64,000 bases of DNA from contig PDRS01000005.1 of NCBI GenBank assembly GCA_002746885.1, forward strand, positions 248,001 through 312,000, given 5' to 3'. The position numbers and the translations under genes are program-made. The DNA comes from Candidatus Saccharimonadota bacterium (GTDB taxonomy: Bacteria > Patescibacteriota > Saccharimonadia > Saccharimonadales > UBA4665). The stretch's first letter is position 1. Each line of letters begins with the position of its first letter. A model generated the notes under the pieces. That model searched no databases and had not been told where the DNA came from. It was given only the letters and a program-made list of their open reading frames with translations. Shown here one piece after another: positions 1 through 64,000 of the stretch.

Positions 1-28
1 TGTTGGCTGGAAACGCTTCGTCAGACAT
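1..28 (-). CDS. 5' end of an unidentified gene downstream of atpC (partial)
   Basis: Only the first nine codons lie in the window: an ATG at 28-26 reading M-S-D-E-A-F-P-A-N and running off the left edge. An AAGGAT ribosome binding site (about 36-41) precedes it. It lies 18 bases after the atpC stop on the same strand, so it is probably the last part of the ATP synthase transcript. The product cannot be named from nine residues. Confidence 0.6.
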
Positions 29-46
29 TAGTAAATCCTTCTTAAT

Positions 47-478
47 TTATATATTTTTATGGCGTTTATGGCGGCGGAGACCGGCTACTTTCAGGCGAAC
101 TGCGTGACGATCGACAAGCTGATGAGCTTTCTCCAGCTCAATCTGGCTCGAAGCAGACGCCTGCAGCTTCATAGCCCGCTCCAGCGCTTCTTTCGCTTCA
201 GCCTCAGTAATCTCAGAACTATGATCGGCGTCATCGACCAGCACGTTCACGACCGCACCGTCTATTTCTATAACGCCGCCAGTCACGGCATATACTTCGA
301 GCAGGTCATCGCTATCGGTCTGCTTGCGCCGCACCGAAATCACTCCTGGAACAGCGACCGCTACCAGCGGTTCATGATCAGGGAAAACTGCAATTTCGCC
401 GTCGGCAGTCGGCAACATAACCTCATAGACGTCTTCGTTGAGCTTCGTGCCAGAGAGAGTTACAAGTCGTAATTTCAC
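47..478 (-). CDS. atpC: ATP synthase F1 subunit epsilon
   Basis: This is the central-stalk epsilon subunit, which couples gamma rotation to the c-ring and can restrain ATP hydrolysis. The 143-residue product has the N-terminal beta-sandwich, with the typical DGEIAVFPDHEPLV stretch near residues 25-40, and a C-terminal helical hairpin rich in Glu, Ala and Lys. The length is normal (about 130-140). The start is a GTG six bases after the atpD stop, with an AAGGAT motif overlapping the end of atpD. It is the last recognised gene of the atp operon. Confidence 0.95.
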   Translation of the reverse strand: MKLRLVTLSGTKLNEDVYEVMLPTADGEIAVFPDHEPLVAVAVPGVISVRRKQTDSDDLLEVYAVTGGVIEIDGAVVNVLVDDADHSSEITEAEAKEALERAMKLQASASSQIELEKAHQLVDRHAVRLKVAGLRRHKRHKNI

Positions 479-484
479 GCTATT

Positions 485-2038
<1,554 letters not shown>

Positions 2039-2130
2039 CTATGAGCAACTGGTTTCGCAGTTTCAGTAGAAAGACGTTTGCTGTATTTTCATGCTTCATG
2101 CGTCCATACCTCATTTCTACCGTAGCAATG

Positions 2131-2997
2131 CTACTTCATAGCCTCCGCGCCGCCGCTTATCTCCGCCAGCTCCTGAGTAATTGCCGCCTGACGAGCCTTA
2201 TTCATTGCGAGCGTAAGATCTTCGGTCAAGGCATTTGCGTTGTCGGTAGCGTTTTTCATGGCCAACATGCGCATGCTATGTTCGCTCGCGCGCGCATCGA
2301 GGAGCGCCTGATACAGCTGCGACTCGACGAGACGGCGAACAACGCTTTCCAGCACTACCTCCGGACTCGGTTCATACACAGCGTCGCGGATAGATTCACG
2401 AACTTCGGTAGGCGTCCAGCCGGCCGGCAGTATGCGGTGTATGCGCGGCGTTTGCGTCATGCTGCTCACAAACTCAGTGTATATCAAGTCTACGGCGTCC
2501 ACTTCGCCACTCATAAACGCATCGTAAGCTTGGCTGATGATAGCCGAAATCTCGGCGCCAGACGGCTGATCAGACAAATTGTCATACGAACCGAGCAGCG
2601 ACACGTTTTTCAACCGAGCCGTAAACTGCGATGCCTTGCGGCCAACGGCTATCGTGTGATTCGCCCGTTTCTTCGTCTCGTCGGCGCGCAATTCCGCCAA
2701 ATATGTCTTCAGGACATTGGCGTTATACGCGCCCGCCAAGCCTTTATCGCTCGTCACAACAATGAACAGGCGAGTGCGCACAGTCCGCTCAGTAAAGAGC
2801 GGGTGGTCGTTCGTCGTGCCTTGGCTCGCCAAGTGCGTTAAAATTTCGTTTGCCACACGTGCATACGGCGCGGAAGCCTTCGTTGCGTCTTGCGCCCGGC
2901 GCATTTTGCTAGCCGCCACCATCTGCATAGCCTTGGTAATCTGCTTTGTACTCTTTACCGAGCGAATCCGCCCCTTGAGTTGCCGCGTCGAAGCCAT
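2131..2997 (-). CDS. atpG: ATP synthase F1 subunit gamma
   Basis: This is the rotating central shaft of F1. The 288-residue product has the conserved N-terminal helix (LKGRIRSVKSTKQITKAMQMVAASK) and a matching C-terminal helix (ALTEDLTLAMNKARQAAITQELAEI) that form the coiled-coil axle. Its length is normal for the family. The ATG overlaps the TAA of a 57-codon open frame lying between atpA and atpG (TAATG), and AAGGAG lies about ten bases upstream. Confidence 0.96.
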   Translation of the reverse strand: MASTRQLKGRIRSVKSTKQITKAMQMVAASKMRRAQDATKASAPYARVANEILTHLASQGTTNDHPLFTERTVRTRLFIVVTSDKGLAGAYNANVLKTYLAELRADETKKRANHTIAVGRKASQFTARLKNVSLLGSYDNLSDQPSGAEISAIISQAYDAFMSGEVDAVDLIYTEFVSSMTQTPRIHRILPAGWTPTEVRESIRDAVYEPSPEVVLESVVRRLVESQLYQALLDARASEHSMRMLAMKNATDNANALTEDLTLAMNKARQAAITQELAEISGGAEAMK

Positions 2998-3170
2998 TAG
3001 CAGAAACTCCTTTTTCGTAAGAAATCACAGGTCACAGGCAATATATGCTCCTCCGTTGCACCGACCAAATCAGATATGATTTTGCGAGCCTCGACAGATG
3101 CGCCAGCAAGGTTTTTGAACACCGCAGCTGGGACATAATCGACATCGCGCGCAAGCAACAACTGACTCAT
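2997..3170 (-). CDS. Putative 57-residue small protein between atpA and atpG
   Basis: This ATG-started frame begins four bases after the atpA stop and ends in a TAA that overlaps the atpG ATG (TAATG). It fills the whole atpA-atpG gap and would couple translation of the two genes. The peptide starts M-S-Q-L-L-L-A-R-D-V-D-Y and ends R-K-R-S-F-C. Its composition (VPAAVFKNLAGASVEARKIISDLVGAT) looks like a soluble helical protein. I recognise no family. The upstream AGGG is a weak ribosome binding site. It could instead be a non-coding spacer that happens to stay open. Confidence 0.45.
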   Translation of the reverse strand: MSQLLLARDVDYVPAAVFKNLAGASVEARKIISDLVGATEEHILPVTCDFLRKRSFC

Positions 3171-3174
3171 AACC

Positions 3175-4710
3175 CTAGTTTTCAAATCCTTTCGCGGCGG
3201 CTTTAGCGACTTTTGCCAAAAGTTTGCCAGTCGCGTTATCGGCTTCGACCTTTTGGTCGCCTTTGTTGAGTTCGGCCATTTCTTTTTTGTGCTCTGTGGC
3301 AAGTTTGGCGAGCAGAGCAGCCTGAGCGTCTTTGATTTTCTCGCGAGGTACTGTATCGAAATAGCCTTCGTTGACAGCAAAAATAGAAGCAACTTGTTCC
3401 CAAATACTCAGCGGACTGTACTGCGGCTGTTTGAGTAGCTCCGTGAGACGCTGGCCGCGTTCAATCTGCTTTTTGGTCGCGTCGTCAAGATCAGAACCAA
3501 ACTGCGCAAACGCAGCAAGCTCGCGGAACTGGCTTAGACCGAGTTTCAAGCCGCCAGCGACTGATTTGACCGCTTTTGTCTGAGCAGCACCGCCCACGCG
3601 CGACACTGAAAGACCAGCTGAAATCGCCGGACGAATACCTTGATAGAACAAATCTGTCTCCATAAAGATCTGTCCGTCGGTAATAGAAATAACGTTCGTC
3701 GGAATATATGCGCTAATGTCGCCAGCTTGCGTTTCGATGATAGGTAGGGCGGTCAGCGAACCGGCACCCAAATCGTCGCTCAGCTTCGCCGCGCGCTCCA
3801 GCAAGCGCGAATGCAAGTAAAACACATCGCCAGGGAACGCTTCGCGTCCGGGCGGACGACGCAGCAGCAAAGACATTTGGCGGTATGCCACCGCGTGCTT
3901 CGTGAGGTCATCGTAAATGATGAGCGCGTGCTTGGCGTTGTCGCGGAACCACTCGCCCATGGCCGCACCAGCGTAAGGCGCAAGATAGAGCAGGGAAGCC
4001 GGATCGCTCGGTCCGGTTGCAATGACAATGGTCTGATCCATAACGCCCTCTTGCTTCAGGCGTTCGACCAAGCGAGCAACCTTGGACAGCTTCTGTCCAA
4101 CTGCCACGTATATGTTTACAACGCCGGTTTTTTGGCGGCCTTGGTTGATCATCGTATCGAGCGTGATGGCTGTTTTACCCGTCTGACGATCGCCGATGAT
4201 GAGCTCGCGCTGGCCGCGGCCAATCGGGAACATGGCGTCAATAGACATAATCCCCGTCATGAGCGGTTCGTGCACACCCTTACGACCCATCACCCCAACC
4301 GCTGGCCGCTCTACGAGACCGGTTTCTTTTGTCTTGATAGGCGCGCCGCCATCTAGCGGCCGGCCGAGCGGATCAACCACGCGGCCAAGCATTTCTGGCC
4401 CAACCGGTACTTCCAGCACCGTGCCTTTGAGTTTGACAGCATCGCCCGCTACAACGTCTTTGTCGTCACCGAGCAAAACAGCGCCAATTTCGTCTTCCAT
4501 GAGGTTTAGCGCAAATGCTTCGATAACACCGCGCTTTGTCTGAATCTCAAGCACTTCGGCAAAGCCTGCACTGCGCAAACCATGCACCCACGCCACGCCA
4601 TCGCCCACGCGTGTCACCACGCCGGTTGATTCCATGTTTTCACCACTGTCGAGCTGCGCAATCGCGTCGCGAAGCCCCTTTGATATGTCGCTGACTGCAA
4701 TATCTGGCAT
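3175..4710 (-). CDS. atpA: ATP synthase F1 subunit alpha
   Basis: This is the non-catalytic nucleotide-binding alpha subunit. The 511-residue product contains Walker A GDRQTGKT, the RELIIGD lead-in, and the signature [14 protein letters not shown] (canonical PAxNxGxSVSRVGS) with its arginine finger. The N-terminal membrane-proximal segment [16 protein letters not shown] is also typical. AAGGAAAG lies upstream of the ATG. The extra Lys/Glu-rich C-terminal tail after about residue 470 is slightly longer than in Escherichia coli-like alpha subunits. Confidence 0.97.
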
Positions 4711-4727
4711 ATCTGTCGCTTTCCTTT

Positions 4728-5111
4728 CTACACTTTCGCGGCCGCAAGGCCATGTAACTTATGTACTATTGTGCCATCGTAGGCCGCATCGGCTGTCTGC
4801 AAACGTACTCCGCCGAGCACGCTTGGATCAACTACTTCGCGTAAATGCACTTCCGTAGCCGAAATATGGTCAGAAATGGCGCTTCGCAATTCGCCATCAA
4901 GCGGACGAGCAGCTGTCACCGTCACCACAGCAACGCCGTTTTCGAGCAAGGCTTCTTCGATAGCGCGCGCAAATAAGCCTGCTTCGCGCGTACGGCGAGA
5001 CTCCACCAAATACGCCGCAAGTTCTTGCATAACAGTCTCAGGAATCTTACCGTCAACGACGCGCGCGGCTACATACTCCGCAATTTTCCGCCGTGAAAGT
5101 TTACTAGCCAT
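4728..5111 (-). CDS. atpH: ATP synthase F1 subunit delta, short form
   Basis: The delta subunit links F1 to the peripheral stalk. This product is only 127 residues against the usual 175-180. The C-terminal part is clear: [17 protein letters not shown], then [26 protein letters not shown], matching the family pattern VDPsLiGG...DgSv...L. The N-terminal six-helix domain is shortened to about 70 residues. The frame is open further upstream, but the ATG at 5111 has GGAG upstream and gives [14 protein letters not shown], which fits the first helix. The upstream frame residues look random. Confidence 0.88.
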
Positions 5112-5221
5112 CAGCAGAAGCTCCGTTTCCAAGTTATCAAAAAGCATGCACCGTGCGTCGTGCGCCGCGCCTGGTGCGACGCAGTTGCTTTCATGCCCAC
5201 TGTCTGAGGCTTGCCGCTCAT
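5111..5221 (-). CDS. Possible 36-residue coupling ORF between atpF and atpH
   Basis: An ATG overlaps the atpF TGA (ATGA), runs 36 codons and stops in a TGA that overlaps the atpH ATG (TGATG). The peptide ends K-R-S-F-C, as does the ORF before atpG. The reason is visible: both genes share nearly the same ribosome binding site and spacer (GGAG-C/T-TTCTGCT-R-ATGGCT). It may only be a translational coupling leader. The peptide composition is not convincing as a folded protein. Confidence 0.25.
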   Translation of the reverse strand: MSGKPQTVGMKATASHQARRTTHGACFLITWKRSFC

Positions 5222-5772
5222 CGCTGTACCTCTTTGAGCGATTCGCCGATAAGCGTTTTGTCGACCTGCTCAGTAACGGTTTTGCCGACAACTTTCTCTG
5301 TAGCCTGCGCGACCAGCTCAACTGTTTCGTTGTGCAGCGCCTTTTTTGCCGCCAGCACGTCTTTTTCGACAGCCTCATGTGCCTGCGCCACGATACGCTC
5401 CGCCTGCACCTTTGATTTTTCTTCGCTTTTTGCGATCAGGCCAGCCGCCTCTTCCTTGGCCGTGGCGACGATATCGCTCGCTTCGCTTCGTGCTTTCTTG
5501 AGCATACCAGCAATCTTTGTCTCTGCCTCGGCAGCTTGCTTCGCAGCTTCAGCCGCAGCGGCATTACCTTCGTCTATGCGCTTTTGGCGTTCATCAACTG
5601 CTTTCATGAGCACGGGAAATACGTATTTACTGAGCAGCCACGTCAGCAGCGTAAAGGCGATGATTTGAAAAACCAGCAGCTTTCCGTCTATACCGAGCGC
5701 CTGAATAGGTCCCGCCGCTTCTTCGGCATGAGCCGTCTCGCTCGCAAATTGTGTAAATATTCTGTGTATCAC
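5218..5772 (-). CDS. atpF: ATP synthase Fo subunit b
   Basis: This is the peripheral stalk b subunit. The 184-residue product has one N-terminal membrane helix (about residues 32-54, LLVFQIIAFTLLTWLLSKYVF) followed by a long charged coiled coil rich in Ala, Glu and Lys, which is the expected architecture. The start is GTG at 5772, with TTAGGAA upstream. It lies between atpE and atpH as in the standard operon. A single b gene implies a b2 homodimer. Confidence 0.94.
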   Translation of the reverse strand: MIHRIFTQFASETAHAEEAAGPIQALGIDGKLLVFQIIAFTLLTWLLSKYVFPVLMKAVDERQKRIDEGNAAAAEAAKQAAEAETKIAGMLKKARSEASDIVATAKEEAAGLIAKSEEKSKVQAERIVAQAHEAVEKDVLAAKKALHNETVELVAQATEKVVGKTVTEQVDKTLIGESLKEVQR

Positions 5773-5814
5773 TTGTTATTTCCTAATGTCAAACGTCCTA
5801 TACGCGGCGCCCCA

Positions 5815-6024
5815 TTAGCCCTTGGCAAGAAAGCCCACAATAATACCGATAATAGCCAGCGAATCAGCAAACACGATCGCCGTAATCATGAGCGTACGCA
5901 GTTCGCCAATTTTTTCTGGGTTGCGGCCAGCCGCACCAAGCGCGCCCTTACCGATCAAACCTACACCCATAGCAGCACCAAGTGCCGGTAGCGCGTAAGC
6001 GAGTGCAAATGCGATGTTTTCCAT
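5815..6024 (-). CDS. atpE: ATP synthase Fo subunit c
   Basis: This is the c-ring proteolipid. The 69-residue product is a two-helix hairpin: Gly/Ala-rich helix 1 (ALGAAMGVGLIGKGALGAA), the R-N-P polar loop at residues 34-36, and helix 2 with the ion-binding carboxylate at Asp54 in VFADSLAIIG. I see no obvious sodium-binding signature, so proton coupling is the simpler guess. AAGGAGA precedes the ATG. A repeat element lies between this gene and atpB. Confidence 0.95.
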   Translation of the reverse strand: MENIAFALAYALPALGAAMGVGLIGKGALGAAGRNPEKIGELRTLMITAIVFADSLAIIGIIVGFLAKG

Positions 6025-6068
6025 TGATTATTTCTCCTTATTTAGTTGCTTGATGTAATACTTGTTTC

Positions 6069-6143
6069 TGTCATTTCGACCGAAGCGGATAAATCTTTCT
6101 CTGTTTTGTCGCGAAAGATCCTTCGGCTTCGCTCAGAATGACA
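6069..6143 (-). repeat. REP-like inverted repeat (GTCATTCTGAGCGAAG type)
   Basis: The ends are imperfect inverted repeats. The left arm begins TGTCATTTCGACCGAAGC. The right arm, read on the minus strand, begins TGTCATTCTGAGCGAAGCC and continues GAAGGATCTTTCG. The right arm matches a short repeat family that I know from many environmental bacterial genomes. The element is about 75 bases and sits in the atpB-atpE gap. I found no second copy in this window. Confidence 0.7.
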
Positions 6144-6158
6144 CCGGATATATCTCAT

Positions 6159-6977
6159 TTATGCCGCGGCAACCTCCTTGGTTTTAGCAGTGTCATGAGC
6201 TGAGTCGTGGGAGCCGCCGTGGCTCGCGGTAGCAAGGCTGGCAAATATCAAAGTCAGTACATAAAACACGTACGCCTGAATAAAGCCGATGAAAAGCTCA
6301 AAGGCCATGAAAAACGGCAAAACAACCGAAGCCGCATACGAAGCCAGCCCAGCCACAATAGCAAGCAGCGCCGCACCAGCAAATGCATTACCGAACAAGC
6401 GCAAGCTAAGCGCAATCAAACGCGAAAACTCGCCAATCAGCTCAAGAAAACCTTCAAACGCGCCGATTGGATTTTTCAGAGGGTTTACCAGATAGCGGCC
6501 CGCATTACCAAAAAACCCATGCTGTTTGATAGCGTAATACTGCACAGCGGTCATACTAATGATAGCCAGCGCAATGGTAAAGTTGAGGTCTGTCGGCAAA
6601 GAGCGCAGCAGCTCGCCGCCGTGCCAACTCAGCGAATGCCCAACGCCAGGCAATATATCTGCCCAGTATGAAAGCAACACGGTAAAAAATATGCTCAGCG
6701 CAAGCGGCGCAATACTTTTTGCCATCTGACGGTCTGGCACAATGTCGTAGACTGCTTTGTACATGCCTTCAAATGCCCACTGCACAAGACCGACAAACCG
6801 GTTTGTGCGGCCTTGTTTTACCATGTTCGCTGTGTAGAAAAACATTGCGAGCAGTGCAGCCACACTCAAGCCGCCGAGCAGCATTGCGTTTGTAATAGGG
6901 AAAGAACCAATATGAAAGATTGCTTCAGTTGGCAGTACTATATTCAGGTCGCCCGAAGCAAAAAAATGAGGTGTCAT
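6159..6977 (-). CDS. atpB: ATP synthase Fo subunit a
   Basis: This is the stator channel subunit. The 272-residue polytopic protein contains the essential arginine in the helix IALSLRLFGNAFAGAALLAIV (family pattern sLrLFgNm.aG). There are about five membrane helices. The start overlaps the stop of the upstream AtpI-like gene (ATGA). The C-terminus is an unusual soluble His/Ala/Asp tail (ATASHGGSHDSAHDTAKTKEV). Confidence 0.95.
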   Translation of the reverse strand: MTPHFFASGDLNIVLPTEAIFHIGSFPITNAMLLGGLSVAALLAMFFYTANMVKQGRTNRFVGLVQWAFEGMYKAVYDIVPDRQMAKSIAPLALSIFFTVLLSYWADILPGVGHSLSWHGGELLRSLPTDLNFTIALAIISMTAVQYYAIKQHGFFGNAGRYLVNPLKNPIGAFEGFLELIGEFSRLIALSLRLFGNAFAGAALLAIVAGLASYAASVVLPFFMAFELFIGFIQAYVFYVLTLIFASLATASHGGSHDSAHDTAKTKEVAAA

Positions 6978-7231
6978 TTACTGGCACCTCCTCGATCTAC
7001 TTGTCGTTTGATGAGCAGCGCGGCGAGCAGCGCACCAACTGCCACGCCAATAAGCATGAACCATGGCTTCGTACCGAAACGCACATCATAATGCCGCCCA
7101 AGCAGCAGTAAGCCAATGGTCGGCACGAACATTCGCCAGGTCGTATCCGCCATGTCAAGCAACACAGCAGCAGTCGCACCCTTAGAGTGCGCCTTGTCCG
7201 AGCCAGGCGTGGTAGCAGTCGTGTCCGCCAT
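6974..7231 (-). CDS. AtpI/AtpZ-like small membrane protein
   Basis: This 85-residue protein has two predicted membrane helices (about residues 33-50 and 58-78), with the second followed by a KRQVDRGG tail. Its place as first gene of the atp operon, overlapping atpB by ATGA, is where atpI or atpZ usually lies. Those proteins help c-ring assembly or ion supply. Similarity is positional and topological rather than by clear motif. The ATG at 7231 is preferred because the upstream frame is Cys-rich and unlikely. Confidence 0.75.
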   Translation of the reverse strand: MADTTATTPGSDKAHSKGATAAVLLDMADTTWRMFVPTIGLLLLGRHYDVRFGTKPWFMLIGVAVGALLAALLIKRQVDRGGASK

Positions 7232-7403
7232 TACTGCGTAGATTGTATCAACAACGACCCCCGTGTGTAAACACTCCTCGCAACTTTTTTGTAACATTTC
7301 TCACACGTAAGCCAAATGGTTACATACCTTTTGGCGCAGCTGCGCGCCACACCGCGCAATCTACCGCACCATACATTTACTTTGCTTTTTTGGGCGAGCG
7401 CGG

Positions 7404-7409
7404 TAGAAT
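7404..7409 (+). promoter_or_regulatory. -10 box of guaB
   Basis: TAGAAT lies five bases before the guaB ATG and there is no Shine-Dalgarno sequence. This fits the leaderless pattern seen in many genes of this window. Confidence 0.6.
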
Positions 7410-7414
7410 AAGAC

Positions 7415-8545
7415 ATGGAAAAATTTTCTCTTTCACTCACATTTAACGACGTACTCCTTCGTCCGGGGTACTCGGGGTTTGACCGCTCCGAAATTAACCT
7501 ACAAACAAACCTAACGAAAAAACTGGCGCTCGCTGGTCCGTTTGTGTCTGCGCCGATGGACACGGTTACGGAAGCACGGTTGGCGATCGCGCTGGCAGAA
7601 CAGGGCGGTGTTGGCATCATTCACCGCAACCTCACTGTCGAGCAGCAAGCCGCAGAAGTCACCTCCGTGAAAAAGGCCGGAAAAATCGTTGGCGCGGCCG
7701 TCGGAAGCAATCCAGGCTACGAAACGCGCGTTGAAGCGCTGGTAGCCGCTGGAGTTGATTTCATACTCGTAGACTCCGCGCACGGCTATGCAAAAAAGGT
7801 AATCAGCGCAGTCAAGGACATAAAACAGCGGTTCGACATAGAGGTCATGGCAGGCAATATCGCGACAGCAGACGGCGCGCAAGCGCTCATTGACGCTGGC
7901 GCAGATTCGCTCCGGCTCGGTATGGGTCCAGGCGCCATCTGTTCAACGCGTATCGTTTCTGGTATGGGCGTCCCGCAGCTGAGCGCCATTCTTGAAGTAA
8001 AAGACATTGCGCACAAGGCTGGCGTGCCAATCGTAGCCGACGGCGGACTGATCAACTCAGGCGACGCGCTAAAAGCCCTCGCCGCCGGAGCGAGCACGGT
8101 CATGATGGGCCGCATGTTCGCCGCCACCCGGGAAGCGCCGGGCGAAGTAATCACCTACAAAGCCGACCAAGTACCGTCTCGTTTTCGCAGTATTCTCGAC
8201 GGCTCCGACGAATATTCATTCAAAACCTACCGCGGCATGGGATCGCTCGGCGCCATGAAAAAAGGCATGGAAATCAGCAGCGAAGATGAGTTCCATGGCA
8301 AAAACTACACTGGCGATGCGCTCGTTGCCGAAGGCGTCGAAGGACTAGTTCCGTGCAGCGGTTCCGTAAAACAGCTGATTGATCAGTGGATAGGCGGCAT
8401 GCTCAGCGGTATGTACTACGTCGGCGCAAAAACCATACCTGAGCTCTGGGAAAAGGCTGTGTTTACGCAAATTACGCAGTCGTCTTTGACCGAAAGTTTT
8501 CCGCATGATCTGTTCGTGACGGATAACGGCGGAAACTACCAGTAG
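7415..8545 (+). CDS. guaB: IMP dehydrogenase, CBS-less form
   Basis: This enzyme oxidises IMP to XMP with NAD+, the committed step to GMP. The 376-residue product starts with the conserved LTFNDVLLRPGYS. It has the catalytic loop GPGAICSTRIVSGMGVPQ with Cys176, the phosphate-binding PIVADGGL and AGASTVMMG strands, and the flap region YRGMGSLGAM. Family members are usually about 490 residues with two CBS domains inserted after the NLTVEQQ helix. Here the chain runs straight on to KIVGAAVG, so the CBS pair is absent. It is followed by guaA. Confidence 0.95.
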   Translation: MEKFSLSLTFNDVLLRPGYSGFDRSEINLQTNLTKKLALAGPFVSAPMDTVTEARLAIALAEQGGVGIIHRNLTVEQQAAEVTSVKKAGKIVGAAVGSNPGYETRVEALVAAGVDFILVDSAHGYAKKVISAVKDIKQRFDIEVMAGNIATADGAQALIDAGADSLRLGMGPGAICSTRIVSGMGVPQLSAILEVKDIAHKAGVPIVADGGLINSGDALKALAAGASTVMMGRMFAATREAPGEVITYKADQVPSRFRSILDGSDEYSFKTYRGMGSLGAMKKGMEISSEDEFHGKNYTGDALVAEGVEGLVPCSGSVKQLIDQWIGGMLSGMYYVGAKTIPELWEKAVFTQITQSSLTESFPHDLFVTDNGGNYQ

Positions 8546-8659
8546 GCATATGGAAGCTCCTGATAACCATAGCTGCGCTGCCGCGTTGCAGTATTGCAAA
8601 ATTGGCACCGCAAACCCACATACTCTACAGACAGCGCTCACCGCAGAAAGGACAAGCTC

Positions 8660-10204
8660 GTGACCAAACAACCAATTCCGCAAGAAACATTAGTCATTCT
8701 CGATTACGGTAGCCAGTACACACAGCTCATCGCTCGCAAGGCGCGCGAGCTTGGTGTCTATAGTGTTATCCTGCCGTTTCGCGCGAGCCTTGCAGACATT
8801 CAGGCGTACGCGCCGAAGGGGATTATTCTTTCTGGCGGACCAAATAGTGTTTACGAAAAAGACGCACCTACTCTAAATCCAGAACTGTTCGAACAGCAAG
8901 TACCCATACTGGGCATCTGCTATGGTATGCAGTTGTTGGCGCGCAACCTTGGCGGCGTGGTCGAGCCAGGCGCTACCCGTGAATATGGCGAGGCTACCAT
9001 ACGGCTTCAGGCAGATAGCACGCTCTTGCCGACGGAGGTTGACGACTCGACGGTCTGGATGAGTCACGGCGATTATGTTGCTAAAGCGCCGGAGGGTTTC
9101 GCGGTCACGGCAGAAAGCGACGGCATCATTTGCGCCATAGAGGACGCTGCCCTCGGCCTGTTTGGCCTGCAGTTTCACCCAGAAGTTGCGCATAGCCAGC
9201 AGGGCAAACTGGTTTTGGGGCGGTTTTTTGAACTCTGTGGCTTCCGCCGCGACTGGTCGGCTGGCTCTATCATAGACCAGTCGGTCGAGTCTATCCGCCA
9301 ACAGGTTGGTGACGCAAACGTGGTCTGCGCATTGTCCGGCGGGGTTGATAGTTCGGTGGCTGCAACGCTCGTGGACAGAGCCGTCGGCGCGCAGCAAACG
9401 TGTATATTCGTCGATACTGGCTTGCTGCGGCAAGACGAGTACGACTCTGTTCTGGCGGAATACAGCAAAATTGGCCTGAACGTAAAACCAATCCGTGCCG
9501 CCAAAACCTTTTACCAAAAACTGGCGGGCATTAACGATCCAGAACAAAAGCGCAAAATCATCGGCGGGCTGTTTATAGACCTGTTTCAAGCAGAGGCCAA
9601 CAAGCTGGGCGGCGCGAAGTTTTTGGTACAGGGGACGTTATACCCGGATGTTATTGAAAGTGTGTCGGTAAATGGCCCTAGCGTCACCATAAAATCTCAT
9701 CACAATGTCGGCGGGCTTCCAGAGAAGATGCACTTGCAACTGGTCGAGCCGCTCCGCGAGCTGTTCAAGGACGAGGTTCGCGAGCTGGGTACGGCGCTTG
9801 GCCTGCCGGACGTAATTGTGCAGCGCCAACCGTTTCCTGGGCCTGGTTTGGCTATTCGAATTATTGGCGATGTTACTCCAGAGCGGGTTGCGTTATTGCA
9901 GCGCGCCGACGCCATTGTTCGAGAAGAAATAGATAATCACGCTGTTCGTCCGGATGTGTGGCAGTTCTTTGCGGTGTTGCTTCCTATCAACTCGGTAGGC
10001 GTTATGGGCGACGGCCGCACGTACGAGCAGGTGTGCGCAGTGCGCGCGGTGAGCAGTAGTGATGGCATGACCGCCGATTGGGCTCGTCTGCCGCACGATC
10101 TTTTAGCGGGTATATCTAGCCGTATTGTTAGCGAGGTTCGCGGTATAAACCGTGTCGTTTACGACATAACCAGCAAACCGCCTGGCACTATAGAGTGGGA
10201 GTAG
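8660..10204 (+). CDS. guaA: GMP synthase (glutamine-hydrolysing)
   Basis: It converts XMP to GMP using glutamine and ATP. The N-terminal class I amidotransferase has the nucleophile loop GICYGMQLLA and the His/Glu pair in QFHPEV. The ATP-pyrophosphatase domain has the P-loop ALSGGVDSSVAATL. The C-terminal dimerisation domain ends PPGTIEWE, as in the family. The GTG at 8660 is preached by AAAGGA at good spacing and gives 514 residues. An upstream ATG at 8594 would add 22 non-conserved residues. It forms an operon with guaB. Confidence 0.96.
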   Translation: MTKQPIPQETLVILDYGSQYTQLIARKARELGVYSVILPFRASLADIQAYAPKGIILSGGPNSVYEKDAPTLNPELFEQQVPILGICYGMQLLARNLGGVVEPGATREYGEATIRLQADSTLLPTEVDDSTVWMSHGDYVAKAPEGFAVTAESDGIICAIEDAALGLFGLQFHPEVAHSQQGKLVLGRFFELCGFRRDWSAGSIIDQSVESIRQQVGDANVVCALSGGVDSSVAATLVDRAVGAQQTCIFVDTGLLRQDEYDSVLAEYSKIGLNVKPIRAAKTFYQKLAGINDPEQKRKIIGGLFIDLFQAEANKLGGAKFLVQGTLYPDVIESVSVNGPSVTIKSHHNVGGLPEKMHLQLVEPLRELFKDEVRELGTALGLPDVIVQRQPFPGPGLAIRIIGDVTPERVALLQRADAIVREEIDNHAVRPDVWQFFAVLLPINSVGVMGDGRTYEQVCAVRAVSSSDGMTADWARLPHDLLAGISSRIVSEVRGINRVVYDITSKPPGTIEWE

Positions 10205-10314
10205 GCTGGCGGGCCGTCTGGTTCGTGCCTCGGGCGTGCGGCTCGTAATGTGTGCCAATTAAGGCTAGTGCTTTGTCTAGACTGGGCGTTTGTTATCTGT
10301 CATACTCGTGTTAT

Positions 10315-11226
10315 ATGAGTACCAAGCAGTATGTTATAGAGACTCGCGGTCTGGTAAAAGACTTTGGTAAGTTTAGGGCGCTTAATCAGTTGGATTTACA
10401 GGTTGCGCCGGGCGAGGTGCACGGTTTCTTGGGGCCGAATGGATCGGGAAAATCGACGACCATACGTATACTGTTAGGGCTATTGCATAAGACGGCAGGT
10501 AGTGCGACCCTGCTGGGCGCAGACCCTTGGAGTGATGCTGTTGCGTTGCATAAACGTCTGGCCTATGTGCCTGGCGACGTTAGTCTGTGGCCAAACTTAA
10601 CGGGCGGTGAGTCAATTGACTTGCTGGGTAGGCTGCGGGGCGGGCTAGATGAAAAGCGCCGCGCCGAACTAATACATCGCTTCCAGCTTGATCCCGCCAA
10701 GAAGTTTAGTACGTACTCTAAGGGAAATCGCCAGAAAGTAGCGCTTATTGCGGCATTGGCATCAGATGTGGAGCTGTATATTCTGGACGAGCCCACGAGC
10801 GGCCTAGACCCGCTCATGGAGGCGGCCTTCCAAGACTGTGTTGTGGATCTCAAGCGACGTCACAAAACCATCCTGCTATCTAGCCATATTTTGGCTGAGG
10901 TAGAGGCCTTGTGCGATCGTCTGACTATTATTCGCGAAGGCAAAACCGTACAGTCGGGTACGTTAGCTGACCTGCGGTACCTACGCCGCACCACGGTGAA
11001 CGTGCGGACGACCAAACCGGCTGAAATATTAACAACCGAGGGTGTTCATAATCAGGTGATTAGCAGGGATGAGCATGGTATTAGTTTTGAGGTTGATGCC
11101 GAGGCGCTTGATGGTGTTTTGGCGGAGTTGACCACCTTGGGTGTTCAGGCGCTTACGTCTCATCCGCCCTCGTTAGAGGAGCTGTTTTTGGCGCACTATG
11201 ATACTAAGTCGGACGCGAAGGGGTAG
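10315..11226 (+). CDS. ABC transporter ATP-binding protein (exporter type)
   Basis: The protein has about 303 residues with Walker [10 protein letters not shown], a Q-loop region [13 protein letters not shown], the degenerate signature [11 protein letters not shown], Walker [14 protein letters not shown], and the switch histidine in LSSHIL. The C-terminal extension resembles the DrrA/CcmA-like antibiotic exporter ATPases common in Actinobacteria. The start at 10315 is the first conserved Met. No ribosome binding site is seen, and a CATACT -10-like box lies eight bases upstream. The permease starts three bases downstream. Confidence 0.9.
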
Positions 11227-11229
11227 TAC

Positions 11230-11778
11230 ATGCACGCGCTGACCGGTTTTTTGCGTCTGCTGCGTCTCTATGCGCGAATTGACCGTATCAAGCTACCGGT
11301 TGTGCTGTTGGTAATTGCCGGGTTGCTGTATTCCACGGTAGTTTCGGTTGTAGATGTGTATGGCGGAAGCCCGCAGCAGGAAATGCAGTATGCGGCAGCA
11401 GCTGCGCCAAGCGTGGTTGGGCGTGTTTTTGCTGGGCCGATAGACGGGCCATCAATAGGCGCCATCGTACTAAACGAGGGCTATCTGTTTACGGCGTTGG
11501 CAGTTGTCTTTATGAGTACGCTGCTAGTGGTTCGCCACACGAGGCAAGACGAGGAAACTGGCAGGGGCGAGCTAATTGGATCGACGGTTATTAGTAAGCA
11601 TGCACCTCTGGCGGCTGCTCTTGGTTTGGCGGTCATAGCTAATGTCGTATTTGGAGCGCTAGCAGCGGCTATTTTGATGGCCGGCGACCTAGATACGGCG
11701 GGGTCTGTATATACCGGCGCGGCGTTTGCGCTGACGGGTATTACTTTTGCGGCACTCGCTGGCGTGGCTCGGCGATAG
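11230..11778 (+). CDS. ABC-2 type permease, N-terminal fragment (frameshifted gene)
   Basis: These 182 residues have about four hydrophobic helices and end abruptly at a TAG after FAALAGVARR. The remainder of the permease continues in a different frame from about 11770 (GDSTGRLVNGG, then SWLSPLGWGQQ). Together the two parts give about 514 residues, slightly shorter than the usual 530-550 of this actinobacterial-type exporter permease. The segment normally between these motifs (about 30 residues) is missing. A small out-of-frame deletion is the simplest explanation. Confidence 0.75.
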   Translation: MHALTGFLRLLRLYARIDRIKLPVVLLVIAGLLYSTVVSVVDVYGGSPQQEMQYAAAAAPSVVGRVFAGPIDGPSIGAIVLNEGYLFTALAVVFMSTLLVVRHTRQDEETGRGELIGSTVISKHAPLAAALGLAVIANVVFGALAAAILMAGDLDTAGSVYTGAAFALTGITFAALAGVARR

Positions 11779-12775
11779 TACTGGGCGGTTAGTAAACGGC
11801 GGCACAGGTGTACAGAGTTCGTTCCCGTCGTGGCTGTCGCCGCTCGGCTGGGGGCAGCAGTTGTATCCGTTTACGCAGCAGCGACTATGGGTCTTTGGTT
11901 TATTCGCGGCGCTTATAGTTGCGGCAGTGGCAGTGTCGCTAGTGTTGATGACGCGGCGAGATGTTGGCATGGGTATTTTCCCAACCAAAGATGGCGCGCC
12001 GCGTGCTGCTGCTAGTCTGTCGTCGGCCTTTGGTTTGGCTCGGCGCTTGCAGGGCGGCGTACTACGGGGTTGGGCTGTGGCTGTCTTTATCCTGGGTGTT
12101 TCCTATGGTCTGGTGATTAACGAACTGCAGGGCTTCCTGACGGATAACGAGGAGCTTCGTGAGGTGTTTCTGCAGTTTGGGGATGAACCGACAGAGGCGT
12201 TTTTGGGGCTGTTGATCGCATTTATGACGATTACCATAACTGGCTACGCAGTGCAGTCGATGTTGCGCATGCGCGCAGAGGAATCGGCTGGTCATCTTGA
12301 GCCGCTACTTGCTACGGGCGTGAGTCGTCGGCGTTGGGTGCTAAGCCACGTAGGTTTTGTTGCGCTAGGGGTCTTGCTGCTGACCCTTCTGACGGCGTTG
12401 AGCATGGGTGTGACGTACGTTGTTAGCACTGGTACGGCGTGGAGCGAGCTGTGGGATGTTTTTGCGGCGGTTTTCACCCAGTCGGCGGCGATATTCGCGT
12501 TTATGGGTTTTGTGATGCTGTTGTTCGGACTGCTGCCTAACTTGGCGGTGCCGGTAGCTTGGGGAGCTTTTGCGGGTTGTTTCGTCGTGCAGCAGCTGGG
12601 CGTCTTGCTTGACTTGCCGCAGTGGGTCTTTGATCTTTCGCCGTTTGCACACTTGCCGGCCATGCCGGCGGAGGCGTTTGAATTGGCGCCGCTACTTGCT
12701 CTGCTGGCCGTGGCGGCAGCGCTTCATCTGACGGGGCTAGCCTTCTTTTCTCGCCGCGATATTCAGACGAAATAA
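11747..12775 (+). CDS. ABC-2 type permease, C-terminal fragment (frameshifted gene)
   Basis: This fragment of about 330 residues begins with the SWLSPLGWGQQ motif, which normally sits in the middle of the permease. It continues with six or so membrane helices and ends FFSRRDIQTK. The only possible start is a TTG at 11747 that overlaps the N-terminal fragment and has no ribosome binding site. It is probably not an independent gene but the second half of a broken or programmed-frameshift permease. Codon third positions are richer in G and T than in neighbouring genes. Confidence 0.7.
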   Translation: MRHSLAWLGDSTGRLVNGGTGVQSSFPSWLSPLGWGQQLYPFTQQRLWVFGLFAALIVAAVAVSLVLMTRRDVGMGIFPTKDGAPRAAASLSSAFGLARRLQGGVLRGWAVAVFILGVSYGLVINELQGFLTDNEELREVFLQFGDEPTEAFLGLLIAFMTITITGYAVQSMLRMRAEESAGHLEPLLATGVSRRRWVLSHVGFVALGVLLLTLLTALSMGVTYVVSTGTAWSELWDVFAAVFTQSAAIFAFMGFVMLLFGLLPNLAVPVAWGAFAGCFVVQQLGVLLDLPQWVFDLSPFAHLPAMPAEAFELAPLLALLAVAAALHLTGLAFFSRRDIQTK

Positions 12776-13068
12776 CCAAGATGCGGCCTGGTTGGCTTAT
12801 GGATGGAGCTGGTCTGCGGGTTGGCTGTCGGGGTGGGCTGCTCGGATTTGCCTATATGACGATGCCCCGGTCTAGGGCGACCTGATACGATTTCCAGCAC
12901 CGCCCTTTAAAGTGCGCTGCTGAATGTATGACTGGGGTTTATATCGAAGTTCGTGTTTTGTGCGAAAAGATTTATACCAAGATAGAGTATTTATGTATTT
13001 TTGATAATTAATTATTTAAAATTTATAATTCATTATACGTAGGATATTAGAAAGCACAGGATGTGATA
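12776..13068. other. Intergenic gap, AT-rich to the right
   Basis: I see no gene here. The right-hand part (about 12990-13050) is markedly AT-rich and leads into the AT-rich cytosine deaminase gene. It may contain that gene's promoter and an edge of transferred DNA. Confidence 0.4.
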
Positions 13069-13545
13069 ATGACAGATAATGATAAAAAATTTCTTGACTT
13101 AGCCATAAACGAAGCCCGTATTGGCTGGGACGAAGGCGGCGTACCAATAGGCGCTGCTTTAGTATATTTTCCTGAAAAAGGAGAGTCTAAGATTCTTGCT
13201 ACAGGTCGTAATCGTAGAATACAGATGGGAAGCGCTATAAGACACGGTGAAACTGACTGTCTTGAAAACGCAGGCAGACTTAAAGCAAGCGTATATAGAT
13301 CATGCACGCTATATACTACGTTATCTCCTTGTACTATGTGCGCTGGTGCAATCATTTTATATGGTATTCCAAGAGTCGTGGTAGGAGAAAATCGTTCATT
13401 CGAAGCATCTGAAAAATGGTTATCTGAAAATGGCGTGGAAGTTATAGTTGCCGATGATTCAGAATGCATAGAGCTTATGAACAAAATGAAAAATGAACGA
13501 GCAGAAATATGGGCTGAAGACATAGGCGTAACAGAGCTTGAGTAG
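13069..13545 (+). CDS. Cytosine deaminase, yeast FCY1-like
   Basis: This is a zinc-dependent deaminase of the CDA fold, predicted to convert cytosine to uracil. The zinc motifs are HGE (in IRHGETDCLEN) and PCTMC (in TTLSPCTMCAGAI). The order GGVPIGAAL, RNRRIQMGSA, CTLYTTLSPC, YGIPRVVVGEN and the ending ERAEIWAEDIG track the fungal cytosine deaminase family closely, rather than TadA or CodA. The ATG at 13069 has CAGG eight bases upstream. A GTG at 13063 is possible. The gene is much more AT-rich than its neighbours, suggesting transfer. Confidence 0.88.
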   Translation: MTDNDKKFLDLAINEARIGWDEGGVPIGAALVYFPEKGESKILATGRNRRIQMGSAIRHGETDCLENAGRLKASVYRSCTLYTTLSPCTMCAGAIILYGIPRVVVGENRSFEASEKWLSENGVEVIVADDSECIELMNKMKNERAEIWAEDIGVTELE

Positions 13546-13591
13546 GCACGCGGTGCGTACCTCGCGCAATCAGTGACAACTGAGACAAAAA

Positions 13592-13789
13592 CTACCGCCG
13601 ACCGCCAGAGAAACCGACGAGCGCAACAATGACCGTGGCCACCGCGACGAAGGCGATGAGGGCTTCAAGCGGTGCCTCTGGTCGAATAATCGCCAACACC
13701 GCCGTACCCAGCCACATCACAGCTATAACACCAGCCGTGTAAGGATACCGTAACTGGATCACCCATTCTCTCAGTGAATTGTCATTCAT
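13592..13789 (-). CDS. Small two-helix membrane protein
   Basis: This 65-residue protein has two hydrophobic helices (about residues 16-34 and 41-60) and ends GFSGGRR. A strong GGAGG ribosome binding site sits seven bases before the ATG. It lies 61 bases downstream of the UbiB-like kinase on the same strand and probably shares its transcript. I recognise no family. Confidence 0.75.
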   Translation of the reverse strand: MNDNSLREWVIQLRYPYTAGVIAVMWLGTAVLAIIRPEAPLEALIAFVAVATVIVALVGFSGGRR

Positions 13790-13850
13790 GCACTACCTCC
13801 ATTACACCCCAAACCACCCCGCACAAGTTGGGAGTCATTAGTCATTTTGC

Positions 13851-15296
13851 TCATGCGTATCTCCTCGTGGTAATAAACTGGTACATTTTGCGATCGCGCT
13901 CGGCAATGGCGGCAAGCCAGTTCGCGGCCACTTCAAAGGCTCGTTCTGGGCTTATTTCGCGATGAGTCGATGACTGCGTAATCCCTCTCGTCCGAATTTC
14001 GTCATCTACCTTTGTAAGGCAATGTCGGATGATTGGCGCATACACATCCTCGACATGGGCGTCGCTAATAGAACGAATAACCGAAAGAAACATGGACATA
14101 GAACGTTGCAGAAACGCATTCTCCTCGCTTATCCGAATACCGAGTTTGTTGCCCTGATTCAGCACCTGAGTGAAAACCTGGAACAGCTGCTTGTCGGAAA
14201 GATAGCTCTGCAGTTGTACCTGCCGTGTCTGGCTTGATACAAAGCGATCTATAAATCCACTCAGTGAAACCGCATAATCATCGCTTTTTTCTTGGGCAAT
14301 GTGCTCCAAGGCATCGTGCAACTCCGTGTCGAAATACGCCAACATCGCCACCGCAAAACTGCCCGCACGAAAATTATCTTCATAGAGCATCCTCATTTCA
14401 TGGATAAGCTCTGCAAAAGCGCTTCGATTGGTTGGCGCCCGTGCTGTCAAACCAAAATCGAGCAGCGCTACTTTGTTGTCAGGCAAAAGCCGTACGTTAC
14501 CTGGGTGCGGATCAATCATGAGATAGTCAGCATAAACAGTCGCCAAGAGCATTTCCGTACCCATAGTCTGGAGCTGCGTCCACACATCAGAGCCTACGGA
14601 CGCACGAACCATATCGTCTATACGAAAACCCTCCGACTGTTTTTGTTCAAGCGCGCTGATCGAAACACCTCCCACATACTCTTGTACAAGGGCAGTTCTG
14701 GTCGTCAGCTCCATATATGAACGCGGTATAACGAGCGTTCCGTAGCGTTCATAGTACGCTCGGATGCGCTCGCCGCTTTGCGCCTCAAGCCGATAATTTG
14801 TTTCAGCCCAAGTCGCACGGCTGAATTCGCGAGCCATTGTATAAAAATCAACCATGGAGCTTTGCATAAACCAACTCGAAACTCGGCCAATGAGACGAAG
14901 CAGCCGCAAATCAGCCTTCAGCGTCTTCTTTAGCGACGGACGCAATATCTTTATGACAACGTCCTGTCCGTCACGAAGCGTCGCTCGGTACACTTGCCCA
15001 TACGAACCCGCCGCAAACGGTTCAGCGCTGATGAACTGAAAATGCTCCACGAGAGCGCCAAGTTCTGTTCCGACATCGATATATTCGTATGAAACTTGCT
15101 CAAATGCCGTATCAACCCCCAGCTTTTCTACGATATGTTTTGTGCTGCTGTGCACGGCCAACATTTGCAGAAACTTGATGTACACGCCCCCAAGCTGCTG
15201 ACACTGCCGCGCCATTTCGTGTTGCCAGTCATATTTATTCGCCAAACGCGCCAGACCGACTCGCAAGATAGAACGTAGTACTTGTAGCGTCCTCAT
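13851..15296 (-). CDS. ABC1/UbiB-family atypical kinase
   Basis: This 481-residue protein has the family hallmarks: the KxGQ-like segment GGVYIKFLQ (residues about 35-43), the Ala-rich nucleotide loop AAGSYGQVYRA, the lysine in VVIKILRP, the Glu in the ETNYRLEAQ segment, the catalytic DPHPGN, and LLDFGL. In other bacteria UbiB supports quinone synthesis or lipid handling. No quinone gene is visible here, so its substrate is unknown. It lies three bases after a tiny membrane protein gene, in an apparent three-gene operon. Confidence 0.9.
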   Translation of the reverse strand: MRTLQVLRSILRVGLARLANKYDWQHEMARQCQQLGGVYIKFLQMLAVHSSTKHIVEKLGVDTAFEQVSYEYIDVGTELGALVEHFQFISAEPFAAGSYGQVYRATLRDGQDVVIKILRPSLKKTLKADLRLLRLIGRVSSWFMQSSMVDFYTMAREFSRATWAETNYRLEAQSGERIRAYYERYGTLVIPRSYMELTTRTALVQEYVGGVSISALEQKQSEGFRIDDMVRASVGSDVWTQLQTMGTEMLLATVYADYLMIDPHPGNVRLLPDNKVALLDFGLTARAPTNRSAFAELIHEMRMLYEDNFRAGSFAVAMLAYFDTELHDALEHIAQEKSDDYAVSLSGFIDRFVSSQTRQVQLQSYLSDKQLFQVFTQVLNQGNKLGIRISEENAFLQRSMSMFLSVIRSISDAHVEDVYAPIIRHCLTKVDDEIRTRGITQSSTHREISPERAFEVAANWLAAIAERDRKMYQFITTRRYA

Positions 15297-15299
15297 CGT

Positions 15300-15455
15300 C
15301 TAACGTCCCCGCCGAAAGCCAATCAGAAACAACACCACCGTCAGCCCTATGACAACCGCTGCCAAAAAAAGTGCATTTACCGCAGTCTTGATCGCCAAAA
15401 GCAACAGACCTATCCACATTGCAACAATTGCTAGGAACACAAAAGCGTAACGCAT
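15300..15455 (-). CDS. Tiny two-helix membrane protein upstream of the UbiB-like kinase
   Basis: An ATG at 15455 encodes 51 residues: M-R-Y-A-F-V-F-L-A-I, a first helix, a short polar turn with Lys-Thr-Ala-Val-Asn, a second helix and the basic end F-R-R-G-R. A TATACT box (15465-15470) lies nine bases upstream and there is no Shine-Dalgarno, so it is probably leaderless. Its stop is three bases before the kinase ATG. No family recognised. Confidence 0.7.
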   Translation of the reverse strand: MRYAFVFLAIVAMWIGLLLLAIKTAVNALFLAAVVIGLTVVLFLIGFRRGR

Positions 15456-15642
15456 AACACGTCCAGTATACCACGCACCCCTTCACTCTGGGCAGGCTTT
15501 CGCGGCCAGCTTGCAAGCGAGCCGCCGCGAAAAAAGCAGTTCGCTACACTACCCACTTTGGTGCCATGCTTGGTTCCGTCAGGCTTGACGATAAACAAAC
15601 GCAAAATACTGTTATACTTTGTATAGTAAGGAGAAATTCACC

Positions 15643-15885
15643 ATGTCAGATACGCCACAAGTCACCGTCTATAGCGCCAATTGGTGCGGGTTTTGCCAAG
15701 CTGTCAAACAGTACCTCGACCGCGCAGGAGTTGCATATACAGAGAAAAACGTCGATAGCGACCAGCAAAACGCCGAAGAAGCTATGCAAAAATCCGGCCA
15801 AAGCGGTATACCCGTTCTCGACATTGATGGCACCATCATCGTCGGCTTTGACCGCGCCCGCATAGACGCCGCCCTTGCACGCTAA
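15643..15885 (+). CDS. Glutaredoxin-like thiol-disulfide protein
   Basis: This 80-residue thioredoxin-fold protein has the CxxC motif W-C-G-F-C near residues 14-18, the cis-Pro segment SGIPVLDIDG, and a short C-terminal helix. It resembles NrdH/glutaredoxin proteins that deliver electrons to ribonucleotide reductase or reduce small disulfides. AAGGAG lies eight bases before the ATG, and TATACT at 15613-15618 is a good -10. Unlike many neighbours it therefore has a true leader. Confidence 0.88.
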   Translation: MSDTPQVTVYSANWCGFCQAVKQYLDRAGVAYTEKNVDSDQQNAEEAMQKSGQSGIPVLDIDGTIIVGFDRARIDAALAR

Positions 15886-15891
15886 GCACCC

Positions 15892-15921
15892 TTGTCTCTG
15901 GTCTTAGATCTCTTGTACACT
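15892..15921 (+). promoter_or_regulatory. Promoter of the cobO-like gene
   Basis: TTGTCT (15892-15897), an 18-base spacer and TACACT (15916-15921) form a sigma-70-type promoter. The -10 box ends six bases before the ATG, so transcription would start at about the start codon. Confidence 0.6.
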
Positions 15922-15927
15922 GAACGT

Positions 15928-16497
15928 ATGGCTTTTGAGGATTATCAGACGAAGCAGTCTGTGGTGGTCGTGTATACCGGAGACGGAAAAGGGAAGACCT
16001 CTGCGTCCTTAGGACTAATGTGCCGAGCACTCGGCAACCGTTGGAAGGTCGCCTATGTCCAGTTTATAAAATACTGGGGCGTCGGCGAGCATACATTCAT
16101 ACGTGACATTTTACCTATCTACGGCGATGATTTACTGTTCTACAAAGGCGGCAAAGGCTTTTACGCCGCCGGCGACTTGAGTGCCGCAGACATCACGCCC
16201 GAACAGCACAAACAGGCCGCTGCCGAAACATACGCCACGGCATATGAAGCAGCAAGCTCCGGCAAATTTCACCTCGTCATCTGCGACGAAATCAACAATG
16301 CCGTTCACGACGGTCTGCTGACGCGCACACAGCTCAAAGAGCTCATCACGAAAAGACACCCCCAAACCAGCCTTTGCCTAACCGGAAGAAATTTTCCCAA
16401 AAGCCTGCTTCGCCACACAGACATAGCAACCGATATGACAAAACTCAAACACCACTTCGACGAAAAATTTCTCGCGAATAAGGGCATAGATTTTTGA
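15928..16497 (+). CDS. cobO: Corrinoid adenosyltransferase, CobO/CobA type
   Basis: The 189-residue P-loop protein has YTGDGKGKTSASLGL near residues 15-29, the Walker B-like LVICDEINNAV, and CLTGRNFPKSLL near the C-terminus, all typical of ATP:cob(I)alamin adenosyltransferases. No other cobalamin gene is visible in the window, so a salvage role is more likely than de novo synthesis. Some bacteria use this fold with unknown substrates. The start is the ATG after the TACACT box. Confidence 0.85.
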   Translation: MAFEDYQTKQSVVVVYTGDGKGKTSASLGLMCRALGNRWKVAYVQFIKYWGVGEHTFIRDILPIYGDDLLFYKGGKGFYAAGDLSAADITPEQHKQAAAETYATAYEAASSGKFHLVICDEINNAVHDGLLTRTQLKELITKRHPQTSLCLTGRNFPKSLLRHTDIATDMTKLKHHFDEKFLANKGIDF

Positions 16498-16718
16498 TGT
16501 CCAGCACCACGTTGCCGCACACGAAACCACAACCTTTCGCCCACACAACAAACCTCAGAACGCTACTCGCTCGATGGGCAGGCGTACCCATGGCGGTCTA
16601 GCGAAACAACACTGTCTATAAGCGCCCGCAAACAGCCGATTCAAATCGGCGTACTAGCACTTCGTCATACCGAAGCATCCGCCCGCACCTCATAAGACGG
16701 TGCTATACTTGAGTAGCA

Positions 16719-17294
16719 GTGACAAGAAAACGGCAAAAAATATTGATAGCAGCGGCTATCTTGATTTCGACGGCAGGCATCGCATACTGGAGAGGGTGGA
16801 TTGGACCAGTCGACTCGACGAAGTTTATGCGCTGGCAGCCAGGGTCATACGCCGTCGTCCAGTTCGTTGACGGCGACACCTTGGTCGTGGATATGAACGG
16901 CACGCCAGAACGCATTCGCTTCATTGGCATAGATACGCCAGAAACACACAAAGAAAATACACCAGTACAGTGCTACGGACCCGCCGCTTCCGCCTACACC
17001 AAAAAGCGAATCGGCTCCCAGCGCATACGCCTCGTTTCAGACTCGCTTACAACTAACCGCGATCGCTACGACCGTCTCCTTCGCTACGTATTCCTCCCAG
17101 ACGGTACAAACCTCAACCTGGAACTCGTACAGAAAGGCTACGCTTTTGCCTACGCGTTTCCGTTTGCCAAAAGCCAAGCGTTTCACGCCGCCATGGAACA
17201 GGCGCAGGCAGCAAACATCGGTCTGTGGGGTAACTGCGCGCCGTACCAACTCCCCAGCGGCCAGTGGCAAAGTAGCAACCAGGCAGCCAGCTAG
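16719..17294 (+). CDS. Membrane-anchored thermonuclease (SNase-like)
   Basis: This 191-residue protein has an N-terminal membrane anchor or uncleaved signal (residues about 7-24) and a staphylococcal-nuclease domain: VDGDTLVV, IRFIGIDTPE, NRDRYDRLLRYVF, then LNLELVQKGYAF and NIGLWG. The catalytic Arg/Glu/Arg set appears present. Facing outward, it could degrade extracellular nucleic acid for nucleotide scavenging. The start is GTG at 16719, nine bases after TATACT (16704-16709), with no ribosome binding site. It overlaps the convergent glycosyltransferase end by a few bases. Confidence 0.9.
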   Translation: MTRKRQKILIAAAILISTAGIAYWRGWIGPVDSTKFMRWQPGSYAVVQFVDGDTLVVDMNGTPERIRFIGIDTPETHKENTPVQCYGPAASAYTKKRIGSQRIRLVSDSLTTNRDRYDRLLRYVFLPDGTNLNLELVQKGYAFAYAFPFAKSQAFHAAMEQAQAANIGLWGNCAPYQLPSGQWQSSNQAAS

Positions 17295-18097
17295 CGTTTC
17301 GTCCGTTTTCGCCGCAGCCCCCCGAAAAGTCGTTCGTACAAAACCGGCAGCGGCGAAGCAAGATACAGCAAAAGCGCGCCAACAAACCAACAGAGCGGCC
17401 AACTCCAATAGCCATGGCGGCGAAGCGTACGAGGCCACATTTGCAAATACGGCCAAAGCGCCTTGTTTTCGGTGTGAATACGGCGCATTTCTACCCGAAC
17501 TTTTGAAGAGGAGTCATAGTGTATACGACCACCAACACGACGCACATGAAACGAAAGGTCGAGGTCTTCATGAAGCGTATTGTCGAGACAAACATTATTC
17601 GCAACCTGTTGCCACAGTGTTTTTGGGAGCGCCATGCTTGAACCCCAAAGCGTCGGACTACCGGTCAGCAAAGCATTGAACCGAAAAATGAGCCAGTTGT
17701 ACGTCCCGCTTATAAGACGGCTTGGTCGCATATTGTAAAAATGTGCGCCGCCAGTCAAAGCGACAGTTTCGTGTCCGCCGGCGTAAAACCGCGACACCCA
17801 GGCAACCCAATCGGGCGGCACAATGGCATCGGCATCTATACGGGCGAAAATATCGCCGCTCGCGCGCCGAAACCCAGCATTGCGCGCATAAACGCGTCCT
17901 CTTTGCCGCTCATGCACAACGCGCACAAAATCGTACTGAGCCGCTACCGCGGCAGAGCCGTCTGAAGAATCGTTATCTACTACAATAACTTCGTGTGGCC
18001 GGACGGTTTGGGCGGCAAGCGCGTCGAGACAGGCCGGTAAACGCTTCGCTTCGTTATAGGCTGGAATAATAACTGATATTTTTGGGTGTTTTGGCAC
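17291..18097 (-). CDS. Family 2 glycosyltransferase
   Basis: The GT-A domain opens with KISVIIPAYNEAKRLPACLDAL, continues with VIVVDNDSSDGS and ends its sugar-nucleotide site at RIDADAIVP (DxD). A C-terminal pair of hydrophobic helices (WPLCWFVGALLLYLASPLPVLY) suggests membrane association. It probably adds sugars to a lipid- or wall-linked glycan. The GTG at 18097 directly follows a -10-like sequence shared with the divergent gene. A start at 18139 would add 14 unconserved residues. Confidence 0.88.
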   Translation of the reverse strand: MPKHPKISVIIPAYNEAKRLPACLDALAAQTVRPHEVIVVDNDSSDGSAAVAAQYDFVRVVHERQRGRVYARNAGFRRASGDIFARIDADAIVPPDWVAWVSRFYAGGHETVALTGGAHFYNMRPSRLISGTYNWLIFRFNALLTGSPTLWGSSMALPKTLWQQVANNVCLDNTLHEDLDLSFHVRRVGGRIHYDSSSKVRVEMRRIHTENKALWPYLQMWPRTLRRHGYWSWPLCWFVGALLLYLASPLPVLYERLFGGLRRKRTKR

Positions 18098-18099
18098 GG

Positions 18100-18105
18100 T
18101 ATAAT
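18100..18105 (+). promoter_or_regulatory. -10 box between the divergent GT2 and GH-like genes
   Basis: A perfect TATAAT lies within GGTATAATGGTACC and serves the plus-strand gene. The 10-bp palindrome ATGGTACCAT follows immediately, and the minus-strand GTG at 18097 abuts it. Both start regions therefore lie within about 17 bases. Confidence 0.55.
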
Positions 18106-18150
18106 GGTACCATGCGCCATCGCAAACATGGCGCAGCAAGGAAGATACTC

Positions 18151-19326
18151 ATGAAACATGAAGCGAAAAAAGCAGCAGACGAAAAAAGCGCACAACCGCC
18201 GCACACCGAACCTACGGCACGCACTGCAAAGCAAACAAAGCCCAAAAGCGACAACCAGCTGCTCAGCCGACTGCGCGTTCGACTCATCGTAAAACGGAGC
18301 TTACTGGTCGCATGTGCGCTTATGTTGCTCCTGACGAGCACTTCTTATGGTATTGCCCTCTGGTACCAACACTCGCAAAAGTCGAAACCGTACCGCTTGG
18401 GCGCGACCTTCATTCCGTCATACGCCGATTATTTGGGCGTTGATCCGCAGGAAACGCTCGCAGCAATCATACATGACCTCGGCGTTCGGCAGTTTCGCCT
18501 TGTAAGTTACTGGCGTGAAATAGAAACAGCGCCCAACGTCTATGACTTTACTACGCTAGACTGGCAGTTTCAGGCCATAGAAAAGGCAGGCGGCACAATC
18601 AGCCTAGCAGTCGGTTTACGTCAACCGCGCTGGCCAGAGTGCCACGCTCCATCGTTTTACGACACCAGACAGCCGCGCGAGCACTGGCAGCCGCAACTCG
18701 AACGGTTCATGGCGGCAGTCGTAAATCGCTACAAAACCTCGCCCGCACTGAGCAGTTACCAACTAGAGAATGAGTTTTTTAACCGCTTCGGTCAGTGCAG
18801 CAACTTTGACCGCCAAAGACTGAGCGAAGAAAAAGCGCTGCTGAAAAAGCTCGACGCAAAGCACCCCGTCATCATCAGCCGCAGCAACAACTACGCTGGG
18901 TTTGCGCTGCGCGAACCGCTTGGCGACATAAACGGCATATCACTATATCGCCGCGTGTGGGACGCCACGCTGACAAAACGCTACCAAACCTACCCGTTTC
19001 CGAGCTGGCATTACGCGGCCCTCGCAGGCGTACAAAAACTGGTAAAAGGTCAGGAAAGCGTGATCCATGAGCTGCAAATGGAACCGTGGCCGCCCGCTGG
19101 AAAAAACATGCTCGACATACCGCTTTCCGAACAAAACAAAACCCTTGATGCTGCCCGCTTCCGCAGCACTCTCGCGTTCGCCAAACAAACAGGCATACGC
19201 CACATAGACCTTTGGGGAGCCGAATACTGGTACTATCGCTGGAAAATCCTCGGCGACGACAGCGTTTGGCGCGAAGCAAAGGGTGCGTTTAGCCCACGCA
19301 GCTCGCACGAACAGCTGAAAGAATAA
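18151..19326 (+). CDS. Membrane-anchored glycoside-hydrolase-like protein (clan GH-A type)
   Basis: The protein has about 391 residues with a basic N-terminal cytoplasmic segment, one membrane helix (about 50-68) and an extracellular TIM-barrel-like domain. Clan GH-A features include the acid/base motif QLENE (Glu208 after Asn) and a later HELQMEPW segment whose Glu307 or Glu311 could be the nucleophile, followed by DLWGAEYWYY. The specific family and sugar are unknown. AAGGA precedes the ATG at 18151. An ATG at 18112, six bases after TATAAT, is an alternative start. It is paralogous to the gene at 19658. Confidence 0.8.
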   Translation: MKHEAKKAADEKSAQPPHTEPTARTAKQTKPKSDNQLLSRLRVRLIVKRSLLVACALMLLLTSTSYGIALWYQHSQKSKPYRLGATFIPSYADYLGVDPQETLAAIIHDLGVRQFRLVSYWREIETAPNVYDFTTLDWQFQAIEKAGGTISLAVGLRQPRWPECHAPSFYDTRQPREHWQPQLERFMAAVVNRYKTSPALSSYQLENEFFNRFGQCSNFDRQRLSEEKALLKKLDAKHPVIISRSNNYAGFALREPLGDINGISLYRRVWDATLTKRYQTYPFPSWHYAALAGVQKLVKGQESVIHELQMEPWPPAGKNMLDIPLSEQNKTLDAARFRSTLAFAKQTGIRHIDLWGAEYWYYRWKILGDDSVWREAKGAFSPRSSHEQLKE

Positions 19327-19332
19327 CTCCCC

Positions 19333-19605
19333 TTACGCTACCGCTTTTTCAAGTCGAGTAATGCGCTCCTCATGGTCGTCGAGCTGTTCTTGGTTGGCGT
19401 CATTTGAGTCAGCTATAGCGTTTTGGACAAACTCAGCTAGATCGTCGATTTTCTGATGTATGGGAGCTAGCTTTTCCTGAAACTTTTCTTCTAGTTTTTC
19501 CTCTAGTTTTTCGTCGAGAAGCTGCTCGAACTCAGCCATAAGCATGCGGTTATTCGCAGCAAACAGCTGTTTTAGGTCTTCGATTTCGTCAACACTGAAA
19601 CTCAT
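19333..19605 (-). CDS. Small coiled-coil protein
   Basis: This 90-residue, highly charged protein is predicted to be coiled coil almost throughout, with the internal pattern LDEKLEEKLEEKFQEKL. No membrane helix or enzyme motif is seen. TATACT (19614-19619) lies eight bases before the ATG without a ribosome binding site. It is convergent with the upstream GH-like gene and lies between the two GH-like paralogues. Confidence 0.75.
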   Translation of the reverse strand: MSFSVDEIEDLKQLFAANNRMLMAEFEQLLDEKLEEKLEEKFQEKLAPIHQKIDDLAEFVQNAIADSNDANQEQLDDHEERITRLEKAVA

Positions 19606-19657
19606 AGAACTCTAGTATAGCACGCTAAGGGGGCGGAAATCTGTTATATTTATTGCA

Positions 19658-20554
19658 ATGATTGATCCCAAAAAATACGGCATAAGCTTTAGCGCAAAAC
19701 AGTGTCGCAACTTTGGTCTTGACCCGCAAAAAACACTCCGCTGGCTACTTAAGAACGGCTGGCGGCGCTTTCGCCTTATGAGCTACTGGGACGAATACGA
19801 AACGACGCAAGGGAAGTACGACTTCAGTGAACTGGATCGACACATACACCTCATCGAAAACGCTGGAGGCAGCGTCACGCTCTGCCTAGGCGTCAAACAG
19901 CCGCGCTGGCCAGAATACCACTGGCCCGCCTGGGCGCTTGAGCTACCCGAGCAGCAAAAAACGCAAGCACTGCTGGAGTTTTTGCAGACAACAGTGCAGC
20001 GCTACGACAAAACAGCTGCAGTCCAAAGCTATCAACTGGAAAATGAAGCACTGTTACGCGGCTTCGGCAGAAACGTCAGTATAAACCGAGCGCGTTTACG
20101 CGCTGAATACCAGCTCGTCAGTAAGCTAACAGACAAACCTATCTCCATGAGCGCGAGCAATGGTTGGGGCATACCCCTACGCCAACCTCGTCCGCGGGGC
20201 GGCACTGGTTTCAGCATATACACTACCATGTTTGCCAAAGGCAAACAGCGCACAACCGTCCAAAAACCGTGGCTACACCGACTGCGCCGTTTCGTCATAG
20301 AAAAAGGCATGGGGAGGTCAGTGTTCGTTCACGAACTGCAACTCGAACCATGGGGCGCAAAAGCTATTTGGGAAATGACTACAGAAGAACAAAACCAGTC
20401 AATGAACCCTGCGCGCATTCGCGCCAACATAGCCTTCGCCCATCAAGTCGGGGCGTACCCCATAGACCTCTGGGGCGCAGAGTGGTGGTACTGGCGCTAT
20501 CAAAGCGGCGACAAAACCATCTGGCATAGCGTTGCATCCGCCCTAGAAGACTAA
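19658..20554 (+). CDS. Cytoplasmic glycoside-hydrolase-like paralogue
   Basis: This 298-residue protein shares ordered motifs with the gene at 18151: WRRFRLMSYW, the GKYDFSELD strand, VKQPRWPE, SYQLENEA (Glu130 as acid/base), HELQLEPWGA (Glu226/Glu230) and DLWGAEWWYWR. It lacks any signal or membrane segment, so it should act inside the cell, unlike its anchored partner. TATATT (19645-19650) lies seven bases before the ATG with no ribosome binding site. The substrate is unknown. Confidence 0.8.
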   Translation: MIDPKKYGISFSAKQCRNFGLDPQKTLRWLLKNGWRRFRLMSYWDEYETTQGKYDFSELDRHIHLIENAGGSVTLCLGVKQPRWPEYHWPAWALELPEQQKTQALLEFLQTTVQRYDKTAAVQSYQLENEALLRGFGRNVSINRARLRAEYQLVSKLTDKPISMSASNGWGIPLRQPRPRGGTGFSIYTTMFAKGKQRTTVQKPWLHRLRRFVIEKGMGRSVFVHELQLEPWGAKAIWEMTTEEQNQSMNPARIRANIAFAHQVGAYPIDLWGAEWWYWRYQSGDKTIWHSVASALED

Positions 20555-20654
20555 ATAAAGACATTCACCCGCAAAATACGGTTTACGACATCATCGCCCA
20601 AACCGCGCCAAGGGCGTGCACCCAGTTTTTCTTTGCTCCGCGGCAACCCCAAGC

Positions 20655-20675
20655 AGCCAAGCCGGCGGTTTTACG
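20655..20675. repeat. 21-bp direct repeat, copy 1
   Basis: The 21-base sequence (core CCAAGCCGGCGGTTTTAC) lies 15 bases past the stop of the ATPase gene. An identical copy is at 21559-21579. Confidence 0.7.
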
Positions 20676-20690
20676 CCGCGGCAACGGCAC

Positions 20691-21476
20691 TTACCCCCAG
20701 AATGAGTTCTCGACACGCCAGTCCTTTGGACTGGTAAATTCGACAAACTTGAAGGCAGCAGCGATACGACTGCGCATTGCATCAGATATTGCATCTGCTG
20801 CTTTTCTGCGTTGCTCGTCAAGATTCTGTAGTTCATCGGGTTTATGGCGCTCCAAATAATCACGATCCATAAGCTCACGCTCACCTTCTGGCATCTGCCC
20901 TGGAGTTTCCAGTAGTCCAAAAGGGTCTTTCGTGTTCGACGTTACGATAACCAACCCGCCTCTCTCGTACGCCGCCCTAATGGCGGCGAAGGCAACTTTT
21001 TGATGTACGGGGTGACCATCCCCAGGGCTATAGTCGTCCAAAACCAAAGCCGACGGACCGCGCGGCGCCATATCAAACGCTGTTGTGTGTACCCGCGGTG
21101 AAAATATAGAGGTAACTTTCGAGTTACGCTCTGGCCTATCGGGATCGCGCGTAAAATACGCGGGGTGTTCTGCTTGCCTATCTGAAAACGTAGGCAGATG
21201 CACATAAGCCGTCAAAACGTCCCTCTCAGCCAGGGCGCGGCCAAGCCCGACCGCAAAATGCGTTTTTCCAGTTCCCGGCGGACCGTACAAATACAAGCCA
21301 ACAGGCTGACCACCGTGCCAACGCTCCAACAAGGCACCAGCCGCCGACATAGCTTCATCAAGCCTGCCGTCGTTGTTTTCTAGCCCATCTAGTGTCGAAA
21401 ACTCGTGCGCAGCAGGGTACGACCCCCCCCAATTTGGAATTTCACTCAAACTTGTAACTGGTTGTACTTCACTCAT
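20691..21476 (-). CDS. DnaC/IstB-like AAA+ ATPase
   Basis: This 261-residue P-loop ATPase has Walker A GPPGTGKT and Walker B ALVLDDYS, followed by a sensor-like VIVTSNT strand, as in DnaC or IstB helicase-loading ATPases. No transposase is adjacent, so it is not evidently part of an IS21-type element. TATCAT (21483-21488) lies six bases before the ATG. GGAGCT falls in the same spacer, so leaderless or leadered initiation are both possible. An eight-G tract lies near codons 17-19. Confidence 0.8.
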   Translation of the reverse strand: MSEVQPVTSLSEIPNWGGSYPAAHEFSTLDGLENNDGRLDEAMSAAGALLERWHGGQPVGLYLYGPPGTGKTHFAVGLGRALAERDVLTAYVHLPTFSDRQAEHPAYFTRDPDRPERNSKVTSIFSPRVHTTAFDMAPRGPSALVLDDYSPGDGHPVHQKVAFAAIRAAYERGGLVIVTSNTKDPFGLLETPGQMPEGERELMDRDYLERHKPDELQNLDEQRRKAADAISDAMRSRIAAAFKFVEFTSPKDWRVENSFWG

Positions 21477-21558
21477 AGCTCCATGATAGCATTTTTATAT
21501 ACTTTTGTCAATATTGCGCTCATTCCACTGATATTATGTTATAGAAATAGAAAAACAA

Positions 21559-21579
21559 AGCCAAGCCGGCGGTTTTACG
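21559..21579. repeat. 21-bp direct repeat, copy 2
   Basis: It is identical to 20655-20675 and lies 20 bases past the stop of the next upstream gene (21599-22405). The two copies therefore follow two successive minus-strand genes at almost the same spacing. Confidence 0.7.
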
Positions 21580-21598
21580 TCACAGCAGTTGGTGTCAG

Positions 21599-22405
21599 CT
21601 AGTGCTTTGCGTGTTCGCGCAGCGCCGCTCCAACCCATTTAAGCATGTTATCTGTATCCGCTTTTTGAACCTGATTCAAGCCCGCGAATAAACCCATCGC
21701 AGAACCTGTGTTTGCCTGTTGCCACCGACACGCCTGACGCCGCAGCGCAAATAGTGTCACCAGACTTTCATTACCCGTCGGCTGTCGGGAAACTGATAGC
21801 GCTTGGGTGATTTTATGGGTCATACGGTCGACAGCAACACCCTTAGCATCTACCGCCGTAATCGCACCTGACGCACCGCGTAAATCTTGCTCAATGTATG
21901 TTTTAACCGCGTTGCAGAACAACAGTGCGTCAAGGAGCAGCGAGGGGTTATCTTCTTGCTCCGGCTCATAACCTGGATCATCATTGAACACGGTATCTCT
22001 AAAACGGATATCATCACCAAGCACCTCAGTGCGAGTGTATGCCGCAACTAGGTTACCTGGCAGGAGCGTAACACCTTTGTAGTTTTGACCGTGTTCTATC
22101 GGAAGAGCAAAAAAATCATTTCGATTATGGCAGCCGCGAGAAGCCGAGGGGTCGGCAGTATAGATCAATGCTTCGAGGGCTGGCGATAGATACCTAGGGG
22201 CTATCGTCAAAGATTCTTGAGTAACGCGTATGCCGTCATCATTCGGCTGGCGACCAGGCTCTGCGCCAAAAGAGAGCTGTAGATATCCCATTGGTGCATC
22301 CCGTAACTCTCCAGGAATGCCGTTTTGCGAGAATTGCGTAATAGCAGCAAGAAATATGCCGCTCGCAGCTTCGCCAAATCGCCGCCGAAGTAATGTTTCG
22401 CTCAT
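21599..22405 (-). CDS. Unknown protein, 268 residues
   Basis: I do not recognise this family. The protein is soluble, with no signal or membrane helix. It has a Phe/Pro-rich N-terminal half, an acidic patch (DDPGYEPEQED) and a helical C-terminus (RRQACRWQQANTGSAMGLFAGLNQV). A CATAGT box six bases upstream fits the leaderless pattern. It lies upstream of the DnaC-like ATPase on the same strand and may be functionally linked to it. Confidence 0.7.
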   Translation of the reverse strand: MSETLLRRRFGEAASGIFLAAITQFSQNGIPGELRDAPMGYLQLSFGAEPGRQPNDDGIRVTQESLTIAPRYLSPALEALIYTADPSASRGCHNRNDFFALPIEHGQNYKGVTLLPGNLVAAYTRTEVLGDDIRFRDTVFNDDPGYEPEQEDNPSLLLDALLFCNAVKTYIEQDLRGASGAITAVDAKGVAVDRMTHKITQALSVSRQPTGNESLVTLFALRRQACRWQQANTGSAMGLFAGLNQVQKADTDNMLKWVGAALREHAKH

Positions 22406-22466
22406 CGTCTCACTATGTCACATATATATAGAAACTTATTTTTATACTGTATACTGACGAACGATT

Positions 22467-22496
22467 TTGTCAATATTTTTTCCTCTGTTGTACAAT
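22467..22496 (+). promoter_or_regulatory. smpB promoter
   Basis: TTGTCA (22467-22472), an 18-base spacer and TACAAT (22491-22496) form a good sigma-70-type promoter. The start codon follows six bases after the -10 box. Confidence 0.7.
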
Positions 22497-22502
22497 GGTG
22501 TT

Positions 22503-22994
22503 ATGGCGAAAAAGCAAGGTCGGCGCGGGCACAAAAAAGCGCAGCAGCAGGGAAGGTCGATTACTAATCGGCGGGCTCGCTACGACTATGAACTCGGCGA
22601 TTCGCTGGTGGTCGGCCTGCAACTGAGCGGGGCAGAGGTAAAGGCACTCCGCATGGGACACGGCCAGCTGCGCGGCGCCTACGTCACCGTCAAAGACGGC
22701 GAGCTGTACCTACTGAACGGTAGTATTTCGGGGTCGGTCGGTGTACCCATAGACGAACAAACTCAAACGCGTACCCGCAAACTCCTCGCCAAGCGCCGCG
22801 AGATAGACGCTCTTATTGCAGCAAAAAACCAAGGCCGCACCATCGTACCACTGGAAATCCTTACCGGCGGCCGTTACATAAAACTGCGCATAGCTCTCGG
22901 CAAAGGCAAAAAGCGCTACGACAAACGCGAAACACTCAAACAACGCGATGCCTCGCGCGATGCAGCCCGCGCTGTCCGAGCTTCGTTGTCATAG
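22503..22994 (+). CDS. smpB: SsrA-binding protein SmpB
   Basis: SmpB binds tmRNA and delivers it to stalled ribosomes. The 163-residue product has the OB-fold features NRRARYDYELGDSLVVGLQLSGAEVKALRMG and the basic C-terminal tail KGKKRYDKRETLKQRDASRD that enters the decoding site. The start is the ATG six bases after TACAAT. A TTG further upstream would destroy the usual N-terminus. I do not find the tmRNA gene in this window. Confidence 0.95.
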   Translation: MAKKQGRRGHKKAQQQGRSITNRRARYDYELGDSLVVGLQLSGAEVKALRMGHGQLRGAYVTVKDGELYLLNGSISGSVGVPIDEQTQTRTRKLLAKRREIDALIAAKNQGRTIVPLEILTGGRYIKLRIALGKGKKRYDKRETLKQRDASRDAARAVRASLS

Positions 22995-23040
22995 CCACCC
23001 CTGTTATGAGCTTTTTTTACAACGAAAAAGTGTGATATTC

Positions 23041-23069
23041 TTTACAGATTTGCTTTGAACCGTTATGAT
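23041..23069 (+). promoter_or_regulatory. Promoter of a candidate small RNA
   Basis: TTTACA (23041-23046), a 17-base spacer and TATGAT (23064-23069) match the sigma-70 consensus well. No open reading frame of quality follows. A strong terminator hairpin comes about 110 bases later. Confidence 0.5.
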
Positions 23070-23075
23070 AAACAT

Positions 23076-23184
23076 TGTATTTCCGCTAGGGAAATAGGTA
23101 CTTTATATCTACATCGCTCCGGTATTGTTCCCTGGTTAGTGCGCTCGACGCACAATGGGAAGGGTATCGGAGCACTATTTTTTT
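23076..23184 (+). ncRNA. Candidate small structured RNA between smpB and tRNA-Asn
   Basis: The predicted transcript is about 110 bases. It has a short hairpin (ATTTCC/GGGAAAT) and then a long one pairing 23116-23132 with 23157-23173 (17 pairs with one mismatch and a few G-U). Inside it is a nested GTGCG/CGCAC stem, and TTTTTTT follows at 23178-23184. I compared it with SRP RNA, tmRNA and 6S RNA and saw no defining motif. It could also be the 3' untranslated region and terminator of smpB. Confidence 0.4.
23116..23184 (+). terminator. Rho-independent terminator
   Basis: A long, stable hairpin is followed after four bases by seven T residues. It would end transcription from smpB or from the candidate small RNA before the tRNA gene. 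Confidence 0.7.
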
Positions 23185-23232
23185 ATAGAGATTATTTCTG
23201 TACAATATACTCTGTAATCTCGTATGGCATAA

Positions 23233-23307
23233 TCCGGGGTAGCTCAGCGGTAGAGCGGGTGGCTGTTAACCACTAGGTCGCTGGTTCGAATCCAGTCCCC
23301 GGAGCCA
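23233..23307 (+). tRNA. trnN: tRNA-Asn (anticodon GTT)
   Basis: The cloverleaf is complete. The acceptor stem TCCGGGG pairs with CCCCGGA, the D arm is AGCTCAGCGGTAGAGC, the anticodon loop is CTGTTAA with GTT at 23265-23267, and the T arm is CTGGTTCGAATCCAG. The discriminator is G, and CCA is encoded. A terminator follows. Confidence 0.97.
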
Positions 23308-23340
23308 GTTTTGATTTCTCGGTGCGGAAAGCAGCCCATC

Positions 23341-23374
23341 AAAAAGCTTCAACAGACATAGTTGAAGCTTTTTT
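23341..23374 (+). terminator. Terminator after tRNA-Asn
   Basis: A perfect 13-bp stem (AAAAAGCTTCAAC pairing with GTTGAAGCTTTTT) with a seven-base loop ends in T residues. Confidence 0.9.
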
Positions 23375-23567
23375 CGTCGTTTTAGTTTTAGCAGCCTGCA
23401 GATATCATCTTCAAGTCTTGTTTTGGTTGCGAACTTTCAGTGTTTGAAGCAGCCTACGGCAATTAAGAAGACGTTGCGACGGCTCTTATCGTTATGAGCA
23501 CGCAACCAGCTCACGCTTTGGCTTGACTGTTTCTGCTATATTCTCTTTGCGTATTTGTCATAACCAG

Positions 23568-23573
23568 TATAAT
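23568..23573 (+). promoter_or_regulatory. -10 box upstream of the membrane protein gene
   Basis: TATAAT is followed by a small GGCGC/GCGCC hairpin (23581-23596) in a leader of about 110 bases before the gene at 23691. The first ATG after the box opens an eight-codon mini-ORF (23579-23605). The stretch 23375-23567 between the terminator and this box holds nothing I can identify. Confidence 0.5.
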
Positions 23574-23690
23574 TATAAATGGCGCGGTGTAGCGCCAAAC
23601 AATAGAACAAGCAAAAAACAGCGTTACACGAACTGCGCACGCTCGGAAGGCACATACGCGCCGAGCACGAATAATAAGGTGGCATAAATA

Positions 23691-24632
23691 ATGGAGCAAC
23701 AAATGGAACCGCAACAATCAACTAGCACCGACACAACTCAACCTGGCGTGGCACCGTCGCAAGCAGTGCCGCCGCCTCAACACCCAGCGCCGCAGGAAGA
23801 TCCTGGCAAAACCATGGGGGTCATCAGCATTATACTGAGTTTTGTATTGCTGGGGATTGTCGGATTGCCGCTCGCTATATTTTCTATCATGAAGTCGCGC
23901 AAAGCCATGGTATCGCCAAAAATAGGTGTCATCGGATCAGTACTTAGCGTTTTGTCGATAGTGGCAAGTATCTTTGTCATCATGTTTGTACTGACAACAC
24001 ACGACACCGCGGAACACACAAAGCAGCACGCATCCGAGTCAAACAGCCGAAGCTCTTCAGCGGAAGCAGAAAAAACAGACCAAGACTCATCGCCAAAGCG
24101 CTCAAAACAAAACCCTTCATCAGAAACAGAAAAAACAGACAAAAGCACCCATTACGATCTGGATAATGACTACAGTGCAGCAAAACTGTATTGGGGCGTG
24201 ACGTCCCCCAGGGGCTGGGACAACGTAGTGCTTGACAAAAATGGGGTAAACCAATTTAAAAAGCCGAATACAGAAACCCTTTTTACTACCTCTCAGCTAA
24301 GCAGGAACGGTGTCGCCGCTGGGCAGTCGGATAGCGCAGCGTCACAAGCATATGTCGATAGTTATATTGCCGGATTAAAAAGAAAAGGGGCGACAGCTAC
24401 CATAGCAAAGACCGGAACAATAACTGTGCCATTTATAGAAAATTCGGACACGATGGAGTTGTATGTCGCTGAGATACTCTACACGATAAATGGCAAAGAT
24501 TACAGAATGTGGTTTGCTGTACGCTTCACCTCCGATGCAGCTATGACCGTGCAGTATGCCGGACGAGCTTCTGACGTCTCAGAATCCGAATGGAAATCGC
24601 TGATCGACGGACTACGCTTGACAACGTTGTAA
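23691..24632 (+). CDS. Membrane protein with Pro-rich N-terminus, two helices and an external domain
   Basis: The 313-residue protein has a Gln/Pro/Thr-rich cytoplasmic head (about 1-40), two membrane helices (about 43-68 and 76-103) of the DUF4190-like kind, a Ser/Glu/Lys low-complexity linker with a repeated EAEKTDQDS/ETEKTDKS motif, and a C-terminal domain of about 150 residues (WGVTSPRGWDNVVLD to WKSLIDGLRL). The external domain is probably sensory or adhesive, but its function is unknown. AAGGTGG lies upstream of the ATG. A second ATG lies four codons on. Confidence 0.8.
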   Translation: MEQQMEPQQSTSTDTTQPGVAPSQAVPPPQHPAPQEDPGKTMGVISIILSFVLLGIVGLPLAIFSIMKSRKAMVSPKIGVIGSVLSVLSIVASIFVIMFVLTTHDTAEHTKQHASESNSRSSSAEAEKTDQDSSPKRSKQNPSSETEKTDKSTHYDLDNDYSAAKLYWGVTSPRGWDNVVLDKNGVNQFKKPNTETLFTTSQLSRNGVAAGQSDSAASQAYVDSYIAGLKRKGATATIAKTGTITVPFIENSDTMELYVAEILYTINGKDYRMWFAVRFTSDAAMTVQYAGRASDVSESEWKSLIDGLRLTTL

Positions 24633-24682
24633 GTCGATCGCTACGCGGTATATGTGAAAATGCCATCTGCGGCAAAGCCAAA

Positions 24683-24712
24683 GCCTGAAAGCCGGTACAC
24701 ACCGGCTCAGGC
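24683..24712 (+). other. Stable hairpin downstream of the membrane protein gene
   Basis: GCCTGA-AAGCCGGT-ACAC-ACCGGCT-CAGGC folds into an 11-12 bp stem with one bulge. No T-run follows, so it may protect the 3' end or act with Rho. The rest of the 312-base gap (24633-24944) holds only the promoter of the next gene. Confidence 0.55.
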
Positions 24713-24930
24713 ACAGCTTAAGCGCACTAGCGAGACGAGCGGGCAAATAACGGCGCTTTTCACCAACCTGGCAGAGAGTATGTAGGCACATCATTTTCGC
24801 GACCCCAGAAGACATTACTTACTGGCAAATAACAAAGGAAAAACTAGTAAAAAACCAACGCGTTTTTGCCGATAGCCCTAGATAGCCTACAGTCTTTTCG
24901 CGATCGCATCATAAAGTTCAGCTAGGGTGG

Positions 24931-24936
24931 TATAAT
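24931..24936 (+). promoter_or_regulatory. -10 box of the tail-anchored coiled-coil gene
   Basis: A perfect TATAAT lies eight bases before the ATG at 24945, and no ribosome binding site is present between them. Confidence 0.65.
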
Positions 24937-24944
24937 AACTGGCA

Positions 24945-25484
24945 ATGACACGACAACCGAAAGGAGCGCTTTTTGGTTTGCGCTCGACGCTCCGCAAAAC
25001 GCTCGAAGAAGCCAAAAGAGACCATAACCAGGGCGACAAACGCACCGAGGAGCTCAAACACGAGCTGGCGGTCATTGGCGAAAAAATTCAGCAAACACTC
25101 CAGAAAATTACCAAAGAAGCAGAAACCAGCACCGACGTTGCCGCCGAGCAGCACGCAAAACTAAAGCAGGCGGCCACGCTCGACATTCTCCAGACCGAAA
25201 TGCTCCGCCTCGCCGCGCTCTACCATCGCCAGGTCGACGTAGACACCATACAGCGCTTCATACGCGAGCAACGCAGCATCATTGGCGACTCTATGGAGAA
25301 ATCAGCCAAAAAACCGAGCCTCGTTTCACTCGACACGCAAATCGGGGAACTGCACCAAACCATGCAAAAGGAGCGCGCCCGCGTCCTGCAAAACGCGCGC
25401 AAAGACTGGATCAAGTTTTGGATTAGCGTCACCCTTGGCCTCACTTCGCTCATAATCAGTCTGTACGCGCTTTTCCTTCGCTAA
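24945..25484 (+). CDS. Tail-anchored coiled-coil protein
   Basis: This 179-residue protein is mostly charged helix or coiled coil (residues about 10-155), ending in one C-terminal membrane helix (WISVTLGLTSLIISLYALFLR). The topology suggests a cytoplasmic coiled coil anchored to the membrane by its tail. No enzymatic motif is seen and no family is recognised. Confidence 0.78.
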   Translation: MTRQPKGALFGLRSTLRKTLEEAKRDHNQGDKRTEELKHELAVIGEKIQQTLQKITKEAETSTDVAAEQHAKLKQAATLDILQTEMLRLAALYHRQVDVDTIQRFIREQRSIIGDSMEKSAKKPSLVSLDTQIGELHQTMQKERARVLQNARKDWIKFWISVTLGLTSLIISLYALFLR

Positions 25485-25652
25485 GGCGTTTGCTTCACGC
25501 CGCGCTGCAACCCGTTTTGCGCTTCACGAAGCCCCCGCTGCGCCCAAGTCGACGACGAGAAACCCCAACTACTCCGTCCCGTTGCGCTAACCCTTTGCGC
25601 GCATAGCCCAGAGCGAGCCACATAGTTTTCGTCATTGAGGGTCTGTGCTTCG

Positions 25653-27410
25653 CTACTCCTCAATAAACCCACCCGATTGGTGGCTCCAAAGTGTGGCGTA
25701 GGTTTTGCCGGCTGCCAATAACTCGGCATGCGTGCCGTCTTCGACGATTTTGCCATTATCGAGTACGATGATGCGATCGAGCTTGGCGATCGTGCTCAGG
25801 CGGTGAGCGATGACGATGGATGTGCGGCGTTCCATCAACGTACCGAGGCTCGCTTGAATAAGTTTCTCGCTTTCGCTGTCGAGTGCGCTGGTGGCTTCGT
25901 CGAGAACTAAAATCGGCGCATCTTTTAGGATTGTTCTGGCGATTGCAATTCGTTGTCGCTGACCGCCGCTGAGTTTGACACCGCGTTCGCCAACGAGCGT
26001 ATCAAAACCGTCCGCCAAAGACTCAATGAAGTCGAGTGCGTTGGCTTGCTCGGCAGCTTTTTTGATTTCTTTTTCGGTCGCATCTGGTTTGGCGTAGGCA
26101 ATATTTTCGCGCAAACTGCGATGAAAGAGCAGTGGTTCTTGCGGCACGTACGCTATCGCTTCATGCAGACTCTGCTGCGTTACGCGCGAGACAGCTTGAT
26201 CATCGATCGTGATAGAGCCTGACTGAATATCAGCAAAACGTAGGATGATTCGCGTCAACGTGCTTTTGCCGGAGCCGCTACGACCGACGATGCCGACACG
26301 CTGACCAGCGGGGATTTCGAGGTTGAACGATGAAAAAACTTCCTCGCCATCACCTTTGTCGTATGCAAACGAAACGTTATCAAATTTCAGATCACCATTT
26401 TTGACGACGAGTTTTTTGGCGTCTTTGTCGTCGACAATGTCGTTTTGCAAATGTAAAATCTCAGTCATGTCATGGGCATCGCCAATCGCTTTGTTGTAAT
26501 CGCTCACGATTCGATTCATTTCCCACAACTGTCGCGCTAAGTTGATTGTATAAATGAATATCAGGTAGACCGATCCTACTTCAGCCAACCCATTGACGGC
26601 CGCATAAACGGCAAAAACCAGCGCAGCTATGTAAATGAACGCAATCAAAAGTGAGTATGCAGCCGTGGTTGAAATGATCCCCCATTTGAGACGTGTTGAT
26701 GCAGCATACCAATTCGTTATTGATTTTTCAGCCAGAGCATATTCGTAAGTCTCGCGTCCAAATGATTTGACGGTGCTAATGTTGGTGACGGCGTCGGCAA
26801 GTACGCCGCTGGTACGCGCGTCGGCTTGTGCTTCAAGGGTGTTTCGCTTGGCGATGAAGCGCGACGAGAGGAGAACGGTCGAGATGAACACAACCGCGAC
26901 AACCGCAACGATGATTGCATATTGCCAGAGCGATGCTAGTGTCAAAGCAACCACTGCGCCAACAATCATCGTGAGCATAGGCACGACGTTCCAGACGATC
27001 ATATCCCAAAATCGATCGAGTGCCGAGACAAATTTGGATGTCTGGCTGACGAGCGATCCGCCAAAACGATTGGCGTGAAAATCCATAGTTTGGCTTGACA
27101 ACGTGTGAAATATTTTGCGGTAAGCGTCGCGCATACTATCAACCTGGAACGTCCAGCAAAAATACAGCGCCAATCGCCAGAAAAAGACATCTCCTGCGAT
27201 GATAATCGCGGAGTACATTAGAACGAGCGGCATACTATTTTCGAACGTTATCGAGCCAGATTGAAGCAGGTTAAGAAAAAGCGACAGCACATACGGTCCG
27301 ACGATATTCGTTGTAATAACAGCGAGCATAGGGAAGAAAACAGCGAGATTTCGCTTGGCTGCATACGGTTTGGCAAACTGCCAAAATAATTTGAGCGTTT
27401 GTTTTTGCAT
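25653..27410 (-). CDS. ABC exporter, fused membrane and ATPase domains
   Basis: The 585-residue half-transporter has six membrane helices (about 20-310) and a nucleotide-binding domain with Walker A GRSGSGKST, the signature LSGGQRQRIAIAR, Walker [14 protein letters not shown] and the switch histidine in IVIAHRLSTI. It belongs to the MsbA/lipid or drug exporter group and should act as a homodimer. The substrate is unknown. GAGAAG sits a few bases before the ATG. Confidence 0.93.
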   Translation of the reverse strand: MQKQTLKLFWQFAKPYAAKRNLAVFFPMLAVITTNIVGPYVLSLFLNLLQSGSITFENSMPLVLMYSAIIIAGDVFFWRLALYFCWTFQVDSMRDAYRKIFHTLSSQTMDFHANRFGGSLVSQTSKFVSALDRFWDMIVWNVVPMLTMIVGAVVALTLASLWQYAIIVAVVAVVFISTVLLSSRFIAKRNTLEAQADARTSGVLADAVTNISTVKSFGRETYEYALAEKSITNWYAASTRLKWGIISTTAAYSLLIAFIYIAALVFAVYAAVNGLAEVGSVYLIFIYTINLARQLWEMNRIVSDYNKAIGDAHDMTEILHLQNDIVDDKDAKKLVVKNGDLKFDNVSFAYDKGDGEEVFSSFNLEIPAGQRVGIVGRSGSGKSTLTRIILRFADIQSGSITIDDQAVSRVTQQSLHEAIAYVPQEPLLFHRSLRENIAYAKPDATEKEIKKAAEQANALDFIESLADGFDTLVGERGVKLSGGQRQRIAIARTILKDAPILVLDEATSALDSESEKLIQASLGTLMERRTSIVIAHRLSTIAKLDRIIVLDNGKIVEDGTHAELLAAGKTYATLWSHQSGGFIEE

Positions 27411-27638
27411 ACGTTCTTCTCGGACGTTTAGTTTTATGCGACTGTTTGTATTTTACACCATAATATGCCCGCCATGCAAAAGCTCTTCTCTACCGCAAAT
27501 TCGCACCCCGCCGATTTGAAGCGTTATGTCAAAGCGACAGACCGCAAAAACAAAAGTCACTTGTTTATAACCTATAGACGCTATAATCTCTGTGAATCAC
27601 TACGTCAACTGAGAAATAATTATTTCGATACGTCGATA

Positions 27639-27667
27639 TTGATTTTATTTTATTAATATTCTATAAT
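27639..27667 (+). promoter_or_regulatory. Promoter of the 561-residue unknown gene
   Basis: TTGATT (27639-27644), a 17-base spacer and TATAAT (27662-27667) precede the ATG by six bases. A 14-bp palindrome GAAATAATTATTTC (27613-27626) lies just upstream and could be an operator. Confidence 0.65.
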
Positions 27668-27673
27668 ATAACC

Positions 27674-29359
27674 ATGAGCCACGAATTCAACGCCGGCCGT
27701 CAGCGCACATGGCCAATACCCGAGTCTCTCTCTGCTGCTATTGAATCAGAGGAGCTCCCCGCTGATCCCGATGAGTTGATCGGCTGGGTAACTGAAGGTT
27801 ATTATTGCAACCCCGATAGGGCTATCGTTGCCCTGGCTGATATAATGAGCGTTTTACCGCCCATCTCGCAAAACGGCGAAAAATTAGACGCAATCACCGA
27901 AAGCTACGCAAACAAAATATCAACAAAAGCGGAAAGTCTAGTCTCTCGAGAGATCCCAGACAAAGGCAACATCAATCTTTTTCATAATGTCTTCGACGAA
28001 CGAAACAACTTTCCGAGGTTTCCATCCGCCGCCGGACAAACAGACGCACAACCAGCAACCTCTAGCATTCGTGATATCGTAGCAAGCGTCCTAGCAGTAG
28101 GAACCGTACGGCCAGAGATACTACCACATATAACAGGATATTTTGATTGGATGAAACCATCCTTTTTTGATGACACGCTGCTATCCGAGACTGATCAAGC
28201 ATGGCTCAACGAAAACGCCCAACTGATCCGAGACATCCTCTACCCTAGCATAGATGCGCTGGTTTTGGGTAAAGTAGAAGACCGCTACGCAAAAACCTGT
28301 CAAGAAGGTCTCGATAAAACCGTACATGGTGTTCTCGATTACACTAGTAAAACTGTGTATCTCCCGCCCGGCGTAGAATGGGACGAAGACTACTTAAACC
28401 GTTTACGACAAAGTATGCATGAGAACTCCGATGGGCTCAAAGAAAATGCCGCGAATAGAATGGCCAGAACATATGTGCGATTAGCCAAAAGAATCACACA
28501 AACAGGCGCGGTGTTCGAGGAACCATCCAGATTTAGCACTGTTTTTCAAGAATTAAATTTCGTCCTAGATAATAATAAGGCTGATATGTTTGCTGATTAT
28601 CTAAAAACCGATGATGTCGAAGTGCTAATGACAGCTGCCGACAGACTGAGTAGGCAAGCAAGCGTCAGGAACAAGATCGCCCTGATGGCAGGAAGCCGCT
28701 TGCGACTGTACGATGGCAATGACTTCGAAGCTATCATGGCTGCAGCAAAAGAAAAAGAAGCTCTCCGCCAACTTGCCGACCCATCCAACTTATACTCGCA
28801 ACCGATAAGCATACTCGACAGGTCGAGTGAATTCAAATCAGAAACCAATCAAGAACAAAAAGAACGAATAGCGAGCTGGAATAATCCCCATACTCGAGCA
28901 AGTTCGCAATCACAAGACGAGCGTGAAGCCGCGAAACAACCAATCCTACAAGATCCCAGCAGGCTCGCAGCGCTTCTGCTAACAGATTATGACCCCGCCG
29001 GATTGTTCCGTTACATTACTAACAAGGTCCTTACTCAAGATAACGCCGCAACACAACCAGAAACTACACCAGACTCTACCGACCATCAAGATTCGGAGTC
29101 TGAGGCTATTCTCAGAGCACTCGAGCGAGTAGATGAGATTCTACAAAACAAATATGGCCTAGAAAACTGCCGTAATATCTGGAAATACTTTATGATAAAC
29201 ACGGCAGAAGCAGTGATCTCTGGACCCAATCGGGACTATCAAGCCGAACTTGGAGATGCACTGATACGGAAATTTGGCGCGATCGAAGACACCGTCGACG
29301 ACTACCGCGCTCTCTACCGCGCGCTGCTGGGCGCTGTAGATAGCGCCGCCGCAATATAA
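27674..29359 (+). CDS. Unknown protein, 561 residues
   Basis: I recognise no family. The protein is soluble and acidic with alternating helical segments. A low-complexity linker near residues 385-420 and another Gln/Thr/Asp-rich stretch near 460-480 divide it into at least three parts. The last part (ILRALERVDEILQNKYGLENCRNIWKYF) is clearly helical. No signal peptide, membrane helix or known catalytic motif is seen. The gene is single, with its own promoter. Confidence 0.75.
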   Translation: MSHEFNAGRQRTWPIPESLSAAIESEELPADPDELIGWVTEGYYCNPDRAIVALADIMSVLPPISQNGEKLDAITESYANKISTKAESLVSREIPDKGNINLFHNVFDERNNFPRFPSAAGQTDAQPATSSIRDIVASVLAVGTVRPEILPHITGYFDWMKPSFFDDTLLSETDQAWLNENAQLIRDILYPSIDALVLGKVEDRYAKTCQEGLDKTVHGVLDYTSKTVYLPPGVEWDEDYLNRLRQSMHENSDGLKENAANRMARTYVRLAKRITQTGAVFEEPSRFSTVFQELNFVLDNNKADMFADYLKTDDVEVLMTAADRLSRQASVRNKIALMAGSRLRLYDGNDFEAIMAAAKEKEALRQLADPSNLYSQPISILDRSSEFKSETNQEQKERIASWNNPHTRASSQSQDEREAAKQPILQDPSRLAALLLTDYDPAGLFRYITNKVLTQDNAATQPETTPDSTDHQDSESEAILRALERVDEILQNKYGLENCRNIWKYFMINTAEAVISGPNRDYQAELGDALIRKFGAIEDTVDDYRALYRALLGAVDSAAAI

Positions 29360-29386
29360 CTGTAAAAATCGAGCGCTGCTGTAGCA

Positions 29387-29653
29387 CTAACCAACCACGT
29401 CCTCGCCGAAATGTTTTTTCAAACGGGCGCGGATGCTGCCGTCGTGACGGCCGAGTTTTTTTGCGAGGTTTGCGATGGATTCGCCGTGCTGGAAGTCTGT
29501 TTTGAGGGTTTCGTCGTCCTGTGCAGTCCAGGGCTTGAAGGCATTTGGGTGGGTTTGGCGCATTTTTTCGATTTTTTCTTTCCAGCTCGTCGAACCGCTC
29601 GATTCTTTAGTGTGGCAAAACTGCGTATGATTTTTTAAACACAAGCGGTACAA
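29387..29653 (-). CDS. Small Myb/SANT-like or HTH DNA-binding protein
   Basis: The C-terminal 58 residues form a clear helix-turn-helix unit: FKPWTAQDDETLKTDFQHGESIANLAKKLGRHDGSIRARLKKHFG. This resembles the small Myb-like or homeodomain-like proteins found in many bacteria. The start is uncertain. The longest frame begins with TTG at 29653, giving 88 residues. An internal ATG at 29563 would give 58. It is divergent from, and overlaps the promoter of, the transporter gene at 29662, so it could regulate it. Confidence 0.65.
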   Translation of the reverse strand: MYRLCLKNHTQFCHTKESSGSTSWKEKIEKMRQTHPNAFKPWTAQDDETLKTDFQHGESIANLAKKLGRHDGSIRARLKKHFGEDVVG

Positions 29654-29661
29654 TAGACACT

Positions 29662-31071
29662 ATGCAGCTACCCAAACTGCCCACAAAACCTCTACCGAAA
29701 GCCGTACCGCTCCGCAAACTCATAGGACCAAGCTTCATTTTACTCGGGCTAGGACTAGGCAGCGGGGAAGTGATTTTATGGCCTTACCTCGCAAGCAACT
29801 ACGGCATGGGTATCATGTGGGGCGCCATCATCGGTATTACGCTGCAATTTATCATCAATATGGAAATCGAGCGCTATGCGCTCGCCCGAGGCGAAAGTGT
29901 TTTCGTCGGACTCAAGCGCAAACTTACAGGCATACCGTGGTGGTTTATCCTTTCGACATTTCTGCCGTGGATCTGGCCAGGTATCGCCGCGGCATCAGCA
30001 ACGTTGTTCGTCAGTTTAGCGGGGTGGTCAACAGAAAGCCAACGCTACGTCGCCATGGCAATGCTCATACTCATGGGCACGATTCTTTCGCTCGGCCCCG
30101 TGCTGTATAAAACAGTCGAAAAACTGCAAATGATACTCATTTCGGTCGGCGTACCAGCCATATTCATTCTGAGCATCTATCTCGCCGACAGGGCAGACGT
30201 AGGCGCAGTCGCGCGCGGACTTGTCGGCAATGGCGACGGCTTTTGGCTGCTGCCAGCCGGTATTTCTATTACGAGTTTCCTTGCCGCACTCGCCTACGCC
30301 GGAGCTGGCGGCAATCTCAATCTCGCCCAGTCGTTTTACATAAAAGAAAAGGGGCTCGGCATGGGTAAATACTCTGGCCGCATCACAAGCATCCTGACCG
30401 GAAAAACCGAAAAGCGCTCAATCCTCACTGGCTCCCAATTCACAGCAAACCCCCAAAACGTACGCGAGTTTCGACGCTGGTGGCAAGTCATAAACACCGA
30501 ACATTTTCTAGTCTTTTGGCTGACCGGATCCATCACCATACTGCTGCTGGCACTGCTGGCATACAACACCACGTTCGGCCAAGGTTTGAGCGGCGATATC
30601 AGCTTTGTCATCCAAGAAGCAAGCGCAATTGGCGCAACTATAGCACCATGGGTCGGCTCGTTCTTCCTGCTCATCACCACACTCACTTTGTTTGGCACGC
30701 AGCTAACCGTGTTCGACGCAACGTCTCGCATATTGTCCGAAAACGTCGTTCTCGCCAGCGGGCAACGTATACGCGATCACCAAGTGCCGAAAGTCTACTA
30801 CAGCGTTCTTTGGCTAATGATAGGTTCTGGATTGCTTATTTTCTCCCTCGGATTTACCCAACCGCTGCAACTTCTGATTCTCTCTGCCGTGCTGAACGCT
30901 ATTGCAATGTTTGTACATAGCGGCCTCACACTGTGGCTCAACAAAACCGCATTGCCGAAAGCCATTGGTCCGCGGCGTTTTCGTACTGGCATGATGCTGT
31001 TCGCGTTCCTGTTTTACGGCAGTTTCAGCGCCTACGTCGTTATTACTGAACTGCAAAAGTTTCTTCGCTAG
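29662..31071 (+). CDS. Nramp-related transporter, non-canonical
   Basis: This 469-residue polytopic protein has about eleven helices in the APC/LeuT-fold Nramp group. The first helix reads IGPSFILLGLGLGSGEVILWPYLA, with GSGE where typical Nramp has DPGN. The sixth has AYAGAGGNLNLAQSFYIKEKG in place of the MPH motif. The metal-binding residues thus differ, and the substrate may not be manganese or iron. TACAAT (29649-29654) lies seven bases before the ATG. Confidence 0.8.
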   Translation: MQLPKLPTKPLPKAVPLRKLIGPSFILLGLGLGSGEVILWPYLASNYGMGIMWGAIIGITLQFIINMEIERYALARGESVFVGLKRKLTGIPWWFILSTFLPWIWPGIAAASATLFVSLAGWSTESQRYVAMAMLILMGTILSLGPVLYKTVEKLQMILISVGVPAIFILSIYLADRADVGAVARGLVGNGDGFWLLPAGISITSFLAALAYAGAGGNLNLAQSFYIKEKGLGMGKYSGRITSILTGKTEKRSILTGSQFTANPQNVREFRRWWQVINTEHFLVFWLTGSITILLLALLAYNTTFGQGLSGDISFVIQEASAIGATIAPWVGSFFLLITTLTLFGTQLTVFDATSRILSENVVLASGQRIRDHQVPKVYYSVLWLMIGSGLLIFSLGFTQPLQLLILSAVLNAIAMFVHSGLTLWLNKTALPKAIGPRRFRTGMMLFAFLFYGSFSAYVVITELQKFLR

Positions 31072-31219
31072 TATGCAGTCAGCTGTTTGCTTGTGCGTAC
31101 AGAAGTTGTGCTCTCAAGCGCACCTGCAGCACCGCAGAGAAGCCTGCGAGTTGTCGTATGAAGGAAAGCGCGCACGATGCGTGTTCATATGAACTGCGTT
31201 TCACGCTACAATATCTGTG

Positions 31220-33715
31220 ATGAACACACACAAAACACATTGGCTCAGCCAAGCCGAGGTTCAAGCAAAACGCACTCAGTTTGGCTATAACGAGCTACCA
31301 GACAAACAAAAAAAGAGCTTGCTCGGACTCGTTTTCGGCATAGTAAAAGAGCCCATGATATTCCTGCTCGTGGCTATTGTGCTTGTCTACTTTGCTCTCG
31401 GCGACCGCGGCGAATCAATCGTCCTGTCCGTTTCGGTCGTCGGAATAGTACTCATTGAACTTTTACAGGAGTTGCGCACCGAAAAAGCTCTGGAAGCCCT
31501 GCGCACGCTTGCTAACCCGCGGTGCATGGTCATTCGCGACGGCAACCGCACGACCATTCCCAGCCGCGAGCTTGTACCTGGCGATATTATTGTGGTCGCC
31601 GAAGGCGATCGGCTACCCGCCGACGCTCAGCTGGTCGAAGCCGCCAACATCGCCGCCGACGAATCACTCCTCACTGGCGAATCCGTACCGGTGCAAAAAG
31701 CACTCCTCACAGACAAAGAACGCCAGGTCTTTTCTGGCACGCTCGTCGTCACTGGACATGGCCTCGCCAAAGTAAGCGCCATTGGCGCCGCAACCGAAAT
31801 CGGCAAAATCGGCACCTCGCTCAGCACCATCGAAACCGAAAAAACCAGACTCCAACTCGAGATCAATCGTTTCGTGCGCATCATTGCCGGCGTAGCTATT
31901 ACCGCCTGCTTGCTACTGACAACTGTTTTTTGGCTCAGTCGGGGAGAGCTACTTGAGGGATTTCTGGCAGGTCTGACGCTCGCAATTTCCGCCTTGCCAG
32001 AGGAGTTTCCGGTAGTTCTGACTGTCTTTATGGCCTTTGGCGCTTGGCGTCTGGCAAAACACAACGTACTGACGCGTAAAAACCGCACCATCGAAACCCT
32101 CGGCAGCGCCACCGTTCTTTGCACAGACAAAACTGGCACGTTGACCGAAAACAAAATGGTCGTACAAGAAGTCAGCACGCCAGACGGACACGCTATAGAC
32201 CACGGCGACGACCGCTACAACGCCATCCTCACCGCCAGCATACTTGCTTCGCAAAAAGATCCATTCGACCCTATGGAGTTGGCTTTTCTCGAAGCAGGCA
32301 AGTCCTTGCCAGGCGGCGTGGCCGCGCTGTATAACGAGCGAGAAATTGCCCGTGAATACCCCCTTATACCTGAATCTTTGTCCATCGTTCACGCCTGGCA
32401 GGGCGCGCACGCCGGCTACGACATCGCCGCAAAGGGCGCCCCACAGGCAATCCTTGAACTGTGCCAAGCAGACAGCGCAACAGCAAAGCTCGTAAACAAA
32501 ACAGTCGATACCTACGCTCAAAATGGCTTACGCGTTCTCGCGGTTGCTGCCGGCACATATAAAAACGACGTGCTACCCGAAGACCGCGCGAAATTATCTT
32601 ACACGTTACTCGGTCTCGTGGCGCTCGCCGACCCCGTGAGAGCCGAAGCGGCGCCAGCCGTTGCGCTGTGCCGCGAAGCTGGCGTGCGCGTTGTTATGAT
32701 TACAGGCGACCACCCCGAAACCGCGCGAAACATCGCGCGAAGCATTGGTCTCGACGCCGAACACGTCACCACGGGCGACGAGTTCCGCCAGGCAACACCA
32801 GAAGAGCAGGCGCACCTCGTCAAAACAAGCAGCGTTTTTAGCCGCGTCCACCCAGCAGACAAACTCACCATCGTCCAACATCTCAAAAAAGCTCGCGAAG
32901 TCGTGGCTATGACGGGCGACGGGGTCAATGACGCCCCCGCACTCAAAGCGGCCCATATCGGCATCGCCATGGGCAAACGAGGCACTGACGTGGCGCGCGA
33001 AGCCGCCGATATTGTCCTGCTTGACGACAACTTTGCCTCAATTGTGCAAGGTATACGCCTCGGCCGGCGCATCTTTGCCAACCTCCAGAAAGCCATAGAA
33101 TATCTGCTGGTCGTGCACATTCCCATCATCATGCTGTCACTCCTACCGGTGTTTTTTGGCTGGCCGCTCGTACTCCTCCCCATACATATCGTATTTCTCG
33201 AGTTCATCATTGATCCAAGCTGCACGCTCATTTTCGAAAGCGAAGCCGAAGAACCTGACACCATGAAACGACCGCCGCGGCGTCTCAGGCAACCTATGTT
33301 TGGACGGTCTATGATTCTGCGAAGCCTCGTCATAGGCCTCAGCGTTTCGGCCGTAGTCGTCGGTACATTCGCTGTTTTGCACCAAGCAGGCGTCAACGAA
33401 GACAAAGCGCGGGCGCTGACATACCTAATGATAGTTGTCACAAACGTACTGCTTATTTTTGCCATATCTGGCGGGCGCTCCGTCCGCGAAGCTTTTCGCC
33501 AAAAGCTCAGCCCGTTGCCTATCATTACGAGCGTATTTGCTGTTTTACTCGTCGTTATTTACAGTGTACCCGCCGTGCGTGCGCTTTTTAGCTTCGCTCC
33601 CATTACTTTCGGCGAAGCACTCGTTATACTCGGCGTCGCGGCCGTCACGACACTGCTCGGCAGGCAACTCTACCTGCTTATTGCTCGCGCGCACGAACAC
33701 GCCGACCGCGCATGA
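31220..33715 (+). CDS. P-type cation-transporting ATPase (type II)
   Basis: This pump of about 831 residues has the TGES actuator loop, the phosphorylation motif DKTGTLTENKM, the hinge MTGDGVNDAPALKAAHIGIAMG and ten predicted membrane helices. Helix 4 has PEEFPVVLT instead of the PEGLPAVVT of calcium pumps, so ion specificity is open. The start is the ATG seven bases after TACAAT (31207-31212). A GTG directly before it is the other possible start. Confidence 0.92.
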   Translation: MNTHKTHWLSQAEVQAKRTQFGYNELPDKQKKSLLGLVFGIVKEPMIFLLVAIVLVYFALGDRGESIVLSVSVVGIVLIELLQELRTEKALEALRTLANPRCMVIRDGNRTTIPSRELVPGDIIVVAEGDRLPADAQLVEAANIAADESLLTGESVPVQKALLTDKERQVFSGTLVVTGHGLAKVSAIGAATEIGKIGTSLSTIETEKTRLQLEINRFVRIIAGVAITACLLLTTVFWLSRGELLEGFLAGLTLAISALPEEFPVVLTVFMAFGAWRLAKHNVLTRKNRTIETLGSATVLCTDKTGTLTENKMVVQEVSTPDGHAIDHGDDRYNAILTASILASQKDPFDPMELAFLEAGKSLPGGVAALYNEREIAREYPLIPESLSIVHAWQGAHAGYDIAAKGAPQAILELCQADSATAKLVNKTVDTYAQNGLRVLAVAAGTYKNDVLPEDRAKLSYTLLGLVALADPVRAEAAPAVALCREAGVRVVMITGDHPETARNIARSIGLDAEHVTTGDEFRQATPEEQAHLVKTSSVFSRVHPADKLTIVQHLKKAREVVAMTGDGVNDAPALKAAHIGIAMGKRGTDVAREAADIVLLDDNFASIVQGIRLGRRIFANLQKAIEYLLVVHIPIIMLSLLPVFFGWPLVLLPIHIVFLEFIIDPSCTLIFESEAEEPDTMKRPPRRLRQPMFGRSMILRSLVIGLSVSAVVVGTFAVLHQAGVNEDKARALTYLMIVVTNVLLIFAISGGRSVREAFRQKLSPLPIITSVFAVLLVVIYSVPAVRALFSFAPITFGEALVILGVAAVTTLLGRQLYLLIARAHEHADRA

Positions 33716-33728
33716 GAACCTTGGGCAC

Positions 33729-35870
33729 TTATGCCGCAGTAAACGCAACGTGATTGTTTTTGTATGAAACAGCCAACGCTGTGCTTTCGCGCACGCGGCC
33801 ATCGATTATCTCTAGCGCCAACGGATCAAGAACGCGTTTTTGCAGCAAACGCTTGAGCGGCCGCGCGCCAAACGCTGGGTCATAGCCTTCGCGCGCCAGC
33901 ATGTCGCGCAGTTCTTGAGAAAAAGTGAGCTCAATATCTTTACTAGCCTTGACATGATCGGCTAACCGCGACAGCTGTATATCGACAATATTCGCCATAG
34001 CGGTTTGCTCTATACGACCGAACACAACAATGTCGTCGATGCGGTTGAGAAACTCTGGACGAAAATGCTGTCTGAGCGTCTCAAGCATGTTCGTTTCGAG
34101 TGCCGCCATATCAGCGCTGTCGGCGCGCATGATTTCTTGAGAACCAATGTTACTCGTCATGATGATGATAGTGTTAGTGAAGTTCACTGTTCGACCCTGG
34201 CCGTCAGTCAGCCTCCCATCGTCCAGCACTTGCAGTAGGGCGTTGAACACGTCGGGGTGGGCTTTTTCGATTTCGTCAAAAAGGACTACCGAGTATGGTC
34301 GGCGACGTACCGCTTCGGTGAGCTGACCACCCTGATCATAACCGACATATCCAGGCGGAGAACCAATCAAACGCGACACCGCATGCGCTTCCATGTATTC
34401 ACTCATGTCTATACGGATCATAGCGCGTTCGTCGTCAAACAGCTGCTCGCTGAGTGCTCGCGCTACCTCGGTTTTTCCTACGCCGGTAGGGCCAAGAAAC
34501 AGAAACGAGCCAATCGGACGATTACGATCACTTAGGCCGGCTCGCGAGCGGCGAATCGCCGCCGCAATCGCTCCCACCGCGCGATCCTGACCAACGACCC
34601 GTTTAGCAATAGCCGCCTCAAGTCCCGTCAACTTTGACGACTCGCTTTCGATCAGCCGCTCCAGCGGTATGCCCGTCCAGCGCGCGACCACCGCCGCAAT
34701 ATCATCGGGTGTAACTTCCTCGCGCAGCAGCCGTTCTTCGGCCGGAATCTTTGCTATTTCCGCCCGCGCTTTTTTGAGCTTCTTTTCTGCCTCCGGTATT
34801 TCGCCGTATTTTATGCGGCCGGCTTCGGCAAGGTCGCCATCGCGCTCAGCCCTATCGAGCTGCGAACGCAAACCTTCGAGCGTTTCGCCTGATTCGTTCA
34901 GCGTTTTTATAAGATCTTTTTCCCGATTCCACCGCACTTCGATCTGATCTGCTTCGCTGCTTAGCTGGTCGATGTGCGCTTCAATTTCTGTCTTGCGCGC
35001 CTTGGCATGATCTGATTTGTCTTTTTTCAGCGCCGCTTGTTCAATCTTCAGCTGGCGTATGCGGTTCTTGAGCCGATCAAGACCAATCGGCATGCTCTGC
35101 AACTGCATTTTAAGCGCGCTTGTCGCCTCGTCGAGAAGGTCAACGGCTTTGTCGGGCAGGAAACGATCTGGTAGGTAGCGAGTGCTCAGCCGCGCCGCTG
35201 CGACAATGGCATCGTCACGTATCTTCACTCCGTGGTGAACTTCATATTTCTCCTGAAGCCCGCGCAAAATCGCCACTGTGTCATCGAAACTCGGTTCTCC
35301 AACGTACACTGGCTGAAAGCGCCGTTCAAGTGCTGCATCTTTTTCGATGTATTTTCGGTATTCGGCAAGTGTCGTTGCGCCAATCATATGGAGTTTGCCG
35401 CGCGCCAAAGCCGGTTTAAGCATATTGCCTGCGTCAACAGAACCCTCGCCGCCACCCGCGCCGACCATAGTATGCAGCTCGTCGACAAACAAAATGATTT
35501 CGCCAGCCGCTTCATCAACTTCTTTGAGCACCGACTTGAGCCGCTCCTCGAACTGCCCTCGATAGCTCGCGCCCGCAACCAGCGCGCTGATCTCGAGACT
35601 GACGAGGCGTTTATTTTTCAGGCTGTCTGGGACGTGATTGTGAACAATCCGCTGCGCCAGTGCTTCGACAATAGCCGTCTTTCCCACGCCAGGCTCGCCA
35701 ATAAGTACGGGGTTGTTTTTTGTCCGCCGCGAAAGGATTTGCATGGTTCGTCGAATTTCTTCGTCCCGCCCAATAACTGGGTCGAGCTTACCGTCGCGCG
35801 CAAGCGCGGTAATATCTTGGCCAAACGCCTCCAGCGGCTTCTGTTGCTCTTGAGTATTTTGTGGTTGCAT
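33729..35870 (-). CDS. clpB: ClpB-type disaggregase lacking the N-terminal domain
   Basis: This 713-residue AAA+ chaperone has two ATPase domains (Walker A GEPGVGKT and GPTGVGKT), a coiled-coil middle domain (about residues 250-390, [20 protein letters not shown] onward) and the pore loop [12 protein letters not shown]. ClpB proteins are usually about 860 residues with a substrate-binding N domain, which is missing here, as in the short ClpB isoform of other bacteria. GGAGAG precedes the ATG, and a CIRCE operator lies upstream. It should act with DnaK to rescue aggregates. Confidence 0.95.
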
Positions 35871-35908
35871 CGTTTCTCTCCTCTCATTCAGTCGTTTCTG
35901 CTTATCCT

Positions 35909-35914
35909 AGTATA
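35909..35914 (-). promoter_or_regulatory. -10 box of clpB
   Basis: TATACT on the minus strand, with the CIRCE element immediately upstream, gives a leader of about 30 bases carrying GGAGAG. Confidence 0.7.
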
Positions 35915-35919
35915 CAAAA

Positions 35920-35946
35920 TTAGCACTCTCAATGCAAGAGTGCTAA
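35920..35946. promoter_or_regulatory. CIRCE operator (HrcA binding site)
   Basis: TTAGCACTC, nine bases, then GAGTGCTAA: a perfect match to the CIRCE inverted repeat. It overlaps the -35 region of clpB, so HrcA should repress clpB until heat shock. hrcA itself is not in this window. Confidence 0.95.
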
Positions 35947-35971
35947 TTAGCGATTTACCAGCATAAAACCG

Positions 35972-37381
35972 TTATTTGTGTAATTTCTGGCGAGGAAGCA
36001 TGTTACGGGCAAGCAGCAAAGTGCGACGCATTGGCCGACCAATAAACGTGCCAAAGCTAGCTCCAGAGGCGATAGCAAAGGCAATCAACGCTGCGTTGAA
36101 AAGTGTCAGCATACCTCCGTTGAGATCGCCGTAGCTTGAGCCAAGAACAACTTTCATCAAGCCGTTATATAACGTCAAACCAGGAACAAGCGGTACGATG
36201 CCCGCCATAATGAGCCCCGACGACGAACTGCGCCAAAACCGCGCAACTATTGTCGCAGTAAAACCTACCGCCATCGCCGCCATACCGCTTGCAACGACCG
36301 TAGTCAAGTTGAGCTGAGCATAACTCATCTGGTAGATCAGCCAAGCGAACACCCCCATACCGCCCGACGCCGCAATAGCCAGTTTTCCCGACTGCATACT
36401 GAGCGCATAACCTGCCGAAATCAACATTGCGCCCACGTACTGCCAGCCGCCGCGAGCGAGCACTTCCTGACCAGAGTTTACCGAAATCGCAAAACCAAGC
36501 TGCTTCGCCACATACAACCCAATGATCACACCCGTTACAATACCTGCCGTCATTATCATAACCTTCAAAAGACGAGCGTTCGCCGTTACATAATATTCAT
36601 CTATAGCGTCTTGCACAGCGCCGACCACAGCCAATCCAGCAGCCAACATCACGATACCGCCTATGACAATAAGTGTTGGATTTACCCCAGAAAACAGCGC
36701 AAACTCCGCTCGACCAGCCCAGGTCACCAGCGCAGCAACCAAGGTAATAATAGTAGCCGAAGATATTTGCGCAAAAAACGTCGGCGTGTTTTTTGTTTCG
36801 AAAAACTTCAGTAGATACGTCACCCCAACACCGACCAGCAGCATGATAGCGATGATGATCGGCTTGGCGCCAAACATTATTCCCACTCCGGCGCTAATAA
36901 ACGCACTGCCGACCGCCTTAAGCCACTGCGGATATTCCCACGGCGATTCCAGTAGTTTTTCTAGTCTGTCTTCGGCCTCACTCAGCTCTAGATCACCAGC
37001 CGCAATCTCGTGAATAAGCTCCTGCAAGCTCTGCACGACCATATTGTTCGGCGTCTGCGGTCGCGCGTGCCGAATCAGCGTCAGCGGTTCCAGCGTATCG
37101 CCCCTGTCTTGCGAAGCCATAATAGTCGTTGAGCTAATATCGAATTGTACTTTTCGCTTACAGTAGCGATCAGTAATATCAAGCGCCATACTCACGACAT
37201 CGCTCACCGCCACGCCCGAACCCAGCAAGACTTCTGCGCTCGTCGTCGCAAGTCGAAGTGCTCGAATATTCGGCGAAAGATGTTCGCTCAACTCCGCCTT
37301 AAGCGACGCATTCACTAGTTTCTCTTCCGACTGAAACGCGCCTTTCAAAGCCTGTTTTATATGGGTAATTTTTTCTTGCAC
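35972..37381 (-). CDS. ThrE-like threonine/serine exporter family protein
   Basis: This protein of about 469 residues has a soluble N-terminal domain (1-165) with HARPQTPNN-type residues and about ten membrane helices. It matches the DUF1212 plus DUF3815 arrangement of ThrE, here in one chain. It probably exports small amino acids or related solutes. The second GTG (37381) is preferred because TATACT (37388-37393) ends six bases before it. The first GTG (37387) abuts the -10 box. Confidence 0.82.
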   Translation of the reverse strand: MQEKITHIKQALKGAFQSEEKLVNASLKAELSEHLSPNIRALRLATTSAEVLLGSGVAVSDVVSMALDITDRYCKRKVQFDISSTTIMASQDRGDTLEPLTLIRHARPQTPNNMVVQSLQELIHEIAAGDLELSEAEDRLEKLLESPWEYPQWLKAVGSAFISAGVGIMFGAKPIIIAIMLLVGVGVTYLLKFFETKNTPTFFAQISSATIITLVAALVTWAGRAEFALFSGVNPTLIVIGGIVMLAAGLAVVGAVQDAIDEYYVTANARLLKVMIMTAGIVTGVIIGLYVAKQLGFAISVNSGQEVLARGGWQYVGAMLISAGYALSMQSGKLAIAASGGMGVFAWLIYQMSYAQLNLTTVVASGMAAMAVGFTATIVARFWRSSSSGLIMAGIVPLVPGLTLYNGLMKVVLGSSYGDLNGGMLTLFNAALIAFAIASGASFGTFIGRPMRRTLLLARNMLPRQKLHK

Positions 37382-37531
37382 AGACACAGTATAGCAGCTG
37401 TGCTTTTGCTTTTATCATTTTTTCATACGGCGGGTCGCGCCGCTGACAAACCACGCCTTTTCGAGCTACTGCAAACAAAACCAAAAACCTGCGTTTGCAA
37501 GGTACTAGAACCAAACCAGCGTCACGCTCGC

Positions 37532-37780
37532 TTAGCCAACACCTAAAACGCGAGACAGGGTAGGAACGTCGTAGCCAAGCACGCCCTGCGATTTACCAGC
37601 ATCATCGGTAACGTATGTGAACGGTACGCCCATTTGACCGCTCAACTGTACCATTTCCTGTGCTCGATTTGGGTCGCGGTCGACGAGCACTTCTTCAAAC
37701 TCAACTTTTTTCTCTTCCAGCCATTTTTTAACCATAGTGCAGTAGGGGCAGGTTGTCGTACTATAAACGGTTACTTTCAT
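37532..37780 (-). CDS. Glutaredoxin-like protein, CPYC type
   Basis: This 82-residue thioredoxin-fold protein has C-P-Y-C at residues 11-14, the cis-Pro segment QMGVPFTYV and the end LGYDVPTLSRVLG. It is a glutaredoxin or NrdH-type reductant. AAAGGA precedes the ATG. The promoter has a 7-1-7 operator matching that of the Fur-family gene at 39328, so it is probably regulated by metal or peroxide. Confidence 0.9.
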   Translation of the reverse strand: MKVTVYSTTTCPYCTMVKKWLEEKKVEFEEVLVDRDPNRAQEMVQLSGQMGVPFTYVTDDAGKSQGVLGYDVPTLSRVLGVG

Positions 37781-37821
37781 TGCAAAATCCTTTCTTTACT
37801 TCTTGTATAATGTCGTTTTAT

Positions 37822-37836
37822 TGTAAATTATTTACA
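37822..37836. promoter_or_regulatory. 7-1-7 operator at the glutaredoxin promoter
   Basis: TGTAAAT-T-ATTTACA is a perfect inverted repeat of the size bound by Fur/PerR/Zur proteins. It lies between a TTGAAT -35 (37843-37848, minus) and a TACAAT -10 (37820-37825, minus) spaced by 17 bases, overlapping the -10 box. Confidence 0.7.
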
Positions 37837-37844
37837 TTTACTAT

Positions 37845-38444
37845 TCAAGTTTTATCCTGTACCTGCTGTCCTTTCTGCGCTCGAATAGTCGAAAGCCGCA
37901 AACCCAACACATAAACACCAAACAGTCCTACGGCAACTGCTATCGGCAACGCAATAGCAGTCAGCCGCTCCGAAACAGCAAGCGCCGAGCTAGACGCAAA
38001 CATCGCAATAATTGGCGTCAACAAAGATGTGCCGCACGCCGGACAACCGAGACCAATCACCGCCAACAAACCAGTCAAAGAGCTGCCGCCAATAAGCTTT
38101 GCGTCAGCCTTTTGCTGATGACGCATAGCGTAAGCTAGTAGCGAAACATTGACACCCTGAATCACGGCCAGAACGAGCATGAGCGTTACAGTTCCGTTAC
38201 CATTGACGTCGCGGACAGAGCGAAACGGACTCGCAAGCACTGATAGCTTTTCCCCGAAGGACACAGCCGAACTCCCCAGGATCACCCCTAACGTTTCTAA
38301 GTTAAATAGCCAGTACACGAGCTCAAAAAACAGCGTCGCTACCAACACAGCGAGCAGAGCATAACGCCATTGGCGCAAAACTCCTCCAGTTGCTCGCGCC
38401 GATATTTTTAACCGAAGGAGAAAAAAGGATATACGCCGACGCAT
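37845..38444 (-). CDS. Membrane protein with CPAC motif, partner of the DsbA-like protein
   Basis: This protein of about 199 residues has five or so membrane helices. A Cys pair in VIGLGCPACGTSLLTPI lies at a helix end, consistent with a redox-active membrane protein such as a DsbB-like or electron-carrying partner. The ATG overlaps the stop of the DsbA-like gene (TGATG). A GTG one codon earlier is possible. Function is inferred from this coupling and the Cys pair. Confidence 0.7.
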   Translation of the reverse strand: MRRRISFFLLRLKISARATGGVLRQWRYALLAVLVATLFFELVYWLFNLETLGVILGSSAVSFGEKLSVLASPFRSVRDVNGNGTVTLMLVLAVIQGVNVSLLAYAMRHQQKADAKLIGGSSLTGLLAVIGLGCPACGTSLLTPIIAMFASSSALAVSERLTAIALPIAVAVGLFGVYVLGLRLSTIRAQKGQQVQDKT

Positions 38445-39118
38445 CACAGCCTCGCCTGTATAAGTGCACTAATTGTTTCAAATGTAGGGTTGCCCCGCAC
38501 TGGAGTGCCGTTTACCAACAGATACGGCGTACTCGCAACTCCGTTTTTATTTGCTTCGTTCGTCGCAGCAGTGATGTCGGAAAGATGTTTTTTGGAATCC
38601 AGGCATTCCGAAAAGATCGGCCCGTCCAAGCCGCTCTCTAGCGCAATCTTTTTGACTAGATCGCCCGTTAGAATAATGTCGGATTTAGGATCAAGCCCGT
38701 CCTGAAAAACTCGTTTCGCTACATAGCGGTAAACATTGTCATGGTACGTCCAGAACTTGTCTTGGTCGACTGCGCAGTAAGCTCCCATACCAGCCTGTAC
38801 TGACCCTTCGGCAATAAACGCCATGGGGCGAAACTCATACTTCACTTTGCCCGTGTCAATAAACGCTTTATCGACCTGAGGCATAACTTGTATGCTAATG
38901 TACGAACACGAGGGGCAAAGAAAATCAGAATACTGTATAAACGAAACGGGCGCAGCAGCCGCCCCGCGGCTCATAGAACTATTGCTATTGACTGTTTCGA
39001 AAGCCGAGGCTGCAACATTTGCTTTGTTACCGCTGTCTTGAAAAACAATAAACGCAACAAAACCAACGACGAGCAGCACCGCCATTAAGCCAAACTTATT
39101 TTCTGACAACCACTGCAT
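38444..39118 (-). CDS. DsbA-like thiol oxidoreductase, membrane-anchored
   Basis: This 224-residue protein has an N-terminal membrane anchor (residues 10-27) and an extracytoplasmic thioredoxin domain of the DsbA family: FIQYSDFLCPSCSYIS with C-P-S-C, a helical insertion, and the cis-Pro segment VASTPYLLVNG. It probably forms disulfides in secreted proteins. AAAGGAGGGG is an excellent ribosome binding site before the ATG. It is translationally coupled to the CPAC membrane protein. Confidence 0.92.
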   Translation of the reverse strand: MQWLSENKFGLMAVLLVVGFVAFIVFQDSGNKANVAASAFETVNSNSSMSRGAAAAPVSFIQYSDFLCPSCSYISIQVMPQVDKAFIDTGKVKYEFRPMAFIAEGSVQAGMGAYCAVDQDKFWTYHDNVYRYVAKRVFQDGLDPKSDIILTGDLVKKIALESGLDGPIFSECLDSKKHLSDITAATNEANKNGVASTPYLLVNGTPVRGNPTFETISALIQARL

Positions 39119-39283
39119 ACCCCTCCTTTGGTAACAAACCTGCTACGATTAGTGTATTACTATTTTTGCCATAACGCTATAGCGATTATGTATACTGCTC
39201 CTCACAGATACTGCGTATAAGCTGCATACCGAATGCTACGCACCGTGTCTCCGCGAATAAAGCGAGTAGCAGAATAATATTAG

Positions 39284-39298
39284 TGTAAACGGTTTACA
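39284..39298. promoter_or_regulatory. 7-1-7 operator at the Fur-family gene promoter
   Basis: TGTAAAC-G-GTTTACA is a perfect inverted repeat. Its right half contains the -35 box TTTACA (39293-39298), which is 17 bases from the -10 TACAAT (39316-39321). This indicates autorepression. The half-site matches that of the glutaredoxin promoter at 37822. Confidence 0.75.
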
Positions 39299-39327
39299 AT
39301 AGCAACTACTTTTTATACAATGACGAT

Positions 39328-39732
39328 ATGAAAACAACCGCCAAAGGAACTACTGACCGCACAACCAAATACGTTACAGCTGTTCGCTTGTATATGCAGC
39401 GCAACGGGCATGCCACAAATGCTGCAATACTAAACGTAATGCGCAGCACATTTGGTAATGTCAGCGCCACTACTATTTACCGTGTAACCGCTCGCATGCT
39501 CGAACGCGGCGAATTGCGCCTTGCGCCGCCCGCACCTGGCAACGTCATGCGTCTCGACGCTCGCACGACCCCTCACGATCATTTCGTATGCGAAGACTGC
39601 GGCATGATTAAAGATGTCGACCTTGGCAAGCTTATTCGCCCAGAGCTCGAACGCTTGCTCGGCGACGGCTGCCACATTTCCGGCAGTCTCACCGTGAGCG
39701 GTACCTGCGCCCAGTGCCGCCGCAGACGGTGA
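39328..39732 (+). CDS. Fur-family transcriptional regulator
   Basis: This 134-residue protein has the Fur winged helix (residues 12-65, with the recognition helix near SATTIYRVTARMLERGELRL) and a metal-binding domain with TPHDHFVCEDC and a second CAQC pair near the C-terminus, giving a four-Cys structural zinc site. The dimerisation domain is short. It could be PerR-, Zur- or Fur-like, and the sequence does not decide. The ATG follows TACAAT by six bases with no ribosome binding site. Confidence 0.88.
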   Translation: MKTTAKGTTDRTTKYVTAVRLYMQRNGHATNAAILNVMRSTFGNVSATTIYRVTARMLERGELRLAPPAPGNVMRLDARTTPHDHFVCEDCGMIKDVDLGKLIRPELERLLGDGCHISGSLTVSGTCAQCRRRR

Positions 39733-39763
39733 GAAACACTCGTTTTGCTGCTATCATAGTGCT

Positions 39764-40537
39764 ATGCGTGCTTCGTACACCCACATAAATGGCTTGGGCA
39801 ATGATTTTCTGGTCTTTTCCGGACCGCTTCGCATATCCGCACAAACCATCGCTACGCTCTGTGATCGAGCAACCGGCATCGGCGCCGATGGCGTACTGGT
39901 TGTCAGTCCGCTCAGCGAAAAACGTGTTCGCATGCAGTACTGGAACGCCGATGGTTCGCCCGCCGAAATGTGCGGAAACGGCCTGCGCTGTACTGCCCGC
40001 TACGCGGTCGCAAACCGCTTCGTAAAACCAGGCGCGTTCCACGTCGAAACGCCCGTCGGGCCGCTTGAAGTCGTTTGCCCAGAGGAGCAAACAGCACCCA
40101 TAGAAACGCAAATCGGCCGGGTTCGCTGCGCGCCAGCCGCACTCAACCTACAAAACTGCTCTTGGCATACCGCAACCGTCGGTAACCCGCACGCTATTAC
40201 GTTTGTAGCAGACGTAGACGCCGCTCCCGTGGCAACGCTCGGTCCGCTTATTGAGCACGACACGCATTTTCCCAACAAAACCAATGTTGAATTTGCCGAA
40301 GTCGTTGACCCCGCACGTATTCGCCTGCGCATATGGGAACGCGGTGTCGGCGAAACGAAAGCCTGCGGCACAGGCATGGTTGCCGCAGCGGTTACCGCCG
40401 CCCAAGCAAAGCAAACTCAACTGCCAGTCACCGTCTGCGTGCCAGGCGGCGAAGCGAAAGTTTGGATTGATCCAGACGGATACGCGCGCTTACTCGGACC
40501 AGTCGAAACCACCGCTTCAGGAGTTACGGATATATGA
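39764..40537 (+). CDS. dapF: Diaminopimelate epimerase
   Basis: It converts LL- to meso-diaminopimelate for peptidoglycan. The 257-residue product has both catalytic cysteines in their motifs, EMCGNGLRC and KACGTGMVAAA, and the opening INGLGNDFLVF. The C-terminus is slightly short. TATCAT (39752-39757) lies six bases before the ATG. The next gene overlaps by ATGA. The presence of dapF implies meso-DAP in the wall. Confidence 0.94.
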   Translation: MRASYTHINGLGNDFLVFSGPLRISAQTIATLCDRATGIGADGVLVVSPLSEKRVRMQYWNADGSPAEMCGNGLRCTARYAVANRFVKPGAFHVETPVGPLEVVCPEEQTAPIETQIGRVRCAPAALNLQNCSWHTATVGNPHAITFVADVDAAPVATLGPLIEHDTHFPNKTNVEFAEVVDPARIRLRIWERGVGETKACGTGMVAAAVTAAQAKQTQLPVTVCVPGGEAKVWIDPDGYARLLGPVETTASGVTDI

Positions 40538-41340
40538 CATTTGGCTATTTTTCGCACAACGGCCATATACGACCAGCCAGCGAAGCAACCGTTCCGCTCG
40601 CGAGCATAGAGTATAGCTACGGGTTTGGCGTTTACGAAACCATACGAGTTTCGGACGGGGAAGTGCGGTTTCTGACTGAACACTGCGCACGCCTGCAAGC
40701 CTCGGCCGACGCGATTCGCCTAGAACACAGCTTCACTCCAGATGACATTGCCCAGTACATCACCGACCTCGTTACAGCAAACGAAGTAGAAATCTGTAAT
40801 ATAAAAGTGCTGCTCATAGGCGGCAAAACTGCAGCAGACGCAAGCTTGTACATTGTGTGTCTTGCGCCGTTTTTTGTACCACGCAAGCTCTACAAAACTG
40901 GCTGCCACTGCACGACATACGAATACGAACGCATGTATCCGCACGCCAAAACACTCAACATGCTGCCCAGCTACCTCGCATACCGCGATGCATTAGTCAG
41001 CGGCGGCTACGATGCACTACTCATCAATCGCCGCGGGGAAGTGACAGAAGGTACGCGCAGCAACTTTTTTACCCTAAGTGCGAAGAACATTTTTTCGCCG
41101 CCAGCGTCAGACATACTACCTGGCGTTACTAGAGACCATGTTCTGAAACTTGCCCGTGAACTTGGCTTCGATGTGACACACCAACCAATTCCACTAAAAA
41201 CAATTCCAAGCTACGAAGCCGCTTTCATCACCAGCACTTCAGCAAAAATCCTCCCGATTCACTCGGTCAACGACACAGTTCTACCAGACCCACCCGAAGC
41301 GCTCAAAAACCTTATGCGTGCATTCAACCAAACCTACTAA
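40534..41340 (+). CDS. PLP class IV aminotransferase (D-amino acid or branched-chain type)
   Basis: This 268-residue fold-type IV enzyme has ASIEYSYGFGVYETIRV, the PLP lysine in KTLNMLPSYLA, VTEGTRSNFF and ITSTSAKILPI. The family includes D-alanine, branched-chain and aminodeoxychorismate enzymes. Translational coupling (ATGA) to dapF favours a role in amino acids for peptidoglycan, such as D-alanine or D-glutamate, but the substrate is not proven. Confidence 0.85.
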   Translation: MTFGYFSHNGHIRPASEATVPLASIEYSYGFGVYETIRVSDGEVRFLTEHCARLQASADAIRLEHSFTPDDIAQYITDLVTANEVEICNIKVLLIGGKTAADASLYIVCLAPFFVPRKLYKTGCHCTTYEYERMYPHAKTLNMLPSYLAYRDALVSGGYDALLINRRGEVTEGTRSNFFTLSAKNIFSPPASDILPGVTRDHVLKLARELGFDVTHQPIPLKTIPSYEAAFITSTSAKILPIHSVNDTVLPDPPEALKNLMRAFNQTY

Positions 41341-41517
41341 AAAGTTTTCTTCACACCCTGAACAGCACACAAACAGCGCACATGTACCAACCAAGCAACA
41401 CACCCACCGAAAACAGATGATTTATAATCGACACATGCGATGCTGGCGCACTGATGGCTGTGTCCAACCGCCTGCGCTTCGATTTGCAACCTCGACTTCG
41501 CCGTAGCGCAAAAACCG

Positions 41518-42525
41518 CTACGACAGTATTTGTATGCCTAGTGCCGCATACAGCAGCAAAAACATCATGCCTTCCCACAACTGCACGCGTTTCGTAATAC
41601 CAACCACAACAAAAAGCAGCGTCGTCACCGTCAAACCAGTAAGCATCCATACCCCCTCAGGGAAGGCGAGGACTTGCGGCGCCAGTACGCCGCCCAAACC
41701 GGCAATGAGCAGCATATTGAACATGCACGAGCCCACAATATTACCCATAACTATGTCGCCCTTGCCCTTACCCAAAGCCTTCAGCGACACAACCAGCTCA
41801 GGCAAACTTGTGCCAACAGCAAGCGCAAAAAACGACACAACCCCCACGGCAATCCCCGCCGACTCAACCATCCACAAAAGGCTATCGACCGCGTACTTCG
41901 ACGCGGCGGCTAGACCGACAACCGACAGCAGCGCCACAACATAGACTTTCGCCGAAAACTGCGGTTCAGCGCGATCATGATCGGATTGTCTTTTTGGTTT
42001 TGGCTTCTCAGACACCACCGAACTCACCGCCTCGCTTCCTCGCAGCAGAGAAATAAATCCTTTGTGCTGCTCCGGCTCGTCGTTGTACATGAGCGTGTAC
42101 AGCAAATACCCGAGCAAGCCGAGTATCAGCAGAACCGCCTCGGACCGCTGGAGTACACCGTCCACAAGCAGTACGACAAACATAGCCGAAACAGTCAGCA
42201 GCAGCGGTAAATCAAGGTCAATAATGTCTTTCTTGAACCGTATTGTGCCGAGTATAAAGGTCGACACGCCTATTATGATGAGAACGTTCGCAATGTTTGA
42301 GCCGAGCACATTGCTCAGCACAATCTGGTTTTCGCCTGCGAGTACAGAAGCAATACTCGTCGCCAGTTCGGGAAGACTCGTTCCGATTCCCACCAGCAGC
42401 ACGCCTAGCACAAAACCTGGCAACCGCCAGTGTACGCCAATTCTTTCAGCGGCACCCAAAAACCAGTCGGCACACTTCACGACAAGCGCGAGCGCCACAA
42501 CAAACACCAAAGCGTGTAAAATCAT
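41518..42525 (-). CDS. Sodium/calcium exchanger family protein (CaCA)
   Basis: This protein of about 335 residues has two homologous membrane halves with the alpha-repeat motifs VGIGTSLPELATSIASVLAGENQIVLSNVLGSNIANVL and AVGTSLPELVVSLKALGKGKGDIVMGNIVGSCMFNML. A charged cytoplasmic loop (EKPKPKRQSDHDRAEP) joins them. It probably exchanges Ca2+ for Na+ or H+. TATACT (42532-42537) lies six bases before the ATG at 42525. A weak hairpin overlaps the stop codon. Confidence 0.92.
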   Translation of the reverse strand: MILHALVFVVALALVVKCADWFLGAAERIGVHWRLPGFVLGVLLVGIGTSLPELATSIASVLAGENQIVLSNVLGSNIANVLIIIGVSTFILGTIRFKKDIIDLDLPLLLTVSAMFVVLLVDGVLQRSEAVLLILGLLGYLLYTLMYNDEPEQHKGFISLLRGSEAVSSVVSEKPKPKRQSDHDRAEPQFSAKVYVVALLSVVGLAAASKYAVDSLLWMVESAGIAVGVVSFFALAVGTSLPELVVSLKALGKGKGDIVMGNIVGSCMFNMLLIAGLGGVLAPQVLAFPEGVWMLTGLTVTTLLFVVVGITKRVQLWEGMMFLLLYAALGIQILS

Positions 42526-42737
42526 ACGTCCAGTATACGACAAAGCGAACCGTAAATCACCGTCTTACGCACAAAAGTACCCGACTAGCGTTCGCGGCCG
42601 ACAACCAAGCAGCCAGAACCAGAGCATGTAGCCAAACCACACCAACCAAAGCAATACGGCCTAGAGAGAATACTTCATATAAAAAAGCATATAAACACTT
42701 CATTGCAAATATGTTAAATACGTATTAGTGTATATAA

Positions 42738-45700
42738 ATGTTCTTACACACTTTTTCCGGCGCATACGAGTCATTGGGCGACACATCTGCGCCGCTCGAT
42801 GCGCCTGAGTTTTTTACTCGCCAGCGGCGCAACGAGCCGCAGGCAGGATGCGGTTTACCGCCAAACGAGGCGCTATTCGACAGACCAAAAACATATGCCT
42901 TCGACCCGCTGGAACATATTTTCAACGCTGGATCATACGACTCCGAGACAGTCGCAGCCCGTAGAGAACTCATAGCAGAGCTACTATCGCTAACAAATCA
43001 GCCAGAAGCAGCACAAGCCTTTGCCGGCAGCTTCGCGCTCGGGGAACTCCACGACTGGCTTACTAAACCAACAAAAGACCCCGATCTCAGCAGCAAAGGC
43101 CAACCTATTTACACGCCGCGCATCGAACAGTACCGCAGAAATGCAAAAAAACAAACAGACAACGCATATGAACCTGACGATCATGCGGTCTGGAAGCTGC
43201 CAGAAGTTCATCGGCACAGCGAAGAAGCTGCACAAGCATTCACGATGACTTACGGGGAAAAATTCCCGCGGCTGGCTAAAGCAGTAGCTCAACAGACAGA
43301 AACGTTTTCACGCGTAAGTCCTGAGGACATCGACGTAAACACATATATCCGTAGCGCTGGGTCTGATACGGCCCAGTCTTGTCTCGACGAAGCACGATCA
43401 GCGTACCACGAAACGACAAACGCTGGAGCACTCGCTCACACAGTAGCTGGTTTAACACCTCAGGCGGTAGAAACAACCGAGGACGCCTTCTGCCTGGATG
43501 GTCTTGTGCAGCCTCTTTTTGAACACAGCAAACAAGATCCGCACAGCATCGAATTCGGCACAGACAGAACAGTTGTCGTCACTGGCGAAAATGGCGGCGG
43601 CAAAACATTTTTCCTAGAAGCAGTGTCAGCAGCTATACGAAACTCTCACTCGACCGGGCATGCCGCCGTCTCAAGCGGCGCTATGCCGCCGGTTCACTTG
43701 TTGCGATTCTTCGAAAGGCCAGCTAGCGGCGGCTCAGAACTCAGTGCGTTCGGCAAAGAAATCGTTATGCTCAGTAGGTTCGCGGAAAAAGTCGAGCGAT
43801 TACGAACTCAAAACCCCGATGCTATCGCTGTATATCTTGGCGACGAACCATTTTCCGGCACTGATCCGAACGAGAAACAACAATTACTGCACGTTTTTCT
43901 GCGCGGCCTACAAAAACTAGGCGTTGCTGCGATCATCGCGGCTCATGATGACGTATCAGGACTGGTCGCAAGCGGAGTCGCCGACCCATACAAAGTTGGC
44001 ATCGACGAAAACAACGTGCACACACTCGAAAAAGGCATCGGGGAAAGCGACGCCTTTACAGCAGCTCGTCGTCAGGGATTAGAAGAAGCTATCATCGAGC
44101 GCGCCGAGGCGCTAAAAAACGGGTCAGACGTAGACCTTTCGCACTGCGAAACACAACCGCTTACACCAACCTCACCGCCCGAACATTATAAGAGAAATGG
44201 CTCAGCTGGCCTCTCGTGGTTTTTTAACGTACCGCCAGCACGCCCACGCCCACAGGGGGAGGAGCATCTACATAACTTCACAGCAGAAGACGCCTCCAAG
44301 AAAGCACCGCGGTACGACGTAAACAAGATCATCGGCAACGATACTATCTTCGGCACACAAAACCCGCAATCTGTTTTGCATAAGCTGGTTTTGCAAGGCG
44401 GCACAACTTCAGAAACAATCCTCGCCGCTCGACAAGAATTTTTTGAGCGAGCCGGAAACTACCAAGCACTCGACACATTGCTCGCCGAACTAGCGGATTT
44501 TCGCCACCTTGTGTTTGCGCTCTCGGAAAGCCGCAGAGTGCGCAGCGAACCAAGCCCATTCGACGCTGCCAATCCGCTCGCCAACCTTCAGAAAGTTTTG
44601 CCCGCATTACTCGCAGATATCGACTTCACGCAGGCAAGAGATTACTACTACTCAAGCGAAGCCGCCGATGCTCACGACAAATATGCCGATGCTCTGTTTG
44701 ATTTCGCTGCTGCAATCATAGAGCAACATGGTTCAGATATAGAAAAACGCTTCATCGCACAATATCGTCAAGTGCTTGAGAAAGTTAACGAGTCATACAA
44801 ACTTGGCCGTCATCAAGAAAACACCCAAAACCCCAATGCTGACACCTCTTGGCAACGGGCAAAACGTCCGCTTGATAAGATTTTGCGCGCAGATTTGTAT
44901 GAGCTATGCGAGACCATATTGGCCGTTCGGCGCAGCTATCAACCAGACGAACACCAACTCACACCTGAGGACTCTTTGGGCGCCTTTGCCGCGGCAGGCC
45001 AACCAGACGAATACCAACTCACACCTGAGGAAGCACATGAAACCATAAAACAAAAGCTAGACGATATATTTTATCCCCTCAAGTTTCTTGGTTTAGATGA
45101 TGACACGCGGGATACACAGGATTTCCAACAACGTCGGGTTGAGCGCACATCACTTTCGTACAACGCCTACCGCGAGCTGCACAGGTTACTAACCAGCAAT
45201 CTTGAAGTTCCTCTGGAAACATTACAGCAAATCATCGTTGCAAAAAATCTGACAACCGACACAATACTCCCGTATGCGGAGAATTTTGACAAGCTTTACC
45301 GTGGCGCACAGGCAGGGGAAGCAGCCCGCCTAAGACTCACCTCATCCGAAGCACTCGCCATCTTGCGGTTTGCAGCTACAAATGCTGAACCGATAGATAA
45401 CATCATTCGGCACCTCAAAAACATCGGCGGTACAATTGCGGAAGACCTTGCGCGGTACTTTGACGACAATGTGCGCAGCTTTTTTGACGGCAAGTCGACA
45501 GGCGAAACATACCGACAGTACGTTACAGAAACAATGCAAGCCGCCAAGCCTGGCACATATCTAGACGTACGGTTACGGATTGGCGACGTTCTTCCGTCGC
45601 CTTATGAAAAGGTATTCCCAAGAAGCCCTCTCTCTGACGCAAGCGACTTATCTGGCATCCTCGTAGCCGCACAATACATGAAAACACAAGCGTACTCTCC

Positions 45701-46373
45701 GTGGCGCACTGCGAAAGACCAGACAACTTTCGAGCACGTATACCCCGTCGGCCACCCAGAATACACTCCTACAAACATCAGCTACGGCTCAGGAGGCGTA
45801 ACGGTCATATCTGGCGCAAACATGAGCGGCAAAACAACGCTTTTGCGCGCATTGTTTGCTCAGCACGCACTTGGACAAGGACCTGGTCTCACTCCGGGTA
45901 AAGCTGCCGGCCCGCTCTCCGCACATTCGATATTCGTCGACCGGCCAAAACACGACACAGCTCAAGGCCTCAGTTCTTTTGGCATGGATGTAGATTATTG
46001 GAAGCAAATCATCGAAACGCTTCGCGACGCCCCGCCATCCGTTGTGTTCGTCGATGAACCATTCTCGACGACGCAGGCGCGCGATCAAGAGGCCTTGATC
46101 CTCTCGATGACGGAGTGGCTGACGAGCAGAGGTCATCGTCTCGTCATGGCAACGCACCATCACGGTGCCATCGAGCGCCTACAGCAAGCTCAGAAAGACC
46201 CTCGCACCGTCGTCAACATAGCATTTTACCACCTCACTACCAGCCAGGCAGAGAGTGGAGAAATTGAATTTACGCACGAACTACACGAAGGAGTTGCGCT
46301 CTCGCAAGCATTCGATGTCGTACACAAACTAGGCAATCAAGCGCTCAAGGAGCTCCTCGCTAGCGGACAATGA
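42738..46373 (+). CDS. Tandem MutS-like ATPase protein (two ATPase modules in one chain)
   Basis: The 1211-residue protein has two MutS/ABC-type ATPase modules. Module 1 has Walker A GENGGGKT (residues 283-290), LSAFGKEIVMLSRF, Walker B VYLGDEPFSGTDP with Asp369-Glu370, and an AAHDD His. Module 2 has the MutS-style Walker A GANMSGKT (about 1026-1033), LSSFGMDVDYW, Walker B VVFVDEPFSTT with Asp1106-Glu1107, and ATHHH. Before each lies a lever-like helical domain. No mismatch-recognition domain (FxE) is visible, so it is not ordinary MutS. TATTAG lies nine bases before the ATG. It overlaps convergent purA by 14 bases. Confidence 0.85.
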   Translation: MFLHTFSGAYESLGDTSAPLDAPEFFTRQRRNEPQAGCGLPPNEALFDRPKTYAFDPLEHIFNAGSYDSETVAARRELIAELLSLTNQPEAAQAFAGSFALGELHDWLTKPTKDPDLSSKGQPIYTPRIEQYRRNAKKQTDNAYEPDDHAVWKLPEVHRHSEEAAQAFTMTYGEKFPRLAKAVAQQTETFSRVSPEDIDVNTYIRSAGSDTAQSCLDEARSAYHETTNAGALAHTVAGLTPQAVETTEDAFCLDGLVQPLFEHSKQDPHSIEFGTDRTVVVTGENGGGKTFFLEAVSAAIRNSHSTGHAAVSSGAMPPVHLLRFFERPASGGSELSAFGKEIVMLSRFAEKVERLRTQNPDAIAVYLGDEPFSGTDPNEKQQLLHVFLRGLQKLGVAAIIAAHDDVSGLVASGVADPYKVGIDENNVHTLEKGIGESDAFTAARRQGLEEAIIERAEALKNGSDVDLSHCETQPLTPTSPPEHYKRNGSAGLSWFFNVPPARPRPQGEEHLHNFTAEDASKKAPRYDVNKIIGNDTIFGTQNPQSVLHKLVLQGGTTSETILAARQEFFERAGNYQALDTLLAELADFRHLVFALSESRRVRSEPSPFDAANPLANLQKVLPALLADIDFTQARDYYYSSEAADAHDKYADALFDFAAAIIEQHGSDIEKRFIAQYRQVLEKVNESYKLGRHQENTQNPNADTSWQRAKRPLDKILRADLYELCETILAVRRSYQPDEHQLTPEDSLGAFAAAGQPDEYQLTPEEAHETIKQKLDDIFYPLKFLGLDDDTRDTQDFQQRRVERTSLSYNAYRELHRLLTSNLEVPLETLQQIIVAKNLTTDTILPYAENFDKLYRGAQAGEAARLRLTSSEALAILRFAATNAEPIDNIIRHLKNIGGTIAEDLARYFDDNVRSFFDGKSTGETYRQYVTETMQAAKPGTYLDVRLRIGDVLPSPYEKVFPRSPLSDASDLSGILVAAQYMKTQAYSPWRTAKDQTTFEHVYPVGHPEYTPTNISYGSGGVTVISGANMSGKTTLLRALFAQHALGQGPGLTPGKAAGPLSAHSIFVDRPKHDTAQGLSSFGMDVDYWKQIIETLRDAPPSVVFVDEPFSTTQARDQEALILSMTEWLTSRGHRLVMATHHHGAIERLQQAQKDPRTVVNIAFYHLTTSQAESGEIEFTHELHEGVALSQAFDVVHKLGNQALKELLASGQ
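44940..45031 (+). repeat. 60-bp period duplication inside the tandem MutS gene
   Basis: Two 32-base copies, at 44940-44971 and 45000-45031, differ by one base and are exactly 60 bases apart. They encode the repeated peptide NQPDE-x-QLTPED/E in a linker region. The duplication is in frame (20 codons). Confidence 0.85.
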
Positions 46374-47652
46374 CTTGGTCGCGGCGCGGCCCAACGCCAA
46401 TGTACGAAACAGGTAGGCCAGTCCATTTTTCTATGGCTTCTACATAGTTCTGCGCAGCTTGCGGTAACTCCGAGAAAGCGCGCACTTCGGTGATATCTTC
46501 ATCCCAAGCAGCAAGCTCCTCATAGACTGGCTCGCATTTTTCCAGCGCCCAAGCAGAGTCAGGCGCCATCTGCAACGTTTCGCCGCGATATTTATAGCCA
46601 GTGCAGACCTTTATCTTCCGCCCGTAGCGCGGCACCCAGTCGAGTTTCGTAAGAGCAAGTTCAGTTGTACCATTAACCATATTTGCCCGACGCACACCGG
46701 CAATATCGAGGTAGCCGAGCCGGCGCACACGGCCAGTTGTCGTCCCCATTTCGGCATCGACACCTTTCATGTTTCCGTGCAGGGCTTTGAGCAGTGTTTC
46801 ATCAAAAATCTCGGTCACGAACGGCCCGCCCCCGACGTGCGATTGCACCGCCTTGACGATACCTATAGAACGCTGCAGCGTCGCTGGCGCGACACCCAAG
46901 CCCGTCGCCACGCCGCCCGCCGTCGTGCTTGAAGATGTCACAAACGGGTACATGCCGTGGTCTATGTCGAGCAAAAATGCTTGCGCGCCTTCGGCCAGCA
47001 AAGATGCGCCGCCCCGCAGCCGCTCATTGGTATACACCGACGTATCACTCACGAAAGGTTGCAGCACCTTTATTGCTTCTGCATAACTACTTAGCTCCGC
47101 CGCAATGTCTACCGGAGCAAGCTCATGCTCTTTCCGAAGCGGTTGAATACTTTCGAGACCATCTCGCACAACATCGAGCAGGGCATCATGGCTTCCTAGC
47201 AAACGCTCTACCCGCACGCCCATGCGCGACGCCTTGGCCGCGTAGGTGTCGGCTATGCCTGCTTTGGTCGAACCCTGCGCATGACGACCGCGCTCGCGTA
47301 TCTCCTCAAGCTGTTTATAGTGCGGAAGCACCAAATGAGCAGACGAGCTTACTTTGAGGTTTTCTGGAGTAACGGCTATACCAAGCTGCTGAATAGTCGC
47401 AATTTCTTCGGCGAAACGCACCGGATCTACAATGGTACCGTTGCCGACAATATTGACGACTCCCTCGTGCGCAATACCCGATGGCACAATGTGCAGCGCC
47501 AGCTCGCGGCCGTCCGGCAAAACAACGGTATGACCAGCGTTACTGCCGCCATTAAACCGCGCCACCAACTCGCATTCCGCCGCCAGCAAATCAACAATAC
47601 GACCTTTTCCTTCGTCGCCGCGCTGCTGTCCAAATACCCCTATGATTTTCAC
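46360..47652 (-). CDS. purA: Adenylosuccinate synthetase
   Basis: It joins IMP and aspartate using GTP, the first step to AMP. The 430-residue product has the GTP loop GQQRGDEGKGRIVD, which has QR where most have QW and R where most have K, plus NAGHTVV, the IMP site GSTKAGIADTYAAK, and TGYKYRGE near the base-binding region. Its length is normal. The start is GTG at 47652, six bases after a TACCAT box (47659-47664). An upstream ATG reads only three codons before a stop. Confidence 0.95.
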   Translation of the reverse strand: MKIIGVFGQQRGDEGKGRIVDLLAAECELVARFNGGSNAGHTVVLPDGRELALHIVPSGIAHEGVVNIVGNGTIVDPVRFAEEIATIQQLGIAVTPENLKVSSSAHLVLPHYKQLEEIRERGRHAQGSTKAGIADTYAAKASRMGVRVERLLGSHDALLDVVRDGLESIQPLRKEHELAPVDIAAELSSYAEAIKVLQPFVSDTSVYTNERLRGGASLLAEGAQAFLLDIDHGMYPFVTSSSTTAGGVATGLGVAPATLQRSIGIVKAVQSHVGGGPFVTEIFDETLLKALHGNMKGVDAEMGTTTGRVRRLGYLDIAGVRRANMVNGTTELALTKLDWVPRYGRKIKVCTGYKYRGETLQMAPDSAWALEKCEPVYEELAAWDEDITEVRAFSELPQAAQNYVEAIEKWTGLPVSYIGVGPRRDQVIVR

Positions 47653-47848
47653 TCGTTCATGGTACTAAATCGCGCCGCTATTTTCAATCCCGCCGAGCCT
47701 GCCGAAAACACCAGCACACGCAAGGAGAGGGAAACAGATGCTCAGAAACCTCCGAACCGCAAAACATCGCCAAAATCGAAACAGAAACAAAATATGCGCT
47801 ATTATGCGCTATACTAGTACCTACACATAAGGAGACGATAAGAACTAT

Positions 47849-48694
47849 ATGAAATCATTCGCAAAAACAACATTGCTTTTCGGCGCTTTAACCGGTCTGT
47901 TCCTCGGTGTTGGCTACATGCTCGGCGGACGAAGCGGCGCAATACTTGCACTTATCATTGCCGCGACTATGAACTTCGGCATGTATTGGTTCAGCGGAAC
48001 CATGGTGCTGAAAATGCAAAAAGCCCAACCGCTTGACACTCAAGCATACCCGCACGTCGAAAAAGCTGTGAGAGAACTAACCGCAAAAGACAACCTACCC
48101 ATGCCCAAACTTTATTTCGTCGACACGCCCGTTCCAAACGCCTTCGCAACTGGGCGCAACCCCTCGCATGCCGTCGTCGCAGTCACGCGCGGCATAACCG
48201 AGCTGTTGAACGAACGAGAACTCCGCGCCGTACTCGCCCACGAACTAGGCCACGTCAAAAACTACGATATGCTCATCTCGACTATCGCAGCAGCGGTCGG
48301 CGGCGGCATAACCATTTTGGCTGAAATGGCATTTTGGGGCGGCGCGCTTTTTGGCGGCGGAGATGATGACAACAACCCTATCGGCGGCATAGCCATGATC
48401 ATACTTGCGCCAATCGCCGCCATGATGATTCAAATGGCCGTATCGCGCAGCCGCGAATACGGCGCCGACGAACACGGCGCACATCTCATCGGGCAGGGAA
48501 ATGACCTCGCCAGCGCGCTTCAGAAGCTAGAAGACTTTAAACCGCGCATGGCGCGCATGCAGCCAAGCCCCAACCAGCAAGCAACCGCCCACCTCATGTT
48601 TACCAACATGTTCAGCCTGCACGGTCTTTCCAGCCTTTTCTCCACGCACCCCAGCACCGCCGCGCGCATAGAACGACTTCAGCAATATCGCTAG
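47849..48694 (+). CDS. htpX: HtpX-like membrane zinc metalloprotease
   Basis: This 281-residue M48 protease has two N-terminal membrane helices, the zinc site HELGHVKN with the third ligand Glu in REYGADEHGA, and two further helices after the active site. It degrades damaged membrane proteins. TATACT (about 47810-47815) and AAGGAG are upstream, but the AAGGAG is about 14 bases from the ATG, longer than ideal. No CIRCE is present. Confidence 0.93.
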   Translation: MKSFAKTTLLFGALTGLFLGVGYMLGGRSGAILALIIAATMNFGMYWFSGTMVLKMQKAQPLDTQAYPHVEKAVRELTAKDNLPMPKLYFVDTPVPNAFATGRNPSHAVVAVTRGITELLNERELRAVLAHELGHVKNYDMLISTIAAAVGGGITILAEMAFWGGALFGGGDDDNNPIGGIAMIILAPIAAMMIQMAVSRSREYGADEHGAHLIGQGNDLASALQKLEDFKPRMARMQPSPNQQATAHLMFTNMFSLHGLSSLFSTHPSTAARIERLQQYR

Positions 48695-48730
48695 CGCAAC
48701 CAGCTTGCTCACCAAGTACAAAAGCGCGCA

Positions 48731-49798
48731 TTATTGCGCTTGTTTGATTTCCTGCGCCAAAAGCGGTTTCCACATAGGAGCCGTAACTGCCTGCACTAGA
48801 TCGGCACCTGCCGCGCGATACGCCGCGAAATCAGCTGGCGTCATGACGCCCCCCACGCCAATGATTTCGTAGTGACAACCCTCCTGCCGACGAAGCGCAT
48901 CGAGACGCCGCACCATGTCGAGCCCTGCCCATGCTATACCAGCCCCGCACACGCCGCTTTTGAGTCTTCCTTCGCCAGGAAGCGCTTGTTCGCCGTTCTC
49001 GTCCACAATTGTTCCCTGCAGTGTGTTTATAGCGCTCACCGCTGCAATGTACGGGCTGACATCTCGCATAATATCTTCGAGCACTGTTTGCTGATCGTGC
49101 GTGTAGTAACCAACTTTTATAACCAGCGGCACCGTGCCTAAGGCGGCCTTCGTTCGCTTGCATATTTCGACGACTGCGTCGCGGCTATAGCAAATCACCC
49201 CCTCGCTTGCCACGTTGGGACAAGATAGGTTTATTTCGACAACCTGCGCGCCAGCTGTTTTTGCGAGCTGCGCTGCTCGCGCAAAATCGTCGTAGTACTC
49301 CTCGGCAGTAAAGCCTTCGCAAATAGTTCCGACCACACTCATAATTAGCAGCTGGCCTTTGCCCGCACCCGCAATCGCCGCGGGCAAGTCAGCCGTCCAG
49401 ACGTCTGGATCCGGCGACGGCACGCCAAACGAGTTCGTAATGCTGAGCTGGGAGACATCGCGAGGATACTCCTTCGCCACCGTAAGGGGATGCGCTAGCT
49501 TTTCGGGCGTCAGCTCTCCGGTGAGCTGCAGCGGCAGCACATTTGGGTAGGGGTTGCACGGAAACTCATGCGCCCGCTGCGTTTTGTACACAACTACATC
49601 GTAGCCCAGCCGAAACGCCGCCGAAGTGTGCTTCGCTGTCGGCAAAGAGCCAGCCGCAATACCGAACGGAAAGTTGATAGGAAAACCCAGAAACGTGTAT
49701 TTCGGCGCGGCGCGTTCATCTCGATAATCTCCCGCAGGAATATCAAACGGCCCCTCCGCAACGTTTTCTGCAAACGTTTTTACTGGGTCGTACAGCAT
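48731..49798 (-). CDS. pyrD: Dihydroorotate dehydrogenase
   Basis: This flavin enzyme oxidises dihydroorotate to orotate. The TIM-barrel protein of about 355 residues has NFPFGIAAGSLPT, VEINLSCPNVASEGVICYSRDAVV, LVIKVGYYT, a strand with AVSAINTLQG, and the FMN phosphate site EIIGVGGVMTPADF. It looks most like class 1 family members, and its electron acceptor is uncertain. The start overlaps the pyrE stop (TGATG). It is the last gene of a pyrF-pyrE-pyrD operon. Confidence 0.9.
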   Translation of the reverse strand: MLYDPVKTFAENVAEGPFDIPAGDYRDERAAPKYTFLGFPINFPFGIAAGSLPTAKHTSAAFRLGYDVVVYKTQRAHEFPCNPYPNVLPLQLTGELTPEKLAHPLTVAKEYPRDVSQLSITNSFGVPSPDPDVWTADLPAAIAGAGKGQLLIMSVVGTICEGFTAEEYYDDFARAAQLAKTAGAQVVEINLSCPNVASEGVICYSRDAVVEICKRTKAALGTVPLVIKVGYYTHDQQTVLEDIMRDVSPYIAAVSAINTLQGTIVDENGEQALPGEGRLKSGVCGAGIAWAGLDMVRRLDALRRQEGCHYEIIGVGGVMTPADFAAYRAAGADLVQAVTAPMWKPLLAQEIKQAQ

Positions 49799-50472
49799 CA
49801 ACCTTCTCCTAGAAGATGGACATAGCCGCCTGCATAATCAGGATGTGCTTTTTGGTACGCACCCCCGTGCCCAATGTCTACTACAATCGGCTCATTTTTC
49901 GCACACAAGCCGTTGACCTGGCAATCTTCGGCTGTCCAGACATCATACTCAACGCTTGTGAGCTTTACGAACTTTGGCACATCGAGCGCTTCAGCGGTCG
50001 CTCCTCTGTTTGCGGCAATGCAACCGACACCCACCACCGTACCGCCAGCCTCGCGGACTGTTTTGATCATTGCCTTCACCGAAGCCATTTGATTGACCAT
50101 ATCTTCGAGAATGAGCACTCTCTTACCGTTCACTGCGGCTGCAAAACCCTCACGTTCAAACGCAAACTCGCGCTGTTGCGCACCAGAAACCTTATCGGCC
50201 CAGACACCCAAAATGTCTTTGCCGCCGTCCGTCATAAGGTGCTGTGCGCCCCAGTGCGCAAAGGGAATTGCACCAATGGCCGGCGCCGCCACAACCTCGA
50301 CCTCATCGCCGCGAAAGGAATCGACAAGCTGCCCAATCAGTTCGCCAACCTCCCGCACATGCGGCAGTAGCGGATCAATGTTACAGTAACCGGCCAAATG
50401 GTTTGTACTCACACCGACAAAATGCCCGCTATATATGCATCCCATTTGTTTCAAAACATCTTCTGGTTTCAT
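49798..50472 (-). CDS. pyrE: Orotate phosphoribosyltransferase
   Basis: It makes OMP from orotate and PRPP. The 224-residue product has a type I PRTase core with VVAAPAIGAIPFAHW and the PRPP loop region KRVLILEDMVNQMASVKAMI. The usual loop is VEDVITTGGS, so the Thr-Thr-Gly part is replaced by Asn-Gln-Met-Ala. Context with pyrF and pyrD supports the assignment. The ATG lies one base after the pyrF stop (TGACATG), and AAAGG is upstream. Confidence 0.85.
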   Translation of the reverse strand: MKPEDVLKQMGCIYSGHFVGVSTNHLAGYCNIDPLLPHVREVGELIGQLVDSFRGDEVEVVAAPAIGAIPFAHWGAQHLMTDGGKDILGVWADKVSGAQQREFAFEREGFAAAVNGKRVLILEDMVNQMASVKAMIKTVREAGGTVVGVGCIAANRGATAEALDVPKFVKLTSVEYDVWTAEDCQVNGLCAKNEPIVVDIGHGGAYQKAHPDYAGGYVHLLGEG

Positions 50473-50473
50473 G

Positions 50474-51289
50474 TCACCCGACCTTTCTATAAGAGTTAAT
50501 TTCATCTCGTAACCGTTGCGCTTCCGCTCTGGCGGCCTGGGCAAAGTCTTCGCCGCTGCTCGCAAAAATAATCCCTCGCGAGGAGTTCACGAGCAAGCCA
50601 TTGCCGCGGCTGTTCTGCGCTGCGGCCATTAACGCTGCAAGGTCGCCGCCTTGTGCGCCCACGCCTGGCACGAGAAACCACATATCGTCGCCAACGATTT
50701 CACGCACCCGAGCCGCCTCGCTCGGATATGGCGCGCCAACCACCAGCATGCAGTTACTGTGTTTGTCCCACGCCGTCGCAACATAGTACGCAACATGCTG
50801 ATACAGCGGTATGCCGTCGGCAGACAGCTCTTGGAACTCACCCGAACCTGGGTTCGATGTTTTGCACAAAATAACAGCCCCTTTATTTTCATCTGCCAAA
50901 AACGGCTGGAGCGCCTCTTTGCCCAAGTAAGGATGCAATGTAACAGCGTCGGTGTCGAGGTACTCGTACGCAAAACGCACATAACCTTCGTTTGTGTTGC
51001 CAATATCGGCGCGCTTGGCGTCGAGTATGATGAGCGCGTGCGGCGCTTTTTCGCGAATGTAGCGGCAACTGAGACGAAGCGCCTCCATGCCGTCTGCGCC
51101 GCGCGCTTCGTAAAACGCCGTATTCGGTTTGTAGGCCGCAGCCAGATCGTATGTGGCATCTACAATAGCCCGATTGAAGCTGAGCTGGTCTTCGCCGGCA
51201 GGCAGTTTCGCCGCATCGCTATCCAGCCCCACGCACAGCAGGGAACCGTTTACCGCCACCGCCGCCTGTATACTCTCAGCAAAACTCAC
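50474..51289 (-). CDS. pyrF: Orotidine 5'-phosphate decarboxylase
   Basis: It decarboxylates OMP to UMP. The 271-residue protein is of the longer type, with LLCVGLDSD, the catalytic LDAKRADIGNTN, TLHPYLGKEAL, LVPGVGAQGGD and VNSSRGIIFA. The start is GTG at 51289, preceded by a strong GGAGGGGG site. It is the first gene of the pyrF-pyrE-pyrD operon. Confidence 0.95.
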   Translation of the reverse strand: MSFAESIQAAVAVNGSLLCVGLDSDAAKLPAGEDQLSFNRAIVDATYDLAAAYKPNTAFYEARGADGMEALRLSCRYIREKAPHALIILDAKRADIGNTNEGYVRFAYEYLDTDAVTLHPYLGKEALQPFLADENKGAVILCKTSNPGSGEFQELSADGIPLYQHVAYYVATAWDKHSNCMLVVGAPYPSEAARVREIVGDDMWFLVPGVGAQGGDLAALMAAAQNSRGNGLLVNSSRGIIFASSGEDFAQAARAEAQRLRDEINSYRKVG

Positions 51290-51341
51290 CTAAACCCCCT
51301 CCTGTACTTGGCTCTAGTTTAGCACAGGACAGAGCGAAAAA

Positions 51342-52547
51342 TCAGTCTTTTGCCGGCGACGGACTTTCGTACGCCCGAATGAGTGTCGTATCTGGAAAGT
51401 GCGACAAAAGCCGGCTATCGCCGAAACCGACAAGTCGATCGCCGCTTACTTTCGTTATGCGAGTAGCCAGCCGCTTCTGAGCCCAAGACGTTTGCCTGTT
51501 TCGTATCACCTGCCAGCGCAGTTTGCGTAAGTTCCTGCGGTATTCCCGACGCTTACTTCGCCACGTTTTCAGGCCGTGTTTATCTGTGATGGGCTTTTCT
51601 TTGGGGTCAATGTTTACGTTGTGCGTTGTATCTGCCATTTTCACCAAACCAGCTTCGCAGTCATTTTTCAGCCTTTTGAGATAACGCTTGTTCGTAATAT
51701 GGCCGTCCGGACCGCTCGGTTTTGTGAGCAGGTAGTTATCGCGCGCCACTTCGGCCGCTTCCTGTTTATGCTCGGAGGAAAGGTAAGATTCGAGCAAACG
51801 TTTGTGGAGCAGCGGCGAAGCAAGCATGTTTTCGCCCGGCAAGAACGAAGACCCCCGAGCCTCCTCTTTGTGACTATCGGGTAGCCTATCTTCAAAGGAG
51901 TCGTGCGTTGCTGCACGGTACTGCAACAGACGCAACCAACGCACGCCAAATACATGCTGCCAGTCAGCCGTGTCGCGCACAGCAAGGCTCAATATTTTTG
52001 TAGCAGCAACAGGATGAGTGTAAAACACCGCACCATTGAAACGCCGCTGACCTTTGTGTGCATTCGCCGAAACAACCAGTCCTGCGAGCAAAATATCGAC
52101 ATCCTCGTCACCGTCCTCTTGGCGTATTTGTTCGATCCTATCTTTGACGGCTTGTTCTTCTTTTAGCTTCCCGACGGCCGATCCAACTCCACGGACAGTC
52201 TGTGCCACGCCAAACTCGGCAATAGCTACCGCGTCGTGTAGTTCCGCTTCAGACAAACCGAGCCCGCGCCACTCAGCCGCGTTTTCGTGCGTCAGCAGAC
52301 AGAGATGTCCAAGCTCTACAGCGAGCTGCTCACGAGTATTCAGTCGACTCTCACCAGCTTGTATTTGCACCGCGACAGGCTTGTCGTGCCTACGGTCATC
52401 CAGCCAGCCAAGCAGGGCAGTGTCCTGCCCGCGAAAATAACTGTTTGGGTCGTAAAACCCATGAAACGACTCCGGCAAAACTACTGCCGGCGGTGCACTC
52501 TCTACACTCCCGCGTGTCACGACACTACCTGTACTCCCGCGCATCAT
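51342..52547 (-). CDS. SpoT/RelA-like HD-domain protein
   Basis: This 401-residue protein contains the HD hydrolase pattern of SpoT: ANAHKGQRRFNGAVFYTHPVAATKI, then YRAATHDSFED, and later GLVKMADTTHNV (canonical LxKLADRLHNM). No synthetase or TGS/ACT domain is present, so hydrolysis of (p)ppGpp or another nucleotide is the best guess. The C-terminal 80 residues are strongly basic. CATAAT (52554-52559) lies six bases before the first of two ATG codons. Confidence 0.72.
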   Translation of the reverse strand: MMRGSTGSVVTRGSVESAPPAVVLPESFHGFYDPNSYFRGQDTALLGWLDDRRHDKPVAVQIQAGESRLNTREQLAVELGHLCLLTHENAAEWRGLGLSEAELHDAVAIAEFGVAQTVRGVGSAVGKLKEEQAVKDRIEQIRQEDGDEDVDILLAGLVVSANAHKGQRRFNGAVFYTHPVAATKILSLAVRDTADWQHVFGVRWLRLLQYRAATHDSFEDRLPDSHKEEARGSSFLPGENMLASPLLHKRLLESYLSSEHKQEAAEVARDNYLLTKPSGPDGHITNKRYLKRLKNDCEAGLVKMADTTHNVNIDPKEKPITDKHGLKTWRSKRREYRRNLRKLRWQVIRNRQTSWAQKRLATRITKVSGDRLVGFGDSRLLSHFPDTTLIRAYESPSPAKD

Positions 52548-52668
52548 AACACTATTATGTCAGTAAATGGTATATTGTTCAACCCCACGCACGAGCCTCA
52601 AAACCCACACACATCAGCAAACAAAGCATGTGTAGCACGATAAACGGCATTAGGCACAGCAAACAAAG

Positions 52669-52756
52669 CAACCACTCCGCAACCACCTCGCAACCACCTT
52701 GCAACCACTCCCCAACCACTCCCCAACCAACTTATAACCACCCTGCGACCACCATC
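52669..52756. repeat. Eight tandem 11-bp repeats (CAACCACYYYN type)
   Basis: Eight back-to-back 11-bp units run from 52669, each beginning CAACCA or a one-base variant (TAACCA, CGACCA). Units 4 and 5 are identical (CAACCACTCCC). Because 11 is not a multiple of three, a coding repeat is unlikely. The period puts each unit on about the same helix face, as in protein-binding iterons. Confidence 0.85.
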
Positions 52757-52767
52757 TTTCCACCTCA

Positions 52768-52811
52768 CACCATGAAATAGATTGTACGGCCGTACAATCT
52801 ATTTCATGGTG
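52768..52811. repeat. Perfect 44-bp palindrome
   Basis: Two 22-base arms meet with no spacer at the centre GGCC (about 52788-52791). The arm reads CACCATGAAATAGATTGTAC then GG. It lies 11 bases after the tandem repeats. Confidence 0.92.
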
Positions 52812-52969
52812 AGGGTAGGGTATTTTTGCGTGCTTGGTATGTGTTTTGGCCAAATTTATAGAGGTTTTTCGAGGTTTAGAGGTGGTTTTATGCGCGCCTT
52901 ATGAAACAGTGTGCGCCGACCTCGCAGCAGCAGCAATCCTCCCACCCAGCACCATCATAAGATACAACT

Positions 52970-53007
52970 ACTGTTTTAGATTGTACGGCCGGACAATCTA
53001 AAACAGT
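52970..53007. repeat. Second 38-bp palindrome with the same core
   Basis: Arms of 19 bases with one mismatch share the core TAGATTGTACGGCC with the first palindrome but have different outer arms (CTGTTT). The centres of the two are about 199 bases apart. Confidence 0.9.
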
Positions 53008-53084
53008 GGGATGAGGCGGTCGGGTGTGGTAGGCTGTGAGGGCAAACGAGTGGTCGAAACGACACCGAGAGCATTAACAGTAGT

Positions 53085-53212
53085 AACCAGGGTGGCGTGA
53101 AATTCGCCAATCGGACGTGATGTCTGGCACTGCGCCAGAATAAGCCGTCGACCGGGCAATTGCCTGAATGAGTATGTGTAAATCATACGCCGACCGTATA
53201 GTCGGGATTTGG
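53085..53212 (+). promoter_or_regulatory. FMN riboswitch (RFN element)
   Basis: The leader has the RFN hallmarks in order: AGGGT then the GGCG-GTGAAATTC-GCC hairpin (GTGAAATTC at 53097-53105), ATCGG and GTGATG, a variable hairpin TCTGGC/GCCAGA, a GTATG-TGTAAAT-CATAC hairpin (the GGTGnnATTCC position), and GCCGACCGTATAGTCGGGAT (53189-53208), matching the conserved GCCGACrGTaTAGTCyGGAT. The P1 stem is less clear. Downstream hairpins CTCGT/ACGAG and TACTGCCG/CGGCAGTA lead to the AAAGGG ribosome binding site, suggesting translational control. Confidence 0.88.
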
Positions 53213-53264
53213 CTCGTACAAACGAGTCGAGTACTGCCGCACGGCAGTAGAAAGGGAACATCTT

Positions 53265-54161
53265 ATGAAAAAACTGGTCCACGGCGGAGCATTGGCAATT
53301 GTCCTAGCGGCGCTGCTATGGAGCCTTGACGGCCTACTCCGGCGTAATTTATACAGCTTGCCGCCGTCCGTCATAGTGTTTTATGAGCACCTCTTTGGAA
53401 TCATATTTCTTGCGCCGCTGCTCTGGTCGAGTCGAGCAAAGTTTCGCGAACTGACACGCAAACAGTGGTGGGCAATGGCGCTAGTAGCGCTGCTGTCTGG
53501 CGCACTTGGCACCATTTTTTACACCGCGGCGCTCGGACAAATCAACTACATCGATTTTTCGGTTGTTGTTCTACTCCAGCAACTCAACCCAGTTTTTGCC
53601 ATCGCCGCTGCCGCTGTTTTGCTGCGCGAAAAACTTAGCCGCCGTTTTCTCGCCCTCGCTGCTACCGCCCTTGCCGGAGCATATTTTGTCAGCTTTCCGC
53701 AGCTGAGCGTCAACCTAGACACAGGGAAGGGCACTCTCATCGCGGCGCTCTATGCCGCGGGCGCCGCCGCAAGCTGGGGCGTAGGAACAGCCTTTTCCAA
53801 ATACGCGCTTAAAAACACCTCTTTTCCGCACGTTACGGCCGCGCGGTTTGGCTTGACAGCTATCATCTCGCTCTTTTTCGTGCTGGGTTCTGGTTCGGCG
53901 GCGGCCGCGCCGCAAATAACCCAAACTCAGTTTTTCTACCTGCTCGCAATCACCTGTAGCACCGGTCTTGTCGCATTGCTCGTTTACTATTACGGCCTGC
54001 AGCGCGTTGCCGCAAGCCGCGCCGCCATCCTCGAACTCGCGTGGCCGCTCAGCGCCGTTCTCATTGGCTGGCTCTTTCTCCACCAAGGTCTTACCCTCAC
54101 CCAAGCCCTCGGCGCTTTCACGCTTCTCGGCACAACATATCTCATCACAAAAGAATCATAA
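53265..54161 (+). CDS. EamA/DMT-family transporter, probable riboflavin importer
   Basis: This 298-residue protein has ten membrane helices in two EamA repeats, each ending in the LREKL/LFLHQ-type motif (AAVLLREKLSRRFLAL and IGWLFLHQGLTLTQALGAF). DMT proteins move many metabolites. The FMN riboswitch directly upstream, with AAAGGG before the ATG, points to riboflavin uptake as in RibN-type transporters. This is inference from regulation plus family. No riboflavin synthesis gene is in the window. Confidence 0.88.
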   Translation: MKKLVHGGALAIVLAALLWSLDGLLRRNLYSLPPSVIVFYEHLFGIIFLAPLLWSSRAKFRELTRKQWWAMALVALLSGALGTIFYTAALGQINYIDFSVVVLLQQLNPVFAIAAAAVLLREKLSRRFLALAATALAGAYFVSFPQLSVNLDTGKGTLIAALYAAGAAASWGVGTAFSKYALKNTSFPHVTAARFGLTAIISLFFVLGSGSAAAAPQITQTQFFYLLAITCSTGLVALLVYYYGLQRVAASRAAILELAWPLSAVLIGWLFLHQGLTLTQALGAFTLLGTTYLITKES

Positions 54162-54180
54162 ACTTCCCACCGCCGCAAAA

Positions 54181-54915
54181 CTACGGACGGGGCAGCACAA
54201 CATCGCCAAGCCCTATCTGTTTGGCAGACTGGCCAAGCATGCCAACGTGAAGCGAAATTCTTTTTCTGTACAGTTCATCAGGACCATACATACGGAAAGG
54301 CCCAGGCAACTCCTGCCACCCCGCCAGAGCATAAACGTCTGGATTTGCAAAAACGTCTGACAGCGGTAAAATGTCGCCAATTTCGGGCCGCACCTCAGCA
54401 TATGGGCGTACACCAAAGTGCACGGCTCGACAGTTTTCATCTAAACCACCGACATCCCCAAGGAGTGCGGCAAATTCTTGCCCCTCTGGCCGCTCGTAAA
54501 GCTGTTGCGCAACACTACCCGAAAGATTCTTTGGCGCTAGCACCCCAAAAACCGTCAGCAACCTTTTTGGATACCGCGGATCCCGCACTATTTTCCATTT
54601 TTCATTCCCATTCTCATCAGTAAAACTCATGTACAACGATTCATCGCGTCTATTTTCTACGACAACATCGTATGCAGTGAGAGTTTCACGAAGAGTCCTG
54701 CTGGTACGCTCTACAGCAAACTCGCGATCTTTGCGCGAACCGTCGCGCAATCTTAGGTCGCACGCTGCGGCACCCAAGGCTGCGCCCCTATCACCGGTAT
54801 TTGCCTGAGAACGTAACGCTTCCGCATACGCGCGAGGGGCTATTTCGTGATGCGGATCAAATAGACCAAACATGTGTGGATCAAACTGCTGCCTACACTC
54901 AACCGTTTCGCTCAT
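54181..54915 (-). CDS. Unknown soluble protein, 244 residues
   Basis: I recognise no family. There is no signal or membrane segment. It has a mixed alpha/beta composition with DGSRKDREFAVERTSRTL in the first half and HFGVRPYAEVRPEIGDILPLSDVF in the second. AACGAGGAAAG is the ribosome binding site before the ATG. An 11-bp tandem duplication at 54919-54940 has copied this site. Confidence 0.7.
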   Translation of the reverse strand: MSETVECRQQFDPHMFGLFDPHHEIAPRAYAEALRSQANTGDRGAALGAAACDLRLRDGSRKDREFAVERTSRTLRETLTAYDVVVENRRDESLYMSFTDENGNEKWKIVRDPRYPKRLLTVFGVLAPKNLSGSVAQQLYERPEGQEFAALLGDVGGLDENCRAVHFGVRPYAEVRPEIGDILPLSDVFANPDVYALAGWQELPGPFRMYGPDELYRKRISLHVGMLGQSAKQIGLGDVVLPRP

Positions 54916-54918
54916 ACT

Positions 54919-54940
54919 TTCCTCGTTATTTCCTCGTTAT
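54919..54940. repeat. 11-bp tandem duplication containing the ribosome binding site
   Basis: Two identical 11-base units (TTCCTCGTTAT, plus strand) lie directly upstream of the gene ending at 54915. On the gene strand each supplies an AGGAA. Confidence 0.85.
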
Positions 54941-55122
54941 TTTTCAACCACATACTAATACGACCAGTTTCTATGAATTTATGCTAATACATTATTGCAT
55001 GTAGGTCAATTTCCTCAAAAAGTCGCCCCACCGAATCCAAAACAAACCGTTGACATTATTTTGCGTGCAGTGTAATAATATGACATCATTACACCACACT
55101 AGAGTCGCGAAGGAGTTGTAAG

Positions 55123-55926
55123 ATGTCAGGAATGCCAGGAGCACCAGGAGCGCACGAAGCCGTACTAGCGACAATTCACCATACGGCAGAAACCGCTGGC
55201 CTAAGGCATACTGTTCGGCAAAGAGAAATATATGAGGACGTTGAAAAACAATTTGCAATAATGGGAGCAGGCGCAGCCGCTGTGAGAGAAGCAGGCGGTA
55301 CCATCGACAGGCGCATGGTAGTAGAGACTACCCAGAAAACAGTACAGCGCCACTTAGATTTTATACAAGAAACCGGATTCACAGTCTCACACCATAGCGC
55401 TGGCGAACCTAACGCCGACGAGTCTAGTGAACGTTTTTTGCTTTGGAGTCATCCCATTTGCGTCCTCAAGGCACGTGATGTTTGGGCAGTAGCCATTCAG
55501 CAAGCCGGCTACAGTTTCTCTATCAACCCTCAAGGAATTCGTCGAGGGGAGCTTTATCGTGACGACTTTGACGCAGACCGACAAACTCCTTCGTTGCCTG
55601 AAAGCGTCATGAATGGGGCATCACCGCACACTACCGCTATTCGCCTCTTTTCTTTTCATCAGGGAGCAACGATTCCCGTAGACACGATCCCGTTTTATCA
55701 GAGACAACATGCATACCAAGGCAATTACAACCCTTTCAGGGACGAGGCTTTTTCGTCGATGCAAAATATGATCGCTGCCCTGGAGGGTGGCGAATCAATG
55801 CTCAGACCGCCCACAGATATGCAACTACGTGCAGAACTCGGTAGTCTTAGGTGGTTTGACGGATACCTCTCCATGATGGAAAACGCACAGCGGTTGACCT
55901 CAGGAAACTCCGCCCAGCTAAAATAA
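55123..55926 (+). CDS. Unknown protein with possible winged-helix segment, 267 residues
   Basis: I recognise no family. Residues about 20-85 are helical and could form a winged helix (RQREIYEDVEKQF, then RRMVVETTQKTVQRHLDFIQETGF). The C-terminal half is Phe/Pro/Arg-rich without membrane helices. AAGGAG precedes the ATG at good spacing. It is divergent from the unknown gene at 54181. Confidence 0.7.
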   Translation: MSGMPGAPGAHEAVLATIHHTAETAGLRHTVRQREIYEDVEKQFAIMGAGAAAVREAGGTIDRRMVVETTQKTVQRHLDFIQETGFTVSHHSAGEPNADESSERFLLWSHPICVLKARDVWAVAIQQAGYSFSINPQGIRRGELYRDDFDADRQTPSLPESVMNGASPHTTAIRLFSFHQGATIPVDTIPFYQRQHAYQGNYNPFRDEAFSSMQNMIAALEGGESMLRPPTDMQLRAELGSLRWFDGYLSMMENAQRLTSGNSAQLK

Positions 55927-55995
55927 CCAGCGGAAAGCTACCCTCCGCGCGCGGCGCGGTGTAAACGCTGCCAAGACAGCGGGAGTTGCGAGTAG

Positions 55996-57384
55996 CTAAG
56001 CAGTCAAGATGGTTTGGGTTTTTTGGGAAGCAAGGCCAGTGTAGGTAGTTTCTGGTTCTTTTATGAGCTGTTTTTCAGGCTCGGTAAACTTCGACCAGTA
56101 GCCAGCAATACTTTCTGCCTGAGAGGCAACTTCGTAAAGGGAAGTGCCGCGTTCTATGGCTTCGTGGGCAAGCGCCTTGGCAGCTTCATGCGCAGTGGTA
56201 TGGCCGTATTTTTCCAGCAGCAAATAGAGCGGCTCGGCGGCAATAGCACCCTTCGTTAGATGCAGGTTGCGCTGCATAGCCTCTTCGTCCACTTCTATTT
56301 TACTCATAACACCGTTCAGCCGCTTTGCCATGGCAGCCACAGCCGCAAAAGAGGTCGTGTAAAATCTAGCAGAAGATGAGTCCGTCAAATCGCGCTGGTG
56401 CTCGCTGCTGACGTTTAGGTTGGCATTGACCGTTTGCGCAGTGACTTGCTTCCACATGCCAATGATGTTTTCAAAGTTCCAGGGGTTGCGTTTGTGCGCC
56501 ATGGTGCTTGAACCAGTCTGGCCAGGCTCAAACCTTTCCTGCACTTCGCCAATCTCCGTCCGCTGCAAGTTGCGCATATCGTGCGAAAGGTTCGCCATAA
56601 CACCCGCCGCAATCGCCAGCTCGTCAAGCAAACGTATGTACGCTTCGGCAGGCACAATCTGCGTTGCGGCGCGCGCCGGTTCCAGTCCAACGTAGCCAAG
56701 AACCGTTTTCTCAAACGCCAGCGGGTCATCGACAAAAACCGAAAGTGCATTGTACGTACCCACAGCGCCAGAAAACTTGCCCTTCAGTTCGCCGGCGAGC
56801 GAGTCTAGGTGCGCCATGCTATCTTCCAGCCGTTCGACATAGGTAGCGAGCATGTAGCCAAATGTTATCGGCACGGCGTGCTGACCGTGCGTGCGGCCGA
56901 TTTGTACTGTTTCTGCGTAGCGTTCAGCCAGCTCGGCCAGCGTACCACGCAAGGTCTGCAAGCGCGGCAACACCAGCTCACGGAGCGCACGGCGCAACTG
57001 CAAGCTCATGGCAGTCGACACAATGTCATACGACGTCGCGCCAAAATGTACGTACGGCTTGGCGTCATCAGGCAGTTCAGCTTTGATAGTGTTCACAATG
57101 GCCTTTACGTCGTGCCGCGTCGTTTTTTCTTCTTCGGCCACGTTTGCCACGCGAATCGTGCGGCTCGCCGCGTCAATGTGCTCCGCCACCTGCCGGCTAC
57201 ACACGCCAAACTCAGCAAGACCATAGGCGAGCGCCGCTTCCACGTGCGCCTGCGTCAAAACACGCGTCTGTTCCGAAAGATACTGCGCGATTTCTGGGTC
57301 GTAGTAGCGGCCGTCGAGCGGATCTATTGCAGTAAACTGGTTATGTTCTGTTGGCTCTGGCAGAGCAAGCGGCTGTAAGCTCAT
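55996..57384 (-). CDS. purB: Adenylosuccinate lyase
   Basis: It acts in two purine steps: SAICAR to AICAR, and adenylosuccinate to AMP. The 462-residue product has the superfamily signature GSSTMAHKRNPWNFENI with the catalytic Ser, the IGRTHGQHAVPITFG motif with the catalytic His, and TSYDIVSTA. The start is an ATG with GAGGG upstream. purC lies immediately upstream on the same strand (23-base gap). Confidence 0.95.
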   Translation of the reverse strand: MSLQPLALPEPTEHNQFTAIDPLDGRYYDPEIAQYLSEQTRVLTQAHVEAALAYGLAEFGVCSRQVAEHIDAASRTIRVANVAEEEKTTRHDVKAIVNTIKAELPDDAKPYVHFGATSYDIVSTAMSLQLRRALRELVLPRLQTLRGTLAELAERYAETVQIGRTHGQHAVPITFGYMLATYVERLEDSMAHLDSLAGELKGKFSGAVGTYNALSVFVDDPLAFEKTVLGYVGLEPARAATQIVPAEAYIRLLDELAIAAGVMANLSHDMRNLQRTEIGEVQERFEPGQTGSSTMAHKRNPWNFENIIGMWKQVTAQTVNANLNVSSEHQRDLTDSSSARFYTTSFAAVAAMAKRLNGVMSKIEVDEEAMQRNLHLTKGAIAAEPLYLLLEKYGHTTAHEAAKALAHEAIERGTSLYEVASQAESIAGYWSKFTEPEKQLIKEPETTYTGLASQKTQTILTA

Positions 57385-57406
57385 AATACCCTCGTTTCTA
57401 CGCGTT

Positions 57407-58366
57407 TCATCGTTGCTCCAGCAACATTTTTTTCACGTTGGTTTCGATGCGTTTTTCTATATTGGTCGTGTCGGGCGGCTGAAAATCAGTACCAGTTAAA
57501 CGTTCGTACACGAACCGATAGCGCCGTTCTAGTTCAGCAATAACGTCGTCTGGCACAACTGGCGCTTCGCTGTCCTGAGCATAGGGATCAAACCGAGCTT
57601 TGAACCACAGCCGCAAAAACTCTTTGTCGTAATTTTCTGGTTCCTCACCAGCGGCAAGCCGTTCGGCATAACTCTCGCGCAGCCAGTAGCGCGACGAATC
57701 TTGCGTATGGAGCTCGTCTATGAGCACAACTTCTCCCTCTGGAGTCAAACCAAACTCATACTTTGTGTCGACGAGCAGCAAACCAGCCGCTTCAGCTTTT
57801 TGCTGACCAAAACGAAACAGTTCGAGGGCAATGCGGCTGACACGCTCCCAGACGTCGCGATCGAGCAGCCCCGTGGCAACCGCTTCTGCTGGCGTGAGGT
57901 TACGGTCATGCGTTTCAAACTTCGTCGTCGGCGTCAGCACTGGTTCGGGCAGTTTGTCATTTTTTTTCAGTCCATCGGGCAAAACAAACGTACCGTAATC
58001 GCGCTGGCCGCCAGAGTACGTGTGCCAGAGCGAAGTGTTCGTGACCCCTGTAATATAGCCGCGCACGACTGTTTCTAGAGGAATAACGTCGTATTTACGG
58101 CAGTACGCGACATTGGGGTCGGGGTAGGAAATAATATGGTTCGGCACAATGGACGTTGTCTGTTCAAACCACCAACGACTCGTTTGAGTCAACAAAGCGC
58201 CTTTATGTGGGACTGTCGCCAAAACACGGTCAAAAGCGCTATAACGGTCGGTCGCCACCAACATAAGCCGGTCGCCAAAATCGTACACGTCGCGCACCTT
58301 CCCGTGGTACACCGCCTTTTCATCTGGTAAATCAAGCTTTGTTTCCTGCAATATCGCCGTATTCAT
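57407..58366 (-). CDS. purC: SAICAR synthetase
   Basis: It condenses CAIR with aspartate. The protein of about 319 residues is of the longer type, with YHGKVRDVYDFGDRLMLVATDRYSAFDR, VRGYITG, TKFETHDRNLT, DTKYEFG and LIDELHTQDSSRYW. The ATG at 58366 follows TATACT (58373-58378) by six bases. The longer frame from 58468 would place the start upstream of the promoter. It is divergent from purK and followed by purB. Confidence 0.95.
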   Translation of the reverse strand: MNTAILQETKLDLPDEKAVYHGKVRDVYDFGDRLMLVATDRYSAFDRVLATVPHKGALLTQTSRWWFEQTTSIVPNHIISYPDPNVAYCRKYDVIPLETVVRGYITGVTNTSLWHTYSGGQRDYGTFVLPDGLKKNDKLPEPVLTPTTKFETHDRNLTPAEAVATGLLDRDVWERVSRIALELFRFGQQKAEAAGLLLVDTKYEFGLTPEGEVVLIDELHTQDSSRYWLRESYAERLAAGEEPENYDKEFLRLWFKARFDPYAQDSEAPVVPDDVIAELERRYRFVYERLTGTDFQPPDTTNIEKRIETNVKKMLLEQR

Positions 58367-58474
58367 GCTGCTAGTATACCGCTTCTGGCGCAAAGCGTTA
58401 AGCCAGTTTATGGCCGTTTTGCGTGCAAACCCCAGAACTTCTTTCCAGAACGGCTCGCGTGTTATCATAAACGC

Positions 58475-59620
58475 ATGTCGGAACCGGAGTTACACACCTT
58501 GACCATTGGTATTGTCGGCGGCGGACAGCTCGGGCGCATGCTGACGCTCGCAGCAAAACCGCTCGGCTTTGCCGTTGTGGTAGTCGACCCCAGCAAACAC
58601 TGTCCAGCCGCGCAAGTTGGTGCGCGTCAGATTGTCGCAGATCTTTACGACGCAGCCGCGCTGCGCCAGCTCGCAGCCGATGCAGATTTTGTGACAGTCG
58701 AAATCGAGCATCTCGACGCCGAAATGCTCGAAAAAATCGAACAGAGCGGGGCGGTTATCAACCCTTCGCCGTCGACTATTCGACTCATTCAGGATAAATA
58801 CGCCCAAAAAACACAGCTGCAAGCGAGCGGCGTGCCGCTCGCGCCATTCGCCGAAATAAACGGGGCCGACTCGGCCCAGGATGCCCTCAAACGCTTCGGC
58901 GGCGAGATGCTCGTGAAAACGCGCCACGGCGCTTACGACGGGCGCGGCAATATGCTCGTGCGCTCAGAAGAGGAGCTCGCCGACGCACTCGATCGCTTTG
59001 CCGACAAAAAGCTGTACGCCGAAAAGCGCATAGACTTTGAACGCGAACTAGCTGTCATGGTCGCGCGAGACACGAACGGGGAAATCGCCCTTTATCCGAT
59101 TGTCCAGACCATTCATGAACGCAACATTTGCACCGAAGTATTAGTACCCGCACCAGTTTCCAAAACAATCACGCAAAAAGCCGAGACTATTGCTCGCCAA
59201 GTCGCCGCGCTCCTTAGCGGCGCAGGTACGTTCGGCATAGAACTCTTTTTGACGAAAGACGGAGATGTCCTCGTCAACGAAATCGCTCCTCGCGTCCACA
59301 ACAGCGGCCATTACACTACCGAAGCGTGCCGCACCAGCCAGTTTGAACAGCACATTCGCGCCATCGCCGGCCTACCGCTCGGCGACACTTCGCTCACCGT
59401 CCCAGCGGCTGTCATGATCAACATCCTCGGCGAACGCGACGGCCCCACCGCGCCGCAAGGCACAGCCGATGTGCTGGCCGTCCCAGGCGCCAGTTTACAT
59501 CTATATGGCAAACACCCCACCAAAGTTGACCGCAAGATGGGACACATCACGGTAACGGCCGACAGCGTCGAAACCGCCCAAAAACTGGCGCAAAAAGCGC
59601 GGAAAGCCTTTTCTATATGA
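58475..59620 (+). CDS. purK: N5-carboxyaminoimidazole ribonucleotide synthase
   Basis: This ATP-grasp enzyme makes N5-CAIR from AIR. The 381-residue product has IGIVGGGQLGRML, NPSPSTIRLIQDKYAQK, VKTRHGAYDGRGN, FERELAVMVAR, and VNEIAPRVHNSGHYTTEAC. TATCAT (58463-58468) lies six bases before the ATG, facing the purC promoter. It works with PurE further downstream. Confidence 0.95.
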   Translation: MSEPELHTLTIGIVGGGQLGRMLTLAAKPLGFAVVVVDPSKHCPAAQVGARQIVADLYDAAALRQLAADADFVTVEIEHLDAEMLEKIEQSGAVINPSPSTIRLIQDKYAQKTQLQASGVPLAPFAEINGADSAQDALKRFGGEMLVKTRHGAYDGRGNMLVRSEEELADALDRFADKKLYAEKRIDFERELAVMVARDTNGEIALYPIVQTIHERNICTEVLVPAPVSKTITQKAETIARQVAALLSGAGTFGIELFLTKDGDVLVNEIAPRVHNSGHYTTEACRTSQFEQHIRAIAGLPLGDTSLTVPAAVMINILGERDGPTAPQGTADVLAVPGASLHLYGKHPTKVDRKMGHITVTADSVETAQKLAQKARKAFSI

Positions 59621-59666
59621 GGATTATGCCGGCATATTTCTCGCTACCCAGTCGGAGACTTGGCAT

Positions 59667-60332
59667 ATGATTAAACTGGTTGTCTGGGATTGGAACGGAA
59701 CGCTGTTTGATGACACACATGCCGTTCTACGAGCAGCCAACTCAAGTGAAATACCCATGCTCGGCCTCCCTCACGTCACTCTCGAACAAATGCGCAGCGC
59801 CCACGACGTACCTATCATAAAGACGTACCAAAATTTGGGCGTCGACCCAGACTTTTTTCGGGCAAAATCAGCCGAAATCAGCCCTGTTTTTCATAAAGCA
59901 TACGAGCCGCTTGCCGCCAAAGCGCGCACTCGGCGCGGAAGCCGCGCAACACTCCAAAAACTTAACGACCAAAACACAAAGTGCATCATTCTCAGCAACC
60001 ACACCATGGAGGGCATTTATTTTCAGCTTTCGCGGCTACGTCTCGTTCGCTATTTTGCTGACGTACTCGCAAACGACAGCACCAACACATCGCACCATAC
60101 TGGCAAACAACATCGGCTAGAAACGTACCTGGAAGAAAATAACCACCGACCAGAAGAGGTGATAATTGTCGGCGACACCACAGAAGAAATTCGCATAGGC
60201 CGCGCGCTCGGTCTTCACACCAGCGCCATCAGCGGCGGCATATGCTCGCGCGATCGCCTCGCCGCCGCCAAGCCAGATCATCTTGTGTCTTCGGTCGAAA
60301 AGGTGTTAAGTATAGTAAAGGAGTCAGCATGA
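59667..60332 (+). CDS. HAD-family hydrolase upstream of purE
   Basis: This 221-residue phosphatase-like protein has HAD motif I WDWNGTLFDD, motif II ILSNHT, and motif IV IIVGDTTEEI. The stop overlaps the purE ATG (ATGA), so the two are co-translated. The context suggests a nucleotide or sugar phosphate substrate, but the family gives no specificity. Confidence 0.85.
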   Translation: MIKLVVWDWNGTLFDDTHAVLRAANSSEIPMLGLPHVTLEQMRSAHDVPIIKTYQNLGVDPDFFRAKSAEISPVFHKAYEPLAAKARTRRGSRATLQKLNDQNTKCIILSNHTMEGIYFQLSRLRLVRYFADVLANDSTNTSHHTGKQHRLETYLEENNHRPEEVIIVGDTTEEIRIGRALGLHTSAISGGICSRDRLAAAKPDHLVSSVEKVLSIVKESA

Positions 60333-60841
60333 AAAACGCAGTCGTCGGAATAATTATGGGGTCAGAGAGCGACCTTGACGTGATGAGCGAAGCAGCAAAG
60401 GTTTTTGATGAGTTTGAGGTTCCATACGAAACCCGCGTGATTTCGGCGCACCGCACGCCAGACGTCATGGCGACATACGCCAACGGCGCTGCCGACAGGG
60501 GACTCAAAGTCATCATCGCCGGCGCGGGCGGCTCTGCGCACCTACCAGGAATGACAGCTTCCCACACGCCATTGCCAGTCCTGGCCGTGCCAGTCAAACG
60601 CGACAGCCATGACCACGAAGCACTTTGGTCGAACGTAAAAATGCCTCCAGGCGTTCCACTCGCTACCATGCCTGAAAACGGCGCAAAAAACGCTGCCCTC
60701 ATGGCCACAGAAATCCTCGCGCTGACAGACGCAGAACTCGCCAGCCGTTACGAAGCTTTCCGCCAGAAACAACACGAAAACGTCCTCGCCGCCGACGCTC
60801 AACTCCAAACCGAAGGCTGGCAAAACTTCCAAAGAAATTAA
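60329..60841 (+). CDS. purE: N5-CAIR mutase (class I PurE)
   Basis: It converts N5-CAIR to CAIR. The 170-residue product has IIMGSESDLDVM, ETRVISAHRTPDVM, and IAGAGGSAHLPGMTASHTPLPVLAVPV, the standard class I motifs. AAGGAG lies just before the ATG, and the start overlaps the HAD gene. Class I PurE agrees with the presence of PurK. Confidence 0.96.
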   Translation: MKNAVVGIIMGSESDLDVMSEAAKVFDEFEVPYETRVISAHRTPDVMATYANGAADRGLKVIIAGAGGSAHLPGMTASHTPLPVLAVPVKRDSHDHEALWSNVKMPPGVPLATMPENGAKNAALMATEILALTDAELASRYEAFRQKQHENVLAADAQLQTEGWQNFQRN

Positions 60842-60852
60842 ACCGATAGCTC

Positions 60853-61515
60853 CTAGACGGGCAGCCCGCTCGGCTTAAGCACATCAATAAACGCTTCAAA
60901 ATCTTCTACGATTAGATCTGCGGCGAGCAAATTATCGTTATTGTGCAACGAACCGCCATAAGCAATACATTTCATACCAGCCGCCTTGGCAGACACGACG
61001 CCGTTCTCTGCGTCTTCCACGACCACACAATTTTTTGGATCAACCCCCAAACGTTCTGCGGCGAGCAAAAATATGTCTGGTGCTGGCTTAGGGTGTTTTA
61101 CATCATCGCCGCAAGCAATGATCGGAAAATACGGCTCGAGCTTCAACTTGCGTAAAAAAAGCGTGATACGCCTTAACGAGCCAGATGATGCAATCGCAAG
61201 CGGATACCCAAATGTATGCAGCTGTTTCACGAATGCAGCAACACCCGGTATTTCTGGTATGTTTTCTAGTGAACACAAGTGCGTAAAATAGGATTGTCTA
61301 AGCTGCGCAGAAAAATCCTCAACGGTAACATCAAGCGCATACGAATCTACAAGAAGCTGCGACATTTTACGTGAATTTAAACCCTTCAAGCGACTATGAC
61401 TTACGAGCGTCGGCTCAGATACCCCTCGATCAAGCAGAAAACGCTGCAAATGCTCATAAAAAATCGGCTCACTGTCCACTATTACGCCATCCATGTCGAA
61501 AATCACCGCCTGCAT
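60853..61515 (-). CDS. HAD-family hydrolase, beta-phosphoglucomutase-like
   Basis: The 220-residue protein has motif I VIFDMDGVIVDSEP, motif II AIASSGS, the lysine in KHPKPAPDIF, and motif IV CVVVEDAENGV. The cap domain is of the phosphoglycolate phosphatase or beta-phosphoglucomutase type. TATACT lies about ten bases before the ATG. Substrate unknown. Confidence 0.9.
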   Translation of the reverse strand: MQAVIFDMDGVIVDSEPIFYEHLQRFLLDRGVSEPTLVSHSRLKGLNSRKMSQLLVDSYALDVTVEDFSAQLRQSYFTHLCSLENIPEIPGVAAFVKQLHTFGYPLAIASSGSLRRITLFLRKLKLEPYFPIIACGDDVKHPKPAPDIFLLAAERLGVDPKNCVVVEDAENGVVSAKAAGMKCIAYGGSLHNNDNLLAADLIVEDFEAFIDVLKPSGLPV

Positions 61516-61740
61516 AACTTACAGTAGTATATCAACCCGCACAAAATATTACATCATAACGTGACGGCCTTATAGCCGTTGCTGGCGGAATACTAACTAT
61601 CCAAGCTAAGAATCTACAAAAAGCGAAATAATAAACTTTTGTGGAATAAATTCGCAATTATTGCAAATATACAATCATTTTTTTATAATAAATTCCACGC
61701 AGTAGAAAAAGTAAGCATAATTTTTGTAAATGAGTAGAAC

Positions 61741-62799
61741 GTGTTTCTCGACAGTCTTCCAAGCACCATCAACGATCCGCATCCCCATCTCGGAATTGGC
61801 GACCTTTTAAGCGTATTACGCCGATTTGACCATACCATCCAAGAAGAAACTATAGCGCCCTTTCAATTAGAGCTTTTCGACATACAAAGCAAAATAGCGC
61901 CCGACGAAGCAACGTTCATGACCACTTCTGCGACCATTATAGAAAAACAACTCGGACGGCTTGCGGCTCAGGAGCTAGAAAGAACCGACTCGCGTGTTGG
62001 CGTTGTCGTTCTAGATAGATACACTCCTGTCAACGCCCAGGAAGACATCTTTAAACTCGAAGTTTCGAGGGATATCAACAATAGACAGATAACAAGACCA
62101 GGAGCAGTGCATAGACCTGATGATCAATATCATCTCCTCGCAAAATGGGCTGCGCGAAAAGAGTTGAACGAAATTATTGTCATGGATGATGTCCTGGGCA
62201 CTGGATCTACCCTCATTCCTACCTTAAACAGAATTAAGCACGATCTATCAGATCGAAGAATAAGAGCTATTACCGCCATAGCCACGACTGGCGGAAAAGT
62301 CTGGTCTGGTATAGAGAAAGTCGAACAGGCAACAGGCATCACGACGGAGTATACTACCTTACTAAAAGCTAGCGAGGAGACACTGACATCAACCGGTTTA
62401 AGCATATGCAACTCTCGTGACATGACTATGCTTGGTGGCTACCTTACAGCAAAAGCGAACGGCTTTCGTTTGAGCGTTCCCCATTTTCTTCCCTATACGG
62501 TAACTGTGCCGAAAAATATTACTTCGCCGCAAAAAAGATTCGCCGCCGCAGAACATCTACTCGATTTTAATGATAGATTTATTGATCTTCTAGAAACAAG
62601 AGCTGACCATCACTTGACTCTACAGGATATATCCGACAGAGGGTTCGGGGTTCCGTCTACGATAATTGATGCAATGCGTAAATATTTACCTATCCCAAGA
62701 CCGTCTACGCCCATTAAGGAATACTTAAAAGACACGAAAGACGTATTTACTCGGCACAGAAGTGAGCTCACATATTTAGCTAACGCAATGCGTCAGTAA
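61741..62799 (+). CDS. Unknown protein with a phosphoribosyltransferase-like domain
   Basis: The 352-residue protein contains ELNEIIVMDDVLGTGSTLIPTLNRIK (about residues 139-164). This closely follows the PRPP-binding motif of type I phosphoribosyltransferases (hydrophobic strand, two acidic residues, then GTGST), and an earlier VGVVVLDRYTP strand fits the same fold. The C-terminal 100 residues are helical, with an HTH-like LTLQDISDRGFGVPSTIIDAM. No known PRTase family matches well. The gene is AT-rich, starts with GTG and has no ribosome binding site. Confidence 0.7.
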   Translation: MFLDSLPSTINDPHPHLGIGDLLSVLRRFDHTIQEETIAPFQLELFDIQSKIAPDEATFMTTSATIIEKQLGRLAAQELERTDSRVGVVVLDRYTPVNAQEDIFKLEVSRDINNRQITRPGAVHRPDDQYHLLAKWAARKELNEIIVMDDVLGTGSTLIPTLNRIKHDLSDRRIRAITAIATTGGKVWSGIEKVEQATGITTEYTTLLKASEETLTSTGLSICNSRDMTMLGGYLTAKANGFRLSVPHFLPYTVTVPKNITSPQKRFAAAEHLLDFNDRFIDLLETRADHHLTLQDISDRGFGVPSTIIDAMRKYLPIPRPSTPIKEYLKDTKDVFTRHRSELTYLANAMRQ

Positions 62800-62942
62800 C
62801 AAAATATAGACCAAACAACAAAACACGGTGCAATAACTATAGGTTGACCGGTTATATCTTGGTACAATACAGTCTGTAAGCGTGCGAGTTCGAGACACAA
62901 AGCGCAGCATGCGTTTGTTTTACTGTTTCACAAGGAGGGAAT

Positions 62943-64000
62943 ATGGCGCAAAAACCAACGACCTATGCGCAGACGGGGGTGGACTATAGTGCAATGGATC
63001 CGGTGAAGGTGCTAGCGCAGAAAGCTGCCCAATCCACCGCGCCAAACCTTGGCAGCTTTGGCGCGTCCGAAGTTACGGCCAGCCGCGGCGAATCCGCCTA
63101 CGTCTGGGAGGAAACCGACGCCTACCGAGCACTCGTCGTCGAAGGGCTGGGCACAAAAAACCTTGTTGCCGATGCCATGCGTGCAAAGACCGGCAAAACC
63201 TACTACGATCAGCTCGCGCAGGACACAGTGGCTATGATTGTCAACGACCTCATCGTCGTTGGGGCGTTGCCGCAGGTCGTCAATGCGTACTTCGCACTGG
63301 GCGATGGCGCATGGATGAACGACCGCGAACGCGCCAGCGACCTCGTCAACGGTTGGGCAGCAGCTTGCAACGCAATAGGCGCAACGTGGGGCGGCGGCGA
63401 GACACCGGCGCTCAAAGGGATTATCGAACCCAATACCATCGATCTTGGCGGCTCGGCCGTCGGCATCATCAACCCCAAAGAACGACTCGTACTCGGTGAC
63501 GCCCTCGCGGAAGGCGACGCCATTATTCTCGTCGAAAGCAGCGGTATACACGCCAATGGCATTTCCTTTGTACGGCATCTGTACGAAAAAAATCCTCAAC
63601 TATACGAAACAAAGCTCGACAACGGACAACTGTTTGGCGAAGCCATCTTAGCCCCAACGCATCTTTACGTAAATCTTGTGAGAAGCGTGCTCGACGCCGG
63701 CGTAATACCGCACTATATGGTCAATGTCACCGGCCACGGCTGGCGCAAACTTATGCGCGCAAATGCTGAGTTTCGTTATGTTATAGACACCATTCTCGAA
63801 CCGCAACCAGAGTTCACCCTTATGCAAAAGGAAGCTGGCGTCGATGACGCCGAAATGTACGGCAACTTCAACATGGGCGTCGGTTTTGCCTTATTTGTCG
63901 CAGCAAACCACGCCGAAACAGTTATCGCTGCCGCCAAAGAAAACGGGCTCAAAGCCATACGCGGCGGAACCGTCAAACGCGGCAAAAAAGAGGTCGTCAT
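62943..64000 (+). CDS. purM: Phosphoribosylformylglycinamidine cyclo-ligase (partial at right edge)
   Basis: It makes AIR from FGAM. The visible 352 residues include TYAQTGVDYSAMDPVKVLAQ, the ATP-binding EGLGTKN, DLIVVGALPQ, GGGETPALKG, VESSGIHANG, and GHGWRKLMR. This is the variant PurM form lacking the usual GTKL spelling in part. AGGAGGG precedes the ATG. The gene runs off the window. AIR is the substrate for PurK, encoded 4 kb upstream. Confidence 0.93.
   Translation, partial: MAQKPTTYAQTGVDYSAMDPVKVLAQKAAQSTAPNLGSFGASEVTASRGESAYVWEETDAYRALVVEGLGTKNLVADAMRAKTGKTYYDQLAQDTVAMIVNDLIVVGALPQVVNAYFALGDGAWMNDRERASDLVNGWAAACNAIGATWGGGETPALKGIIEPNTIDLGGSAVGIINPKERLVLGDALAEGDAIILVESSGIHANGISFVRHLYEKNPQLYETKLDNGQLFGEAILAPTHLYVNLVRSVLDAGVIPHYMVNVTGHGWRKLMRANAEFRYVIDTILEPQPEFTLMQKEAGVDDAEMYGNFNMGVGFALFVAANHAETVIAAAKENGLKAIRGGTVKRGKKEVV

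Follow-up and report, generated by a model that had tools for sequence, protein, structure and literature searches.

In a 64,000-nucleotide stretch of a Saccharibacteria genome (contig PDRS01000005.1; hereafter, the window), a TATAAT-like hexamer lies shortly before many start codons that have no recognizable Shine-Dalgarno (SD) sequence. Are these hexamers −10 promoter elements positioned so close to the gene that the mRNA begins at the start codon, or do they have another origin? Most of what is known about Saccharibacteria and other Patescibacteria comes from metagenomes, which leaves the annotation of their gene starts to software. Gene finders that do not model leaderless genes can misplace these starts; in the window, a caller relying on coding score alone lengthened purC by 34 codons. 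The predicted layout matters for gene-start finding, since promoter and start codon can be read together, providing a direct test of start annotation. It also bears on the likely mode of protein-synthesis initiation in Saccharibacteria, a small-genome bacterium likely initiating on two kinds of mRNA, and allows the age of bacterial leaderless initiation to be tested in a lineage other than the classic ones.

The first-pass annotation listed 21 starts in the window with a TATAAT-like box 5 to 9 bases upstream and no SD sequence. Both observations hold: the coordinates of all 21 boxes and starts were confirmed by re-reading the sequence (Table 1), exact TANNNT is present in 19 (the remaining two, 22405 with CATAGT and 52547 with CATAAT, are both at spacer 6), and none of the 21 has an SD 4-mer (AGGA, GGAG, GAGG, or AAGG at −18 to −4). 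The box-to-start spacer is 5 in 1 case, 6 in 13, 7 in 3, 8 in 2, and 9 in 2. The gene caller combined with the start model placed 20 of the 21 starts, and 18 of these are box-led at the fixed threshold. The two below it are 7415 (TAGAAT, spacer 5) and 22405; single weak boxes such as the latter may be of chance origin. The start at 15455 (minus strand) belongs to a 51-codon open reading frame (ORF) that ends 3 bases before the ABC1-kinase gene start at 15296 and is not the kinase gene's own start. An Rfam scan detected only a tRNA in the window and no match in L001.

Table 1. Boxes and associated starts in the window, with one SD-led gene for contrast. Coordinates give the box or, where written with two dots, the stretch spanning the signal and the start.
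Signal	Coordinates	Start	Strand	Gene	Spacer	Remark
−10 TAGAAT	7404-7409	7415	+	IMP dehydrogenase family	5	
−10 TACACT	15916	15928	+	CobA/BtuR adenosyltransferase	6	
−10 TATACT	16704	16719 (GTG)	+	staphylococcal-nuclease domain	9	
−10 TATATT	19645	19658	+	no Pfam match	7	
−10 TACAAT	22491	22503	+	smpB	6	box-led in most Saccharibacteria compared
−10 TATAAT	24931	24945	+		8	
−10 TATAAT	27662	27674	+		6	
−10 TACAAT	29649	29662	+		7	
−10 TACAAT	31207	31220	+	P-type ATPase	7	
−10 TACAAT	39316	39328	+	FUR-family regulator	6	
−10 TATCAT	39752	39764	+	diaminopimelate epimerase	6	
−10 TATCAT	58463	58475	+	PurK-like	6	
−10 TATACT	15470-15465	15455	−	51-codon hydrophobic ORF heading ABC1-kinase gene	9	not called as gene
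−10 TATACT	19605..19619	19605	−	90-aa gene	8	
−10 TATCAT	21476..21488	21476	−		6	
CATAGT (weak box)	22405..22417	22405	−		6	below threshold
−10 TATACT	37381..37393	37381 (GTG)	−	ThrE family	6	
−10 TATACT	42525..42537	42525	−	sodium/calcium exchanger	6	
−10 TACCAT	47652..47664	47652 (GTG)	−	adenylosuccinate synthetase	6	
CATAAT (box)	52547..52559	52547	−		6	
−10 TATACT	58366..58378	58366	−	purC	6	NCBIfam PurC model: residue 6 aligned to position 6
TATACT	61515..61531		−		10	additional box-led start, absent from earlier list; score 7.6
TACAAT	7231..7247		−		10	additional box-led start, absent from earlier list; score 6.2
AAGGAA (SD)	4710..4726		−	atpA, internal gene	10	SD-led, contrast

Beyond the window, we analyzed 555 kb of the 1.06-Mb genome, carrying 478 genes. 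The genome-wide distribution of box distances, which had been proposed as a check, peaks sharply at spacers 6-7, where the 323 promoter-proximal genes have 63 boxes against 9.1 expected, with starts set by coding score alone and only TATA-type hexamers lacking ATG and GTG counted. A motif search started from random matrices returned an SD motif and TATAcT in 7 of 8 runs; TATAcT is most frequent 6-7 bases ahead of the start codon and hardly ever lies nearer. Its spacer weights are 0.30, 0.24, 0.08, 0.12, and 0.09 at spacers 6 to 10 and below 0.005 at each of spacers 3 to 5, which shows where the box lies and that 6 bases is its lower limit. The raw prior of this model (45% box-led) is inflated because the 'none' class is left with almost no weight, and null-corrected counts were used instead. 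A dip at spacer 8, between peaks at 6-7 and 9-10, does not suffice to claim two spacer classes, the counts at spacers 8, 9, and 10 (11, 17, and 14) being too small.

TANNNT is a loose motif, and hand-picked matches in AT-rich upstream DNA might reflect composition and chance. On C15 (starts called without upstream signal; 371 of 372 called genes with enough flank, 366 of them in four position classes), TANNNT at spacers 4-9 precedes 40 of 96 divergent genes, whereas shuffled upstream regions match in about 1 of 7 (13.6 of 96; sd 3.3). The corresponding counts are 47 of 140 versus 15.4 (sd 3.7) for same-strand genes with a gap of at least 80, 13 of 48 versus 5.3 (sd 2.2) for gaps of 25-79, and 4 of 82 versus 5.0 (sd 2.3) for closely packed genes, which thus stay near chance in the same genome. 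In 350 kb of Escherichia coli there is no peak at spacers 6-7 (1 observed, 5.7 expected), and a Deinococcus replicon yields 5 against 0.4. A first, smaller E. coli control, from an analysis that treated masked bases as A (a substitution unlikely to generate TATA boxes), had given 7 matches at these spacers versus 2.6 expected; 4 of the 7 hexamers contain ATG, and 5 of the 7 called starts differ from RefSeq. Hexamers with ATG or GTG were then excluded in all genomes, a post hoc filter, and the E. coli control was enlarged to 350 kb. Shuffles, spacer controls, and E. coli refute chance at the genome level, and we assign it a negligible probability.

Box-led genes tend strongly to come first in a transcription unit or to form one alone, the units being deduced from gap and strand only. 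With fixed thresholds, refined starts, and a null in which start selection is repeated, 147 of the 323 promoter-proximal genes are box-led (45.0 by chance, sd 4.9), as are 23 of 54 intermediate genes (6.8 by chance) and 12 of 101 closely packed genes (8.4 by chance); net of chance, approximately 120 of the 478 genes, about a quarter, are box-led. The first-pass annotation had further claimed that genes inside operons keep AGGAG-type sites, so that promoter-proximal and internal genes would differ in initiation mode. As a tendency this stands, an SD 4-mer being found in 59 of 82 closely packed genes versus 24 of 96 divergent ones, and 55 of 101 closely packed genes being SD-led, but the separation is not strict. 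Promoter-proximal genes are mixed, the 147 box-led genes being accompanied by 105 SD-led genes and 71 with neither signal, so the box rule is not universal. The two signals rarely coincide: of 148 promoter-proximal genes with a box, a single one also passes the SD score. The 16S rRNA ends in ...GGATTACCTCCTTTCTA, with the anti-SD intact, making SD initiation possible.

Are the boxes promoter elements, or might the AT-rich hexamer be a translational element, A/U-rich or S1-binding, on a leadered mRNA transcribed from further upstream? S1 binding has been discussed as a possible reason for the AT-rich bias found before genes without SD (PMC5397173), and the genome encodes an S1-type protein, whose 358-aa open frame matches TIGR00717 at a score under the cut-off. 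There is also a small box excess at spacers 6-10 before closely packed genes, with 8 observed and 3.4 expected in this genome (101 genes), 8 and 2.5 in the genus and family (67 genes), 14 and 4.1 in the order (92 genes), and 17 and 14.1 elsewhere in the phylum (216 genes). Yet a translational element should serve closely packed genes equally, and boxes are far rarer there, as the above counts indicate. Nor would it be expected to bring along promoter hallmarks, neither of which is part of the box model. A −35 hexamer with at least 4 of 6 matches lies at a gap of 17 upstream of 34 of 166 boxes and at a gap of 18 upstream of 15, every other gap from 10 to 25 having 3-11. The extended −10 TGn is present at 71 of 166 boxes versus a mean of 10.6 and a maximum of 35 across 36 other offsets, and 105 of 166 boxes have either TGn or a −35 with at least 4 of 6 matches at 16-18. 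Moreover, box-led genes have no more promoters at greater distances than mononucleotide shuffles do (7 versus 7.2), whereas SD-led first genes have an excess there (16 versus 3.7), mostly at 20-49 bases, as expected of ordinary leadered promoters. What we found is thus not an AT-rich element devoid of promoter hallmarks and independent of gene position, and a translational element appears quite improbable.

Modest support for transcription from the start codon comes from the base directly before it, which is a pyrimidine at 93 of 114 boxes (spacers 6-7) versus 114 of 178 SD-led genes in this genome (p = 0.0015), 81 of 102 versus 120 of 206 in relatives, and 73 of 91 versus 87 of 148 in other genomes of the phylum; a pyrimidine also occurs in 88 of 118 genes with neither signal and 107 of 156 with boxes only at 14-49.

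A −10 box ending 6-10 bases before the start codon would place the transcription start at that codon or up to approximately 4 bases ahead of it. Very probably, therefore, about 120 of the 478 genes, preceded by a sigma-70-type −10 element in this position, are transcribed as leaderless mRNAs, which is the best reading of the box-led genes, predicted from promoter geometry. RNA polymerase would start 7-8 bases past the box, boxes at spacers 8-10 giving a leader of 1-4 bases rather than none, and ribosomes would bind the 5′-terminal start codon directly. The binding particles would probably be 70S with initiator tRNA, by analogy with other bacteria, in which such particles have been described for leaderless mRNAs. 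SD-led initiation is instead the mode of the majority of closely packed genes and of roughly one promoter-proximal gene in three.

The geometry presupposes correct starts, and start calling is uncertain. Were the true start codons to lie downstream, behind SD sites, the boxes would be ordinary promoters with leaders, and the coding-only caller did miss 3 of the 20 listed gene starts (choosing 16743, 37387, and 58468), as well as the whole 51-codon ORF. However, the 6-7 peak is present with coding-score starts alone, and its agreement with promoter geometry would then have to be coincidental, the start of purC at 58366 agrees with the family model, and box-led status is conserved between orthologs. 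Among reciprocal best hits in nine relatives (masked bases again read as A), box-led genes remain box-led in 46 of 63 pairs and turn SD-led in 2 of 63, and genes that are not box-led have box-led counterparts in 25 of 145; the same gene of this genome enters many pairs, which are therefore not all independent.

Individual genes follow the same trend. In the ortholog and single-gene comparisons, the signal score contributed to the choice of starts, equally in all taxa, which raises both labels. Among the best 30 of 55 smpB matches, its own locus included, 25 are box-led and none is SD-led, whereas atpA is box-led in none of 30 loci and SD-led in 21 (own included). In the 6 loci of its own genus the smpB start precedes that of the other 24 loci by 6-10 codons (partly by construction, given the choice of starts), and each of the 6 starts is preceded by a box or box-like hexamer, which again speaks against miscalled starts; we consider such miscalling very improbable. 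For the IMP dehydrogenase gene, TAGAAT at spacer 5 was seen by eye in all 7 loci compared (own and six nearest relatives; best 7 of 26 matches), with 0 of 7 above threshold because a G in third place is penalized by the model. The sodium/calcium exchanger comparison used 3 of 8 matches.

The spacer 6-7 peak recurs in related genomes, with 33 boxes observed and 6.1 expected in the genus and family (4 genomes pooled), 28 and 7.0 in the order (4 genomes pooled), 6 and 1.1 in the class (1 genome), and 56 and 20.8 elsewhere in the phylum (11 genomes pooled, only 5 of them individually above chance at p < 0.05); G041 was left out, its stretches being mostly masked. Among the best 80 named smpB loci, 26 of 28 from Saccharibacteria are box-led versus 5 of 42 from other bacteria, and none of 6 from named members of the radiation outside Saccharibacteria passes as box-led. 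Tentatively, and with somewhat more doubt than confidence, leaderless initiation might be the ancestral default for first genes in all Saccharibacteria, actively maintained and reaching back to the common ancestor of Patescibacteria, and selection might have kept certain genes, most of all smpB, leaderless across Saccharibacteria; synthesis of the ribosome-rescue factor would then likely be independent of SD-led initiation.

The layout is of a known kind. According to Zheng et al. (2011, PMC3160421), TA-led (leaderless) genes account for approximately 20% of genes in Actinobacteria and 40% in Deinococcus-Thermus, with a TA-like signal about 10 bases upstream, no SD, and SD-led genes alongside; the corresponding figure here is about 122 of 478 genes net of chance. 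This genome shows the traits of bacterial genomes with widespread leaderless genes: a −10-type box at a fixed short distance above chance, box genes without and other genes with SD, a tendency to first or single-gene position, and sigma-70-type promoter elements. It differs by lineage, as their list of leaderless bacterial groups contains neither Saccharibacteria nor Patescibacteria (one genome is 'unclassified'), and by features of its own: TATA[A/C]T with TGn and −35, 51% GC, and a genome of approximately 1 Mb. Many genes without leader are likewise described for Mycobacterium tuberculosis and other mycobacteria (PMC3898074, PMC4633059), with 5′ ends mapped there and deduced from promoter geometry here. 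The genome also fits the GeneMarkS-2 description (Lomsadze et al. 2018, as outlined in StartLink, PMC9581028) of bacteria for which leaderless transcription is predicted, and the StartLink main text makes no mention of TM7, CPR, or Saccharibacteria. The literature searched, mostly without subscription papers and preprints, contained no report of leaderless genes in Saccharibacteria or Patescibacteria; in the texts checked, 'leaderless' occurs beside these names only in reference lists or in a remark on YchF. Genes for IF3 and YchF are present in the genome.

Genes on contig C15 of the source genome (1.06 Mb in 17 contigs, 97% complete), bases 248001-312000 of which constitute the window, were called from coding score and start-codon type only, giving 372 genes. 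A TANNNT box separated from the start codon by a spacer of 4-9 bases preceded 40 of 96 divergent genes (13.6 in shuffled sequence), 47 of 140 genes with a same-strand gap of at least 80 bases (15.4) and 13 of the 48 whose gap was 25-79 (5.3), versus 4 of the 82 spaced more closely (5.0). Shine-Dalgarno (SD) 4-mers followed the opposite trend (24/96, 41/140, 22/48 and 59/82, respectively). The genome-wide box enrichment over shuffled sequence expected from the first-pass annotation, which proposed widespread leaderless mRNA, is thus present before divergent and wide-gap C15 genes, and its suggestion that operon-internal genes keep SD sites agrees with the SD counts for the smallest-gap versus divergent genes. 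When a two-motif model was fitted to 478 genes (C15 and 140 kb of contig C4) from random initial matrices, 7 of 8 runs converged on TATAcT paired with an SD-type motif; the remaining run yielded TAtAaT together with a T-rich word and had a clearly worse likelihood. The TATAcT spacer was mostly 6-10 and almost never shorter, a one-sided limit that fits the leaderless prediction, because transcription starting 7-8 bases past the box would spare the codon at spacers of at least 6 but cut into it below.

With thresholds derived from resampled upstream sequence and a null that repeats the choice among alternative starts, box-led genes amounted to 147/323 promoter-proximal (null, 45.0), 23/54 intermediate (6.8) and 12/101 closely packed genes (8.4), and SD-led genes to 105/323 (43.2), 18/54 (8.0) and 55/101 (13.4). 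After subtraction of the null, approximately 102 genes of the promoter-proximal class, or about one in three, and approximately 122 of all 478 (a quarter) are box-led above chance. The proposed split between promoter-proximal and internal genes therefore holds as a tendency for the boxes but is incomplete, given the 105 SD-led promoter-proximal genes. The 97 strongest box-led promoter-proximal genes start with ATG (87), GTG (8) or TTG (2).

The boxes have further promoter features, which the motif model did not use and which were scored after aligning the sequences at the box. Among 166 boxes, a -35 hexamer with at least 4 matches occurred 34 times at a gap of 17 and 15 times at 18, compared with 3-11 at each other gap from 10 to 25, and TG stood one base upstream in 71 (mean 10.6 and maximum 35 at 36 other offsets). 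The 105 SD-led first genes carried 16 extended -10 boxes at 16-129 bases upstream versus 3.7 in shuffled sequence, 11 of them in bins 20-49, whereas box-led genes displayed no excess in this range (7 versus 7.2). Thus, leadered and leaderless promoters seem to coexist in this genome. A pyrimidine directly before the start codon, expected if this base is -1 of the transcription start, was found in 93/114 box-led genes with spacers 6-7 versus 114/178 SD-led genes (p 0.0015), with genes carrying neither signal in between (88/118). The same bias was observed in relatives and elsewhere in the phylum.

Of the 21 box/start pairs reported in the window, for which minus-strand box coordinates denote the box base closest to the start, 19 have an exact TANNNT at spacer 5-9 and the other 2 CATANT at spacer 6; an SD 4-mer is present at none. 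The ABC1-kinase gene downstream of a 51-codon ORF lacks a clear SD, and the two are likely translated one after the other. One of 2 divergent starts only 14 bases apart may be miscalled. The roughly 1 Mb Saccharibacteria genome carries IMP dehydrogenase, diaminopimelate epimerase, PurA, PurC and PurK-like genes in the window; the IMP dehydrogenase query matched in only 19 of 60 genomes, source genome included.

Features in the window and on contig C4 of the source genome (G000)
Feature	Position	Strand	Observation
51-codon hydrophobic ORF	start 15455; region 15296-15470	minus	TATACT box ahead; stop three bases before ABC1-kinase ATG
Divergent box-led starts (start model)	18097 / 18112	minus / plus	opposite-strand boxes on overlapping bases
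Short divergent intergenic region	19605-19658		52 bases; two box-led starts
Short divergent intergenic region	58366-58475		108 bases; two box-led starts
IMP dehydrogenase	7415
Diaminopimelate epimerase	39764
PurA	47652
PurC	58366
PurK-like	58475
ychF	G000:C4:124590		box-led; TACAAT, spacer 7
rpsA-type gene	C4:55214		called start SD-led

Boxes at spacers 6-7 before promoter-proximal genes exceeded expectation in the source genome (63/9.1, observed/expected), 4 pooled genus or family genomes (33/6.1), 4 pooled order-level genomes (28/7.0), 1 class-level genome (6/1.1) and 11 pooled genomes elsewhere in the phylum (56/20.8), as well as on Deinococcus radiodurans plasmid MP1 (5/0.4); the E. coli control showed no excess (1/5.7). 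Ranks are those assigned to relatives by genome search, the phylum presumably being Patescibacteria. Single genomes outside the class were uneven (p < 0.05 in 5 of 11, spacers 6-10). Closely packed genes displayed a small excess at spacers 6-10 (source genome, 8/3.4; genus and family, 8/2.5; order, 14/4.1), and some of these boxes may be internal promoters.

The box-led state is also conserved among orthologs, with starts picked partly by signal score, alike across taxa. For smpB, found in 54 of 60 genomes, 25 of the best 30 of 55 matches (source genome included) are box-led and none is SD-led; outside the genus, the called start is 6-10 codons farther downstream, and a box or similar hexamer again precedes it. 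The internal gene atpA is box-led in 0 and SD-led in 21 of 30 loci, the exchanger gene box-led in 2 of 3, and IMPDH preceded by TAGAAT, scoring below threshold, in 7 of 7, each including the source genome. In named species genomes, 28 of the 30 best SmpB loci (L243-L272) are named Candidatus Saccharibacteria, and the remaining two are labelled 'bacterium' and Nomurabacteria (a bin). Within the 80 best named loci, which partly overlap the unnamed set, smpB is box-led in 26/28 Saccharibacteria, 0/6 other Patescibacteria, 1/4 Actinomycetota and 5/42 others. Reciprocal best hits in nine relatives (median identity 27-69% depending on genome) were box-led for 46/63 box-led genes (2/63 SD-led) versus 25/145 other genes (p 2e-14, with genes recurring across genomes). 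Where both orthologs are promoter-proximal, the figures are 22/27 versus 12/64.

In the likeliest mechanism, RNA polymerase carrying the housekeeping sigma factor would start at the first start-codon base or a few bases earlier, and ribosomes would bind the start codon at the mRNA 5' terminus. The 70S route, the usual account of leaderless initiation elsewhere according to a review (PMC9031893), could by analogy apply here. The source genome has an intact anti-SD (16S 3' end, GGATTACCTCCTTTCTA), and genes for IF3, YchF and an S1-type protein (open frame, 358 aa) were found. Leaderless-rich bacteria are a known kind, as described in portions of PMC3160421 and PMC9581028 that do not name Saccharibacteria, and our literature searches found no report on leaderless genes in this group. 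Saccharibacteria would accordingly be an added lineage, the unusual point being the lineage-wide box-led smpB. The smpB of a Fimbriimonas MAG (L275) has TACACT 8 bases ahead of its start, and other lineages may therefore share the layout. Of the 16S loci read, 13, source genome included, end in GGATTACCTCCTTTCTA; the other, L021 (G001:C115), ends in GGATCACCTCCTTTTTAG and lies on a contig possibly foreign to its 210-contig bin.
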